Origin: Tridacna crocea
Lineage: Eukaryota; Mollusca; Bivalvia; Cardiida; Cardiidae
Direction of reading: 5' to 3'
Assembly: GCA_943736015.1 (NCBI GenBank)
Contig: OX031069.1
Location: 21,457,235-21,521,234 of the forward strand
DNA length: 64,000 bases
The position numbers and the translations under genes are program-made. Shown in pieces: positions 1 to 64,000 of the stretch (position 1 is its first letter; the number at the start of each line of letters is the position of its first letter). A model generated the notes under the pieces. That model worked only from the letters and a program-made list of their open reading frames with translations. It made no database searches and had not been told where the DNA came from.

Positions 1-1422
1 GGACGAGTTTGAAAATTGGTCATGTCGGGTCAAAAACTAGGTCACTAGGTCAAATATTAGAAAAACCTTGTGTACGCTCTAGAGGCCACATTTTCAGTCG
101 GTTACTCATGAAACTTGGTCAGGATGTTTGTCTGGATGATATCTCGGACAAGTCCGAAAATGATGTATGTCCGGTCAAAAACTAGGCCACTAGGTCAAAT
201 CTTAGAAAAACCTAGTGTAAGCTCTAAAGGCCACATTTTCACTCGGATACTAATGAAAGTTGGTCAGGATGTTAGCCTGTATTATATCTCGGACAAGATC
301 GAAAATGGGTCATGTGGGGTCAAAAACTAGGTCACTAGGTCAAATTTTAGAAAAACCTTGTGTATGCTCTAGAGGCCACATTTTCAGTCCAAAACTCTTG
401 AAAGTTGGTCAGAATGTTTGACTTGATGATATCTCGGACAATTTTGAAAATGGGTCATGTGGGGTCAAAAACTAGATCACTAGGTCAAATCTTAAAAAAC
501 CTTGTGTACGCTCTAGAGGCCACATTTTCAGTCCAAAACTCTTGAAAAATGGTCAGAATATTTGCCTTTATGATATCTTGGACGAGTTTGAAAATGGGTC
601 ATGTGGAGTCAAAAACTAGGTCACCAGGTCAAATGTTAGAAAAACCTTTTGTAGGTTCTAGAGGCCACATTTTCAGTCCAAAACTCTTGTAAGTTGGTCA
701 GAATGTTTGCCTTGATGATATATTAGACGAGTTTGAAAATGGGTCATTGGGGGTTAAAAACTAGGTCACCAGGACAAATCTTAGAAAAACCTTGTATATG
801 CTCTGGATGCCACATTTTCAGTCCAACACTCTTGAAAATTAGTCAGAATGTTTGCCTTTATAATATCTTGGTTGAGTTTGAAAATGGGTCATGTTGGGTC
901 AAAAACTGGGTCAACAGGTCAAATGTTATAAACACCTTTTGTATGCTCTGGAGGACACATTTTCAGTCTGATAGTCCTAAAACTTGTTCATAAAATTTGT
1001 CCTGGTGATACCTTGAATGAGTTTGAAAATGGGTCATGTGGAGTCAAAAACTAGGTCAATGGGTCAAATATTAGAAAAACCTTGTGTACACTGTAGAGGC
1101 TACATTTTCTGCCTGATACTCTTCAGACTTTGTCAGAATGTTTGTTTTGGTGATGTCTCAAAAGAGTTTGATAATGGGTAATTGTCGGGTTCAAAACTAG
1201 GTAACTTGGTCAAACTAGAAAAACCTTTTGTACGCTGTAGAGGCCACATTTTCAGTCCAGTGCTCATGAAACTTGGTCAGAATGTTTGTCTTATTGATAT
1301 CTCAAAAGTTTTTAATGATGGGTAATGTCTGATAAAAAACTAGGTCTCTTGGAAACTAGTTGGTGCATGTTTGGTCAATAAACTCAGGTGAGCGATTTCA
1401 GGGCCATCATGGCCCTCTTGTT
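1..1422 (+). mobile_element. Helentron-like non-autonomous element, 3' part with ~145-bp tandem units
   Basis: Nine diverged direct units of about 145 bp, each containing a GGCCACATTTTCAGTCC-like motif (near 80, 225, 370, 513, 663, 805, 950, 1095 and 1240). They run into a unique tail with CAGGTGAGCGATTTC and a hairpin AGGGCCATCATGGCCCT, then CTCTTG|TT. A 3' hairpin followed by a T|T junction and an internal tandem core is the layout of Helentron/HINE elements, including bivalve pearl-like elements. The 5' end is outside the window. No coding capacity is seen. Confidence 0.7.
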
Positions 1423-1454
1423 AGTAACTGACGAAATGAAATTGCTCACCCTAC

Positions 1455-1725
1455 AAGAGAATGAATATTTTGTCGATCTTTCGATTGGCTGCCAGGGTAC
1501 TTTCCGACCATATGAATATTCATAGGAAACGACGATTTGCTCGTCAGTTTTCCCAGTGGTGATGCATGGAGAGTAAACGTAATGCTTAAACCTGGGTGCC
1601 GAGGATGTAGTAAAAGAAACTCCAGAAAAACCTGAATATGTGCACTGACCGCCGCGATATAACTGAAATAATGCTGAAAACGACGTTAAACACCATAGAA
1701 CCATAGAATCAATCAATAACTATTT
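1455..1725 (+). mobile_element. tRNA-SINE 3' body and tail
   Basis: The stretch ends in ATATAACTGAAATAATGCTG, then GACGTTAAACACCATA and a loose AATCAATCAAT tail. The same tail closes the SINEs near 24600 and, on the other strand, near 6930 and 33120. The tRNA-like head is not recognisable here, so this is a 5'-truncated or diverged copy. Confidence 0.45.
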
Positions 1726-2065
1726 TCTGTCTTGAATGTCTATTTACTTTGTGGAAAGAAACAAATATATAGTACTTACTGATGCAGCCATGACAGCCTT
1801 TTCCATAGACGGTAAATTTATCAAATCTTCGACGGTACATTCAGAAGAATATCTACACCTAATCGAGTTATCTTGCAGATATTTACGAAAGTATTTCAAC
1901 TGGCCATGTCCAATAATTAAAGCCATGGCAAACACTTTCAAATTGCTCCCCACGATGTTAGTAAATCCAAAATAGCTGTAAAGAATATTAAGAACTTTAA
2001 TCAATATGTAACTTAAATTCGAATTCAAGCAAACATACGCAAATAAATCAGTAGGCAATCAGGTT

Positions 2066-2185
2066 AAAGCCTAAACAGTTTTAGTTTTCAGTTTCAGTTT
2101 TAACCAGTGAAGTAAATTTTACTTCAATTGTTTAGGCTTTGTTTTCAGTTTCAATTTTAAACTGAAACTGAAAACAAAGCCTAAA
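2066..2185. repeat. Palindrome with 23-bp arms
   Basis: TTTAGGCTTTGTTTTCAG at 2131 is matched in reverse by CTGAAAACAAAGCCTAAA ending at 2185, around a loop of about 9 nt. A third related copy (CCTAAACAGTTTTAG) lies at 2068, so the segment holds two direct and one inverted copy. Confidence 0.7.
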
Positions 2186-2189
2186 AGAT

Positions 2190-5100
2190 AAAGACTATTT
2201 ACTGCAAAAAAATAGGCAATTATATCACAACTTACTGATAATTCTATTAAACAGAACAGAACAGAACAGAATTTTATTGCTGTAAGTAATACAATACTTT
2301 TAGCAAACATAAATGAAAATATAAAGCCATGAGAGATTAACAGCGAGAAACTATTTTATACTTGAAATGGTGAAAATATATATTATATTAAATCAACCCC
2401 CTTAAAAAGAAAAAACCTTTTGAGACATGTTTTCATTGCCGGTAGTGTAGGATCAGGATTCGACTGCACGTTCAGTACAGTCCAACCCCGATTCTACCAG
2501 CCAGAAACTATATAATTCAATGATATCTGGTGAAGTGATACAGGGTCAAGATCAGAATACAACCTTTCTGCATTCTGATCTCGACTCTTATCTGAACATA
2601 GACTGTAATCATAGAGTAGCACATATACTTAAAGACTAGCTTCTTTCTCAAAACAATCAATACAACCCAACAATATAGAATTATCATTTATAAATCTAAA
2701 ACCACTATAGTCTAATTACAAAGGGAGATACTAATTATCTCCCTTTTCAGGAATGTAACAAAAGAAAATACCAGCAAATAATTCTAAGATAGACATTACA
2801 CAGAAATTTCTAGTCGATTAAATATATGCAGAAGTTTTATATCAGTAGAAATCCTCATTTATCAACTACACGAAATTTTATTCTATGCTACACTAGATGA
2901 CTTGGGGGTCTTATACCTTAAATCATTGTAAATATCCCGATTAATTAAAAGACGCCCCAGCTTTCAAAGATCAAAAACTTTCTTTTTTCCAATAGCTATA
3001 TTCTCACCAAGGGTGTAATACAAACAAATTCATAACTTCATACAGACAGGCAGATAGATAGACAGACACGCAAACACTTTTTAAGCAATAAAAATCAGTT
3101 GTTGTACAGTTGACTATACAGAAAAGTCATTAGTAAACACATTTCAGCAGTTCAGCGTGTTAGTGCATATTTGCTGATCAGTAGGTTGCTGAATTCAGCA
3201 GAAATTTCAGCGTTTTAGAAGATCAACGGTAAAGCAGTGTACTTCCGGCGAAGAAATGTACGGTGTGGGTGTATATCATCCATTGTGATACGGTCGAGGG
3301 ATTTAATTTACCCATCACCCGACGTATACCAAGTAACAACGTCAAGTTATGACAGAGTCAAAGTTATCTTATCGCAAATTGTTTTACCTAAAGTACTTTG
3401 ATCATGCTAATCATTTTGTATCATCATCATGCGCTCGATTATATCACGTTGCCTATCAAAATATTTTATTTAAACATGTGCTTTCCTTCATACAGTTCTT
3501 TTTTACACACCTTAATATTAGACTTATTGTCAGCTTATTCACAGTCTTACCTTTTTTAATCTAAAACTTTTTAGTAGGCCTGCAGAGAATGCCCAGCCAC
3601 TCAATATCATATTTTATGCACATTATAAATGACACATATTTCTTCTTCATTTAAAGACTTTTTCCTATCAATCCAACATTTATGTCAAACCTTTTTATCA
3701 CATCCGTCATTTAAAACTTTTGAATTGATAGGGATTGCGCTGTCACTCAATAATGTCATTTTTGAGTCGCCTGGTTGCGTAGCAAACAGGCTCTCATTGT
3801 TATCATCCTGATCTATGGGGTGACGTAAGCATACCTCCGGCCTTGTACTGCTTCCTGTCCCAGGTTTCGGTTTACGAGATAAAACATAGTTTTCTCTTTA
3901 TTCGGTGAACAACCCAGTTTTTTTTCGGTTGTAAATAATTTACAATTGTGCCTTTGTGATAATGAATATGTCTATAAAGAATGAGCTGTTTAACGGTTCA
4001 AACCTTTGAAACAATCATTTCGTCCACAAGGGTACACATTAGCCTATCTCTAAAAATAACGCATTACGTATATATGTAAAAATAGCTGCCGTGAACTCAA
4101 CAAGTCTGCGGACACGCTGAAAAATCTTCAACTACAAGTGTCTTTTCTACGGCACGCTTCTATTTGTGGACAATTCTCAGCGAAAGTTGTTTGATAATTA
4201 CCCATTAGAAGTACACTCTAACGCTTACAATCTGTCCCTAACTGCAAGTCTTATTTCAATTTAACGCTCAACCTATGATTGGACAGAGAAAGGCGATGCC
4301 GAGTTAACATGGAAGCTTTCAATTGCTTTTTTTCTCAACAGTAGGCTATTTTTTTTTAACAAATTTATAACGACTTGGAATGGTTGCATTGCCTCCTTAG
4401 ACATTCTTACACGTTGCTTCTTCCCAGCTTTTTAATCTAGACTTTAGATACTTTGCACACCCATATTCTAAGTGCACCAGAGATCGTACATAGCGTATGC
4501 AATGTGCACGGTTCTAAGCTGTACAAAGTCATCGCTTTACAGGTGCTTTCCGGAATGTAGCTTTGCGACAAATAGAGATCTTGTAATCACGTGACGTATA
4601 AACATCATTTGCATCACGGAAATCTTCATAAATTTACATATTTATGATTCAGTCGCTGAACCGGCCTTTACTTTCAGCATACATCGACCTATGCAGAGTG
4701 TGAGGGCTTTGAGGTTTACCATGTTTGATTGTTTTTCGTTCATAAAGACGGGCAAATTTGTTAAAGTCTGCTGTTATTTTTTTTTTTTTTGATTAACCTA
4801 GATCTAATATTTACTAAACAACAATTTATTAGTGCGGGTGTAACTTTCGTAACTGCCAAAATCTGAATTTACACTAGGCAGTTCTAACAACCAGCAATCT
4901 GAGAAATTGACTTTTTACTCCGCTATAATTCAAATATAATAGAACAGATCAGCGTTAATTTACACCAAAGCAATATACATGTAGACAATTTTCGATTGGT
5001 GTGGAAGCACTATTAATCCCTTGGACGTTATGAAACGCAGACAAAGATTAAAGGCTGATGATGCTATTGGGTTATAGATTTTCTTGAGTTGTAGCAGCCA

Positions 5101-5230
5101 CATTCTTAGAGTCCATTGCTGGTAAAAACCTCAACCTGGACAACAACAAAAACGAATTATTCCCAAAGGACAGGTAGATTACTGAGTCAATTATTTGTTT
5201 GTGCTCCAAAAGCTACAGTTCAGTCCAATT
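2190..5230. other. No recognisable gene; AT-rich intergenic DNA
   Basis: Only short, unconvincing open frames without conserved motifs are visible. There are weak hairpin remnants around 2445-2500 and 2548-2600 resembling the GATCAGACTGCAC hairpin family, and a poly-T run at 4771. Nothing else could be supported. Confidence 0.5.
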
Positions 5231-5234
5231 ATCA

Positions 5235-5490
5235 TGAAACTGCCTGGCTGATTGTCTCAATAATATTTTTGACAAAACTGAAAATAGATCACCTAGGGTT
5301 AAAAGAAAAAGCCTAAAGGTTGTCACTAGGTCAAATCAGACGAAACCGTAATAGAAATGTAGAATCCATAAATTTATGGTCAGTCTAATACTCATGAAAC
5401 TTTGTCAGACTGCTAAGATTAGATATGGGCGAGTTGCAAAAGGGCACTTTTGGTCTAAAAGTATGTCACTAGATCCTATACCAGAAGATA
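5235..5490 (+). repeat. Old remnant of the 145-bp Helentron-like unit
   Basis: GTCACTAGGTCAAATC, ACTCATGAAACTTTGTCAG and similar motifs occur in the same order as in the array at 1-1422, but heavily diverged and without ends. It is probably a decayed copy. Confidence 0.4.
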
Positions 5491-5799
5491 GTCTGGTCTT
5501 TATTTGTAAAGGGTTGTTGTCTGTGAGTAAAAAACTTTGAACTTTTAAAGCTGGTCCTGGTGCCTAAATTTTAATTTCCACCACATTTTTTAAATGTAAA
5601 TTTTAATACGGATATGTTGAATTTTAGGATGACAACTCAAAAATATGCTTGCATATAATACTGTCTTATGGTTAACTTATTTTGTATCTTGAATGCTTTT
5701 AATAGATTTGAACAAAAAAGGGTGAAAACTTCTAAACCATTACCCTCCAGGCGACTCTCAGGACTATCAGTCCTTTGATTACATATTAAGATCACACAT

Positions 5800-6800
5800 A
5801 TATGTATCTAGACATGAACGTAAAGGACGACTATCTATAACTAGACATGAACTTTATGGACGTATATATCTATGTTTAGGCAAGAACGTGATGGACATAA
5901 ATCTAGTTTAAGGAAAGAACGTAATGGGCGGACAGTAAATCTAGGTTAAGGAAAGAACGTAATGGGCGGACAGTATGTCTAGGAGTAGGCAAGAAAGTGT
6001 CGAATTTTATGTACATATATCTATATATTGATAAGAACATTATGGAGGTAAACCTATATCTAGAAATAAATGTACTTAAAATGTATCTATGTCTACACTT
6101 AATTTTATGGACGTCCTTATATATTTAGAAGAAAAAAAAAAACGTTATTGACGCACATTTTTATCTAGACATGAACCTTATGGACGTCTATTCATGTGTA
6201 GCCTAAATTTTTTTGGCGTGCATTTGTATCTAGAGAACGCTATGGACTATCTGAAACAAGAAAGGGATGTTATATAGACATATATAGATCTATGTCTAGG
6301 CAAGAAAATGATGGACGTATATCTACGTTTAGAAAAGAACTTGATCATATATATCTGACTAGTCAAGAAGGTACTGAACGTATATCTATGTCAGGTCAAG
6401 AAGGTTATGGACGTATATCTATGTCGAGACGTTAACATAACCGGGCGAGCAAATGTTTATATTTCAACAAGAACGCTATGGACCTTAATCCTCGTCTAGA
6501 CATAAATGTACTTGACATGTATTTTTTGTCTAGACATGTATGATATGCCACCCATCTATGCTTAGACATGAGTGTTATGGACGTGTATCCATTTCTAGAC
6601 ATGGATGTTATGGACGTATATCTCTGTCTAGACATGAATGTTTTTCCATATATATCGGTGTCTGTACAAGAACGTTATCGTCGTTTACCTGTGTCTAGAC
6701 ATTAATGTACTTAAAATGTATCGCTATGTAGATATCAATGATATGGACGTCTATCTTTGTCTAGACATTGACGCATTTACGTTATGGACGTTTAGGAAAT
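5800..6800. repeat. Degenerate minisatellite, TCTAGACATG / TTATGGACGT motif
   Basis: Dozens of irregular units of about 30-50 bp combine TCTAGACATGAA or AGGCAAGAACG with TTATGGACGTATATCTATG. Unit length and sequence drift strongly. Because TCTAGA is palindromic, units read in both directions. Confidence 0.75.
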
Positions 6801-6914
6801 GGCTCGATTAGGAACTAAAGATATGAACGAAATGCAGTTCTGTCGGTTTATACGAATAAAAAAACTGTACATTTTAAATTGCAATTAATGAGATAGTCTT
6901 CTGTGCCCCATGTA

Positions 6915-7235
6915 GGAAATTGTATGATTGTATGATGTTTACCACCGTTTTCAATATTATCTATTTATTTTCAACGTTATATAGCGGCGGCCAAAGTACC
7001 TATCCATACTGTCTAGGAGTCTCTTTAACCAGTACTCCGTTCAATTTTCCATCCAAAGAACTAATGGCTGCTTTACAAAATAAGTATCGTCCAAACAATG
7101 GCAGCAGTGGGAGAGGAATAAATCCTGTCGCAATGATTATCATCAATCCACGGAAGAAATGACTGAGCCAGGGATCGAACCTTGAATCCCTGTTCTCATC
7201 TCTTGCATGCTACCGACTGAGCTACAAGGGCTCAG
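6915..7235 (-). mobile_element. tRNA-derived SINE
   Basis: On the minus strand the head has a box A-like TAGCTCAGTCGGTAGC and a box B-like GGTTCGATCCC (about 7165-7225). The body ends with the GTTGAAAA...GGTGGTAAAC tail near 6930. It sits inside the TCTAGA minisatellite and splits it into two blocks. Confidence 0.65.
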
Positions 7236-7369
7236 CCCCATTTAGGAGGGAAGTTCACACATATAACAATATATGTAGGGACAAGGACAATAACAGATAC
7301 AATGCATACATACAAACATGCAGTCTGAAGAATACGTTCAGGCGTACACACGTGCGCATACAAGCAGGT

Positions 7370-7830
7370 AGCAATTCTCATTTAGCGTATGTATATGCAT
7401 ATATCTAGACATGAATGTTGTGCCTTTGTATCTATGTTTACACATAGATGTTGTTAATCTAGATTCATGTCTAGACATGCATGTTGTAGATACATTTGTT
7501 TGTACATAAATATTATGGACGTGAATTCATAGAGGTCTTGACATCGACGTTAGGTACGTTTATTTATGTCTAGATATGAATGTTATAGATATGTAGATCT
7601 AGTACTAGCAGACACAAATGCTGTAAATGTACACATAAATCATTGTCCATGTGTAAATGTTTTGCATGTATAGTCTATGAAATGATATCAATATTATGAA
7701 TGCACATGTATATCCATGTTTAGACATGAATGTTATGGCTATATCAGTGTCTGTCTATGCATTTTTTTGATTGATATCTATGTCTAGACATGAATGTTAC
7801 AGATATTAGTCTTCGTCTAGATATAAATAC
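7370..7830. repeat. Second block of the TCTAGACATG minisatellite
   Basis: It carries the same TCTAGACATGAATGTTATGG-type units as 5800-6800, on the far side of the SINE. This indicates that one array was split by a later insertion. Confidence 0.7.
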
Positions 7831-8440
7831 AGACTATGACAAACGGCGTATAAATACTGCTGTTGTTATATATTCACTGTTCAAATTTGAAGGCTTGATT
7901 ATGATACGTAAACGGTCATATACATGTATCATAAAAAAAAAGTCATTGAAAACACAGACAAAATAAGAACGTGCCTTTTTTTCAGACAATTTATCCATTT
8001 CTCATACTTCTGTTTTGTCATTCTTCCAGCCGAAGATCATTGTATATCCTTTTTTTATTCTTTTATTTTCCTTTAATTCCCCATTTCTCAAGTTTAGCTG
8101 ACATGCTAAATAAAATCCTTTATTTGCATTTTGAATAAAGGATGCAAATGAAAATTCATGCATTGCAATCCGAGATAACATTATCAACTTTGCAGTTGAT
8201 TCAATTTGACGGTAGTTCATAGTGACTCTAGTGTCTACATCGGATACTTTGGAATGTGGCGTAATAATTTGTCATTCGGATGAACAACTAAACATATCAG
8301 TTGTGGATACGCAACTCTTTGATGAGATTCTAAATCTAAGTATGCTTTGATTATAATTATGTGTTTTTGCAGACAGTGTGGATCAAGATCAGAATGTACA
8401 CAACGTACCGTCTAATTATTGATACACACTAAACTATTTC

Positions 8441-8668
8441 CTAACTCTTTACCAAACAAAAAAAATTTAGACTGGCCCAAATTGAAAGCATTTCCAGACA
8501 ACAAAAGTAATGCGACTCAAAAACTGGAATTTGCTCTGAGGAAGGCGGAAACATTGTGGGAAAAGGAGAAAATGCTGGTGACCGGCATTTTCTCCTTTTT
8601 CCTCTATGCTTTCAAATGGCTTCTTTCTAAGGGTCGTGAAAACCCGTGATTGTTTGGTAAAGAATTAA
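8441..8668 (-). mobile_element. TTAA mini-element, family A
   Basis: The left end is CTAA + CTCTTTACCAAAC and the right end TTTGGTAAAGAA + TTAA. The central hairpin is built of GGGAAAAGGAGAAAATGCTGG and its complement, slightly mismatched. It is 228 bp with no coding capacity. Confidence 0.85.
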
Positions 8669-8791
8669 AGATATTGTCTTGCAACAGCTTTCCTTTTTAA
8701 GTCTACTTATGTCTAGAGACTGAAAATATATTTGCCAAGAGTTAACACTCAAAGTGCCTTTGCCTTTTACTACTTTAATTGTTTATATGAC

Positions 8792-9495
8792 AAGTACAAT
8801 GTATACAAATCAAAATCGAACTGCGCATAACTTGAAGTCATCTCTTTGATCTACATTGTCCGCTTGGCAGGGTACAATGTATACAAATCAAAATCGAACT
8901 GCGCATAACTTGAAGTCATCTCTTTGATCTACATTGTCCGCTTGGCAGGGTACAATGTATACAAATCAAAATCGAACTGCGCATAACTTAAAGTCATCTC
9001 TTTGATCTACATTGTCCGCTTGGCAGGGTACATTATCTATTTGATCTACGTTGTACGCTTGGTAGGGTACAATGTATACAAAACAAAATCGAACTGCGCA
9101 TAACTTGAAGTCATCTCTTTGATCTACATTGTCCGCTTGGCAGGGTACAATGTATACAAATCAAAATCGAACTGCGCATAACTTGAAGTCATCTCTTTGA
9201 TCTACATTGTCCGCTTGGCAGGGTACAACATCTATTTGATCTACATTGTACGCTTGGTAGGGTACAATGTATACAAATCAAAATCGAACTGCGCATAACT
9301 TGAAGTCATCTCTTTGATCTACATTGTCCGCTTGGCAGGGTACAATGAATACAAATCAAAATCGAACTGCGCATAACTTGAAGTCATCTCTTTGATCTAC
9401 ATTGTCCGCTTGGCAGGGTACAATGTATACAAATCAAAATCGAACTGAGCATAACTTGAAGACATCTCTTTGATCTACACTGTCCGCTTGGCAGA
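8792..9495 (+). repeat. Tandem repeat, 78-bp unit with 39-bp half units
   Basis: Eight nearly identical 78-bp units (TACAATGTATACAAATC...CCGCTTGGCAGGG) are interrupted by two 39-bp short units at about 9030 and 9226 that read TTGATCTACRTTGTACGC. The unit end (GATCTACATTGTCCGC) resembles one arm of the GATCAGACTGCAC hairpin family. Confidence 0.9.
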
Positions 9496-9619
9496 GACAT
9501 TCTGGCCAACACAGCTTCCTTGAATCGACAGTTATTTGTGTAATTTTCCGGAATGAAACCTGTTTTTTCACTTGCCGTTAAATAACTTTTTTATAACACA
9601 ATACTTGATTTAAACAAGT

Positions 9620-9803
9620 AGAGTAAGAGCTCATGGGTAAAACAGATGAAAATGCTGGTAACCCGTATTTTCTCCTTTACACGTAATATTTTTTCCGTTT
9701 TCAGAGGCAAATTGTATCATACGAGTGGCACTTAATTTGCTGTCGACGACTACTTTGAATTTGGAAGAGCCTAAAATTCTGTCGCTGGGCAATGACCTAA
9801 CAT
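9620..9803 (+). mobile_element. Degenerate TTAA mini-element, family A
   Basis: ATGCTGGTAACCCGTATTTTC, then a GTCGACGACTACTTTGAATT segment and a GGGCAATGACCTAA end are recognisable. The left half is largely lost. Confidence 0.5.
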
Positions 9804-9826
9804 TTTACGACACAGTCCCTATAGTT

Positions 9827-10055
9827 TCAAGCCATTACCACACAATCCCTACTTTTGACGCCCCTAAGAAAGAAGCCTTTTGAAAACACTATGGGAAAAG
9901 GAGAAAATGCTGGTAACCAGCATTTTCTCCTTTTCCCACAGTGTTTTCTACCCTTCCCAGAACAAATTTCAATTTTTCAGTCACCTTTATTTTGTCGTCT
10001 GCAAATGCTTACAATTCGGACCAGTCTAAAATTTTCTCGTCTTGTAAAGAGTTAA
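9827..10055 (+). mobile_element. TTAA mini-element, family A
   Basis: The order is TCAA + GCCATTACCACACAATCCC, the GAGAAAGAAGCCTTTTG segment, a near-perfect central hairpin, GTCGTCTGCAAATGCTTAC, and finally GTAAAGAG + TTAA. Confidence 0.88.
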
Positions 10056-10159
10056 TGACCTTATACATGTACTTGTGTATAACTAAAATTAGATTTTCAA
10101 TTTGATAGTCAAAAACAATGACTGCTATTTCAAAGTTTTGTTTTTAGAAACAGGATCTT

Positions 10160-10236
10160 ATGACCGCGCAGTGTAGATTCAAGATCAGGCTGCACGTTCT
10201 GTGCAGTCTGATCTTGATCTACACTGTCCGCAACTG
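10160..10236. repeat. Hairpin of family F (GATCAGACTGCAC type)
   Basis: AGATTCAAGATCAGGCTGCA pairs with TGCAGTCTGATCTTGATCT around the centre CGTTCTG, followed by ACACTGTCCGC. Only the hairpin core of the longer element seen at 17923-18138 is present. Confidence 0.65.
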
Positions 10237-10255
10237 GTCAGTAAGTCGCGCTTAG

Positions 10256-10470
10256 CAGCCTAAGAGCTCATGACCTTGAGAAGAAACACCGTCGTGGGGG
10301 TGTGCGGGGGAAAGGAAAAGATGCTGGTAAACAATATTGTCTCTTTTCTTCATTATGTTTTCTATCATTCCAATGTCTAATTTTAGTTTTTTGTTCACAG
10401 TTAATATATCGTCTGCGGATGCTTAGAATTCGGACCAATGTAATATTTTGCCGTTTGGTAGAAAGTCAAA
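10256..10470 (+). mobile_element. Degenerate TTAA mini-element, family A
   Basis: A weakened hairpin (AAGATGCTGGTAAACAATATT) is followed by CGTCTGCGGATGCTTAGAATT and GCCGTTTGGTAGAAAG. The order matches family A but divergence is high. Confidence 0.55.
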
Positions 10471-10727
10471 AGCGTTAATTCTAGATGAAAACAGATGATG
10501 TTGTCATTTTTTTCCTGTTCCAGGAAGGGACATCAATGAGAGCGAGACGAAATTCCAGGTCGAAGTAATGTTTCATGTACATACAAACATCAGATATTGC
10601 TATAATCGATTGACTGAACTGATAATATAAGAGAACTTGTTCATTGCAGGACAATTTTTTGCATGTCAGAACGTTGCTGTTGAAAGACTTCACTAGAATT
10701 AAAACTCTACTAGATTTAAAAGCAGAA

Positions 10728-11651
10728 ATGTCATCTAACAATACCACCGCCGACTGTGGAAAGTTTCCGGAAAATCCCGAATTATGCCGAATCATTGTTC
10801 GCTGCAAGTACGCAGCGTGTGTACTTTCTATAGTTGGATCGTTGGTCGTTTTGTCTTTGACGTTTGCTCTGAAGAATTATAGAGCTTTCAAATACAGACT
10901 GGTTGCGTATCTCTCTATAGCATCATTAATCTTGCCAGTTGCCTTTCTTCCATATGATTTCAACACGGAACAAGGTGGGCCATGTATAGCTCAGGGTGTG
11001 GTAATAGAATTTTGCATCATTGCCACTGCATACTGGATCAATGTCCTTGCAATCAATCTCTACGCGTCCACCTTCCTTTCACGAAGCCTCAAAAGACTTG
11101 AAATTCCACTGATCATTATGGGCATCGTCATACCATGTGTGTTTTTCGCAATCCCTTTGATAGCTGATACCCATATTTATGGACCGGCTGGTCCATGGTG
11201 CTGGATGGTAAACACTGAATGGCAATGGCGTTTCGGTTCCTGGTATTTCTGGAGGTTTCTCACTTTACTGGTCATGATCCTAATTGTTGGTAGAGTTGTA
11301 TGTCACCTGCATGTCTACTCGAGAAAGAAGCATTCCGATGAAACCAGGGATGATATCCGAACACAAAGTATGTATCCAGTTGTATTCTTTCTGGTAAACC
11401 TGTTTCCAACCATCAACAGAATCCAGAATGCCGTTAGTCCCGATCACCCGGTGTTTGCTCTGTATTTGCTGCAGGCCCTTTCAGATCCTTTATTTGGAGC
11501 AGTCATTGCTATCGTTTTTGTACTAAATGGCGAAACAAGGCAGTCTCTAAAGAAAGTTTTTGGCGTTAAACCGGGAGAAATTCGAGATTCAACATTATCG
11601 GATATTGAACAAAGAAACCAGGTTGAAGAAACAGCCATAGACGAACGGTGA
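10728..11651 (+). CDS. Seven-transmembrane receptor, cAMP-receptor-like (Dicty_CAR / class E type)
   Basis: An uninterrupted 307-residue frame encodes a membrane receptor. Hydrophobic segments lie at roughly residues 27-47, 57-75, 86-110, 126-145, 172-194, 215-233 and 243-266. The short extracellular N-terminus carries a glycosylation-type NNTT at 4-7. Cys86 at the start of helix 3 and Cys158 within GPWCW in the second outer loop are the expected disulfide pair; the GPWCW block is typical of slime-mould cAMP-receptor-like proteins. The cytoplasmic tail (~268-307) is short and charged. I chose the ATG at 10728: the frame stays open 28 codons upstream but only to a non-ATG, and a splice-acceptor-like TTCATTGCAG ends at 10649, suggesting a 5' untranslated exon upstream. 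The ligand cannot be told from sequence. Metazoan members of this family are G-protein-coupled-receptor-like orphans. Confidence 0.85.
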   Translation: MSSNNTTADCGKFPENPELCRIIVRCKYAACVLSIVGSLVVLSLTFALKNYRAFKYRLVAYLSIASLILPVAFLPYDFNTEQGGPCIAQGVVIEFCIIATAYWINVLAINLYASTFLSRSLKRLEIPLIIMGIVIPCVFFAIPLIADTHIYGPAGPWCWMVNTEWQWRFGSWYFWRFLTLLVMILIVGRVVCHLHVYSRKKHSDETRDDIRTQSMYPVVFFLVNLFPTINRIQNAVSPDHPVFALYLLQALSDPLFGAVIAIVFVLNGETRQSLKKVFGVKPGEIRDSTLSDIEQRNQVEETAIDER

Positions 11652-12927
11652 ACCGATGGCTATACGAGTTTACATTGGTATAATATGTTTCTCTATAGTA
11701 ACTCGTAACATTGACTGACCAAAATATATAAAGAACTTATTGTTTTCATATAGGTTTGATCATGTGTGGATTTTTCATGACGTAGGTGATGATAAAGAAT
11801 TTTTGTGTATCTGTCGAAAAATGAATAACAGATTGTTTTACAAAAAAAAATCGTATAGTGAAATTGACGTTTCTCCTAGAGCTATAAATATTTCAAAACG
11901 TTGCTATAATCAGAATTTTACCTCAATACTGGCCTTTTTTATATACTACAGAAAACATTGCCAAACCTTTAGTATTCTTCACACGATTTGATGATTGAAA
12001 AGGGTAGGTATTACTCAATTGTTAGCGAGTATATATTTTGCCCCATACTGTAAATTTACTGATATATCTATATTGTAGAGGACGAGTTCCTTTTTTTCTT
12101 TCAACGTTTTGTATATGAAGAACTCAGAGTGAAATATTGTAGGCCATATTGGTTTACAAATAGAAAATTCAACACATTCTACTCATTTTTAAACCTAAAT
12201 AGAAAAAAAAGATACATGCACAGCGTACAAAGTTGAAAAGTACCTGTTAGAATCATTTGCCTTGTGAAAAAATTTTTTAAACGAACTTGCATTGTGCATA
12301 AAATATAAGAGTAGTGTTATTTTCTCACATATGTTGTTTTCATTCAATTATGGTAGTAATTATTGCGCTTTTGAAATATACGAGTAGTTCACGTAAATTT
12401 GTGCTTCAAACATTACGTGTTGAGCTCTTACACTAGAAAGTATTATGTTCGTCAAACTTATTTTTTCGCGGTTGTTCTTTTACGTATGTTTATGTAAAAA
12501 TCTGTTATTTTATCTACAATTATCATTATAATTATTGAAACTAAATGGATGAGTAGATGGTACTGTGGGAAAGGGCAAAACATGCTGGTTACTGGCTTTT
12601 TTACCTTTTCCTACATAAAATATCGTATTTCAACTAATTGTCAGAAAAATAAACCTACTCATTAAATATTCCTTTGCACTATTACAAGTGCTATGTTCGT
12701 GAAAGGTTTCTTTTGGCGACTGAGAATTTACATAGAAAATCTGAGTCTAAATTTGTTACCTACATGTACATAGGTTTATCTATGGTTATCATTGTCATTA
12801 ATTTGAATTAATAGATGAGTAGAGAGCATTGTGAGTGTTGTCAGCTTTTTTCCTCCTTTTCCTACAGTGTTTTCAAATGCACCCCCGAGACATTAAAATT
12901 CAGGATTATTTTGTGATATCAAAGTTC
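11652..12927. other. Receptor 3' flank; old tandem duplication at ~12430-12860
   Basis: No gene was found downstream of the receptor stop. Two related ~245-bp segments start near 12431 and 12678 (AGTATTATGTTCGTCAAAC versus AGTGCTATGTTCGTGAAAG). Each ends in a decayed mini-element hairpin (near 12565-12625 and 12815-12875). The rest is AT-rich and featureless. Confidence 0.5.
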
Positions 12928-13000
12928 TTAAGGTAGTAAACCCGTAATACTTCTAGTGCAGCATGACATAAAATTTCTTGATAGTTGAAAAATACGGATG
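12928..13000 (+). mobile_element. Left end of a family G mini-element
   Basis: TTAAGGTAGTAAACCCGTAATACTTC and AAATTTCTTGATAGTTGA match the left end of the complete copy at 16096. The right part is missing where LINE sequence begins. Confidence 0.55.
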
Positions 13001-13014
13001 TATTTTACATCTGT

Positions 13015-13690
13015 TCGCATGTCAATCGGGCTTTAGAGAAAATCATTCTTGCCAGACTTCTCTCATAAGACTAATAGACTCGTGGTTAATGGACGTGGAC
13101 GATGGTAAAATTATTGGATTGGTTTTTCTAGATTTTGAAAAAGAATTCGATCTTGTTGATCATGAAATATTATTATATAAGCTTAAATTACATCATTTCA
13201 CAGACAAAGCTTGTAAGCTTTTCAATTCTTATTTAAATGGTAGACTTCAAGTTATCAAAAATGGCCCTGTGGTATCGAAAATGCAACCACTATCATCTGG
13301 TGTTCCTCAAGGCTCGATTATAGGACCCATATTATTTTTACTATACGTGAATGACTTACCTTTTAAACCTTCTATCAAACATGGACATGTATGCAGATGA
13401 TGCTACTCTTTATAAATCAAGTAAATCTCTATCAGAAATTAATAAATATTTACCATATGACTTATCTAAAATTGATACTTGATCTAAAAATAACAATATG
13501 ATTTTAAATCCAAAGAAAACTACTTGTATGATTATAGGAAGTAAAAGGGGACTTAAGAATCTACCAGAACTTCAATTAAAAGTTTCAACTGATAATTAAA
13601 TTGAGAATGTGAGTGTTCAAAGGGTTCTTGGTTTATATACTGACAATTTGTTATGTTGGAGGACTCATTTTGATAAGGTCTGTTCAGAGG
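13015..13690 (+). pseudogene. LINE reverse transcriptase fragment (dead)
   Basis: Translation shows reverse-transcriptase blocks in order: [34 protein letters not shown] (the FDLVDH motif), [21 protein letters not shown], and, after a one-base frame change near 13385, [11 protein letters not shown] with the catalytic YADD. Further in-frame stops follow near 13480 and 13600. Only the central RT portion of a non-LTR element remains, with no endonuclease and no 3' end. It is a pseudogene of a jockey/CR1-like LINE; the exact clade is not determinable by eye. Confidence 0.8.
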
Positions 13691-13704
13691 TATCGTCAAA
13701 AGTG

Positions 13705-13966
13705 CATTAACTTTATCCTCTGCAAATGCTTTGATTATGGACGAATCTGAAATTTTATCGTCCACTGAAATGTTGACCAGACACAAACGTTTATACTCCA
13801 CATGGCAAACTGTGTGATGCTACAAAGATATACATCTTTCTTTGAAAGGGTAGATAGCGTTGTGGGAAGAAGGAAAATATACTGGTTACTCGAGTTTTCT
13901 ATTTTTTCCCTCAATATTTTCAAAGGCCCTCTTCATCTGGGTCACCGTCACGGATTTTCTGGTTAA
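13705..13966 (-). mobile_element. Degenerate TTAA mini-element, family A, with extra sequence
   Basis: CTCTGCAAATGCTTTGATTA, a weak hairpin (AAATATACTGGTTACTCGAG), and the end TTTTCTGG + TTAA are visible. It shares its right TTAA with the next element at 13963. Confidence 0.5.
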
Positions 13967-14206
13967 CGCTTTACAACCCAATCATGACTTTTAACACCCC
14001 TGTATAAGAAACCTTTTGAAAACATTATGGGAAAAGGAGAAAATGCTGGTAAACAGCATTTTCTCCTTTTCCCACAATGTTCTCTTCCCTATTCAAAACA
14101 ACAACAAAAAAGAAACTCATTATTTCTGTTACATATTATGATTTGTCGTCTGCCAATCCTTTCAACTTGAACCAGTCTAATTTTTTGTCGTTTGGTAAAG
14201 AGTTAA
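13963..14206 (+). mobile_element. TTAA mini-element, family A
   Basis: TTAA + CGCTTTACAACCCAATCATG at the left, a near-perfect central hairpin at about 14020-14085, and GTCGTTTGGTAAAGAG + TTAA at the right. A small A-rich insertion (AACAACAACAAAAAAG) lies in the right arm. Confidence 0.88.
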
Positions 14207-14284
14207 GGTTTTATATAAGAGATAGCGGAAATAAATGTGTCAACTAATGACACACGTTTTGTGTCTTGATATACACTTTTGAGA

Positions 14285-14373
14285 GAGCAGTATTTTCTCC
14301 TTTTCCCATAATGTTTTAAAAAGGCTTCTATCACAGGGTCGTGAAATTCAGGGATTGTTTGGTAAAAGGTTAA
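14285..14373 (-). mobile_element. Half of a family A mini-element
   Basis: It begins inside the hairpin (GCAGTATTTTCTCCTTTTCC) and runs to TTTGGTAAAAGG + TTAA. The other half is absent. Confidence 0.6.
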
Positions 14374-14714
14374 AGTGACTCCCCCCCCAAAAAAAAAATC
14401 ATACTCAACCTAATTCTGTCTTTTTAAACGTTACGTACTAGTGCAGTGCTGCTTATGCGCATTATACGCGTTATGCGCCATTTTTTTCGCGCACTCATAA
14501 GTCAGAATTTCTCCATATCCTCCTCCTCATCATCACAGTCTATAGTTGCGATCTGGAGGGGCATTATTGAATAAATTCTGAATAGAAACCAAACCAAAGA
14601 TAAGTTTGAGATTCTCTAACTATAATTTCATGTATTTGTATTTTGTAATTAATAAAAATCGGATTGTATGCACGTGATTCAAAGAAGCAGAAAAGTCAAA
14701 CTTCTCATACAATT

Positions 14715-15018
14715 TTCTTTCTTTCTTTCTTTCTTTCTTTCTCAACTTTTTTACTAGTGTTCTCATTTCTTGCTCTAGTTCCATACTAAAATACGTGTGT
14801 CTGTTCTCTATGGTAAACTTTCCGCTTCTCCTCCCTTTCTTGTCCTCCTGTCTGCCTGTCTGTCTGTCCGTATCTCTCTCTCTCTCTCTCTGTCTTTCTC
14901 AGTCTATCTTGATATCTGTCTCTTTCTCTTTCTCTCTCTGTCTCTCTCTTTCTCTTTTTCTCTCTTATTCTCGCTAGTCTTTCTCTGCCTCTTTCCCTCT
15001 CCCTTTCTCTCTCTGATT
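14715..15018 (+). repeat. Low-complexity pyrimidine tracts
   Basis: (TTTC)n at 14715-14742 and (TGTC/TCTG)n around 14849-14870 are followed by an imperfect (TC)n-rich tract to about 15018. Open frames here translate to Leu/Ser/Phe runs and are not genes. Confidence 0.9.
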
Positions 15019-15299
15019 AAAATACATGTAAGTCGGTTTCAATATGAGTAACGTTACTATATTTTGCAGTAAAACGTCACGTGACAAATCACTGCCATTG
15101 TACTTAAAACACATCCTTATAAGTGCTCATACCATAAATAGTATGCAGCTAGAGTGTAACGATTTACGGAAGCAAATTCAGCCGCTTTGAATTGTAGGTT
15201 TTGAAAAACCCGAAAACGAGAATGTGTGTCATGGCGTTGTGCTCTAAAGAAAGTAAAAAGCTCTGACGGCCTTAACCCCTTTAGAGCCATAGAAGAAAA

Positions 15300-15376
15300 C
15301 ATGGTATTTTGTGGACTGCATAGATCGAGATCAGACTGCACAGAATGTGCAGTCTGATCTTTGATCTATGCCGTCC
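15300..15376. repeat. Family F hairpin
   Basis: GATCGAGATCAGACTGCAC pairs with GTGCAGTCTGATCTTTGATC around a short centre, between GGACTGCATA and ATGCCGTCCGC. Confidence 0.7.
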
Positions 15377-15434
15377 GCTTGTTTTGTCAATCCTATGAGG
15401 TAATACTTTCTTCGTTTCAATGGATGGTGTTTTT

Positions 15435-15575
15435 AACCCTTTACCACACGAGAATATTGTCCAACTTTAAAACAGTTACAAATGGCAATTTAAAAGCAAC
15501 TCAAATGAGGAAATTTGTATTCGATGGGGTTGAAAACATTGTGGAAAAAGGAGAAAATGCTGGTTACCAGCTCTG
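15435..15575 (-). mobile_element. Left half of a family A mini-element
   Basis: TTAA + CCCTTTACCACACGAGAATA runs to the hairpin apex (GAGAAAATGCTGGTTACCAG) and stops there. Unrelated sequence follows. Confidence 0.65.
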
Positions 15576-15743
15576 TGGAAAGGGGTATAATGCATCTGCG
15601 AAAAGCCTCAATCCAGGTCAACCTTCACGGACTACACAGTTTGACCTGCGTTGAAACCTTTTGCTAGATTTGCTCATTTTTTGTTGATAACGCCAAAAAG
15701 TTTTTACTACATCTCTCTTTCGCCGCAAATTATAATAACTCCA

Positions 15744-15955
15744 CTATAATAATAATAATAATAATAATAATATCTTTATTTAACGAAGGTAGCTTATTAA
15801 CCCATCATTACAAATTATAAAAACAGCATAATGAGTTGCTTATTTGCAATAAAGCCTTCGATAAAAACGTCTATGCACGTAAAATTTCTGTCCACACACA
15901 CTCACTCACCCACACACACAACTCCCCCCCCCACCCGACGCACACCACACACATG
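15744..15955. repeat. Microsatellites (TAA)n and CA/C-rich tract
   Basis: (ATA)n lies at 15744-15772, and a CACAC/CCCC-rich tract at about 15894-15955. A polyadenylation-like AATAAA occurs nearby, but no gene end could be tied to it. Confidence 0.8.
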
Positions 15956-16095
15956 GACATACGTTTATCATATATATATTGTATGTGACGAGATACATGT
16001 ATTTTTATAAGTCAATAAAATCTATCTATCATTTTGATGAAACTTAGAAAAATGGTGATTTTAGCATGCATATGTAGCAACATCACGAAAAATCA

Positions 16096-16468
16096 TTAAG
16101 GTAGCCGGGACCCGTAATACTTCCAGTGAAGTATGGCATAAAATTTCTTGATAGTTGATAAAGACAGATTTATACAGATATAATATTTTTGCACATTTTT
16201 AACCGACCAGGAATTACTTTGATGCCTATCTAGAAATTATTTGTTGATACTTTTGTTAGTGTTTAGAAAAGGGAGGTAACTATCATATCCTTTTTTAATG
16301 AGAATATAGAGATTTTAGATTGATAAATGATAATTCTAGGAAGGACAAAAAGAAAAAAGTGGCTCGGTTAAAGTAGTACAATAATACTCATTTTTAATCT
16401 TGGCAAATTTTGTAGGATAATATTACAGTGGAAAATAGCTGTTTTTTATTACGGGTCCACTACGTTAA
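16096..16468. mobile_element. TTAA-bounded MITE, family G
   Basis: The left end is TTAA + GGTAGCCGGGACCCGTAATA and the right end TATTACGGGTCCACTACG + TTAA. These give an imperfect ~20-bp terminal inverted repeat around about 330 bp of non-coding DNA. Confidence 0.75.
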
Positions 16469-16519
16469 CAGACATATATTGAGGTCTAAAAGCTGATTAG
16501 TAGGTGGTAGTCCGAGGTC

Positions 16520-16707
16520 TGTGTTCACCCACCATTCTCAAGAACATTCTTTGTCTTATTTTTCAAGATTTCCTGACTGTGAAAGTAACAGAACTTCTGA
16601 TTGGCTAAACCAAGTCGTTTAGCCAATCAGAAGTTCTGTTACTTTCACATTGACAAAATTTTGAAGATTAAGATTAAGAATGTTCTTAAGAATGGTTTGT
16701 GAATACG
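16520..16707. repeat. Fold-back palindrome
   Basis: Arms of about 90 bp. The core GATTGGCTAAACCAAGTCG at 16597 pairs with CGTTTAGCCAATC, and outer parts ACCATTCTCAAGAACATTCT and AGAATGTTCTTAAGAATGGT pair with mismatches. A half copy of the same element lies at 51064-51150. Confidence 0.85.
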
Positions 16708-16719
16708 AACCCTTCAGTT

Positions 16720-17080
16720 TCAAATTCAGTGAAGTTTGATCTTGAACTTGATATACTCAGTCGACAAAAGCCATTTATCATTTCCGTTGGCAGCGACAGA
16801 ATTATATAAAGTTTATTTCATCAGCTTTTAGTTGATATGGGGAAATAGACTCTATTTGCCGAAAAAGGGAAAGGTATGCGAAAATAACGAGTGCCTTTAA
16901 ACCACAAGCTAATGAAATAAATGTAGATTATATTTCATCTGATTATTCTGTCAACGAATGCCATTATGATAAACCAGATTTCCGTTACATGAGGAAATTA
17001 ACAAAGTTCATCGCGACGGATTGTCTTGTTTGAAATCAATTTGCAGACGAAAAGAAAAACAACAACTAGCTCAATGATAT
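16720..17080. other. No feature recognised
   Basis: AT-rich DNA without a supported gene or repeat family. Confidence 0.4.
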
Positions 17081-17089
17081 TGTTATATT

Positions 17090-17180
17090 CTATGCAATCG
17101 CAGAAAACATTTGGGGAAAAGGAGAAATGTTGGTAACTAACATTTTCTCCTTTTTCCGCCTTGTGTGTAAAAGCCCTCTG
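17090..17180. mobile_element. Hairpin remnant of a TTAA mini-element
   Basis: GAAAACATTTGGGGAAAAGG, then TGTTGGTAACTAACATTTTC and a decayed right arm. No ends remain. Confidence 0.5.
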
Positions 17181-17922
17181 TCCTATTGTCATTATAACTC
17201 CGTATGGTTTGGTATTTGTTTAATTAAGAGTAAGAATGACATCATTCGTTGAGAGGCGAAAAATGTAAAACAAGATCAGACTGCGTAAACGTGCATGGTA
17301 ATCTAAACCTACACTTTCGCTTATAATTATTTGTTCATAAAAGGATAACAGTTGAGAGAGTTTTAACTGTAAGATTTGTCAATACGCAGATATTTCCGGT
17401 ATACGGTCACACAAGGAAGGACTACTCGATGGCACTTTATGCAAGGGCCGCCATGTTAGTTCACGATGATCTCAAGTTTTACAGATTTTTTTTTTTTAAA
17501 TTGGCGTAAAAAAAGAATATTTAGTGCTTTCAGCGGACTCCTGATTACTTCAAACAAAAAAGAAAATGAAATACTTACGAAAATGTTCCGTGTGACGTTT
17601 TGGATGCGAAGCCGTTAGTCGTTGAAATCATTGCATATTTTGGGAACAAAGTTGATTTGAGAACATATTGCACGGCCCCCAGCCAACCGGAACTTAAAGT
17701 ACGTGAAGTACTATGCTGACAAAATAAAGAATAGACAATGCATTAAATAAGTGTGACTACAGAAATAAAAGAAATTTTAGGACTAAAGAGAAAACGCAAT
17801 AGATGAAAAAATTTCTGATAAGTTGGAAATATCTATAAAGATCTAGTTTCTATAATTTCTTTTCAGTGAGATACCGTTAAAATATATGTGAGTATTTAGC
17901 TTTTGTCAATCTTTTCCAAGTT

Positions 17923-18138
17923 TTAACCCTTAGTGTAGGCTGCTAAGCACGACTCAAAGACCTCTTGCGGACAGTGTAGATTCAGATCAGACTGCACGTT
18001 CTGTGCAGTCTGATCTGAATATACACAGTCCGCAAAAGGATATATTTATGGCCTCAAAATACCTTAAAACTAGCAAAATTTTGAATTTTACAATCTGCTT
18101 GAAAGATTCATTTCATTTATACTGCAGGATAAGGGTTA
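17923..18138 (+). mobile_element. TTAA-bounded hairpin MITE, family F
   Basis: TTAA + CCCTTAGTGTAGGCTGCTAA at the left and CTGCAGGATAAGGG + TTAA at the right. It contains the hairpin TTCAGATCAGACTGCACG / CGTGCAGTCTGATCTGAA followed by ACAGTCCGCAAAAG. The copy at 62590-62809 has the same architecture. Confidence 0.75.
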
Positions 18139-18231
18139 ATGACCCTTAGAAAAGAGGCCTTTGAAAACATGGTCGGAGAAGCGGAAAAATTGCTGGCTAC
18201 CAATACTCTCTTCCTTTCCCACAATGTTAAA
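18139..18231. mobile_element. Degenerate mini-element remnant, family A-like
   Basis: TGACCCTTAGAAAAGAGGCC, then a decayed hairpin with TTGCTGGCTACCAATACTC. It lies directly between a family F and a family B copy. Confidence 0.45.
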
Positions 18232-18460
18232 AAAAACCCTTTACTCCATAGATACTCATTTTGACGTATCAACAACAGACAGCTTTTGAAAACATTGTGG
18301 GAAAATGAGAAATGAGCAATGAGCAATTTCACCTTTTCCCCACAATGTTTTCCACTCAATCAGATATTAGTATTCTCATTTGTCCGTATTTTTGACATGA
18401 TATCTTTATTTGCTGCTGAAATGGAAGAGCCTCAAATTGTCTTATTAGGTAAAGGGTTAA
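18232..18460 (+). mobile_element. TTAA mini-element, family B
   Basis: CCCTTTACTCCATAGATACTC at the left, a hairpin with a GAGCAAT apex, TTTGCTGCTGAAATGGAAG in the right arm, and GGTAAAGGG + TTAA. Confidence 0.8.
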
Positions 18461-18761
18461 ACTTTCGTAACGAGCAATTTCTCCTTTCCCCACAATGTTT
18501 TCAACCCAATCAGATATTTGTATCCTCATTTGTCCATATTTTTGACATCGTATCTTTATTTGCTGCTGAAATGGAAGAGCCTAAAATTGGCATATTAGGT
18601 TAAGAGTTAAACTTTCGTAACGAGCAATTTCTCCTTTTCCCCACAATGTTTTCCACTCAATCAGATTTTAGTGTCCTCATTTGTCCATATTTTCGACATC
18701 ATATCTTTATTTGCTGCTGAAATGGAAGAGCCTCAAATTGGCATGTTAGGTTAAGGGTTAA
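18461..18761 (+). repeat. Two extra tandem right halves of the family B element
   Basis: Units at 18461-18610 and 18611-18761 both run from ACTTTCGTAACGAGCAATT through the right arm to a GGTTAAGRG + TTAA end. Each starts immediately after the previous TTAA, so the right half is present three times in a row and the left half once. Confidence 0.85.
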
Positions 18762-18884
18762 CTACCCTCTCAAGGAAAGATGGTATATTGTGAGCCACTT
18801 TCGATTCGTCGTGTGTAAACTCTTTAAATTGACAAATCTTAATTGTTTTTGTCTGCTGGTAAATAGTTAGTAAGAAAGTAAGAA

Positions 18885-18965
18885 TTGATTAATTGAATGA
18901 TTGATTGTGATTGAATGATTGTGATTGATTGATTAACTGATTGTGATTGACTGATTGATTGTCTA
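18885..18965. repeat. (TTGA)n-type microsatellite
   Basis: Imperfect GATTGATTGA/TGATTGTGATTG repetition, low complexity only. Confidence 0.8.
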
Positions 18966-19167
18966 TTATATGACAAGTCAGCTATTCTTTTTACAAAGTC
19001 ATTTAAACTGGCAACAGTAATCTGCATTTATGCCGTGTGTCATAATATTTTCTATGTCGAATTTGTCTTTAAAACAAAGAAAATATTAAATGTTAAAGAC
19101 AAATTTATTCGTCAAATTGTGACGGGTGTGTTTGTCGCTTTCACATTATTTTTCAGCTAGGCCGAGT

Positions 19168-19383
19168 TTAACCCATTACCACACAATCTCGCCTTTTGAC
19201 ACCCCTGAGAAAGAAGCCTTTAGAAAAAATTGTGGGAAAAGGAACCAGCATTTTCTCCTTTTCCCACAATGTTTTCTATCCTTCACAAAACAAATTTCAA
19301 ATTTTCAGTCACTTTAATTTTGTCGTCTGCAAATACTTTCGATTTGGACATACCTAAAATCTTGTCGTTTGGTAATGAGTTAA
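19168..19383 (+). mobile_element. TTAA mini-element, family A
   Basis: TTAA + CCCATTACCACACAATC to GTCGTTTGGTAATGAG + TTAA. One arm of the hairpin lacks about 13 bases (GGGAAAAGGAACCAGCATT), so the palindrome is asymmetric. Confidence 0.85.
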
Positions 19384-19489
19384 ATGATGACGTTTGATAT
19401 TAAAGACTTAACCCTCAAAGTGCTGAATTAATCAAGAGACATTTTTAAAAAGGAAAAACATCTGAAATATTGCTGCACCAAGGTTTTTT

Positions 19490-19590
19490 TTTGGCCAGAA
19501 TATGTAACAACATAGTGGACAGGGTAGATCCAAGATCAGACTGCACTTTCTGTGCAGTCTGATCTTGATCTATACTGTCCACAAAAACAA
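19490..19590. repeat. Family F hairpin
   Basis: GATCCAAGATCAGACTGCAC pairs with GTGCAGTCTGATCTTGATC, flanked by AGTGGACAGGG and TACTGTCCAC. Confidence 0.7.
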
Positions 19591-19763
19591 GCTAAGTTGG
19601 TTCCAGCGCTTGAAAGGTTATAGTATGTCCTTTCTGATTGATTTTCGTTCAAATAATGATCGTCGCCACTGGTTGCATATATATGGACAACGTCACAGAA
19701 CACTAAACAGCTATGTTACGCGGGAAAGTGCAACGTACAGGACAAAACTCACACTAAATTACG

Positions 19764-20556
19764 CCCATTATCTCCAACTAGATGGCATTCTACAATTACA
19801 CATCTATCTAAAATCCGCATTCTGGATACGGAACTGCTGGACTACTTTTGAAATCAACCTTCCTTACTTTGAATGTGAAAATTAAATAACGTCTGCGCAG
19901 GTCATATTCTTCGAAGATTCGAACTGTCTTGTATGACCTATCACTCTCCCCGATATGGGGGAAACTATAGTAATATGCGCTATAACGTAGCAATGGAGAA
20001 AATGGCTCATCAATACGTTTGAGGAAAAATCAGGCCTGTTTTACCTCCAGATTTCTCTAAACTGCTGATCACAGCTGAGTGAATCACACCAGGTATAGCT
20101 TTTTGAGTAAACGTTTATTTTAGTTAAAAATTCAAAGTAACGGTTGTCGCATGGTCCGGTTCTGTACCAAGGATGCCCAAATCAGACAGATGTGTACTTG
20201 TTCGTTGTCTGCGCATGTCATACTCCTCGAAGATTCGAAAGTCTTATATGACGCATCACTAGCCCCGAAAGCGGGCTGACTATAATATTACGCTCCATAA
20301 AGTAGCAATGTAGAAAATAGCTTTTATCAATACGTTTGAGGTGAAATGAGACCTGCTTTAGCTCCAGAGTTCTCTAAACTGCTGAACATAGCTGAGTGAA
20401 TTGCAAGAGGTAGCGTTTTATTGAGTAAATCTTTATTTTAGTTTTAAATTCAAAGTAACGGTTGTCGCGTAGGAAAGTGGTTCGGCTCTGTACCCTGCAT
20501 GCCCAAATTAGATAGATGAGTATTTATAGAATGCCATCTGGCGGGAGATAATGGTT
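19764..20556. mobile_element. Terminal-inverted-repeat element with internal 316-bp direct repeat
   Basis: The left end CCATTATCTCCAACTAGATG and the right end, read inverted, CCATTATCTCCCGCCAGATG, match over about 48 bp (to CATCTATCTAA). Inside, two direct units start at about 19892 and 20208 (GTCTGCGCAKGTCATA, CTTCGAAGATTCGAA) and span most of the element. TTAC lies next to both ends and may be the target duplication. The element ends about 270 bp before the integrin start codon. An open frame crossing its left part is not supported as a gene. Confidence 0.65.
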
Positions 20557-20567
20557 ACTGGTACTTG

Positions 20568-20767
20568 TTAACTCTTTAGCAGCTGAGGTAATTTTGGTCT
20601 GCTGTTATTCAAAGAATTTGCAGACGACAAATTTAGAGTGGCCAGAAAGGTGGTATATTTATCTGTTAGGGATGAAAACACTGTGGAAAATGGAGAAAAT
20701 GGTAGTTTTCCACAGTGTTTTCAAACGCCTTTAACCTCACAACCAGGCCCTATCAGGAAGAGGTTAA
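20568..20767. mobile_element. TTAA mini-element, family C-like
   Basis: TTAA + CTCTTTAGCAGCTGAGG, the AATTTGCAGACGACAAATTT segment, a short hairpin GAAAACACTGTGGAAAATGG, and AGGAAGAGG + TTAA. It is about 60 bp from the integrin start codon and may overlap the promoter or 5' leader. Confidence 0.75.
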
Positions 20768-20826
20768 TTTACGCGCATTTCTACTGTTACAGGACAGTAT
20801 TGGTACCTACTACTTGATCGAGAAAA

Positions 20827-21026
20827 ATGTGCAGATTACGTCATAAAGCAATCGACATATTATTCTATGTGCTTTGCTTTGTCGTGTACGTATTCAGCTA
20901 CAACGTCGACGTGAAGAAGGCTGGGATTGCAACGGGTGAAGCAGGGAGTCAGTTCGGATATTCCGTGGCTATTGTGCGTAAACCGGGATGGTCCGGTCCA
21001 CGGTCCGTTGATTTCTACGAAAAAAC
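20827..21026 (+). CDS. Integrin alpha exon 1
   Basis: Starts at the ATG of MCRLRHKAID and encodes the signal peptide plus the first propeller strand (YNVDVKKAG, GSQFGYSVAIV). Ends in phase 2 before GTGAGT. Confidence 0.88.
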
Positions 21027-24000
21027 GTGAGTTGGTTCAAGCTTACCCTAGCACTGTCGTAATGTCTCAGTTTATTTTGAGTACGTCAAGATGAAACGAA
21101 CTTTCGAGGTTTCATGGATTGAACAATTTTTAGAGTCAGGCTTCTGTTTAAAGGAAAAGAAAAAGGCCATGTCTCCTGTCATTTTATGTGAATTAAGCAA
21201 TGTAAGTCACCCTGATATGAATTCCTTAAAAGTGTTTTACGTAAATGTAGACCTATCTACCTTTAAACTTTGATCTCTAGATCTGTCTTGCATTTCACAC
21301 TTTATCCTTTTCCATGAAAGGTTTGAATAGCGCCACTGTCTTCTTTAACCCTTTACCCCATAAGGCATTTCTATGGTATCTCTAATTGACCCTAATTAAC
21401 AGCAAGGATGAAGCCATTTCTTATGTATATATGACACCTTTTCATAGTGTAGAAAATATTGTGGCAAAAGGTGAAATTGCTCGTCACGAGCAATTTCACC
21501 TTTTGCCACAATGTTTTCCAAAGACTCCTACAAGCAATGCGTAGAAATGAGTATCTAAGGAGTAAAGGGATAACTCTTTGCCAAATAACAAAATGTTAGA
21601 CTGGTCCAAATTCAAAGCAATTGAAGGCAACAAAATAAACATAACCCACAGATTGAAATTTGTTTCCATCAGGGTAGAAAACATTGTGGGAGGAGAAAAT
21701 GCTGGTTACCAGCATTTTCTCCTTTTTCCACAATGTTTTCAAAAGACTTTTGTCTTAAAGATATAGAGGATGTTTGTGTTGCTTTTTTTTGTGAAACATC
21801 GAAACTTATTTCATCTAGTGGACACCATTGGTAATATTTTCACGAGTGGCACAGCCTCTCATGAAAATATTAGCAATGGTGTTCACGAGATGAAATAAAT
21901 TTCGATCTTTCACCGGAAAAAAAATATTCTATTTATCTCGGGCTTTTAACCCTTTCTGGGAGGAGCTTTATGAAACTCCAGTGCAGTTCTTTTCCGTTAT
22001 TCCCCGTGGCGTAGCCCTCCCACATAGAAATGTATTACAATATTACGTCAAGTACAAAAAATGTAAGATAAATGACATCATTTTTACCATCTGGTCGTGA
22101 GGCTTTTACTCTTTCCATGTATTTTTGTGCTTGTGTCATTAGCTTACTTATCGGCACTCCAAATCGAACAGTGAACAACATCAATGGATATGGAGGTCTA
22201 GCAAGATGTGACAGCTCAAAGACACAAAACATTGTATGTAACCACATAGATATGGCAGAAAAAGGTGGCATCTGTGGTGAGTATATGAAAATTTCAATAA
22301 TTGGAATGGAGGCAGAAATGATACAATTTACTCTCCACTTATCTTACCGTTAACCCATTACCACACAATCCCTACTTTTGATGCCCTTGAGAAAGAAGCC
22401 TTTAGAAAACATTGTAGGAAAAGGAGAAAATGCTGGTAACCAGCATTTTGTCCTTTTCCCACAATGTTTTCTACCCTTCACAAAACAAATTTCAAATTTT
22501 CAGTCACTTTTATTTTGTTGTCTGCAAATGCTTTCGATTTGGACAAATCTAAAATTCTGTCGTTTGGTAATGACTTAAACTGCCAAACCTGGATTTAATT
22601 GCTTTCATAGACAATGTAGATAGTAAGAAGACTTTTGAAATAGCTGTGAGAAAAGAAAAAATTCTTTTAACCAGCATTTTCTTCTTTTTCAACAATGTTT
22701 TATACCCTTACAAATACAAGTTCTTGAAGTTCTGTCACAACAAATTTGTTTTATGCAAATGCTATCAAGTCATTTGAAACTGAAATTTCTTTGTCTGTTA
22801 ACCCTTTACTCCATAGATACTCATTTTGACACATCAACAACAGACAGTTTTTGAAAACATTGTGGGAAAAGGAGAAATTGCTCATAACGAGCAATTTGTC
22901 CTTTTCCCGCAATGTTTTTCACACTATCAGATAATTGTTTCCCCATTTGTCCATGTTTTTGAAATCATATGTTTATTTGCTACTGAATTGAAGTAGCCCA
23001 AAATTGGCATGAGGTAAAGGGTTAAGTAGTTTAATAGTAATCACGAATGGCGGTCAAAAGCCCCTCCGGTCATTATCCCCTACCCCCAAAACAGGTATGG
23101 CGGTCAAAAGCCCCTTCGCAATTTTGCAAGGGCGGTCAATATCCCCTTCATCAAATTTCAAAGGCGGTCAAAAGCCCCTACACAATTTTGCAAGGGCGGT
23201 CATCATCCCCTTCATCCAATCTTAAATCACCAAATCTAGATCCACTTCGGATGACTTCACAAATTCAGAAATTGTATAGAACTTATTGAATATTCTACAA
23301 ATGTTTTATTTCAAAGCGTTTATCAGATTTCAGGTCTACGGAGGGGATATTGTCGGCATGGAAATCATTCATAGGGACTATTGTCTGCTACTGATATGCT
23401 AGCGTTTTCCGTTGTGATTTCTAACGAAATAATCTCATTGTCTTACCTGTGCATGCTTCCCTATCCCCCTCTTTTTTCCTTGCTCCATGGTGATTTACTC
23501 ATTAAAATTGTTTCCTGTTGGTCTTATGCATTCAACATGTAAACTTATGATGACTCTACATCATAACAGGTAATTATCTTAATCCGTCCTCAGTTTATCT
23601 CATCTATTTCAATAGATGTAAAATCAACACCTTTTTAAGAAAATAAATGACCACCTTAATCAAAGTATATAAACTTTCTATATATCCGTAATTAAAATTA
23701 CATATAAAGCTATAGACAGACGGATTTACATTTCACTCGGAAAAAATGGAATTCATTGAAACAGCTTGTGGTTCAAGGAAACTTTGCTATGATGCTCAGT
23801 GGTAAAGGAATGTAGGACGTTTTGGCCAGCTAAATGTACAAAGTAGGATGTTTTGGCCACATGCTTTTTATCAGCAGATTTTTTTATGCAGAAAAGCATA
23901 ATCAGTTCATTTCATGTTATTCTTGCTTTCAAAAAAAACCTCTTAGCCAAAACATAATACAACTTTGATTTGCAATCTTCTATAGCAAACTAGTTTATTT

Positions 24001-27000
24001 CAAAATATTGTGGCAACTAGAAATTTTAAGTAATTATTAAATTATTATTAATTAACAGAGATGGTATTTATCAATTAAAGTAATCATCAAATAAGTTTTG
24101 TCCTTAATTGAGTTTAGACCATATTTAATGGGATAAAAATTCACAAAATTAACATATGGCCAAAACTTCCTACTTTGTACATTCAGCTGGTTAAAATGTC
24201 CATGGCCAAAACGTTCTGGCCAAAATGTCCTGGCCAAAACATCCGTCCACCGCGGTAAAGTGTAGGACTCGTTACCTGGAGGCTCGGGGTACTAGTCTCG
24301 AGTCCTGATTCCAAGAGCTATAATTTATAGAATCCCTTTGGAACATGTTGGTCTGTTTTTGCAAGCCCAGCTGTGGTAGCTCAGTCAGTAGCATACATGA
24401 CTTTGGTATCGGGTGTTGCTGGTTCAATGTCAATTCCTTTCTGAGGATTGATGATATTCACTGCGATAGGATTCATAACTGTCACCGCTGACCATTGACA
24501 CTTAAATAGTTATGTGAGAAAGCAACCAGTGGCTTGGGAAAAAAGCACACAGGGAAAGAATTGATAGGTACACTGGCAGCCACGATATAAGTCAAATAAT
24601 GTTGAAAATGGCGTTAAACAGCATACAAGTAATCAACAATCACCAAATCTAGATCCACATCAGATGATTTCACAAATTCAGAATCTGTATAGAACTTATT
24701 GTAAATTCTACAAGTGTTCTATTTCAAAGCGATTATCAGACTTTAGGTCTACGGAGGGGATATTGTCGGCATGGTTACCATTCATAGGGACTATTGTCTG
24801 CTACTGATAAAGGGGGTTTTGACCGCCTTCATAATTTGATGAAGGGGATGATGACCGCCCTTGCGAAATCGCGAAGGGGCTTTTGACCGCCTTTAAAATT
24901 TGATGAAGGGGATTATGACCGCCCTTTCAAAATTGCGAAGGGGCTTTTGACCGCCTTACACTTTTGGGGGTAGGGGATAATGACCGGAGGGGCTTTTGAC
25001 CGTTTACCAGTAATCGCAGCTTAGGGTTGGAACCCACATAGTGTAATCTTGTTGTAACTGGACCGGCTAGAAGCAGCAACATGAAAAATCGGTAATGTTT
25101 GCAAGTGCTCATAAAGGTTCAGCACCAGTACAGCCAAGTCTTTTCTCTAACTTCATTTACTGTGTAACTAATGGCCAAGTTTTACAAACATTGAAACTCA
25201 TTTGTAAAGGACAAGTTCAATGTGGCTAAACTACTGGCTAAATTAGTGGTCTGTCGGTGGTCGTGAGATAGAATGTCGACCTCATAACCTAAATGTCCTG
25301 AGTTCGAAACCCTGGAGTGGGTGCCAACTTTGGGATTTTTCATTGGCCCACACATTCAGCGCGAGTACTGGTGTAGTTCCCAGGAAGCAGAATCAAGAGA
25401 GATTAGTATAATTTGTAAGAACTTGTTTCTCAATCAATGTAGAATAAAGATGTTTAAACTAAGTTACTGGGATTTGAGAGTAGAATATATTTTTGTATAA
25501 GGGAAAAATTAATGCTTCTTAAAGGTGGCCCTTCAGATTTTGGGACGAAAATTTTACAAAAGTGCAAAAAAAAAAAATCATCCTTATACTCCCATAGCCT
25601 TTTTATTTGCATTCATAAAACCCCAGTAGTAGAAAACCATCCAATAACATGAGAAATTAGAGATTTATCACGGACCAGGTTTACACCAACGGTAGACACG
25701 TTCTATTTTTAGATTAACAATGCTCTCATTTGAATACAGGAAAATACAGACAATGTTCAAACATCCGTCTGAAAAAGACATTATGGAAAATAATTATTAC
25801 ATGTTTACTATGTAATTGAATTTAAGCATTATTAGTCACATGCCAGTCATTTGACATTCCCACAATGCTTTATTGATTTTTGGCACGAAATCTAAAAATA
25901 GCTTAAGAAGCTTCGTAGCCTTTTAAGGGAATACCATAAAAATTTTTTTTTTTGTAATTTTATGGTTCTTAATTATTGATGATTTGTATTATTTTTTCAT
26001 ATAAATTTCAATGATATATATTTTTTTTAATTTGGTGTGATGTGAAAATTCTAAATACCCACCTTAAATGGCATTTTCTCCCACAGTGTTTTCAAAAGCT
26101 CTCGTCTGTGGACTCATGAAACTCATGGTGTAAGGTAAATGGTTTATACATAAGCAGGTAAAAAATACAAGTTGAAGTATTTAACTCTTTACCAAACGAC
26201 AAACTTTTAGACTATTGAAAGCACTTGCAGATAGCAAAATAAACTTAACTCAAAAAATGAAATTTGTTTCCAGCAGGGTAGAAAACATTGTGGGAAAAGG
26301 AGAAAATGCTGGTAACCAGCATTTTCTCCTTTTCCCACAATCTTTTCAAAAGGCTTCTATCTCAGGGTGGTAAAACCAGGGATTGTTTGGTAAAGGGTTA
26401 AGCAGAAGAAAGCGGAAATGGTGAATAGTTGATAACATTATGTTTTTAGGTGTACAAACGTACTAATACAGTATAAAGTCTGATATTGAAGTTTCTACTT
26501 GAGAAATAATCGTCTTCTTATCATGGTTTATCATTCAATAAACCACAGTTGTGAGTTATGAGGCACAATAAATAATCCATGAGGGCAATAGCCCAAGTGG
26601 TTTATTTATTGCACCTCATAACTCACATGGTTTATTGAAAGATAAACCACAATAGAAAGAAGATTATTTCGATTCTAACATGGCTAATTCTTAATGAAAG
26701 GAAAACAAGTTCAAACTTAGAGTAAAAACGTGGATGAAGATTATGTTCCATTGAATAACTCACTCATTGAATGACGTCATTTGATACAGAATGACGTCAC
26801 TCTACGTGGATTGTCGCAGATTTTACCATGCTTTCCTTGTACTGTGTTTATAGAGCCGAATTCGCGTGTCATGTTAGAATTTCTATTATGCACCAGTACT
26901 GAATGATACATGACAACAGCTCATTCATGACACCAAAATATGTAATTCTTGACATCATCGTGGCACTGAACATTGCAAAACATTGCAAAGTTAGTCGATC

Positions 27001-30000
27001 TACAGTTAGAAATTGTTAGAAATTTAATATGCTGAGAGTTGAAAACTGAAAATTAGATAATTCTTACCTAGTAAACTGGCAAAAAGCCACTCAGAACTTG
27101 CCAATATTCATGAAAACAACTAATGTCGAATTATCAAAATATATCAAACTACTCACCACATACTTTCTTTAATTGAAATCTAGCAAAATGAACTTTAAAA
27201 GTCATTTACATGTACTTATCTTTTTACCAGAGGCCAAAATTTACAATTTGTCCAAACTGAAAATATTTGGAGATGACATGAACTCTAGCTAAAAATATAG
27301 TATTTGTAACAGAAAGGGTGGAAATCATAGTGGCAAAAGGAGAAAATGCTCAGGTTACCAGCATTACCTCCTTTTCGCAAATATTTTTAAACATGTCATC
27401 CCATTTCCCAGGATCTTTTAATTCTTTACCACATAATCCCGACTTTAAACGACACTGAGAAAGAAGCCTTTTGAAAATGCTGTGGGAAAAGGAGAAAATG
27501 CTGGTAACCAGCATTTTCTCCTTTTCCCACAGTGTTTTCTATCCTTTGCAAACCAAATTTTGATTTCTCAGTCACCTTCATTATGTCGTCTGCAAATGCT
27601 TTCAGTTTGGACCAGTGTAAAATTTTCTCAGGTGGTAAAGACGTTAAGTCGTAGTTGTGCTGTAAAATATTATATTTGTTCAGGCAAAGTGTGACAAAAA
27701 TGCTAAACAATCATATTTTTTAGGACTGTTGTATGGAAAAGGAGATACATGATCCTTTTTCTCTTGTATATGAGGCATGATCTATATATTTATCAAAAAT
27801 AACAATTGAAATTTTTCAGAGAAACTTAAAGGGGACTCAAAATTGAATCGAAGTGACTGTGAACAAGATCAAAGACTAGGTGCTACCATTGCCATCAACC
27901 ACAACTTTCAAAAGCATGTGCACAGCACCAGTACCTTACCAATGGTTACGGTAAGAATGTTTGTTTTCCTTCATTTTAGAGTGTTACGGGAGATCACTCC
28001 TTTCTTACTGCATAACTTTTCTGTATAAAATCAATACCTGACAACTGCGTCAGAGAGAATTCTCTTTGGCTCAGTGGTTATGGTATTGGTCTTTTACCAC
28101 ATGGGAAAGTTTTAGACCGGTCTAAATTGAAAGCACTTGCAGACGACAAAATAAATGTGACAGAAAAATTGAAATATGGTTTGGGAAGGATAGAAAACAT
28201 TGTGGGAAAAGGAGAAAATGCTGGTTACCAGCATTTTCTCCTTTTCCCACAATGTTTTCAAAAGGCTTTTTTCTCAGGGTCGTTAAAAGTCGGGATTTTA
28301 TGGTAAAGAGTTAAACCTCGAAAAAGGAGGATAATTGCCCTTCATGGGTTCGAGTTCCGCCAGAGGTGGATTGTATTTCAGCTATGCATCTGTTCATTTG
28401 TTTCATTGTTATGGATTTTGTTTGTAAGATGCGGTCTCGTGTGAGATTGGCATTTGAGCCTAATAAGGCTTTGAGTCATCAATTTAATGATGACTTTAAG
28501 AAGGGGTGTGTTATGGGAGATCACTCCTTCCTTACTGCATAACTTTCCCCATCTTCGCAAGCCAAGGCTGACGATTCACTACGCTACTCTACCCTTGGCG
28601 GATCGAGCTTGATTTTTACATTCACCTGATACGCTTTTTCATTGGATGCAGCCAGCTCTAACTACAACAAATGTAATCACTCGTAGCATTTCATCTTTGA
28701 TAAAAATAGAACAAGGTCGCTACCTTCATAATAAAAGGTAAACATGGAAACCCACGTGGATGTCTGCTTATCTCTTCATGTGTATTCATGAGCGGTTTGT
28801 AAAACGATATTTCATTTGCTTTTAGAAATATGATGTAAAGGGGGGTAATAACCAGCGTCCAATAGAGGGCGCATTGCAGGAATCTCCAAATTGGGCTCAA
28901 TCAGCCAAGGTAAGATCCATGTAGTGATCATAACCTTGGCTCGCGAAGATGAACTTTCCCTTATAAAATCAATACCTGACAACTACGTCAGAGAGAATTC
29001 TCTTTGGCTCAGTGGTTATGGTATTGGTCTTTTAAACCTAAAAAAAGGTGGATATATGCCCTTTATGGGTTTGAGTTCAGCCAGAGGCAGATTGTATTTC
29101 AGCTATGCATTTGTTCATTTGTATCTTTGTTACAGACTTTGTTTTTAAGAGAAATTCAAGAGGCAACCAGTATTTTTTAACCCTTCTTACTTAACCCATT
29201 ACCACAAAGTCCCTACTTTTGATGGCCCTGAGAAAGCAGTTTTTAGAAAACATTGTGGGAAAAGGAGAAAATGCTGGTAACCAGCATTTTCTCTTTTTCC
29301 CACAGTGTTTTTTACTCTTGACAAAACAAATTTCAAATTTTCACTCTGTTTTATTTTGTCATCTGCAAATGCTTTTGATTTGGACGAGTCTAAAATTTTG
29401 TCGTTTGGTAATGAGTTAAAGTACTGAACAGAGAGTAAATATAAATATATACTCCAATAGAATTCGCACCCCCCATTCCATACTCCATATTAAATTTGAA
29501 CCAGGAAGTAGATCTTCTTAGTATGTAGAATATAGAATTGGTCATTTTCTTAGCCAAATATGGGGGTGGTCTTAAACACCACAGACTACCACAGACCAAT
29601 ACAGACCTTACCAGAGACCACCACAGATGCCCATACAGACTGTCAAAGATCCACAGAAATAAATCTCAATGTTTAAACTTTAGATAAAAACATGTGAATA
29701 AATTTGAATTATTTCAAATAGAGTATAAAACATCTTGGCGAGCCAAGTTTACGATCACTATGTGGATCTTACACAATGTTTTCTACCCTTCACAAAACAA
29801 ATTTCAAATTTTTATACGCCCGAAGGGTCGTATTATGTTATACCCCCAGTCGTCCGTCCGTCTGTCTGTCCGGCCTCACGAGCCCGACATTGTGGGGTTA
29901 GGGGTCATTTGTCCATTTAGTCTCTATGGAGTTCCTTCCGTCCATCTGGTAGGTTAGGGGTTAGGGTTAGGGTTAGGTTTGTAGGGTTAGGGTTTGTGGG

Positions 30001-33000
30001 GTTAGGGTTAGCTTGTGGGGTTAACTTTGTGGGGTTATTTGGGTGTATTGAATAAAGAGCAATTCGACCTCACAAGGTCCGTCCTGTAAGACTGTCTGTC
30101 CGTCCGTCCGTCCGTCCGTCCATCCGTTAGCAATTTCTTGTGTGTGCAACGCCTCCTACAGTTTTCATTGGAATTATTTGAAACTTGCCACAATGAATCT
30201 CCATGATGTCTAGTTGTGCACCTGGGTCTTAGAATTTTGATGGCTGTTTGCGTTCTAAAATTATCTGCCCTTGATTTCTGAAAATAACCAACTTTTCACT
30301 TTAAATTTTTCTTCAGGCCTTAACCTCCATACCATAACAGGTATCAACTTGAAACTACATACACTGATAGAACACATTATGGAGAAGTGTACTGCACATG
30401 AACCATAACTCTGTGACCTTTATTTTTTTGAGTTATTGCCCTTTGTTAATTTTCACTTTTAATTTTTGTCCAGGCCTTAACTTCCATACCATAAAAGGTA
30501 TCAACTTGAAACTACATACACTGATAGAACACATTATGGAGAAGTGCAGTGCACATGAACCATAACTCTGCCCCCTTTATTTTTGAGTTATTGCCCTTTG
30601 TTAATTTTCAGTTTGAATTTTTTTCCAGGCCATAACTTCCAAACTATAAAAGCTATTAACTTGGAACTTCATACACTGATAGAACCCATTATGGAGAAGT
30701 GCATTGCCATTGAAATATAACTCTGCCACATTTATTTTTTGAGTTATTGCCCTTTGCCAATTTTTAGTTTCAATTCTTGTCCAGGCCATAACTTCCAAAC
30801 TATAAAAGGTATCAACTTGAAACTACATACACTGATAGAACACATTATGGAGAAGTGCAGTGCCCATGAACTATAACTCTGTGACCTTTATTGTTTGAGT
30901 TATTGCCCTTTGTTTATTTTTTTAGTTTTAATTTTTGTCCAGGCCATAACTTCTAAACTTTAAAACCTATCATCTTGAAACTTCAAAGACTAATAGAACA
31001 CATTATGAAGAAGTGCACTGCACAAGAACCATAACTCTGCCATCCTTCTTTTTGAGTTATTGGCCTTTGTTAGTTTTCTCTTTGAATTTTCGTCTGGGCC
31101 ATAATTTCTAAAATATAAAAGCTATGATCTTGAACCTTTCAAGACTGATAGAACACCTTGTGGAGAACAGCAATTCACAAAATTTGTAACTGTGCCACCC
31201 TTCTTTTTTTAGTTATTGCCCTTTAATATTTTTCACATATCATGCAGATTAACTACTCTTCATTCATGGCCCTTCCGTCATTTCAACTCATTTCACTGAC
31301 AAGCCCCTTTGGGCGTATATGCGCCGCTTTGCGAAGCTCTTGTTAAGTCACTTTTATTTTGTCATCTGGTAATGCTTTGAATTTGGACCATTCTAAAATA
31401 TTGTCATTTGGTAATGAGTTAACCGTTTACTCCATAGATACTCATTTCTACAGATTGCTTGTAGGAGCCTTTTGGAAAACATTGTGGCAAACGGTGAAAT
31501 TGCTCATGATGAGCAATTTCACCTTTTGCCACAATGTTTTCTACTAAATCAAAAGGTGTCATATACTCATAAGAAATGACTTCATCCTTACTGTTATTTA
31601 GGGTCAATTAGAGATACATGTACCATAGAAATGCCTTATGGGGTTAAGGGTTAAGTCATATCTACTCTATTTTCTTCAAATGCTTTCGATTCGAACACGC
31701 CTAAAATTTTGTCATCTGATAACAAGTTAAGTGTCAAACCCTTTGACCCATTTCTCAGGTATGTGCACCTGGTTGGAAGAATGTATATTTGGAGACAGAA
31801 AGCAAGCAGAACTACATGGTTGGTATGTGTCTAAAATTGAGGGATGAACTTGAGGTACTACTATGTCCAAGAAAAGATTTCGCGTAAGTGCATTTTTCTC
31901 ATCTATTTTAAAAAAAAAACATGCACTACTGTCATAGCCCTGCCGTTGTCTGCGTCTAGCAAAGTTCTTGTTGTTTCCTGATACTGCTCTTGTTACTGAA
32001 GATAAATTTAAACTGAATAAACAACTGTAGCTAAAATTTTACACAGAATGTCTTTTTTGTCATTAATATGTAGCTGAAAATTGTACGACATATACATGTG
32101 TCATTATCGAATAAAATCTCACACACAACAGGGGGAAAAAAATCCTTATCTATAAACTGTGAAATACCATTCAAAATGTGATATATAGAGGATATTTGTT
32201 TTTTTTTGGTGAAAGATCAAAATTTATTGCATCGAGTGAACACTATTGGTAATATTTCATGAGTGGTGCAGCCACAAGTGAAAATATTACAATGGTGTTC
32301 ACGAGATGAAATAAATTTCGGTCTTTCACAGAAAAAAAAACAAATATACTATTTATTTCATGCTTTTAACCCTTTCTGGTTGGAGCTTTATCAAAATCCA
32401 GTATGGTACCTTTCAGTTATTCCCTATGGCGTACCCCTCCCACATAGCAACGCATTACAATATTACGGCAAGCGCGAGATATGTAAGGTAAACGTCATAT
32501 TTGCCATCTGGTTGTCAGGCACACGCAATTAACCTAGGCAACAAGAACATGAAAATTGGTGTTTTCACTGGTGGTACCAGTGTAAGATCGAAAAATATTT
32601 TCACTGTTATTTCTCAATATCCTACTGGAAAGCATGAAATAAAATGAGCCTTGAGGTATTTCATTATTTGAGCCATTTTCTGGCAAAAGGGGGCTTAATC
32701 CATCATGCCAAGTAAGTCATCACATGATTAGGGACCCATAAAATCTGCTTAATCTAGTGAATGACTGAATCTGGAGGAAGACTGAAACTTGGACCAACAA
32801 AAAATTGAGATAACGAAAAGTTTCAGCCCAAGTCAGCCTGCGCAGGCTGACCTCTCGCAGATCTCTCTCTGTATGTGAAGCCCACACAGAGCATGGCTCA
32901 TTTGTTTTATTTTGTTTACCTTTTTTGAATCAAATGTCAAATCTTCACACATTTCTCATATCAAATGCATGTACAAGCGTCAGGAAAGTTAACACAGTAT

Positions 33001-36000
33001 GATGTTCTGTATATCTTTTTCATGAAACTTTCATATACATGTATTACTTATTGGATTAACCCTTTACTATGTGGCAAATTTTTAGACCTATCCCTATTGA
33101 AGGCTGGTTGGTTGGTTGGTTGTATTAGGGTTTAACGCCACTTCAACAACTATAAGGTCATATCATGGTGGTCGGTGATGCACATGTGTTTCCTGGCTTT
33201 TTCACACCTGTACTAACACAACTTTCTTTCTAAAGTCACCGACTACTTTTCTCACATGCTTCAGCAGAGGTGAGAGGCGAAAATAAGCTGGAAAGAAAGT
33301 TCGCCTCAACCGGGTATTGAACTCACAACCACCAGGTCATGAGTCCGACACGCTCACCACTGAGCCACCCGGGCAGGCCCTATTGAAGGCATTTGCTGTC
33401 GACAATTTCAAAGTGGCTGATATAGTGCAATAATGTTTTGATAGGGGTAGAAAAACTTTGTGGGAAAAGCAGAAAACGCCGGTTACCAGCATTTTCTCCT
33501 TTTCCTACAATGTTTTCAAAAGGTTTCTTCCTCAGGGTCATTAGAAGTCGTCATTGTGTGGTACAGAGTTAAATACTTTTGCTATGAATGAAAATGTGGA
33601 ATCATTCAGCTGTTGGAGCTCAGCCAGACATCTCTGTGAATAGGGTGTCTGACTCCTGACCTGGTGTTTGTTGGTTTGTTACCTGTTGCAGGAAAATTTC
33701 TTTCTGGCAATTTTTCATCTCTCACCTCTGATGCATGTGAGAAAAATGGTCACTAGAATGAAAGTCGTGTCACTACTGATGTGAAAATGCAGGAGGCAAA
33801 TGCTAAGGTGCATTGACTGCTGTGCTATGATTAAAACCTTTAAAATGGCTTAACTCTTTACAAAATGACAAAATTTCAGTCTGGTACAAATTGAAAGCAT
33901 TTGCAGACAACAAAATAAAAGTGACTGAAAAATTGAAATATGCTTTTGGGAAGGGAAGAAAACATTGTGGGAAAATGCTGATTACCAGCATTTTCTCCTT
34001 TTCCCTCAATGTTTTCAGAAGGCTTCTTTGTCAGGGTTGTTAAAAGTCGGGATTGTGTGGTAAAGAGTTAAAGGACCAATTCAAAGGAATGAATTAGCTC
34101 TTAGATGGCTATGTAAAATAGTCAATATACAGTCAATATAAAAATCCACCTTGAAGGCATTTCAAGCCTGTTTGACAAATTATCATTGAAGAGGCACCCC
34201 ATTTGTCAACTAGTCTAGATCAAATGGATAAATAAATCAGAATTTGCTTTACTTTAAAATTTAGAAAATGCTAGAGAATTATCTTGTTCCCAAACGACAA
34301 AATTTTAGGTTTGTCCAAATCAAAAGCATTTGCAGATGACAAAATAAAAGTGACGGAAAATTTGAAATTTGTTTTGTGAAGGGTAGAAAACATTGTGGGA
34401 AAAGGAGAAAATGCTGGGAACCAGCATTTTCTCCTTTTCCCACAATGTTTTTAAAGGCTTCTTCCTTAGGGGCGTTAAAAGTAGGGATTGTGTGGTAATG
34501 GGATAATTATACAACAAATGTAATTGAAAATACATGTATTTGGTTAATACATGCCAAGACAGCATTTTAAATTTTATTCCAATGCCTAAAGATCAAATAA
34601 TCATAATTTTTAGCAGAATTACATACAATGTTTATAGAGTGAATAGAAAGATTTAATTAGTTTACCTAAGCTAGATTTGTATGTCGTGTGTTATATTGAA
34701 ATCATATCAAAGAGTAGATTTATTTTGTCAAAATTTTGTATGAAAAATTTGTGTTTTTATAAAGATTATGACACATTCCTTGACACTTTCTGAACACCCT
34801 TTATGTGCATATATATTGTTTTCAATTTCAGCTACTGTTGGCCATTCTGGACATTTGAAGGAAAAGCATTTGACAAGGGCCAGCCTTATTACGCCTTTGC
34901 ACAAGGTGGTCTTTCAGCTGCTTTTACCACGGTAACTATATGAAATTTTGATCCATCAAGAAACATGGCTCTGGTGAATGGGGGCTACTTGCACTGTATG
35001 GAAATGAAGAAATTCTTAAAAATTCTTCTTCTCTAAAACCTAGGGCTGTAACGATACAGGTCACGAATACGAATACACATCACGATACAGGGGCACGAAT
35101 ACGAATATTTATTCATGAATATAAATTTTTTCCAGGCACAAAATATTACTTTTTCAATGCTTTGGATTAAAAAAAAGTCACATTAATATTAATAAAGTAA
35201 TGAAAAAAGCCTACCTGGCTTTAAACATTGATTTAACACTTTCCAAAATGTTAGATTTTAGACTCTTCTAAACTGAAAGATTTTGCAGAAGACAATTTCA
35301 AATTTGATATAAATGGCAGAAAGTTCTTCAAACAGATAGAAAACACTGTGGGAAAAGGAGAAAATGCTGGTAACCAGCATTTTCTTTACCAACAATATTT
35401 CCTGCTCTATCAAAGACATAGATCATCAATTTAGCAATATTCATCTTGTCTTCTGCAAATGCTCTCAATTTGGACTAGTCTAAAATTTTGTCATTTGGTA
35501 ATGGGTTACTCAACTCTACTGCTTATACTATTATTTTTTTGTAGGAAACATCTAAAACATACTTTATGCACTCTCTAAATCTGTTAACTCAACATTGATA
35601 CGCCAATCATTTGTAATCTTCATACAAACTGGCTTCCTAATTAGTCTCAGCAAAAATATATACAAATATCGAAGAAATATCTTTATAAATACATATATTT
35701 GAAAAATTATACTATAACAGGGCCAAAGTGCCTATTTCTGGGCTTGACCGGTTATATTTTTCATTTAAGGATGGTGCCGGTTTGACTTCTTGTCACGTAC
35801 GTTTGACAGACCGAGGCCGTTTTGACTAGGGGCCGACTTCATATTTGGTCAGTTCGACCTATTAAAATTGATTGATATTAATCTCGATATACTTTTTCAT
35901 GACTGCGTAGTCTGCATATTGTCGGGGTTTGCCTTGTTATGACTTTGTCCCCCTCCTTTACTCGTGGAAACCCGAAATATTTCCACTCAGAGGACTTAAA

Positions 36001-39000
36001 TTTTGCCGGTGGACTAACAATCTCGTCTGACACTTCGCGGGAAATGCGAGAGACTCCTTTACAATATGTCGCTATATTAATGTTAAACCTGTACACAATG
36101 ACGATTAATAAATAAAAACTTTTATTTCTTGAATTATTATTATTGAAATTTAGAACATTTTTTGATTTTCAAGTGTTTTTAATTCCTTTCCTAGTAGTTT
36201 ACGACATATGCCATAAAGCGTCATCCAAACCTCTCAAAGTTGCTTCCCTTTCGATCATCGTTTACAGATCTAGATAAAATTCAGCACGGCGGGGAATCAC
36301 GTGACACAACAACAACAACAATGACCGTTATTTGAAAAAATTCCCCAACTTCAGGTAAGAAAATCTTCAATAATTCCGTTAATACGTGACCGATTGGAAT
36401 TTGGTTTGAAGCAGAGAAGGCGGAAGGACTCCGGAGATTTGCTTGATGTGTTAGATATTTTAAACAACACCTGATAAAAAAGTTATTGACGAGCAAACAA
36501 ATTACCCAGGGTAAAAAAATTGTTTGCTTGTCAATAACTTTTTTATCAGGTGTTGTTTAAAAAATCTAACACATCAAGCAAATCCCTGGAGTCCTTCCGC
36601 CTTCTCTGCTTCAAACCAAATTCCAATCGGTCATGTATTAACGGAATTATTGAAGATTTTCTTACCTGAAGTCGGGGAATTTTTTCAAATAACGGTCAAT
36701 TTTGTTGTTGTTGTGTCACGTGATTCCCTGCCGTGTTCAGGTTTGCTCTTCGGGGAAAACTCTGTTGAACTTGACTGAGCAGTCAGCATTCCTAACTATT
36801 TATTTGTGTTGTATTCACCAATATTCGGTTCTCGGACTGACGAATACGATACGTATTCGCCGGGAAAAAAATATTCGGTGCACCGAATATTCGAGTGTAT
36901 TGTTACTAAATGTTTCTTAGCTGACCCTTTTCAAAAATTGCTGGAGAAATTTTGATCCATGAAGAAACATGGCTGTGATGGCTGTGGGCTATTTATACAA
37001 TACAGACATGAGGAAATTTTTAAAAATTGATTTTCTCTAAAATGGCTGATTACTGGTAGATTTTGAAAAAAATGGCTATGGTCCGCTCAAAAATTCAGGT
37101 GAGCGATCCAGGGCCATCTTGTTTAAAATAATCATGATAGTTATCTGGTATCTTGTGCGATATCTTTTGAGGATATGGGAAAGTAAAAACCAGCAAGTTT
37201 TCCTATGTATTCCAATTATAGAAATCATCTTTAGAGCATTTAATTTGTGGTGTGCAAATGCTTTGAGCGTGGAGAGATCCAAAGCTTTATTAGTTGGTTA
37301 ACCCTTTACCACATGACAAGATTTTAGTCCTATCTGAGTCAAAAGCATTTTCTGATGACAGTTGCCATGTGGCTCCTATGAAAGGATTTTTCTTTGAAAG
37401 GGAAGAAAACATTTTTGGGAAAAGGAGAAAATGCTGGTAACCAGCATTTTCTCCTTTTCCCAAAATGTTTTCCAAAGCCTTCTCTTTCAGAGGTGTTAAA
37501 AGTCATCATTGTGTGGTAAAGGGTTAACTCGTTATCAAATGACAATATTTTAGGCTTGTCCAAATCCAAAGCGTTTGCAGACGACAAGATGAAAGTGACT
37601 GAAAATTTGAAATTTGTTTTGTGAAGTATTGAAAACATTATGCGAAAAGGAGAAAATGCTGGTTACCAGCATTTTCTCCTTTTCCCACAATGTTTTCTAA
37701 AGACTTCTTTCTCAGTGTTGTCAAGTTAGGGATTGTGTGGTAAAGGGTTAAGTATTTGACTTTATTCAATTAAAATTCGAGGTTTGTGTTTCTACACCTT
37801 CTTGTTCAAAGTCCAAAGACAAAGAAGCTCTCCTGTATTTGTACATGAATATACCATAATTAAAGTATTCTGAAGTACCATACTATAATATACAAGATCC
37901 AATTTTAAAACATGATTCAAGCAATCAAAGGACTTTCTTTCCATAGTTATATTCCATGGCTATTCTAGAACCCTATTTTGTCTACCAAGTTTTAGTAGGA
38001 TCAAGAAAATTTGAAAATTACTACTTAACCCTTTACCCCATAAGCCATTTCTTTGGTATCTGTAATTGACCCCAAATAACAGCAAGGATGAAGCCATTTT
38101 TTATGGGTATATGACACCTTTTGATAGCATAAAAAACATTGTGGCAAAAGGTGAAATTGCTCATGACGAGCAATTTCACCTTTTGCCACAATTTTTTCCA
38201 AAGTCTCCTACAAGCAATGCGTAGAAACGAGTATCTATGGAGTATAGGGTTAACCACACAATCCCTACTTTTGACACTCCTGGAAAAGAAGCCTTTTGAA
38301 AACATTGCGGGAAAAGGAAAAATGCTGGTAACCAGCATCTTCTCCTTTTCCCACAATGTTTTCTACCCTTCACAAAATGAATTTAAAAATTTCAGCCAAT
38401 TTTATTTTGTCGTCTGCAAATGCTTTTGATTTTGACAAGTCTAAAATAATGTCAACTGGTAATGAGTTAAGGAATGAAACAAATGTTTTATTTTTTTTTC
38501 ATGGAGGTATTGAAAGAATCACACTGTAATAAATCACAAATACAAAGGTGTGATTAGGTTGTTTTTTCATACCTCCATGAAAACAAAAACAACTTTCTGA
38601 ATTCCTTACAATTCAATATTACAGACACAAATAAGCACTTGAATAATACTAATTGTTTTTTTTTTTAAAAACCAACACTGCATATTTATTTAATGTCCAT
38701 TTCATTCATAATTCGTAGCGTTGTAAAACTGATGCTTTATGAAGTAACAATGACATAAATTTGTGACATCATTATAGTATCAAACATTTGCAGGTTCAGT
38801 AGATTTACTATTAGAAGTTCAGTACACTAGAACTAAGTTGAGTACAAGAGTGTTAGAACCCAGGAAAGTGACAATGGGTTTTCAGATCTCTCTCTGAATT
38901 TACTGTTGGATATTCTTTTAATATTTAGAGAAAATAAATTCAGCTAGCAATTTGAACTTCAGACTAAATAAAGATCTAAAATCAGAAAGAAAACTATTAT

Positions 39001-42000
39001 GAAATCTCGTATTCATGTTTGTTTACATTACTTTGACTGCAAAAGTAGTCCCGGCACTGCTGCCTTTTTTTTAATGGAGCTATGGAAAAAAATCAGCCAA
39101 TCAAAACTGCCAATTTTCATGAAAAAATAATAACTAATATTGAATTATTCAAGCATGTTACAATACTTTTTACATGTATATTACAATTTCAGGATGGTAT
39201 TAGTGAAGTGACCGGGGGTCCAGGAGTCAAAGAATGGAGAGGTACAGATCTCTAAATAAGGAGGAGTGATGATTTTCTAAATCCATTATTTCTCTTTAAT
39301 CCTTTCCCAAACAATCCCTGGTTTTTACGACCCCGAGACAGAAACTTTTTGAAACATTATGGGAAAAGGAGAAAATGCTGGTAACCAGCATTTTCTCCTT
39401 TTCCCACAGCGTTTTCTACCCTGCTGGAAACAAATTTCAGTTCTTGAGTTACATTTAGTTTGTCGTCTGCAAGTGCTTTGAATTTGGACCAGTCTAAAAT
39501 TTTGTTGATTGGTAAAGAGTTAAAACTCTATGTTGATGGTACTAGTTAAAATCATATCAATGAATACCTTAACATAGGGTTTCGTTGAGAATAAGTAATA
39601 CATGTGTATTTTTAATTCTAAAATCTAAAACACTCCCTTTTTCTAGAGCTATAGAGGTAGATTTAGATGATTATATGCATTTATATTGTAACCATTATCT
39701 TTTGCCAGGTGGAATTTTGACCAATCTGATTTGGACATTCTGGGTACAGAATTAGGCTACTTCTTATCATTCTTATCACTTCTTGGGATTGTGTAGTAAT
39801 GGATTAAACATCATATCACAGTTGTTGGCTTTTTAGGTTAAAAAAAAATTATTAAAATCGGCTGTAAAAAATCTTAACAAGCTTAGGTTGACAAATGCTG
39901 CCTTGATAACATTTGAAGGAGACCTGTTTAACTCTATACCACAGAATCCCGACTTTTAACGACCCTGAGAAAGAAGCCTTTTGAAAACATTGTGGGAAAA
40001 GGAGAAAATGCTGGTAACCAGCATTTTCTCCTTTTCCCACAATGTTTTCTACTCTGCTGGAAACAAGTTTCATTTTTTTTAATTACATTTATTTTTTTGT
40101 CTGCAAATGCTTTTAATGTGGATTGATCTAAAATTCTGTCATGTGGTAAACAGTTAAAAGGAGATCTCAGGTATATCTCAAATGCCAACTTATACATGTA
40201 CATGGCTTGTAACATGCAAAAACGGGCAGTTTATAGTGTCATCTCAGATCAGCCTGCACAGTCCGCGCAGGTTAATCTGAGACAGAACTTCAAGATACAT
40301 TAACCCTTTCCGGAATGACAAATTTTGGACTCTTCCAACAGAAAGAGTTTGCAGACGACAATTTTCGATTTGGCCAAAATGGCAAAAAGTTCTTAAAAAG
40401 GGTAGAAAACACTGTGGGAAAAGGAGAAATTGCTCCTTAGAAGCAATTTCTCATTTTCCCATAGTGTTTTCAAAAGACTTTTATTGCAGACACCTAAAAA
40501 CCAGGGCTTGTTTGGGAAAGAGTTGAATTTTGTGCTACAGTAGACTTGCGCAAAATAGAAAATTACATAAAAGGGGAAAGTATCATTTCAGATTAGCCTG
40601 CAGGGGCTGATCTGTGACAATTTTTTACACAACTGTCCGAGTGCCACTTTTGGCATGCCATATCAGATCCTATATTTTTACATAGAAACTTGATTTTAAC
40701 TTGTTACCACATAATTCTGACTTTTAACAACCCTGAAAAAGAAGCCTTTTCAAAACATTGTGGGAAAGGAGAAAATGCTGGTAACCAGCACTTTCTCCTT
40801 TTCCCACAATGTTTTCTAGCTGTAACGTGCAACGACCTGGTCACCCATCCAGGCACTAACCTAATGCACGTTGCTTAAGTATCACGGAGAGAAATACACC
40901 AAAACAGCATCGCTGTAAAAGCTAGCTCAACAACAAGGCAGGTTTCAAGTGCTTATATATCTAACTTTGTCCATGATATTACTCCTCCTTTGAGAAGTCT
41001 CGGTCCTGAGACCTATATACAAGCATATATGTACAGAAACACCAGGGGCATATACATGGGTAAGGCAACTCCTGTGTGGTAGTTGTCATTATCCCACCGC
41101 TGCCACCAAATGTAACGTGCAGCGACCTGGTCACCTATCCAGGTACTAACCTAATGCACGTTGCTTTTACTTATCAAGGAGAGAAATACACCAAACCACA
41201 TCGCTGTAAAAGCTAGCTCAACATCAAGGCAGGTTTCAAGTGCTTATATATCTAACCTCTCTCAGTGACATAACCTTCACAAAACAAATTTCAAATTTTC
41301 CGTCACTTTTATTTTGTCATCTGCAAGTGCTTTCAATTTGGACCCGTCTAAATTCTTGTTGTTTGTTCAAGAGTTAGTAGGTCTATTCAATGTTTTTCAG
41401 GCAATATGGTAAAGTTGTTCGTCCTTCTCAATGCTTTATAAGATTATATAGAGGATATTTGTTTTTCGGTGAAAGATCAAATTTTATTTCATCAAGTGGA
41501 CACCATTGGTAATATTTTCACGAGTGGCGCAGCCAGGAATAAAAATATTACCAATGGTGTTCACGAAATGAAATTAATTTCAATCTTTCACTGAAAAAAA
41601 CAAATATGCTATTTATTTCATGCTTTTAACCCTTTCTGGGAGGAGTTTTATCATAATCCAGTACAGTTCTTTTCTGTTATTCCTGGTGGCATACCCCTCC
41701 CGCATAGCAACGCATTACAATATTACCTCAAGTGCAAGAAATGTAAGGTACTGGTAAATTAGGTCATATTTCCATTTGGTTGCAAGGCACGCGCAATTAA
41801 CCTAGGCAACAAGAACATGAAAAACGGTATTTTCAATGGTGGTATATGTGTAAGATTGAAAAATAATTTCACTGCTATTTCTCAATATCCTACCGGAAAG
41901 CATGAAATAAGTACTTTTACCTTTGTCTAAATTGAGAGCAATGAAGGCAGATATAGCTCAGATCATCCACATTTTCATTGGAGAATCCAACATTCTCATC

Positions 42001-45000
42001 ACTTCCCTTTGATATTTCCTAAATATTCATCTCTCATGATCATGAAAACACTGGGTAGTTTAGTGAGGGATTATTTACTATTAGTACTGTTTTACATTTT
42101 TTCTCTTGGTTTCAGGGGGTTACAAATTGACCCAGCTGTCGGAGGAAAAACTGATAGATTGGGACCAAGAAAGTACCCTGTATTATGGTAAGTGTATGTA
42201 AAAAACCAAATTGTAACAAGCATGTTTCTTTTTTCTTGTAGCATTTTTCATCCTTTGAAAGATTTTCATATTTTCATTTTTTTCATGTGGTAGAGTAGTG
42301 GTGGATAACTGAAAGTGCACCCAGGTGTAGGATTCGAGACATGTAGTTTTGGGAGTGTCATTCGGCAGGAAACCTCAAAGCCATAACCTAGTATTAGAGA
42401 AATCCATGGCATACTTAACCCATTACCACACAATCCCTACTTTTGACGCCCCTGAGAAAAGAGCCTTTAGAGAACATAGTGGGAAAAGTAGAAAATGGTG
42501 GTAACCAGCATTTTCTCCTTTTCCCACAATGTTTTCTACCCTTCACAAAACAAATTTCAAATTTTCAGTCACTTTTATTTTGTCGTCTGCAAATGCTTTC
42601 AATTTGGACCAGTCTAAAATATTATCGTATGGTAATGGGTTAAACATGTAGGCTGTTGCTTTGATATGACTGAAATAATGTGGTAAATAGCCTAAAATAC
42701 AAAACAAAAACAAAATAAACCAATTCATCACTGAATGAAGATATTTTCCAAATATACCTTTGTAAGATTAAAAATAGATTTTATTATCTCTTTACCAGAC
42801 AAAAAAATTTGAGACTTGTCTAATTCCCACAGTATTTGCAGATGACAAATCAAATGTGACTGTAATTCTGTGAAGCTGTCGTTGATAGCCTAGAAAACAT
42901 TGTGGAAAAAAGAGAAAATGCTGGTTACCAGCATTTTCTCCTTTTCCCACAATGTTTTCAAGTCTTCTTTCTCAAAAGTCAGGATTGTGTGGTAAGGGGT
43001 TAATCTATTGTCAAAGTTCCTATCCTGGATATAAAACAATAAAGTAGGGCCTCTTTATTCCATAAATACATGTAATTCAAAGACTGATATTTGATTTTTT
43101 TAAATTATTTCACATCAGTGCGTTTATTCAGTGTTGAAAGATTCCAGTGCTGGCAGCACAATGATTATTATTCTTTGTAGGCTACTCCATTGCAACAGCA
43201 GAATTTCATGACTGTAATTGTGATGCTGTTGTTGATAGCCTAGAAAACATTGTGGAAAAAAGAGAAAATGCTGGTTACCAGCATTTTCTCCTTTTCCCAC
43301 AATGTTTTCAAGTCTTCTCTCTCAAAAGTCAGGATTGTGTGGTAAGGGGTTAACCTATTGTCAAAGTTCCTATCCTGGATATAAAGCAAATAAAGTAGGG
43401 CCTCCTTATTCCATACATACATGTACCGGTAATTCAAAGAAATAATATTTGATTTTTTTAACCCTTTCCCAAACGACAAATTTTGGACTCTTCCAAACCA
43501 AAAGAGTTTGCAGATGACAGTTTTAGATTTGGAGAAAATATCAGACAGATCTCAAAAAAGGGTAGAAAACACTGTCGGAAAAGGAGAAATTACTCGTTAC
43601 GAGCAATTTCTCCTTTTCATACAGTGTTTTAAAAAGACTTTTACTGCAGACACGTAAAAACCAGGGCTTGTTCGGGAAAGAGTTAAAATTTATTTTGCAT
43701 CAGTGCGGTTATTCAGTGTTGAAAATTTCCAGTGCTGACAACTCAGTGATAATTATTCTTTGTAGGCTACTCGATTGCAACAGCAGAATTTCACGACGAG
43801 GGCAACTATGTTGTCGCCGGCTGCCCAAACTTTCACGCCAAAACTCAAGGTCATACTGGAAAGGTAATGGTCTTCCTGTGTGTCTGTGTGTGTGTCTGTC
43901 AGTATGTGTGTGGGTCTGTGTCGGGGTGTGTGTGTGTGTTGTGTTTGCGAGAAAATTTTCACCTTGCCAAATAATCCAATCTTTTAACCCTCTAGCAAAC
44001 AATCCCTGGTTTTTACGACCCTGAGATAGAAGTCTTTTGAAAACATTGTGGGAAAAGGAGAAAATGCTGGTGACTAGCATTCTCTCCTTTTCCAACAATG
44101 TTTTGCTGGAAAAAAAATTCAATTTTTGAGTTACGTTTATTTTGTTGTCTGCAAGTGCTGTCAATTTGGACCAGTCTAAAGTTATGTCATTTGGTAAAGA
44201 GTTCATGACAAAAAGAAGGCCTTTGGAAACACTGTTGTAAGAGGAGAAAAGCCTATTTAGTAGTGCAGATATTGTTTTCTTACCTTTGAAACACAATTTC
44301 ATAATCTCATTTAGATCTATATTTAGGCTGTTTTCTGCAAATGCTCAGAAATTAGACCAGTCTAAAAGTTTGTCGAATGGTAGATGGTTAACCCATTACC
44401 ACACAATCCCTACTTTTGACGACCCTGAGAAAGAAGCCTTTAGAAAACATTGTGGGAAGAGGAGAAAATTCTGGTAACCAGTATTTTCTCCTTTTTCCAC
44501 AATTTTTTCTATCCTTCACAAAACAAATTTCAAATTTTCCGTCACTTTTATTTTGTCGTCTGCAAATGCTTTCAATTTGGACAAGCCTAAAATATTGTCG
44601 TTTGGTAATGAGTTAAACTGCAAACTAATTAGTGAGTGATGCAAGAGTTAGCCCATGTAAAGCAAAAAGAAAACTGTAGAAAAAAGGAATGTTGACTTGG
44701 CCAATTTAACTGCAATTAAATTTTGTAGACAGCTAATTAAATGTGGCGATAATAGAGAAAGTTTCTATCTAAAAGGATGGAAAGCAATCTTACCAGCATT
44801 TTTTATTGTTTTGCACATTACTATTGAAAGTTTTTTCCTAAAAGCTTTGAAAAACACAGGATTGTTTGGCTAAACAAAAAGTTTTGTCTGGTAAAGAGTT
44901 GTGAAGATATGGGCCTATAACAAGCGAAATTAGGGGCATTCAGACATTTGTGTAAAGTCACCTCTCGGATCAGCCTGCGCAATCTGTGCAGGCTAAACCG

Positions 45001-48000
45001 AAACAGCACTTTTTGTTTTGTGTAGTTTTCTGTTTTGCGAAAGTGTGCTGTAGGACAAAACCTATTTTTATACTGCAAAGAAATATCTCATGATCAGTTC
45101 GGATAATATGCCATGAATGCATATATCATTTACACTGTTAAAATCAACGAAAAAGCAATTTCACTTTCGGGAGCCCTGTATGTATACTTGACTACACGTT
45201 CAGCACAACATCCAAAATAGTGGCGCCAATCGAGATAAACATTTAGATTATGCACATGCTTTACCAAGGTTTTAGTCGCATCATTCCCCAATGACATCAG
45301 TTTTCAATAAATTGGGGCACGCAGAAGGGAAATTCTACTTTATCATTATACTCATTTTTTGAAAACAAAAATACAGGTTGGAATTGCATAACACTGCAGT
45401 ATAATGAATTTGTTGTACGGTCGGGTGGCAATGGACTTGGAAACTTGTTCAAGGCTGTGTGCTTTGGTAAAATTGGCTTTGGTCGACATGATTTACCACA
45501 GCCATGAACAAGTTTCCAAGTCCCCTGCCACGTGATTGTGCAACTGATAATGTGGTTGTAAAGTGCCATCTCGGATTAGCCTGCGCAGTCCTTTGCAGGT
45601 TGATCTGAGACGAAGCTTTAGGCAAATGTGTAAATGCCCCTATTTGCGTGTTGAAAGCCATATGTGATCTTTGATATTACAGGCTCATTTTGACCTAACT
45701 ACTAGTCAATATAAATCGAAAATTGACTTTCATTGACCAGTATGAAAAAAAACTCCCTGAAAGGAAGCAAGTGATTGCAACAAGTAATGATTATTTATTT
45801 CTTTTCAGAATTATGAGATAAGCTCCCATTTACAAGGATATGAAAGGTTGTTTTTAGCTCACCTGAGCACGAAGTGCTCATGGTGAGCTTTTGTGATCGC
45901 CCAATGTCTGTCGTCCGTCGTCCACAATTTCTTTAAACATCTTCTCCTCCTAAACCACTGGGCCAATCTTGATGAAACTTGGCAGGGATGTTCCTTGGGT
46001 AAAGCTCTACCAAAGTTGTTCAAGAGATTGAATTCCAGCCATAATTCTGGTTGCTATGGCAACCGAAAGGAAAAAAATAGCAAAATCTTTGAAAATGTTC
46101 TTCTCTGAAAGTAGAAGGTGTAGAGCTTTGATATTTGATATGTAGCATCTCCTAGCAAACCTCTACCAAGATTGTTCATATGATGCCCCTGGGGTCAAAA
46201 CTGGCCCCACCCCGGGGGTCACAAGTTTGAAACTAAGGAACAAAGAAGGAAAACTTTAAAAATCATCTTCTCTGAAACTAGAAGGCGCAGAGCTTTGATA
46301 TTTGGTATGTAGCATCTCCTAGTAGACCTCTACCAAGATTGTTCATATGATGCCCCTGGGGTCAAAACTGGCCTGCCCCGGGGGTCACAAGTTTGAAACA
46401 TAGGAACAAAGAAGGAAAACTTCAAAATTCTTCTTCTCTGAAACTAGAAGGTGCAGAGCTTTGATATTTGGTATGTAGCATCTCCTAGTGGACCTCTACC
46501 AAGATTGTTCATATGATGCCTCTGGGGTCAAAACTGGCCCTGCCCCGGGGGTCACAAGTTTGAAACATAGGAACAAAGAAGGAAAACTTCAAAATTCTTC
46601 TTCTCTGAAACTAGAAGGCGTAGAGCTTTGATATTTAGTATGTAGCATCTCCTAGTGGACCTCTACCAAGATTGTGCATATGATGCCCCTGGGGTCAAAA
46701 CTGGCCCTGCCCCGGGAATCACAAGTTTGAAACATAAGAACAAAATAGGAAAACTTTAAAATTCTTCTCCTCTGAAACTAGAAAGTGCAGAGCTTTGATA
46801 TTTGGTTTGTAGCATCTCCTGGTAGACCTCTAACAAGATTGTTCATACCATACCCCTGGGGTCAAAACTGGCCCCGCCCGGGGGGTCTTTTTCTCTGAAA
46901 CTAGAAGGCGTAGAGCTTTGATATTTGGTATGTAGCATCTCCTAGTGGACCTCTACCAAGATTGTTCATATGATGCCCCTGGGGTCAAAACTGGCCCTGC
47001 CCCGGGGGCCACAATTTTGAAACATCGGAACAAAGAAGGAAAACTTCAAAATTCTTCTTCTCTGAAACTAGAAGGCGTAGAGCTTTGATATTTGGTATGT
47101 AGCATCTCCTAGTGGACCTCTACCAAGATTGTGCATATGATGCCCCTGGGGTGAAAACTGGCCCTGCCCCGGGGATCACAAGTTTGAAACATAAGAACAA
47201 AGAAGGAAAACTTAAAAATCTTCTTTTCTGAAACTAGAAGGCGCAGAGCTTTGATATTTGGTTTGTAGCATCTCCCAGCAAACCTCTACCAAGATTGTAC
47301 ATATGATGCCCCTGGGGTCAAAACTGGCCCTGTCCCGGGGGTCACAAGTTTGAAACATAGGAATAAAGAAGGAAAACTTTGAAAATCTTCTTCTCTGAAA
47401 CTAGAAGGCGTAGAGCTTTGATATTTGGTATGTAGCATCTCCTAGTGGACCTCTACCAAGATTGTTCATATGATGCCCCTGGGGTCAAAACTGGCCCTGC
47501 CCCGGGGGCCACAAGTTTGAAACATAAGAACAAAGAAGGAAAACTTCAAAATTCTTCTTCTCTGAAACTAGAAGGCGTAGAGCTTTGATATTTGGTATGT
47601 AGCATCTCCTAGTGGACCTCTACCAAGATTGTGCATATGATGCCCCTGGGGTGAAAACTGGCCCTGCCCTGGGGATCACAGGTTTTTAACATAAGAACAA
47701 AGAAGGAAAACTTCAAAATCTTCTTCTCTGAAACTAGAAGGCGCAGAGCTTTGATATTTGGTATGTAGCATCTCCTAGTGGACCTCTACCAAGATTGTTC
47801 ATATGATGCCCCTGGGGTCAAAACTGGCCCTGCCCCGGGGATCACAGGTTTATAACATAAGAACAAAGAAGGAAAACTTCAAAATCTTCTTCTCTGAAAC
47901 TAGAAGGCGCAGAGCTTTGATATTTGGTATGTAGCATCTCCTAGTGGACCTCTACCAAGATTGTTCATATGATGCCCCTGGGGTCAAAACTGGCCCTGCC

Positions 48001-51000
48001 CCGGGGGTCACAAGTTTGAAACATAGGAACAAAGAAGGAAAACTTCAAAATTCTTCTTCTCTGAAACTAGAAGGCGTAGAGCTTTGATATTTAGTATGTA
48101 GCATCTCCTTGTGGACCTCTACCAAGAATGTTCATATGATGCCCCTGGGGTCAAAACTGGCCCTGCCCCAGGAATCACAAGTTTGAAACATAAGAACAAA
48201 GAAGGAAAACTTTAAAATTCTTCTCCTCTGAAACTAGAAAGTGCAGAGCTTTGATATTTGGTTTGTAGCATCTTCTAGTAGACCTCTACCAAGATTGTTC
48301 ATATCATACCCCTGGGGTCAAAACTGGCCCCGCACCGGGGGTCACAAGTTTGAAACTTAGGAACAAAGAAGGAAAATTTTAAAATTTTACTTCTCTGAAA
48401 CTAGAAGGCGTAGAGCTTTGATATTTGGTATGTATCATCTCCTGGTGGACCTCTACCAAGATTGTTCATATGATGCCCCTTGGGTCAAAACTGGCCCCGT
48501 CCCGGGGGTCACAAGTTTGTATTATAGGAACAAAGAAGGAAAACTTTAAAAATCTTCTTCTCTGAAACTAGAAGGCGCAGAGCTTTGATATTTGGTTTGT
48601 AGCATCTCCCAGCAAACCTCTACCATGATTGTTCATATGATGCCCCTGGGGTCAAAACTGGCCCTGTCCCGGGGGTCACAAGTTTGAAACTAAGGAACAA
48701 AGAAGGAAAACTTTGAAAATCTTCTTCTCTGAAACTAGAAGGCGCAGAGCTTTGATATTTAGTATGTAGCATCTCCTAGTGGACCTCTACCAAGATTGTT
48801 CATATGATGCCCCTGGGGTCAAAACTGGCCCGGCCCTGGGTGTCACAAGTTTGAAAGATAGGAACAAAGAAGGAAAACTTCAAAATTCTTCTTCTCTGAA
48901 ACTAGAAGGCGTAGAGCTTTGATATTTGGTATGTAGCATCTCCTAGTGGACCTCTACCAAGATTGTTCATATGATGCCTCTGGGGTCAAAACTGGCCCTG
49001 CCCCGGGGGCCACAAGTTTGAAACTTAGGAACAAAGAAGGAAAACTTCAAAATCTTCTTCTCTAAAACTAGAAGGCGTAGAGCTTTGATATTTAGTATGT
49101 AGCATCTCCTTGTGGACCTCTACCAAGATTGGTCATATGATGCCCCTGGGGTCAAAACTGGCCCTGCCCTTGGGGTCACAAGTTTGAAACATAGGAACAA
49201 AGAAGGAAAACTTCAAAATTCTTCTTCTCTGAAACTAGTATATGTAGAGCTTTGATATTTGGTATGTAGCATCTCCTAGTGGACCTCTACCAAGATTGTT
49301 CATATGATGCCTCTGGGGTCAAAACTGGCCCTGCCCCGGGGGCCACAAGTTTGAAACTTAGGAACAAAGAAGGAAAACTTCAAAATCTTCTCTAAAACTA
49401 GAAGGCGCAGAGCTTTGATATTTAGTATGTAGCATCTCCTTGTGGACCTCTACCAAGATTGGTCATATGATGCCCCCGGGGTCAAAACTGGCCCTGCCCC
49501 GGGGGTCACAAGTTCGAAACATAGGAACAAAGAAGGAAAATTTCAAAATTCTTCTTCTCTGAAACTAGAAGGCGTAGAGCTTTGATATTTGGTATGTAGC
49601 ATCTCCTAGTGGACCTCTACCAAGATTGTTCATATGATGCCCCTGGGGTCAAAACTGGCGCTGCCCCGGGGGTCACAAGTTTGAAACTTAGAAACAAAGA
49701 AGGAAAATTTTAAAATTCTACTTCTCTGAAACTAGAAGGCGTAGAACTTTGATATTTGGTTTGTAGCATCTCCTAGTGGACCTCTACCAAGATTGTTCAT
49801 ATGATGCCCCTGGGGTCATAACTGGCCCCGCCCCGGGGGACACAAATTTGTATTATAGGAACAAAGAAGGAAAATTTTAAAATTCTTCTTCTCTGAAACT
49901 AGAAGGCGCAGAGCTTTGATATTTAGTATGTAGCATCTCCTAGTGGACCTCTACCAAGATTGTTCATATGAAGTCCTTGGGGTCAAAACTGGCCCCGCCC
50001 CGGTGGTCACTAGTTTGAAACATAGAAATAAAGAAGGAAAACTTTAAAAATCTTCTTGTCTGAAACTAGGTGCTGCAGAGCTTTGATATTTGGTATGTAG
50101 CATCTCCTAGTGAACCTCTACCAAGATTGTTCATATGATGCCCCTTGTGTCAAAACTGGTTCCGCCCAGAGGTCACAAGTTTGAAACATAGGAACAAAGA
50201 AGGAAAACTTTAAATTTCTTATTCTCTGAAACTAGAAGGCGTAGTGTAGTATCTCTTAATGGCATTCTACAAAGTGTCTACATACTATGCCCCTGGGGTC
50301 AAAATTGCCCTGCCCCAGGGGTCACAAGTTTGAAACATTGGAACAAAGAAGGAAAACTTTAAAATCCTGCTTCTGTGAAACTAGAAGGCGTAGAGCTTTG
50401 ATATTTGGCATGTAGCATCTTCTAGTGGACCTCTATCAAGTTTTTTCCTAGGATGCCCCTGGGGTCAAAACTGGCACTGCCTAGGGGTCACAAGTTTGAT
50501 TTTACAGCTTGGTACTCATGTAAGCGATTTAGGACCATCGTGGTCCTCTTGTTTTGTCATGTTGGGCTGGGTGATTTTGACTTGTGTATGTCTGTGTTTT
50601 CAGGTAGAAATACTGAAAGGTACACAAAAAAGAGAAGTCATTGAATTTGGAATTTGGAAATCAGTAAGTCTCATTTTTATATGTTTTTAACCTTACTGAG
50701 CAAAAGATAATAATACTTGCTTTATAGAGATTGTAGATCAAGATCACACTGCAGAACATGTAGTCTGATCTTGATACAAGACTATATCATGGGTATTCAC
50801 TGACCCATCCTCGGATACCCCAGGGTCTCCCTATTTGCTACGCTACATCGACCCCTGGGACAAGTGACTAATAAAACTTTGAATCAGCCGCCGAAAATCG
50901 ATACGAAATGTCATAGCGTACAGTCCACTCGCCCATCACAAAATGATGATGGAACCAATGAAAAGCCAGCATTCGGCCAGCGGTAAAGCGAGGTAAATTC

Positions 51001-54000
51001 AATTAATTGTCCCAGGGGTCGATGCAGCGTAGCAAATAGGGAGACCCCGAGGTATCCCAGGATGTCACCGACCATTCTTAAGAACATTCTAAGTTTTATT
51101 TTCCAGAAATTTTCAAAGTGGAATGTAACACAACTTTGATTAGATAAACCATTTACCACAGAACCCATTCTTTAACCCAATAGCACACCATCCCAAGTTT
51201 TAACAACTCTGAGGAGGAATGTTTTTGAAAACATTAGGTGAAAAGGAGAAAATGCTGGTAAACAGCATTTTTCTTATGCACACAATGTTTTCTACTCTGT
51301 CAAGGGCAAGTTTTGTTCTATCTTTAATTTGGCGTGTGCAAGTGCTTTCATTTCGGACCAGTCTGAAATTTTTGGTCCTCTGATAAAGAGTTAAACAAGC
51401 CCGAGGAAGAAAGCTTTTGAAAGCATTGAGAGAAAAAGAAGGAAATGCTGTCTACTAGCATCTTATCCTTTTTCCACAATGTTTTTGACCTTTTCAAAGA
51501 TTTTTAGCTCACCTGAGCACAAAAACTAGGTCACTAGGTCAAATCTTATAAACACCTTTTGTACGCTCTAGAGGCCACATTTTCAGTCCAAAACTCTTGA
51601 AAGTTGGGCAGAATATTTGCCTTTATGATATCTTGGATGAGTTTGAAAATGGGTCATGTGGAGTCAAAAATTAGGTCACAGATCAAATGTTAGAAAAACT
51701 TTTTGTAGGCTCTAGAGGCCACATTTTCAGTCCAAAACTCTTGTAAGTTGGTCAGAATGTTTGCCTTGATGATATATTAGACAAGTTTGAAAATGGGTCA
51801 TTGGGGGTTAAAAACTAGGTCATCAAGTCAAATCTTAGAAAAACCTTGTATATGCACTGGATGCCACATTTTCAGTCCAACACTCTTGAAAATTAGTCAG
51901 AATGTTTGCCTTTATAATATCTTGGATGAGTTTGAAAATGGGTCATGTTTAGTCAAAAACTGGGTCAATAGGTCAGATGTTATAAACACCTTTTATATGC
52001 TCTGGAGGACACATTTTCAGTCTGATACTCCTAAAACTTGTTCATAATATTTGTCCTGGTGATACCTTGAATGAGTTTGAAAAAATGGGTCATGTGGAGT
52101 CAAAAACTAGGTCAATGGGTCAAATATTAGAAAAACCTTGAGTACACTCTAGAGGCTACATTTTCTGCCTGATACTCTTCAGACTTGGTCAGAATGTTTG
52201 TTTTGGTGATGTCTCAAAAGAGTTTGATAATGGGTAATTGTCGGGTCCAAAACTAGGGCACTTGGTGAAATCTTAGAAAAACCTTTTGTACGCTGTAGAG
52301 GCCACATTTTCAGTCCAGTACTCATGAAACTTGGTCAGAATGTTTGTCTTATTGATATCTCAAAAGTGTTTGATGATGGGTAATGTCTGATAAAAACCTA
52401 GGTCACTGGGAAACTAGATGGTTCATGTTTGGTAAATAGACTCAGGTGAGCGATTTCAGGGCCATCATGGCCCTCTTGTATATCAGTACAGATAACATGT
52501 CAGTATAAAATCAAACTTTTGAGATTAAGAAGTCACTACTTGGTGTACTTCTTATCTCACCTTCCCCACCATAATGATATTACCTCAGTGCATAAATAAA
52601 TGTTCTTCTCTGTGATTGTCTGTGATGAGATAAATTGGTAATAGAAGTACTGTACTCCTAGATAACTTCTACCTGAGGACAGTTTATGCTGGACAATCAG
52701 TGCACAGGATAACTTGCATGTAGAACTAGTTGTTCTACATGCAAGTTATCCTGTGCACCTAGTAGGTCAGTCAGTAATAGACACTGACTGTAAGAATGCC
52801 AAATAGACCAAATAACCATTCCCCCCCGCCCTCCCCCACTTGAAATTTTGCAGTTTAAAGTTTACTTAATATGCCATCTCAGCAACTATAACAGTGAAAG
52901 ATACTTTAATCAATCCTGAGTGTAAACAAGCCTAACCAGGAATTGAAAACATTGTAGAAAAGGAGAAATTGCTGTAACCAGCATTTTTTTTCCTTTGTCT
53001 AATATGCTTTCTACTCTTTCCAAGACAAATTAACAGCATGTTGTCTGCAAACGTTCCCAATATGGACAAGTTTAACTCATTACCAAATGAAAAAAATTTA
53101 GGTTTGTCCAAATTGAAAGCATTTGCAGACAACAAAATAAAAATAACTGAAAATTTGAAATTTGTTTTGTGAAGGGTAGAAAACATTGTGGGAAAGGGAG
53201 AAAATGCTGGTTACCAGCATATTCTCCTTATCCCACAGTGTTTTTTAAAGGCTTCTTTCTCAGGTCATGAACACTTCAGTTTGTGTGGTAAAGGGTTAAA
53301 AAGCCAGTGGAGCGATACAGGGCAATAATGGCCCTCTTGTTCTAATATGTTTTCTGTTCTTTCCAAGACAAATTTTAACAGCATGTTGTCTGCAAACGTT
53401 TCCAATAAGGACAAGATTAATGTTTTGTTCACTAATAAATTTCTTATCTTTGGTTTGTGAATTGGAATACCGGCCAAACCTGATTGAGAGTCATGCTCTG
53501 TAAAAAGGGGGATTACTGCATCTGCGAAAACTATTGACCCAGGTCAGCCTGGGCAATCCGTGCTGACCCCGTCCAAAACTTTTCGCTGTTGGTAAATTTC
53601 CGGCATGTCCAAAGACCAACCTACCTTATGATTCCATTAGTTGTTGGAGATAATAAAATTGGGCAGTCGCCGCTGACCCCGTCCAAAACTTTTTGTTGTT
53701 GGTAAATTTTCTGCATGTCCAAACACTAACCTATCTTATGATTTCATTAGTTGTTGTTGATAATAAAGTTGGGCAGTCGCTGCCTGTCTAAAACTTTTTG
53801 CTGTTAGTAAATTTTCTGCATGTCCAAAGACCAACCTGCCTTATGATTCCATTAGTTGTTTGAGATAATTAGATAAACTCTTTACCACACAATCCCGACA
53901 TTTAACAACCCTGAGAAAGCAGCCTTTTGAAAACACAGTTGGAAAAGGAGAAAATGCTGGTCACCAGAATTTTCTCCTTTTCCCAGTGTTTTTATACCCT

Positions 54001-57000
54001 CTCAAACCATATTTTAATTTTTCAGTCACCTTTATTTTGTCGTCTGCAAATGCTTTCAATTTGGACCAGCCTAAAATTTTCTTGTGTGGTAAACAGTTAA
54101 AGGCTCCGTGACTATGTGATGGCTGGCATGATATCTTAGATCATGGTGATGCGTTAACCCTTTACCAAATGACAAAATTTTTGACTGGTCCAAATTGAAA
54201 GCACTTGCAGATGACAAAATAAATGGAACTCAAAAACTAAAATTTGTTTTTAGCAGGGTAGAAAACATTGTGGGAAAAGGAGAAAATGCTGGTTACCAGC
54301 ATTTTCTCCTTTTCCCACAATGTTTTGTAAAGGCTTCTATCTCAGGGTCGTAAAAACCAGGGCTTGTTTGGTAAAGGGTTAAGTCCTCTTTAGCTGAAGG
54401 GTGGCTGGTATTCTTTTCAAATCTTGGTATAGATTTTTTTGAGAATTGTTTATTGTTTTGCTACCATGTTTTCAAAAGTGGTCTGCTGCAAAACAAACAA
54501 AAAAAGCAACTTGCAGGAGGTAATAATAAGATGAAATTTACTATTTTAGTGTGAAAAAATAGAGACTTTAAGTTTTGAAGCCAACGGCATCATGAAAGAT
54601 CAGGTTGGAACAAAGTTTGGAGCAGCAGTGCACACTGTGGATGTTACTGGGGACGGAGTGGAAGAAATCTTTGTTGGTGCACCATATTATTCAGGAAAGA
54701 TGGTCGATGAAGGTCGTGTATTTGTTTACACAATGAAACTGCAGGTTAGTATTTTTAAAAGATGATGACCTCTCAGGTTTCAACTTTTTTGTCAACCATC
54801 AAACTAAAACCCTGTGACAATGAATCATTCCTCGTTTTTAAGAAAATGAAACCCTCATAGATCAGTGAACAGACATGCCTGTGAAGGTTTATAAATGAAA
54901 TAAACATCCAAATTGATAAACTGCAATCCAACTTCCTAAACATTGAACTTCAGAGCTTAAAGTCATAGAATTAGCGCTTGAAATTTCATGGTCTTGTTTA
55001 TACAGTTTACAACATGGATGTTTAAGTACAGAAACCACTGCAAAACTTCTCAAACCACTCAAAATGCTGGTAACAAGCATTTTCTCTTTTTCCCACTCAC
55101 AATATTAGTTGTACAGTCAGGTTAAAGGGGGCTTTGGAAACTTGTTCACGGCTGTGTTGAATCATGTCTCTCCAGCTGAAGGTCACATAATTCACTACAA
55201 CTGTTTCCAAGTCCCCTGCCACCTGACCATACAATGAATTTATTATACTGCAAAGTTTTACCATTCCAATGTTTGTTAAGAAAATTTTAACTGCGTTTTT
55301 GTTTAACCCGTTACCACACAATCCCTACTTTTGACGCCCCTGAGAAAGAAGCCTTTTGAAAACACTGTAGGAAAAGGAGAAAATGCTGGTAACCAGCATT
55401 TTCTCCTTTTCCCACAGTGTTTTCTACCCATCCCAGAACAAATTTCAATTTTTCAGCCACCTTTATTTTGTCGTCTGCAAATGCTTTCAATTTGAACCAG
55501 ACTAAAACTTTGCCTTGTGGTAAAGAGTTAAACAGTTGATTACGCTGATGAAGTAGAATCTCCCTTCTGAGTGCTATAGGTGCAGCTTGGCGCATAAGCT
55601 TGATGTAGATCTTGATTGACGCCGCCATTTTGGATTTTGTGTTGATAGTATATGGGGCTCCTGACAGGGAAATTGCTTATACGTTGGTTTTGCCAGTTTA
55701 CATGACATATATGTTTGGGGCATATTATCCAATCAGATCATGAGAAATTTCTTCGCAGTATAATAATAAGCCCTAGAAATTACATGGCCTTATTTATAGT
55801 CTACATCATAGATGAAAAAGTGCCAAAACCACCCCAAAACTTATTAAACGGCTCAAAATAATGGTCACTAGCATTTGTTTTCCTTTTTCCACAATGTTTT
55901 CTACCCTTCAAAGATTATTTTACCCCATTAGGACCATATTACCCTGTATCACACAAAGACATTGATGGAAAGGAGAAAATGCATGTAGCCAGCATTTTTT
56001 CTGGTTTACAAGTTTTCACATACAAATCTCATCACTTTTGCAATATTTGGTATTTTGTTTCCAAATGCTTTAAATTTAGAGCAGTTTAAAGCTTGTTTTA
56101 TGTGGTGAAGAGTTTGAGGTAAGACACTTAGACTCTTTACCAAACAACAACATTTTAGACTAGTCCAAATTGAAAGCACTTGCAGACGACAGAATAAATG
56201 TAAATCAAAAGTTCAAATTTGCTTCCAGCCGGGTTGAAAACATTGTGGAAAAAGGAGAAAATGCTGGTTACCAGCATTTTCTCCTTTTCCCACAATGTTT
56301 TCAAGTCTTCTATCTCAGGGCGGTAAAAATCATGGATTGTTGGTAAAGGGTTATTCACTTTCTGACACAGATCTTTCCTCCTGTGTACTTTCAGACTGCT
56401 TGTGGACCTATTGGAATCCTCTCCGGGGGAGCCAGGCACCCCATGTACAAAGATAAGGTGGAATTCGCCAGATTTGGGACCAGTATTTCATCAGCGGGTG
56501 ATCTGAATGCAGATGATTTTAATGGTATAACAGTTTACTTTGATGCTCAGATCTGCTAGTTTGTAATAAACCCCTATAACATGACACCTTTCACAACTTC
56601 TGTTGTCTTGTGACCATTGTGGATCAAGATTCAGGGAAATGAAACATCTGTCCTATACTAAGACTGAAAAATTCTGTTGGGTTTAGTTCGGATCAAACAG
56701 ATCTGTGTTTTGATAGTCCTGATAAAAAAGGCCTCTAAAACACTGTTGGAAAAGGAGAAAATGCTAGTATCAGCATTTGCTCCTTTACCCATAGTATTTT
56801 CTAACCTTTCTAAAACGAATTTCTTTATATGAGACAAATTTATTATGTTCTGTGCAAATGCATCATGTCCACGTCCAAAGTTTTGTCACCTGACAAACAG
56901 TTAGCCATGTAGTCTTAATCTGATTCAACTAAGCCTTGCTGTATAAACTTTCCTGAGCCAAGACAGTGGCCATGTACGCTATTTCCTATCTATTATATAG

Positions 57001-60000
57001 GCTTGACTACACTAGGGGATGGTAAAGGCTCAACATTAGATTTCATAATTATTTGGCGCTGTCTTGCCTTTTTCACATATGTCAAGCAGTCACGCACAGG
57101 GATATAGTGTTTTCCACCTTCTAAAGTCAAGTTTCAAGGTTGAAGTCATGTTTATTTTGTCGTCTCCAAATGCTTTGAATTTGGACAAGTCTGAAATGTT
57201 GTTTGGTAAAGAGTAAATGTTTGAGTACTGTTTAGTACACAATTTAACCGTTTTACTGCTATGGCAAGGTTACTGGTTTGTCTATGTAAATTATGATTTA
57301 CTTTTTTGTAAGTGTAGAAGTTATTTGTATAGTAATGGTCAAAATCTTTAGTCTGCCAGTCCTAGTTGCTGAGTTGGGGACATACAGGGCATGAAACCTA
57401 GGGTTTGGTGATTCATTTCCTCATGTCCAAATTGAAAACATTTACAGAAGACAACTTAATTATGACTTAAAACCTCTAAAATCTTTCAGAGAACTGATGA
57501 TTATCCCTGAGATAAGAATTGTTCCTGTCTCACAGCTGAACTTAGTTATGCCAATGGTTATCTTGGAAAGCTACAATTAGGTAATAATGGGAATACAAAG
57601 TACAGAAAAGCATGGACAAGTGCACTGGTGCACATGATAGAACTTATTTAAATGGTGTTAAAAATGGCATTAAATACCAAACCAACAGCCAAACATTTTG
57701 CTTTCAGATGTTGCCATTGGTGCACCCTATGAGGATGAGGGAAAAGGAGCTGTGTACATCTACCATGGTCAAGGTCCATGCAACTGTATCATGGAGGATA
57801 AATTCTCACAAAGAATTGCTGGTAACCCGATTGAATTTTTCTTTTAAAATCTTTACAAAAAAATGACATAAAAGTGACATTTTAGGCTGGACCAAATTGA
57901 AAGCATTTGCAAACAACAAAAAATTGTAGCTAAAATGTTAATTTACATCTATAGCCCAGTACCACACAATCCCTACTTCTGACGACCCTGAGAAAGAAGC
58001 CTTTAGAAAACATTGTGGGAAAATATTTTCTACCTTTCATAAAACAAATTTCAAATTTTCAGTCACTTTTATTTTGTCGTCTGCAACGACTTGGACAAGT
58101 CTAAAATATTGTTGTTTGGTAATGAGTTAAGCAAAACAATTTCATACAAAGCCTAGAAAGGCTCCTCTCATCAGAAAATCTTAAAATATGACATTTTTGA
58201 CAATGTTTGATCGAAATTTATTTCATGGAGTGAACAACATTGGTAATATTTTCATGAATGGTAGCCACTTGTAAAAATTTACTGATGGTGTTCACTCAAT
58301 GAAATAAATTTTGATCTTTAACTGAAAAAAACAAATATTCTATTTATTTCATGCTTTTAACCTTTTCTCGGAGGAGCTTTATCAAAAGTTCTATCCAGTT
58401 TTATCCAGTTCTTTTCCATGGTGAACCTCTCCCTCATAGCAACGCATTACAATATTACGTCAAGCACAAGAAATGTAAGGTAAATAATGTCATATTTCCA
58501 TCTGGTCTTGATTCTGGTCGTGCAATTTACCTAGGCAACAAGAACACGAAAATCAGTATTTTCACTGGTCTTACCCATGTAATATTGAAAAATATTTTCA
58601 CAGCTATTAAAATATTTTATGTCATATGATTGGTATAGATAATTATGATAACTATTCTTGATGATATGGGGAAATAAAGGACAAAATTTGGTATGTAAAA
58701 TGGATTGCTGATTCATTATGTTTAGATCAATTTTACAGGCCTTTACTTGGTGATCAATTGCGGGGACTGGTGTTTTATCTCTCACAGATCAATTACGATT
58801 CTTGGTATAAATGACTTTCATAAAAGACTGTTCATCAGCTTAAAAGTTTATAAAACATTGTTGTTTTGCCAGGATACAGGATGTGGTTAGTTTTTTAAAG
58901 TTTAAAGCCCTTGTAATTTTTATTTCATGTTTGTATATTTCTTTGTGTGTGTTTGTTTTTTTTCGTATCTTGGCCTTTTATATATCGCCAGCTATTATTT
59001 TGATGTTGGCATTTTTGGATTATTAGTGTTTCTTTTATTGAACTTGAATCCTAGTTTTACTACTTTGCTGAGAAAAGGTCTATTAAGTTAAGAAATCGAT
59101 CGAGAAAGAGAGGGAGCCAGAGAGAGAGAGTGAGAGAGAGAAGGGATGTATTATGGGATCACCCATGGCAAGCGGGCGGGCAAGCGGGCGGGCGGGCAGG
59201 CGGAGCATATCTCCAAAACTATACTAGCTAGGGTTATGAAATTTCATCTAGGGGGAGTGCAGTGCACAGGAATCATAACCGTTGCTTGCTTAATTTTTGA
59301 GTTATTGCCCTTTGTCGTTTTTCATACTTGAATTTTGTCCGGAGCATAATCTCCAAAACTATACTAGCTAGGGTTATGAAATTTCATGGGTGGATAGATC
59401 TCATCAAGAGGGAGTGCAGTGCATAGGAATCATAACTCTTGCTCTCTTTATTTTTGAGTTAGTGCCCTTTGTCGTTTTTCATACTTGAATTTTGACTGGT
59501 GCATATCTCCAAAACTATACCAGCTTTACAACTTGGGGTAAGACGGGAGTATCTTGCGACAGTTTGCCGCTCTTGTTCCATGTTGACTTTGTAAAGTATT
59601 TTCACAATCCCCCATGATGTTTAACCCATTACCAGATGACAAATTTTTAGACTGGTCCAAGTTGAAAGAAGTTGCAGACGACATTTCAAAATATGTGTAA
59701 ATTGAAAGATAAGAACCATATAGGGTAGAAAACATTATGAGAAAAGGAGAAATTGCTTGATACAAGCAATTTCTTCTTTTCTTTCAATGTTTTTCTTAAT
59801 ATTACTATATTACTCTTCAGGGGTGTCAAAACAAGGCATTGAGTGGTAATGAGTTACCATACATTCTACCGTTGAAGTAAATGTTGTGTGCTATTTTCTA
59901 ACCAGGAGAAACCATTCATGCTGACCTACGAGGATTTGGGTGGAGCCTGTATGGAAATGAGGACATTGATAACAATGGATATCCTGGTAGGTTGTAGCTT

Positions 60001-60829
60001 ATTGATTAACTCTACCAAACAACAAAATTTTGGACTGGTCAAAACTGAAAGCACATCCACATGAAAGAATAAAAGTAAACCAAAAATCAAAATTTGTTTC
60101 CAGTAGGGTAGAAAACATAGTGGGAGAAGGAGAAAATGCTGGTTACCAGCATTTTCTCCTTTTCCCACAATGTTTTCAAAAGGCTTCTATTTTAGGGCCG
60201 TAAAAACCAGGGATTGTTTGGTAAAGAGTTAACCATCAACATCTATCATTTAGTATACCAACAACCTTTTGTCAGTGACTTATCTCATTCTTCAAGGAGT
60301 CCAATATGGGAAACATTGTGGCAAGTAAAGAACTGATTAGTAAAGAGTGTTTTCTCCCTCTGTGATAGTGTTTGTACCAGTACATTACATTCAGGTATTT
60401 TACCAGTATTCATGTTATTAACCTCAATCCATGATGATTATTTCTAATTTACAACTGTTCCAAATTTCTTGCACATATGTTTCAGGAGATATCGAGTAAA
60501 ACTTTTACCAAACAGATGTGGATTCAACAATAATGAGGTTAATAAAAACACCATCTCTATCTTTGAATAGAGATGAAAAATAAACGACTTGATTGATTAT
60601 GCTTTTTTCCCAGATTTACTGGTTGGTGCATACAGATCTGACTCAGCTGTGATGTTTCGTACTCGCCCAATTGTCGGTATTAAAGCCTCGATCGATATGA
60701 ATCCAAACCCAATACCTTTGAACCCAGAGAGCTTAGATTGTTCCCAAGATGGAATGCTGTGTTTTACTATTTATGTGGAATTTGATCTTAAAGGACAAAG
60801 GGAGGGTGTGACAGATATTCAGAATACAA
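20827..60829 (+). CDS. Integrin alpha subunit, no I domain; 14 coding exons, 3' end beyond window
   Basis: Cell-surface adhesion receptor subunit that pairs with an integrin beta chain. Exons: 20827-21026, 22143-22276, 27820-27950, 31759-31883, 34832-34931, 39193-39241, 42116-42187, 43766-43863, 50604-50663, 54550-54744, 56395-56524, 57708-57821, 59906-59986, 60614-60829. Every junction is GT-AG and all phases match, giving 568 codons plus one base without a stop. Residues 1-24 form a signal peptide (hydrophobic ILFYVLCFVVYVF), and the mature chain starts near YNVD. The rest is the beta-propeller: LLIGTPN, VCAPGWKN, FG-GAP blades, and calcium loops DVTGDGVEE (354-362), DLNADDFND (424-432) and DIDNNGYPD (489-497). 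Then LRGFGWSL, RSDSAVMFRTRP and the thigh-domain start. Known families carry an I domain after blade 2; none is present here. RSDSAV.RTRP and CAP.WKN resemble alpha-4/alpha-9 and invertebrate alphas, but the orthology is inferred. The alpha-helical stalk, membrane segment and GFFKR tail are not in the window. Confidence 0.93.
21345..21573 (+). mobile_element. TTAA mini-element, family D
   Basis: TTAA + CCCTTTACCCCATAAGGCAT, the ATGACACCTTTTCATAGTG segment, the hairpin GGCAAAAGGTGAAATTGCTC with apex GTCAC, and AGTATCTAAGGAGTAAAGGG + ATAA. It shares its right end with the next copy. Confidence 0.85.
21570..21765 (-). mobile_element. TTAA mini-element, family A, right end lost
   Basis: ATAA + CTCTTTGCCAAATAAC, AAAGCAATTGAAGGCAACAA and the hairpin with GCTGGTTACCAGC. 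It stops after TTTTCAAAAGACTTTTGTC, where family E sequence begins. Confidence 0.8.
21770..22104 (+). repeat. Family E hairpin repeat, truncated copy
   Basis: TAGAGGATGTTTGTG and a hairpin (GGACACCATTGGTAATATTT versus AATATTAGCAATGGTGTTC), then TTTTAACCCTTTCTGGGAGG and ATTACGTCAAG. It stops at ACCATCTGGTCGTGAGG, about 40 bp before the exon 2 acceptor. Fuller copies are at 32183, 41456 and 58196. Confidence 0.75.
22143..22276 (+). CDS. Integrin alpha exon 2
   Basis: Phase 2 in, phase 1 out. Encodes LLIGTPNRTVNNINGYGG, then a cysteine-bearing loop (ARCDSS, IVCNHI, GGIC) typical of the first propeller blades. Acceptor GTGTCATTAG, donor GTGAGT. Confidence 0.88.
22350..22578 (+). mobile_element. 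TTAA mini-element, family A
   Basis: TTAA + CCCATTACCACACAATCCC to GTCGTTTGGTAATGAC + TTAA, with a near-perfect hairpin. It starts about 75 bp after exon 2. Confidence 0.9.
22610..22801 (+). mobile_element. Degenerate mini-element, family A-like
   Basis: AAGAAGACTTTTGAAATAGC, a decayed hairpin with TTTTAACCAGCATTTTC, TATGCAAATGCTATCAAG, and an end in TTAA shared with the next element. Confidence 0.6.
22798..23025 (+). mobile_element. TTAA mini-element, family B
   Basis: TTAA + CCCTTTACTCCATAGATAC, a hairpin with apex GCTCATAACGAGC, and GGTAAAGGG + TTAA. This is the best complete example of family B. Confidence 0.88.
23765..24365 (+). mobile_element. tRNA-like SINE split by a TIR element
   Basis: ATGATGCTCAGTGGTAAAG (to 23807) continues at 24253 as CGGTAAAGTGTAGGACTCG, then GGTACTAGTCTCGAGTCC. 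Together these give box A-like and box B-like pieces of a tRNA-type head. The intervening 23808-24252 is the insertion. Confidence 0.5.
23808..24252. mobile_element. TIR element with GTTTTGGCCA subterminal repeats
   Basis: The left side has GGACGTTTTGGCCAGCTAAA and GGATGTTTTGGCCACATG. The right side has the inverted forms TGGCCAAAACTTCCTAC, TGGCCAAAACGTTCTGG and TGGCCAAAACATCCGTCC. Flanking TGGTAAAG / CGGTAAAG (23800-23807, 24253-24260) look like an 8-bp target duplication, as in hAT-type elements. Confidence 0.65.
24368..24640 (+). mobile_element. tRNA-derived SINE
   Basis: A head with TGGTAGCTCAGTCAGTAGC (box A-like) and GTTGCTGGTTCAATGTC (box B-like) is followed by a body ending in TGTTGAAAATGGCGTTAAAC and CATACAAGTAATCAACAATC. 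The tail is shared with the SINEs at 1455, 6915 and 33105. Confidence 0.7.
25235..25445 (+). mobile_element. tRNA-like SINE
   Basis: GTCTGTCGGTGGTCGTGAGA (box A-like) and CCTGAGTTCGAAACCCTGG (box B-like) sit at tRNA spacing. The following body ends near TCAATGTAGAATAAAG. Confidence 0.55.
25450..26065. other. No gene recognised; AT-rich intron DNA
   Basis: Poly-A and poly-T runs at 25567 and 25939. No repeat family could be assigned. Confidence 0.4.
26070..26150 (-). mobile_element. Half mini-element remnant
   Basis: ATGGCATTTTCTCCCACAGTG to GTAAGGTAAATGGTTTA is the decayed second half of a hairpin mini-element. Confidence 0.4.
26181..26401 (-). mobile_element. TTAA mini-element, family A
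   Basis: TTAA + CTCTTTACCAAACGAC, AAAGCACTTGCAGATAGC, a long hairpin with apex GCTGGTAACCAGC, and TTTGGTAAAGGG + TTAA. Confidence 0.9.
26503..26671. repeat. Fold-back palindrome
   Basis: Arms of about 70 bp (AAATAATCGTCTTC...GTGAGTTATGAGGCACAATA against its complement ending AAGAAGATTATTT) around a GCAATAGCCC centre. It is not part of the TTAA mini-element families by sequence. Confidence 0.8.
27218..27421 (-). mobile_element. Degenerate mini-element, family A
   Basis: TCTTTTTACCAGAGGCC, CTGAAAATATTTGGAGATGA, a hairpin with CTCAGGTTACCAGCATTAC, and an end at TTTTAA shared with the next copy. Confidence 0.6.
27418..27647 (+). mobile_element. TTAA mini-element, family A
   Basis: TTAA + TTCTTTACCACATAATCCC, GAGAAAGAAGCCTTTTG, a perfect-looking hairpin, GTCGTCTGCAAATGCTTTC, and GGTAAAGACG + TTAA. 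Confidence 0.9.
27820..27950 (+). CDS. Integrin alpha exon 3
   Basis: Phase 1 in, phase 0 out. Encodes KLKGDSKLNRSDCEQ, DQRLGATIAINHNF and STLPMVT. The DQRLG block corresponds to the NQWLG/DQMLG strand of propeller blade 2. Acceptor TTTTTCAG, donor GTAAGA. Confidence 0.85.
28060..28460 (+). mobile_element. SINE-like repeat interrupted by a mini-element
   Basis: AATTCTCTTTGGCTCAGTGG and TTATGGTATTGGTCTT (to 28093) continue after the insertion as AACCTCGAAAAAGGAGG, then TTCATGGGTTCGAGTTCC (box B-like) and TGTATTTCAGCTATGCAT. The uninterrupted relative is at 28990-29150. Confidence 0.65.
28094..28314 (-). mobile_element. TTAA mini-element, family A, inside a SINE-like repeat
   Basis: The left end is slightly shortened (TTTACCACATGGGAAAG). 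A full hairpin with GCTGGTTACCAGC is followed by TATGGTAAAGAG + TTAA. It splits the surrounding repeat exactly where its relative at 29020 has a single TTAA. Confidence 0.88.
28549..28951. mobile_element. Short TIR element with 8-9-bp target duplication (hAT-like)
   Basis: The left end CCATCTTCGCAAGCCAAGG and the inverted right end CATCTTCGCGAGCCAAGG match. AACTTTCC flanks both sides (28541-28548, 28952-28959). The same flanking repeat at 27985-28040 has AACTTTTC once and no element, giving an empty site. Confidence 0.75.
28990..29150 (+). mobile_element. SINE-like repeat, uninterrupted copy
   Basis: AATTCTCTTTGGCTCAGTGG, TATTGGTCTTTTAAACC, TTTATGGGTTTGAGTTCAGC (box B-like) and TGTATTTCAGCTATGCAT run on without interruption. 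Confidence 0.65.
29191..29419 (+). mobile_element. TTAA mini-element, family A
   Basis: TTAA + CCCATTACCACAAAGTCCC to GTCGTTTGGTAATGAG + TTAA, with a hairpin intact but for single mismatches. Confidence 0.9.
29770..31422 (+). mobile_element. Family A mini-element split by a Helentron-like insertion
   Basis: CACAATGTTTTCTACCCTTC and CAAATTTCAAATTTT (to about 29812) resume at 31344 with GTCACTTTTATTTTGTC, AATTTGGACCATTC, and GGTAATGAG + TTAA. The first half of the mini-element is missing. Confidence 0.8.
29813..31342 (+). mobile_element. Helentron-like element with ~155-bp internal tandem units
   Basis: Starts ATACGCCCGAAGGGTCG, and near its 3' end has the inverted partner GGGCGTATATGCGCC, then hairpin GCTTTGCGAAGC and CTCTTG|TT. 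Inside are (GTCC)n, a TTAGGG-rich stretch (29948-30010), and about six ~155-bp units (CCAGGCCATAACTTCCAAAC, ACACTGATAGAACACATTATG, GAGTTATTGCCCTTTG). Insertion inside a known mini-element fixes both ends. Confidence 0.8.
31419..31654 (-). mobile_element. TTAA mini-element, family D
   Basis: TTAA + CCGTTTACTCCATAGATAC, the hairpin GCTCATGATGAGC with GGTGAAATT arms, ATGCCTTATGGGG, and TTAAGGG + TTAA. It lies between two family A right ends. Confidence 0.85.
31655..31729 (+). mobile_element. Right end of a family A mini-element
   Basis: TCTTCAAATGCTTTCGATTC, CCTAAAATTTTGTCATCTG, and ATAACAAG + TTAA. Only the last ~75 bp is present. Confidence 0.65.
31759..31883 (+). CDS. Integrin alpha exon 4
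   Basis: Phase 0 in, phase 2 out. Encodes VCAPGWKNVYLETESK, YMVGMCLKL and LLCPRKDF. The VCAP.WKN strand and the following cysteines are classic for integrin alpha blade 2-3. Acceptor TTTCTCAG, donor GTAAGT. Confidence 0.92.
32183..32642 (+). repeat. Family E hairpin repeat, long copy
   Basis: TAGAGGATATTTG, a hairpin GTGAACACTATTGGTAATA / TATTACAATGGTGTTCAC, CTTTTAACCCTTTCTGG, AATATTACGGCAAG, ACCTAGGCAACAAGAACATG, and ATCCTACTGGAAAGCATGAA. The open frame across it is an artefact of the repeat. Confidence 0.75.
33056..33572 (-). mobile_element. TTAA mini-element, family A, split by a SINE
   Basis: TTAA + CCCTTTACTATGTGGC, TAGACCTATCCCTATTGAAG, then the SINE, then GGCATTTGCTGTCGACAA, a hairpin with GCCGGTTACCAGC, and TGTGGTACAGAG + TTAA. 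Confidence 0.88.
33105..33377 (-). mobile_element. tRNA-derived SINE with 13-bp target duplication
   Basis: On the minus strand: head GGGTGGCTCAGTGGTGAGCG (box A-like), GGTTGTGAGTTCAATACCC (box B-like), a body with GAAGTGGCGTTAAACC, and a short CCAA repeat at its 3' end. CCCTATTGAAGGC flanks both sides (33092-33104, 33378-33390). Confidence 0.9.
33850..34071 (-). mobile_element. TTAA mini-element, family A
   Basis: TTAA + CTCTTTACAAAATGAC to TGTGGTAAAGAG + TTAA. One hairpin arm is shortened (GGGAAAATGCTGATTACC). Confidence 0.88.
34280..34506 (-). mobile_element. TTAA mini-element, family A
   Basis: A left end decayed to CTTGTTCCCAAACGAC, a full hairpin with GCTGGGAACCAGC, and TGTGGTAATGGG + ATAA. 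Confidence 0.82.
34832..34931 (+). CDS. Integrin alpha exon 5
   Basis: Phase 2 in, phase 0 out. Encodes YCWPFWTFEGKAFDKGQPYY and AFAQGGLSAAFTT. The QGGLSAAFT strand matches the CQ.G.S..FT position before blade 3. Acceptor TTTCAG, donor GTAACT. Confidence 0.88.
35232..35509. mobile_element. Chimeric TTAA mini-element (C left half, A right half)
   Basis: TTAA + CACTTTCCAAAATGTTAG, AGATTTTGCAGAAGACAATT (family C style), a hairpin GCTGGTAACCAGC with a damaged right arm, then TCTGCAAATGCTCTCAATTT and GGTAATGGG + TTAC (family A style). Confidence 0.78.
36281..36740. repeat. Large inverted repeat, ~224-bp arms, ~10-nt spacer
   Basis: The left arm starts TCAGCACGGCGGGGAATCAC and the right arm ends GATTCCCTGCCGTGTTCAGG. 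The inner edges AAAGTTATTGACGAGCAAAC and GTTTGCTTGTCAATAACTT face each other across ACCCAGGGT. The arms differ at only a few positions by eye. Both strands therefore show the same 70-residue open frame, which is not a gene. Confidence 0.92.
37195..37301 (+). mobile_element. Right end of a family A mini-element
   Basis: TTAATTTGTGGTGTGCAAATG, GAGCGTGGAGAGATCC, and TTAGTTGG + TTAA shared with the following copy. Confidence 0.5.
37298..37527 (-). mobile_element. TTAA mini-element, family A variant
   Basis: TTAA + CCCTTTACCACATGACAAG, a left arm with TCTGATGACAGTTGCCATG, a hairpin TTTTTGGGAAAAGGAG with GCTGGTAACCAGC, and GGTAAAGGG + TTAA, shared with the next copy. Confidence 0.87.
37524..37751 (-). 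mobile_element. TTAA mini-element, family A
   Basis: TTAA + CTCGTTATCAAATGAC, AAAGCGTTTGCAGACGAC, a hairpin with GCTGGTTACCAGC, and GGTAAAGGG + TTAA. Confidence 0.9.
38025..38253 (+). mobile_element. TTAA mini-element, family D
   Basis: TTAA + CCCTTTACCCCATAAGCC, GGATGAAGCCATTTTTTATG, a hairpin with GCTCATGACGAGC, and ATCTATGGAGTATAGGG + TTAA, shared with the next copy. Confidence 0.88.
38250..38470 (+). mobile_element. TTAA mini-element, family A
   Basis: The left end is shortened to TTAA + CCACACAATCCCTAC, so the CCCATTA is lost. The hairpin has GCTGGTAACCAGC. The right end is GTCAACTGGTAATGAG + TTAA. Confidence 0.86.
38467..38607. repeat. Fold-back palindrome starting at a mini-element TTAA
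   Basis: TTAAGGAATGAAACAAATG...CATGGAGGTATTGAAAGAAT faces CATACCTCCATGAAAAC...CTGAATTCCTTA. Arms are about 55 bp with mismatches. The left arm begins at the terminal TTAA of the preceding family A copy. Confidence 0.75.
39193..39241 (+). CDS. Integrin alpha exon 6
   Basis: A 49-nt exon, phase 0 in, phase 1 out. Encodes DGISEVTGGPGVKEWRG, equivalent to the GAPGSYYWKG/GGPGSFYWQG strand of blade 3. Acceptor ATTTCAG, donor GTACAG. Confidence 0.85.
39296..39523 (+). mobile_element. TTAA mini-element, family A
   Basis: TTAA + TCCTTTCCCAAACAATCCC (C-like left edge), GGTTTTTACGACCCCGAGAC, a perfect-looking hairpin, GTCTGCAAGTGCTTTGAATT, and GGTAAAGAG + TTAA. It starts 55 bp after exon 6. Confidence 0.9.
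39928..40157 (+). mobile_element. TTAA mini-element, family A
   Basis: TTAA + CTCTATACCACAGAATCCC, GAGAAAGAAGCCTTTTG, a perfect-looking hairpin, TCTGCAAATGCTTTTAATG, and GGTAAACAG + TTAA. Confidence 0.9.
40230..40292. repeat. Short hairpin repeat (CTCAGATCAGCCTGC type)
   Basis: TCATCTCAGATCAGCCTGCAC pairs with GCGCAGGTTAATCTGAGAC. Related stretches lie near 40585, 44962 and 45563. This is a recurrent small hairpin repeat. Confidence 0.6.
40300..40526. mobile_element. TTAA mini-element, family C
   Basis: TTAA + CCCTTTCCGGAATGAC, AAGAGTTTGCAGACGACAAT, a hairpin with GAAATTGCTCCTTAGAAGC, and TTTGGGAAAGAG + TTGA. Confidence 0.86.
40698..41376 (+). mobile_element. Family A mini-element split by an LTR-type insertion
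   Basis: TTGTTACCACATAATTCTG, GAAAAAGAAGCCTTTTC, and the hairpin to ACAATGTTTTCTA (40820). It resumes at 41278 with CCTTCACAAAACAAATTTC, TCTGCAAGTGCTTTCAATTT and an end near TTCAAGAGTTAG. Confidence 0.85.
40822..41280 (+). mobile_element. Small non-autonomous LTR-type element (TRIM-like), fossil
   Basis: Two direct terminal repeats of about 150-165 bp begin TGTAACGTGCARCGACCTGG (at 40822 and 41112) and share AGGCAGGTTTCAAGTGC. Between them lies only about 140 bp of non-coding DNA, and there is no gag or pol. The size and layout fit a terminal-repeat retrotransposon in miniature. It is nested in a family A mini-element and is therefore younger than it. Confidence 0.65.
41456..41910 (+). repeat. 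Family E hairpin repeat, long copy
   Basis: TATAGAGGATATTTG, a hairpin GGACACCATTGGTAATATTT / AATATTACCAATGGTGTTC, CTTTTAACCCTTTCTGGG, ACCTAGGCAACAAGAACATG, and ATCCTACCGGAAAGCATG. Confidence 0.78.
42116..42187 (+). CDS. Integrin alpha exon 7
   Basis: Phase 1 in and out. Encodes GYKLTQLSEEKLIDWDQEST followed by LYY, the linker between blades 3 and 4 leading into the YLGYS-type strand. Acceptor GGTTTCAG, donor GTAAGT. Confidence 0.85.
42415..42643 (+). mobile_element. TTAA mini-element, family A
   Basis: TTAA + CCCATTACCACACAATCCC, GAGAAAAGAGCCTTTAGAG, a hairpin with GTGGTAACCAGC, and TATGGTAATGGG + TTAA. Confidence 0.9.
42784..43003 (-). mobile_element. TTAA mini-element, family A
   Basis: TTATCTCTTTACCAGAC, CACAGTATTTGCAGATGAC, a hairpin with GCTGGTTACCAGC, and TGTGGTAAGGGG + TTAA. 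Its second half is duplicated at 43208-43353. Confidence 0.82.
43181..43341 (+). pseudogene. Truncated copy of integrin exon 8 fused to mini-element sequence
   Basis: After the acceptor ATTCTTTGTAG the copy encodes YSIATAEFHD, as the real exon 8 does, then passes into mini-element sequence (CNCDAVVDSLENIVEK...). The frame stays open 53 codons to GTG|GTAAGG at 43341/43342, a good 5' splice-site match. As a cassette it enters in phase 1 and leaves in phase 0, the same phases as exon 8. It lacks the VVAGCPNF strand of the real exon. It is either a dead exon copy or a possible aberrant or alternative exon. Confidence 0.7.
43208..43353 (-). mobile_element. Duplicated second half of a family A mini-element
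   Basis: TGACTGTAATTGTGATGC to TGTGGTAAGGGG + TTAA, almost identical to the second half of the copy at 42784-43003. Confidence 0.85.
43458..43686. mobile_element. TTAA mini-element, family C
   Basis: TTAA + CCCTTTCCCAAACGAC, AAGAGTTTGCAGATGACAG, a hairpin with GCTCGTTACGAGC, and TTCGGGAAAGAG + TTAA. The paralogous segment at 43100 carries a single TTAA and no element. Confidence 0.92.
43766..43863 (+). CDS. Integrin alpha exon 8
   Basis: Phase 1 in, phase 0 out. Encodes YSIATAEFHDEGNYVVAGCP and NFHAKTQGHTGK, the blade-4 strand equivalent to GYSV...VAGAP. Acceptor TTCTTTGTAG, donor GTAATG. A TG-rich tract starts 13 nt after the donor. Confidence 0.92.
43877..43943 (+). repeat. (TG)n microsatellite at the exon 8 donor
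   Basis: Imperfect TGTGTGTC/TGTGTG repetition to 43943. On the minus strand it gives a spurious Thr/His open frame. Confidence 0.9.
43984..44205 (+). mobile_element. TTAA mini-element, family A
   Basis: TTAA + CCCTCTAGCAAACAATCCC, CCTGAGATAGAAGTCTTTTG, a hairpin with GCTGGTGACTAGC, and TTTGGTAAAGAG + TTCA. Confidence 0.85.
44206..44391 (+). mobile_element. Degenerate mini-element, family A
   Basis: AGAAGGCCTTTGGAAACACTG, a collapsed hairpin, TTTTCTGCAAATGCTCAG, and GTCGAATGGTAGATGG + TTAA, shared with the next copy. Confidence 0.6.
44388..44616 (+). mobile_element. TTAA mini-element, family A
   Basis: TTAA + CCCATTACCACACAATCCC to GTCGTTTGGTAATGAG + TTAA. The hairpin has a few mismatches (GGGAAGAGG, TTCTGGTAACCAG). 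Confidence 0.9.
44690..44901 (-). mobile_element. Degenerate mini-element, family A-like
   Basis: AATTTTGTAGACAGCTAATT, a hairpin reduced to TCTTACCAGCATTTTTTATTG, and GTCTGGTAAAGAGTTG. Confidence 0.45.
45065..45560. repeat. Inverted-repeat element with TGGAAACTTGTTC arms
   Basis: ACTTGGAAACTTGTTCAAGGC (45441) pairs with ATGAACAAGTTTCCAAGTCC (45505), within arms from TTGTACGGTCGGGTGGC to GCCACGTGATTGTGCAAC (45412-45545). The upstream part (CTGCAAAGAAATATCTCATG) matches, in inverse orientation, the copy at 55110-55760. Confidence 0.6.
45853..50551 (+). mobile_element. Helentron-like element with ~26 tandem 167-bp units
   Basis: Begins TTTTTAGCTCACCTGAGCAC with a small hairpin CGAAGTGCTCATGGTGAGC, a single-copy leader (CCGTCGTCCACAATTTC, GCCAATCTTGATGAAACTTG), then about 26 units of 167 bp. 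Each unit has GAAACTAGAAGGCGTAGAGC, AGCATCTCCTAGTGGACCTC, GATGCCCCTGGGGTC and GGGGGTCACAAGTTTGAAAC. One unit, near 46890, is shortened. It ends AGCGATTTAGGACCATCG, TGGTCCTCTTG|TT. It fills 4.7 kb of integrin intron 8 and stops 52 nt before exon 9. Confidence 0.88.
50604..50663 (+). CDS. Integrin alpha exon 9
   Basis: A 60-nt exon, phase 0 both sides. Encodes VEILKGTQKREVIEFGIWKS, the outer strands that close propeller blade 4. Acceptor GTGTTTTCAG, donor GTAAGT. An alternative reading as the end of the neighbouring repeat is excluded by its fit to the phases of both flanking exons. Confidence 0.85.
50728..50778. repeat. Family F hairpin, reduced
   Basis: TAGATCAAGATCACACTGCAG faces GTAGTCTGATCTTGATAC around AACAT. 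Confidence 0.55.
50800..51073. mobile_element. Terminal-inverted-repeat element, ~60-bp TIRs
   Basis: The left end GGATACCCCAGGGTCTCCC, CTATTTGCTACGCTACATCG, ACCCCTGGGACA is mirrored at the right by TGTCCCAGGGGTCGATGCAG, CGTAGCAAATAGGG, AGACCCCGAGGTATCC. The ~140-bp interior is non-coding. Confidence 0.8.
51064..51150. repeat. Half copy of the 16.5-kb fold-back palindrome
   Basis: ACCGACCATTCTTAAGAACA, TTCTAAGTTTTATTTTCCAG and GTAACACAACTTTGATTAG follow the order of one arm at 16520-16620. The second arm is missing. Confidence 0.5.
51172..51394 (+). mobile_element. TTAA mini-element, family A, diverged
   Basis: TTAA + CCCAATAGCACACCATCCC, a hairpin with GCTGGTAAACAGC and a damaged right arm, GTGTGCAAGTGCTTTCATTT, and GATAAAGAG + TTAA. 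Confidence 0.82.
51395..51502 (+). mobile_element. Mini-element left part, cut by a Helentron-like insertion
   Basis: CCCGAGGAAGAAAGCTTTTG, a weak hairpin with GCTGTCTACTAGC, and CACAATGTTTTTGACC, then the neighbouring element starts. No right half was found on the far side. Confidence 0.55.
51504..52478 (+). mobile_element. Helentron-like element, six ~145-bp units
   Basis: Begins TTTTTAGCTCACCTGAGCAC and goes directly into six units whose order and private variants match the last six of the array at 1-1422 (ATGCCACATTTTCAGTCC, GAGGACACATTTTCAGTC, GAGGCTACATTTTCTGCC). It ends CAGGTGAGCGATTTCAGGG, CCATCATGGCCCTCTTG|T. Confidence 0.85.
52700..52758. repeat. Perfect hairpin, 27-bp arms, 5-nt loop
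   Basis: GTGCACAGGATAACTTGCAT with GTAGAAC is followed by loop TAGTT and then the exact reverse complement ending ATCCTGTGCAC. It belongs to none of the repeat families named here. Confidence 0.9.
52925..53075 (+). mobile_element. Degenerate mini-element, right two-thirds
   Basis: GAAAACATTGTAGAAAAGGAG, GCTGTAACCAGCATT, CAGCATGTTGTCTGCAAACG, and AATATGGACAAGT + TTAA. A second copy of its right part lies at 53340-53430. Confidence 0.6.
53072..53299 (-). mobile_element. TTAA mini-element, family A
   Basis: TTAA + CTCATTACCAAATGA, AAAGCATTTGCAGACAAC, a hairpin with GCTGGTTACCAGC, and TGTGGTAAAGGG + TTAA. Confidence 0.88.
53302..53339 (+). mobile_element. 3' end fragment of a Helentron-like element
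   Basis: GCCAGTGGAGCGATACAGGG, CAATAATGGCCCTCTTG|TT. Only about 38 bp with the terminal hairpin. Confidence 0.6.
53500..53860 (+). repeat. Three tandem ~117-bp units
   Basis: Each unit has CCGTCCAAAACTTTTYGYTG, TTGGTAAATTTTCTGCATGTC, CCAACCTACCTTATGATTCC and ATTAGTTGTTGGAGATAAT. The third unit is shorter at its start. Confidence 0.85.
53873..54100 (+). mobile_element. TTAA mini-element, family A
   Basis: ATAA + CTCTTTACCACACAATCCC, GAGAAAGCAGCCTTTTG, a hairpin with GCTGGTCACCAGA, GTCGTCTGCAAATGCTTTC, and GGTAAACAG + TTAA. Confidence 0.88.
54154..54382 (-). mobile_element. TTAA mini-element, family A
   Basis: TTAA + CCCTTTACCAAATGAC, AAAGCACTTGCAGATGAC, a perfect-looking hairpin with GCTGGTTACCAGC, and TTTGGTAAAGGG + TTAA. 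Confidence 0.92.
54550..54744 (+). CDS. Integrin alpha exon 10
   Basis: A 195-nt exon, phase 0 both sides. Encodes blade 5: CEKIETLSFEANGIMKDQVG, TKFGAAVHTVDVTGDG, EEIFVGAPYYSGKMVDEGRV, FVYTMKLQ. It carries the first calcium loop, DVTGDGVEE, and the FGAAV...VGAP FG-GAP core. Donor GTTAGT. Confidence 0.95.
55110..55760. repeat. Inverted-repeat element related to 45065-45560, with a mini-element inside
   Basis: GCTTTGGAAACTTGTTCACGG pairs with AACTGTTTCCAAGTCCCC. The far part (ATTATCCAATCAGATCATGAG, AAATTTCTTCGCAGTATAAT) is the inverse of 45080-45110. The family A copy at 55303-55531 interrupts it. Confidence 0.6.
55303..55531 (+). mobile_element. TTAA mini-element, family A
   Basis: TTAA + CCCGTTACCACACAATCCC, GAGAAAGAAGCCTTTTG, a near-perfect hairpin, GTCGTCTGCAAATGCTTTC, and GTGGTAAAGAG + TTAA. 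Confidence 0.92.
55918..56116 (+). mobile_element. Degenerate mini-element, family A
   Basis: TTTTACCCCATTAGGACC, GATGGAAAGGAGAAAATGC, AGCCAGCATTTTTTCTGG, TTCCAAATGCTTTAAATTT, and GTGGTGAAGAGTTTG. Confidence 0.55.
56128..56354 (-). mobile_element. TTAA mini-element, family A, next to exon 11
   Basis: TTAG + ACTCTTTACCAAACAAC, AAAGCACTTGCAGACGAC, a hairpin with GCTGGTTACCAGC, and TTGGTAAAGGG + TTAT. It ends 40 nt before the exon 11 acceptor, so it may include branch-point territory. Confidence 0.88.
56395..56524 (+). CDS. Integrin alpha exon 11
   Basis: Phase 0 in, phase 1 out. Encodes TACGPIGILSGGARHPMYKD, KVEFARFGTSISSAGDLNAD, DFN. This is blade 6 with the ARFG start and the second calcium loop, DLNADDFND, completed in exon 12. 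Acceptor CTTTCAG, donor GTATAA. Confidence 0.94.
56700..56903 (+). mobile_element. Degenerate mini-element, family A
   Basis: CTGATAAAAAAGGCCTCTAAAA, a hairpin with GCTAGTATCAGCATTTGC, TGTGCAAATGCATCATG, and CACCTGACAAACAGTTAG. Confidence 0.55.
57110..57219 (+). mobile_element. Right part of a family A mini-element
   Basis: TTTTCCACCTTCTAAAGTC, TTTTGTCGTCTCCAAATGC, AATTTGGACAAGTCTG, and GTTTGGTAAAGAGTAA. Confidence 0.6.
57708..57821 (+). CDS. Integrin alpha exon 12
   Basis: Phase 1 in and out. Encodes DVAIGAPYEDEGKGAVYIYH, GQGPCNCIMEDKFSQRIAG, the VAIGAP and GAVYIYHG core of blade 6 and the SQRI strand into blade 7. Acceptor GCTTTCAG, donor GTAACC. Confidence 0.95.
57951..58130 (+). mobile_element. 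Family A mini-element lacking its central hairpin
   Basis: Left part AGTACCACACAATCCCTAC, GAGAAAGAAGCCTTTAG, AACATTGTGGGAAA joins directly to ATTTTCTACCTTTCATAAAA. The right part continues to GTTGTTTGGTAATGAG + TTAA. About 45 bp around the apex are missing. Confidence 0.88.
58196..58640 (+). repeat. Family E hairpin repeat, diverged copy
   Basis: GATCGAAATTTATTTCATGG, GTGAACAACATTGGTAATA, CTGATGGTGTTCACTC, CTTTTAACCTTTTCTCGG, ACCTAGGCAACAAGAACACG. The open frame across it is a repeat artefact. Confidence 0.7.
59104..59202. repeat. (AG)n and (GGGC)n low-complexity tracts
   Basis: AGAGAGAG-rich 59104-59142, and GCGGGCGGGCAA-type repeats at 59166-59202 at the start of the neighbouring element. 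Confidence 0.8.
59148..59575 (+). mobile_element. Helentron-like element, third family
   Basis: Starts near TATTATGGGATCACCCATGG. It holds two and a half units (CATATCTCCAAAACTATAC, GGGTTATGAAATTTCAT, GAGTTATTGCCCTTTGTCG) and ends GCGACAGTTTGCCGCTCTTG|TT. The unit text GAGTTATTGCCCTTTG is shared with the element at 29813. Confidence 0.65.
59621..59856 (-). mobile_element. TTAA mini-element, A/C intermediate
   Basis: TTAA + CCCATTACCAGATGAC, AAAGAAGTTGCAGACGACAT, a hairpin with apex GCTTGATACAAGC, and GTGGTAATGAG + TTAC. It ends 49 nt before exon 13. Confidence 0.85.
59906..59986 (+). CDS. Integrin alpha exon 13
   Basis: Phase 1 in and out. Encodes ETIHADLRGFGWSLYGNEDI, DNNGYP, blade 7 with LRGFGWSL and the third calcium loop DIDNNGYPD, completed in exon 14. 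Acceptor TAACCAG, donor GTAGGT. Confidence 0.95.
60006..60232 (-). mobile_element. TTAA mini-element, family A
   Basis: TTAA + CTCTACCAAACAAC, a hairpin with GCTGGTTACCAGC, and TTTGGTAAAGAG + TTAA. It begins 20 nt after exon 13. Confidence 0.9.
60614..60829 (+). CDS. Integrin alpha exon 14 (last in window)
   Basis: Phase 1 in and out. Encodes DLLVGAYRSDSAVMFRTRPI, VGIKASIDMNPNPIPLNPES, LDCSQDGMLCFTIYVEFDLK, GQREGVTDIQNT: the end of blade 7 and the first beta strands and cysteine pair of the thigh domain. Acceptor TTTTCCCAG, donor GTAAGT. Confidence 0.95.
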
Positions 60830-60964
60830 GTAAGTAACAGTTTACAAAATAATCCCAAATTTTAAAGACACTGTGGAAAACAGCCTTTTTGAACACATTG
60901 CAGGAAAAGAGGATGTTTTCTGTGATCAGCATTTTCTCACTTTCCTAATATGTTTTAAACCCTT

Positions 60965-61193
60965 TTAACCCTTTCCCAACCAATCCCTGGTTTTTTGGGC
61001 TCTGACAAAGATGCCTTTTGAAAACATTGTGAAAAAAGGAGAAAATGCTGGTAACCAGCATTTTCTCCTTTGCCCACAATGTTTTCTACCCTATCATATA
61101 GAAAAATCATCTTTTTAGCAACTGTTGATTTGTCATCTGCAAAATGCTTTGAATTTGGTCTGGTCCAAAATTTTTCATTTTGGAAAGGGTTAA
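60965..61193 (+). mobile_element. TTAA mini-element, A body with C-type ends
   Basis: TTAA + CCCTTTCCCAACCAATCCC, a hairpin with GCTGGTAACCAGC, TCTGCAAAATGCTTTGAATT, and TTGGAAAGGG + TTAA. A decayed partial copy lies just upstream (60840-60964). Confidence 0.88.
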
Positions 61194-61533
61194 GCCCATC
61201 CTTTGTGATGCTGTTCTTGTCAGGAGACTAAATAGTTGCCATACCTAGCAATAGTGTTTACAGACAACAAAGATAGTGTCCTGGTATAAATCCTGATGTC
61301 CCAAAAATGAGATCACACAATTGTGATATTAAACATGTATAAAATAAGAAAATTGGCAATAGGTATATTACACCGAAAACAAGGGAGATTATGTGATGAA
61401 ATGCCTATCTCAAATGTATGTAAGATAAGAGTACTTATAATAGTTACATGTATGTTATATGAAAAAATTTAAATTTAGTAATTTGAAAAGATTGAATTTT
61501 CCATCAATTACCACATTGTTTATTTGGAATTTT

Positions 61534-61620
61534 ACTCTTTACAATACAACACACAATGTTAGACATATCAAAATTGAAGGCATTTGCAATCGACAAATAA
61601 ATGTGACTCGAAAGTAGCGA
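61534..61620 (-). mobile_element. Left end of a family A mini-element
   Basis: TTTTACTCTTTACAATAC, AATTGAAGGCATTTGCAATC, GACAAATAAATGTGACTCG, then other repeat sequence begins. Confidence 0.6.
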
Positions 61621-61624
61621 TTTC

Positions 61625-61910
61625 CCAGTCAGCAAAATTTATGGGACCGATATGGGCCCCATGTGGGATTTTATATGGGTCCAAAATGGGCTGCCCATGT
61701 GGGATTGAGCTGGTTTTTGCAACAGGAATCCATGCAGGACCCACATGGGCAAACATATATGGGTCATACATGGGAACTATATGGGTCCAATAAGGGTAAT
61801 TTGTAAATACCCACACTGGACCCATATGGTTCCCAGATCTCTATTATAAGGGCACTATATGGGATTCCTGTAGGTCCAATGTTACTACTTGGGTCCCATT
61901 TTAGTTCTGC
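61625..61910. repeat. ATGGGTCC / GGACCCATAT motif cluster
   Basis: At least a dozen degenerate GGGACC(C)ATATGGG-type motifs in both orientations over 280 bp (ATATGGGCCCCATGTGGG, TATATGGGTCCAAAATGGG, GGACCCATATGGTTCC). Because the motif is near-palindromic, mirror-image open frames appear on both strands, neither a gene. Confidence 0.75.
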
Positions 61911-62389
61911 TTTCAATAAAATTGGCTGCATACGGGAAGCAAGTCGGTCCAGTTTTGGTGTACTGTGTGAGGTTGACCTGGTTATCCATATGGTTTGGCA
62001 GAAACATTCTTGAGCTTCACAAATAGAAAGTACACATAGCCAAGCAATCAGAGGTGCTTGCCTTCAGCAATTCATACATGAGTGAGGTAATATTCCAAAG
62101 TCCTTTGTCCACGAAGTAAGTTGGTTGACTTATAAGCACAGAAGACTAGAATGCATATCAGCTTGCGGTAAAATAATCAAATATTTAGGTCAAACTACCA
62201 TAAACTACAGTAAAATAAGAAATAAATGTATTTTCAAGCCATCTCTTTATTTTGTTTTAGTATATTGCTTTCATTCAAAATTACAATTGCAAAAGTGTAG
62301 AAAAAGTGTGGTAGTCAACATTCACAGATATATAAAACAAAACACTTGTGTTACTGCTTAGAAATAACATAATTATGGTATGATATATC

Positions 62390-62585
62390 TTTAACCAGCA
62401 AGGAGTCTTATCTAATAAATGCAAAAAAGAAAAATACAAAATGTTAGATTTGTCAAAAATCAAAGCATCTGCAGGTGACAGCAATTTAGTTTAACTCAAA
62501 AGATGTAATTTTCATTCATAGAAAATTTTGGTTATCAGCATTGTATTTGTTTCCCAAAGTGTATTCAGAAGCCAACTTCCTATGG
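62390..62585 (-). mobile_element. Degenerate mini-element, family A
   Basis: AAATGTTAGATTTGTCAAAA, AAAGCATCTGCAGGTGACAG, TTTTGGTTATCAGCATTG, and a lost right end. Confidence 0.5.
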
Positions 62586-62589
62586 GTCA

Positions 62590-62809
62590 TTATTCCTTAG
62601 ACTGCTAAGCTCATCTCAAGTACCTTTTGCAGACAATGTAGATCAAGATCAAACTGCAGAAAATGTGCACTCTGATCTTGTATGCACACTGTCCATAAAA
62701 TGATATTTCCCCTAAAAGATCACTGAAATTAACAACAAAATTTGGAACTTACTGTTGGCTTGAAAGTTTCATTTCAGTTACTTGATGTATTTAGCATGTT
62801 AAGGGTTAA
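62590..62809 (+). mobile_element. TTAA-bounded hairpin MITE, family F
   Basis: TTATTCCTTAGACTGCTAAG, the hairpin GATCAAGATCAAACTGCAG / TGCACTCTGATCTTG, ACACTGTCCATAAA, CTTGAAAGTTTCATTTCAG, and TTAAGGG + TTAA. Same plan as 17923-18138. Confidence 0.7.
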
Positions 62810-62897
62810 AACATGTGACTTTACAATGTAAGGGTAAATGTTTATATTCACTGTTGTTTACACAGATAAGGAATCAGGAGCTACATGTTAGTAAAAA

Positions 62898-63047
62898 TCA
62901 ATCAAGGTCCTCATTTGCAGGATTTTTAGGCAACACTGACCTAAACATCTCCCTTTTCTGCCCTCGATCTCTGTGTTGAGCACTAGTCCACATATTGTAG
63001 GTCTTAGCTTGCAGATTGTCGTGTTTAAGGCTTCTTACACAGTCATC
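62898..63047 (-). CDS. Possible terminal exon of an unidentified minus-strand gene
   Basis: On the minus strand an acceptor-like TTAATTTACAG precedes an open 49-codon frame DDCVRSLKHDNLQAKTYNMW, TSAQHRDRGQKREMFRSVLP, KNPANEDLD ending at a stop. The composition is protein-like and no repeat family covers it, but I recognise no domain and cannot pair it confidently with an upstream exon. It could be chance. Confidence 0.25.
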   Translation of the reverse strand, partial: DDCVRSLKHDNLQAKTYNMWTSAQHRDRGQKREMFRSVLPKNPANEDLD

Positions 63048-63104
63048 CTGTAAATTAATAAAATTCAGTTTTAATGATGCCATTAACTGCTTTCAGCAAT
63101 ACTG

Positions 63105-63298
63105 CAGTGATATCTCAACAAAACTTTGGACTTAGCCATACTGAAAGCATTTCTAGACGACAAAATAAACGGGAATGAAATATTGGAATTTGTTTTCAGA
63201 AGGGTTGAACTCATTGTGCAAAAGAAGAAAATACTGGTTAGTAGTGTTTTCTTCTTTTCCAATAATTTTTTCAAAAGCTTTCTTTGTTGAGGTTGTAA
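63105..63298 (-). mobile_element. Degenerate mini-element, family A
   Basis: ATCTCAACAAAACTTTGGAC, AAAGCATTTCTAGACGAC, a weakened hairpin with ACTGGTTAGTAGTG, and a right end merging into the next copy. Confidence 0.6.
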
Positions 63299-63522
63299 AT
63301 TCTTTACCAGACAACAAATTTAAGAATGGTCCAATTTCAAAGCACTTGCAGACGACAAAATAAACCTAGCTCGAATATTGAAATTTGTTTCCAGCAGGGA
63401 AAAAAATTTGTGGAAAAAGGAGAAAATACTGGTTACCAGCATTTTCTCCTTTTCACACAATGTTTTCAAAAGGCCTCTATCTCAGGATCATAAAAACCAG
63501 GGATGGTTTTGTAAAGGGTTAA
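63297..63522 (-). mobile_element. TTAA mini-element, family A
   Basis: AAATTCTTTACCAGACAAC, AAAGCACTTGCAGACGAC, a hairpin with ACTGGTTACCAGC, and TTTTGTAAAGGG + TTAA. A further isolated GTGTGGTAAAGGG + TTAA end follows at 63534-63550. Confidence 0.85.
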
Positions 63523-63740
63523 AACTTGGTAATGTGTGGTAAAGGGTTAAACTACAATTCAGTTGAAATCATCATGACCATAGGCCTACCAAAGAAATAA
63601 TCATTCCCTGTAAAACTGCTGTGAAAAATGAGATGGTTTTAAAGACAATTCTACAGATACATAATGCATGTACACATGATACACAAACTGTTGAATTGGG
63701 TGCAAAAAAAAGAAAAACCGTCAAACTCACCAAATATCAT

Positions 63741-63868
63741 AACTGTAAATCCAAGGTTTTCGAATTACAGCTTTCCCGTAGTTCCCATGAGTTTGTATTT
63801 TCTTGCATGTTCAGTTACAAGTACAAATTGTCCTTCCTCCATGTTCAGCCAAGTGCTGCATCTCACCT
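63741..63868 (-). CDS. Possible minus-strand exon, unidentified
   Basis: On the minus strand, after an acceptor-like TTTACACATAG, the frame reads VRCSTWLNMEEGQFVLVTEH, ARKYKLMGTTGKL and then a stop. A GTGAGT lies further on, but in a closed frame. The text looks protein-like (CSTW, GQFVLVTEHAR), but no family was assigned, and joining to 62898-63047 is not in phase by any site I can see. Confidence 0.2.
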
Positions 63869-64000
63869 ATGTGTAAATAATACAATGTTATTAAAAGTCA
63901 CTTCATACCCTGAACTGATAAAAACTAAACTACATGTATTAAAATTCGAAATATACCTCCAGCCACTTTAAGCTGACTCTGATACTGCGCCTAATAAATA

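Follow-up and report, generated by a model that had tools for sequence, protein, structure and literature searches.

Why miniature inverted-repeat elements (MITEs) outnumber the transposons that mobilise them, and whether their interiors act, are old questions. The 64,000-nucleotide stretch of animal DNA analysed here (the window) is crowded with short, non-coding mobile elements that insert at TTAA. We gathered copies by iterated nhmmer, arriving at a profile model of 229 bp and 144 raw matches, a number that is high because the palindrome at the centre of the element is recognised on both strands. Removing overlaps left 79 non-redundant loci, the first starting at 8442 and the last stopping at 63522; positions 1-8441 held no copy under this profile, and the window reversed without complementing gave no profile match. 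Forty-one loci extend to both element ends, and 69 are at least 100 bp long (38 plus, 31 minus), every copy having come from a model that contains the hairpin. The initial annotation had described about 60 TTAA-flanked, non-coding units in both orientations. The repeated units are confirmed, the estimate is reasonable for the substantial copies, and the lack of coding holds as well, as Pfam families above cutoff were confined to two open reading frames (ORFs), both outside the copies, among 18 scanned. Being short, non-coding and uniform in length, with inverted ends and many two-ended copies, the elements are MITEs. The copies found by the profile search that reach both ends, with their subfamilies, are as follows.

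8442-8668, minus, two-ended, A2
9591-9799, plus, two-ended, diverged
9829-10055, plus, two-ended, A3
13963-14206, plus, two-ended, I; abuts the end of 13797-13966
18235-18460, plus, two-ended, B1; tandem expansion follows
19168-19383, plus, two-ended, A1; one arm partly deleted
20568-20763, minus, two-ended, J; shorter hairpin
21345-21573, minus, two-ended, B2; shares TTAA with 21571-21764
22350-22578, plus, two-ended, A1
22798-23025, plus, two-ended, B1
26181-26401, minus, two-ended, A2
27418-27645, plus, two-ended, A3
28092-28314, minus, two-ended, A3, inside another repeat; empty paralogue 28952-29132
29191-29419, plus, two-ended, A1
31419-31730, plus, B2 copy (about 31419-31654), followed as far as 31730 by an A-type right end; TTAA in common with 31339-31422
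33850-34071, minus, two-ended, A3
34279-34506, minus, two-ended, A1
35233-35508, plus, two-ended, diverged
37298-37527, minus, two-ended, H; shares TTAA with 37524-37751
37524-37751, minus, two-ended, A1
38025-38253, minus, two-ended, B2
38251-38470, plus, near two-ended, A1
39296-39523, plus, two-ended, A2
39928-40157, plus, two-ended, A-type; perfect hairpin
40300-40524, minus, two-ended, C
42415-42643, plus, two-ended, A1
42784-43003, minus, two-ended, F; its flank 43004-43207 is an empty site
43458-43686, minus, two-ended, C; filled site of a duplicated locus
43984-44203, plus, two-ended, A2
44388-44616, plus, two-ended, A1; shares TTAA with 44211-44391
51172-51394, plus, two-ended, diverged
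53072-53299, minus, two-ended, A1
53876-54100, plus, two-ended, A3
54154-54382, minus, two-ended, A2; best score
55303-55531, plus, two-ended, A3
56132-56353, minus, two-ended, A2
57953-58130, plus, two-ended, A1; hairpin mostly deleted
59621-59856, minus, two-ended, E
60007-60232, minus, two-ended, A2
60965-61193, plus, two-ended, D; ends CCCTTTCC
63299-63522, minus, two-ended, A2; nested within an outer copy made up of 63116-63296 and 63523-63550

The same search found these partial and interrupted copies.

10285-10469, plus, partial
12546-12615, minus, partial
12812-12914, minus, partial
13704-13769, plus, partial
13797-13966, minus, partial; abutted by 13963-14206
14286-14373, minus, partial, left end
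15433-15571, minus, partial, right end
17022-17222, minus, partial, left end
18136-18228, plus, partial
18466-18869, plus, tandem expansion of B1 right parts with a right end; matches 18466-18610, 18616-18761 and 18762-18869
21571-21764, minus, partial, right end
22622-22800, plus, partial
26043-26144, minus, partial
27216-27391, minus, partial, right end
29772-29815, plus, weak partial match
31339-31422, plus, partial, right end
33056-33572, minus, copy broken by a SINE-like insert (33108-33378); deduplicated match 33376-33572
37188-37300, plus, partial
40696-41376, plus, single copy split by a 0.45-kb insert; matches 40696-40820 and 41272-41376
43208-43353, minus, partial, duplicate of F
44211-44391, plus, partial, right end
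44693-44870, minus, partial
51392-51505, plus, partial
52911-53074, plus, partial
53336-53436, plus, partial
55061-55096, minus, weak partial match
55855-55940, plus, partial
55956-56114, plus, partial
56694-56903, plus, nearly complete
57105-57217, plus, partial, right end
57417-57490, minus, weak partial match
60835-60965, plus, partial, left half
61531-61626, minus, partial, right end
62436-62590, minus, partial
63116-63296, minus, partial, outer element of the nested pair

We then asked where the elements begin and end. At the 100 modelled ends (46 left, 54 right), the TTAA columns are 87-100% conserved and the first flanking base 41-46%; TTAA is exact at 72 ends and, among the 38 copies for which the two ends were both modelled, 24 have it exactly on both sides, which bears out the proposed TTAA boundaries. 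Left ends read CCCTT or CCCAT and right ends mostly CTC[T/A], so that strict CCYT occurs at 25 of 100 ends and CYCW at 70; CCCT stands at both ends in the consensus of B2 and in copy D. At column 8, one of the variable ones, the left and right ends of one copy agree in 27 of 36 cases (18.6 expected), whereas column 6, like the other variable columns, lacks such covariation (14 of 37, 14.5 expected). Used by itself in a scan, the end motif, which was trained on the profile-found copies themselves, gave 95 matches of at least 12 bits, 85 of them at modelled ends, against a random expectation of 4. Kolobok was considered as the source of these ends and excluded: its termini are 5′-RR next to TTAA (PMC6004289, PMC9587614), and 0 of 100 ends here start with RR.

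The window itself holds both filled and empty sites, as expected of mobile MITEs. The duplication of TTAA anticipated by the initial annotation was found in three comparisons, two between paralogous sites (filled 43458-43686 versus empty 43004-43207 in a duplicated locus; filled 28092-28314 versus empty 28952-29132) and one at the nested insertion of 63299-63522; in each, one TTAA became two. These comparisons settle part of the refuting condition set by the initial annotation, which concerned presence/absence differences. The duplication is the one expected of piggyBac; at the level of sequence it is indistinguishable from a duplication of TA where the surroundings read TTAA. Copies occupy 14,259 bases, or 25.9% of 8441-63522, and the 69 loci of at least 100 bp lie a median of 488 bp apart (mean 807). 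This crowding, previously called extreme, is real but needs no special targeting: random use of TTAA at the present density predicts about 11-15 pairs with a common TTAA, and four were observed with both facing ends modelled.

The central palindrome, with arms of up to 33 bp as first reported, is symmetric at 33 of 33 positions in the A1, A2 and A3 consensus sequences. Counted without gaps, 32 of the 41 two-ended copies are symmetric at 25 or more of the 33 positions. The remaining nine score 18-24, six of them (18-20) lying in the range given by one shuffle per copy (15-20), perhaps because of later decay or indels. In 8 of 11 comparisons of subfamily consensus sequences the hairpin is the best-conserved part, above either end, the exceptions being B1-B2, A2-J and A2-H. 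Between A2 and B2, 57 of 68 hairpin positions are identical, as are 14 of 20 and 15 of 20 positions of the two ends, whereas the right interior is 47.5% identical (shuffled mean 46.6%); the left interior is weakly similar, at 60% against a null mean of 46% and a null maximum of 59% in 200 shuffles. Thus, in the most distant well-sampled subfamilies, the palindrome retains both sequence and symmetry where the right interior can no longer be aligned.

The arms also change together. Several positions carry paired substitutions between the hairpins of A and B, and the arm covariation score is 0.147, compared with 0.066 (sd 0.007) after shuffling, where 0 of 500 shuffles were as high, and 0.028-0.044 in slid controls. 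Pairs changed on both sides numbered 7 against 4.5, a count matched by 22 of 500 shuffles in its weakest control. On a tree constructed with the hairpin left out, 6 of 14 internal-branch but only 5 of 116 terminal-branch events were compensated (Fisher p = 1.7e-4), the six internal events being confined to four pair positions. Slid controls, which rest on 27 pairs compared with 31 for the real hairpin, gave 0 of 15-19 on internal and 1-2 of 100-105 on terminal branches. Hairpin symmetry is therefore maintained in spreading lineages and decays once a copy has inserted, a pattern that points to selection at the movement step. Its retention during divergence suggests that the hairpin aids element spread. 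Arm covariation between subfamilies did not figure in the initial annotation; we regard it as the main point.

On balance we lean towards a combined account in which these TTAA MITEs are moved by a piggyBac-type enzyme and the palindrome serves as a third cis-acting site favouring spread. The mover is most likely a piggyBac-type transposase supplied from elsewhere. The proposal of a piggyBac-like mover gains from the TTAA target and from the left ends, as both CCCTT and CCCAT are among the four end motifs given for animal piggyBac elements (PMC10813416); it is weakened by the right ends and the scarcity of strict CCYT, since CCYT-starting ends are a trait of the superfamily (PMC10175614, PMC2872659). 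No transposase was found among the 18 ORFs scanned of the window's 44 of at least 90 amino acids. Overall, piggyBac appears to fit best. Sola3 also uses a TTAA target, and Kolobok likewise duplicates TTAA; mobilisation by such a non-piggyBac TTAA transposase seems quite improbable to us. Kolobok is reported to occur almost exclusively in bivalves among the molluscs analysed (PMC10294476), yet its RR start is missing from every end here. As for the palindrome, we infer that its likeliest form is a putative two-fold-symmetric binding site for a transposase dimer. Paired cysteine-rich domains of piggyBac and piggyBat bind a palindromic internal repeat (PMC7351741, PMC11707139), although the palindromes described there lie near the ends and span 14-19 bp, compared with a central 66 bp here. 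Copies bearing a symmetric palindrome would be those that spread, and symmetry would therefore persist along spreading lineages and disappear after insertion. We entertain tentatively the stricter version of a three-site mini-transposon, in which the palindrome would be as necessary for movement as both ends because the transposase assembly docks on two symmetric half-sites; were the recognised sequence to shift in a new lineage, both half-sites would change together, giving the paired substitutions observed between subfamilies. Such an element would require only its ends and the docking site, leaving the filler between them free.

The palindrome might instead be functionless, its symmetry restored mechanically by template switching or arm conversion during replication or post-excision repair. 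Conversion would change both partners symmetrically in one step, terminal branches do carry more compensated events than the slid controls, and arms within a copy mismatch less (264/1804, 14.6%) than arms from different copies (18.2%; 58 copies). However, conversion preserves symmetry and not sequence, which leaves the arms kept between A2 and B2 unaccounted for, and nearly all post-insertion changes are uncompensated, so that in-place conversion is at most rare; we find this reading somewhat doubtful. It is unlikely that the hairpin is a module passed between unrelated TTAA elements by recombination, its similarity reflecting recent sharing and not constraint. A2 and B2 do have ends and hairpin in common around an unalignable right interior, but their left interiors are still weakly similar, and paired substitutions between the A and B hairpins argue against fresh exchange. 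We consider it very doubtful that the palindrome works as RNA, the read-through hairpin (arms of about 33 bp) being a source of small RNAs or an editing substrate that benefits element or host. Covariation is compatible with this, and whole-element folding energies of 12 subfamily sequences, given without a shuffled baseline, range from -52.6 to -99.9 kcal/mol; yet sequence is conserved besides pairing, the predicted loop is just 3-5 nt, and no Rfam family reached its gathering threshold within the window.

Among known systems, the REPINs of bacteria, which are short, palindromic, non-autonomous mobile units with an unrelated mobilising enzyme, offer an analogy only. Like piggyBac, the elements described here have a TTAA target and C-rich ends, with CCCTT or CCCAT on the left (PMC10813416), and copies abutting at a common TTAA have been described in salmon (PMC2198921); unlike piggyBac, their right ends are mostly CTC[T/A] and their palindrome is central and far longer than piggyBac internal repeats. 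T2-MITE/Kolobok elements of Xenopus are similar in TTAA target, MITE architecture and several subfamilies but have AG/RR ends (PMC6004289). The closest precedent is the CMITEs of the coral Acropora (Wang et al. 2010, PMC2872659), TTAA-flanked MITEs of several families with differing ends. One family has CCCTTTCCC ends resembling those here, and one has ends in common with a piggyBac-like transposon. Both systems show tandem arrays, element-in-element insertion and an interior better kept than the ends, here the hairpin. CMITEs are about 100 bp long compared with 229 bp here, and the likeness is drawn by description, not interior sequence. The strings 'palindrom', 'hairpin' and 'secondary structure' do not occur in the available text of that paper, whose authors propose that the interior assists transposition. 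New here is a central palindrome that is the best-kept part in 8 of 11 subfamily comparisons and has compensated arm changes, which adds to the coral suggestion that a conserved interior matters a second system, in which the evidence is covariation.

The mini-element, a non-coding TTAA-flanked repeat (MITE) with a central hairpin, is dispersed over 8442-63522 of the window, whose A+T content is 64%. An iterated nhmmer model, seeded with 13 hand-picked hairpin-bearing copies (11 used; two without a recognised end were dropped), identified 79 non-redundant loci. Both ends, defined as model position 9 or lower through 220 or higher, were reached in 41 of the 79. Of the 69 copies that are 100 bp or longer, 38 lie on the plus strand and 31 on the minus strand, and the reversed window sequence gave no match to the model, which bears out the initial annotation of units recurring over 55 kb in both orientations. 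Copies occupy 25.9% of the 8442-63522 interval, and the profile search of the window found none in 1-8441, where TTAA is equally common, with 59 sites in 8.4 kb and 378 in the remaining 55.6 kb. Were copies placed uniformly, such a copy-free stretch would have a probability of 6e-5, a figure calculated post hoc. The colony edge at about 8441 is abrupt. The widest copy-free interval within the colony is mostly taken up by a tandem array with a 167-bp unit and no mini-element copy (46098-50499).

Other features of the window
1-1346 and 51520-52407: 145-bp tandem repeat, of the same kind at two places 50 kb apart
10626-11651, plus strand: cAMP-receptor-like seven-helix receptor, frame of 341 aa uninterrupted (Pfam Dicty_CAR, 1.1e-11)
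12972-13400, plus strand: reverse transcriptase fragment of a degenerate retroelement (RVT_1, 2.7e-12)
36276-36744: near-perfect palindrome, two 228-bp arms, 94% complementary, separated by 13 nt
50394-50690, plus strand: sub-threshold Pfam match to ATX_III (0.0035; 17.8 bits, cutoff 25; 14 residues)

The palindrome at 36276-36744 has no TTAA at its ends and no match to the mini-element model. The frame matching ATX_III starts inside the tandem array, and the match is very probably due to chance. The receptor frame, the reverse transcriptase fragment and the overall character of the window point to an animal host, and its tandem repeats and SINE would fit a bivalve mollusc.

The boundaries of the copies coincide with TTAA. 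Across 46 left and 54 right ends reached by the model, conservation falls from 87-100% in the TTAA columns to 41-46% at the first base outside, and the TTAA reported at each end is exact at 72 of these 100 ends. Immediately internal to it lies the motif CYC[T/A]TTACC, with CCC predominating at left ends and CTC at right ends. Matching of the two ends within one copy is expected if a single enzyme has to read both; at variable column 8, left and right agreed in 27 of 36 copies (18.6 expected), agreement was less clear at columns 11, 14, 15 and 17, and it was absent at column 6 (14 of 37, with 14.5 expected).

Presence and absence of copies, which the initial annotation had named as a check on movement, could be followed within the window in three filled/empty comparisons. 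The flanks of the copy at 43458-43686 match a duplicated stretch at 43004-43207, with two TTAA when filled and one when empty. The copy at 28092-28314 sits in another repeat, and in the second copy of that repeat (28952-29132) CTTTTAAACC is unbroken; the filled site retains TTAA on one side and shows an apparent short deletion of the element end on the other. The third copy (63299-63522) is nested in another copy, at a point where the consensus of subfamily A3 has an internal TTAA, and one of its TTAA duplicates is now TAAA. Since TTAA reads the same on both strands, duplication of TTAA and duplication of TA in a TTAA context are inseparable from these data; by convention, such elements are assigned a TTAA duplication.

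We also considered preferential insertion beside existing copies. Four neighbouring pairs with both facing ends modelled have exactly one TTAA in common, and random TTAA use predicts about 11-15 such pairs; there is thus no excess. The prediction takes every one of the 69 copies 100 bp or longer to be whole, whereas an observed pair needs recognisable ends. At four junctions (13797-13966, 22622-22800, 37188-37300 and 38251-38470) the neighbour does not use the outer TTAA of the other copy but one lying a few bases within its expected end, giving overlaps of 11-12, possibly through a secondary target within the end motif. Some copies have themselves been interrupted: the one at 33056-33572 by a SINE-like sequence with repeated flanks (33108-33378, bordered by the repeated 12-mer CCCTATTGAAGG) and the one at 40696-41376 by a 0.45-kb sequence. 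At 18321-18761, about 150 bp of the right part of a B1 element is tandemly expanded, the units finishing in the TTAA end.

The tree and consensus sequences separated six subfamilies (A1, A2, A3, B1, B2 and C) and several single copies. The central palindrome with arms of up to 33 bp and the apex GGTAACC, as initially annotated, is perfect in A1-A3, whose copies have a median divergence of 6.5-7.2% from their own consensus. The arms are symmetric at 32 of 33 positions in B2 and at 20 of 33 in B1, which consists of two decayed copies. The hairpin was the best-kept part in 8 of 11 pairwise alignments between consensus or single sequences; an end was better kept in B1-B2 and in A2 against the single-copy types J and H. 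Between A2 and B2, 57 of 68 hairpin positions are identical, as are 14 of 20 and 15 of 20 positions at the ends. Similarity in the left interior is weak, at 60% for a null mean of 46%, and in the right interior it does not exceed that of shuffled sequence (47.5% versus 46.6%); closer pairs, such as A2-A1, retain their interiors.

All copies were detected by a hairpin-containing model. A scan with the end motif only gave 95 matches scoring 12 bits or more, 85 of them at modelled ends; three simulated sequences put the random expectation at 4. By inspection, of the other ten matches about four fall within hairpin arms, and about four more are unreached ends of known copies. With this motif, trained on the same copies, the window showed no sign of a large hairpin-free family with the same ends.

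The two arms covary. We counted pairs in the copies with a hairpin segment of exactly 67 nt (29 of 79), dropping two as shifted (52945 and 60891, with 19 and 16 symmetric positions), an omission that favours symmetry, to leave 27 gap-free hairpins, 25 of them distinct. In these, 94.9% of cells pair. Changes on both sides were seen at 7 of 33 pairs (4.5 in shuffles, with 22 of 500 shuffles as high) and in 28 cells (7.0 shuffled, 0 of 500). The covariation score was 0.147 against 0.066 in shuffles, none of 500 equalling it, and fell to 0.028-0.044 when partners were slid. Since relatedness can inflate such scores, we built a tree of 40 of the 79 copies, leaving out their hairpins, and mapped changes onto it by parsimony at pairs 3-33 from the centre. 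Compensation on the same branch accounted for 6 of 14 pair events on internal branches, at four pair positions, and for 5 of 116 on terminal branches; slid controls, with 27 pairs instead of 31, gave 0 of 15-19 on internal and 1-2 of 100-105 on terminal branches. Within A1, A2, A3, B2 and C there were 62 one-sided and 3 compensated changes. In these small numbers from one window, symmetry was therefore kept along lineages still multiplying and mostly lost after insertion. Protection of the arms after insertion was not relied on: private changes affect 2.25% of arm positions (32/1425) and 3.15% of interior positions (87/2763; p = 0.12, or 0.015 without CpG-like sites). These elements are MITEs that insert at TTAA and carry a conserved central palindrome whose arms covary.

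We propose that a piggyBac-type transposase mobilizes them in trans and that the palindrome may act at this step as a binding site, a role we prefer to mere pairing because its sequence is kept as well as its symmetry. As for the piggyBac-like family initially suggested, the TTAA target agrees, and a survey covering molluscs (PMC10813416) lists four end motifs of animal piggyBacs, CCCTT and CCCAT among them, but strict CCYT is present at only 25 of 100 modelled ends. A terminal rule was also found for one other TTAA superfamily, Kolobok, whose RR ends rule it out. We therefore describe the mini-element as working like a piggyBac MITE and as a likely member of that superfamily. In the piggyBac and piggyBat transposases, a pair of cysteine-rich domains is described as binding palindromic internal repeats whose sequence is not the same in the two systems (PMC7351741, PMC11707139), so such sites can shift with the enzyme. 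In both systems the palindrome is short and lies close to the ends, whereas that of the mini-element is central, so the likeness is an analogy only. We also set the arms against the end motif in 14 comparisons across seven subfamilies: they agree at 9-12 of 16 positions, with p = 0.007-0.43 against dinucleotide shuffles and p < 0.05 in 1 of 48 gapped tests, which leaves arms derived as internal end copies as a lead only.

Exact hairpin and arm patterns gave no match in IMG/VR or GTDB genomes, as expected for an animal element, and Rfam gave none. In the text of papers, the letters of the mini-element had one unrelated match and those of the window's other repeats none. Among the open-licence papers listed on MITEs, TTAA, piggyBac, palindromes or hairpins in bivalves and molluscs, most of them judged by title and the opening of the abstract, none described the family. 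Close in kind, as likened by description rather than by sequence comparison, are the CMITEs of Acropora corals (PMC2872659). The terms hairpin, palindrom and secondary structure do not occur in the text of that paper, figures aside, and the 75-base interior is shown in a figure. As described there, CMITEs resemble the mini-element in using TTAA, in falling into several families whose ends differ (CCCTTTCCC among them), in having an interior that is conserved from one family to the next, and in forming tandem arrays; their authors suggest that the interior helps transposition.
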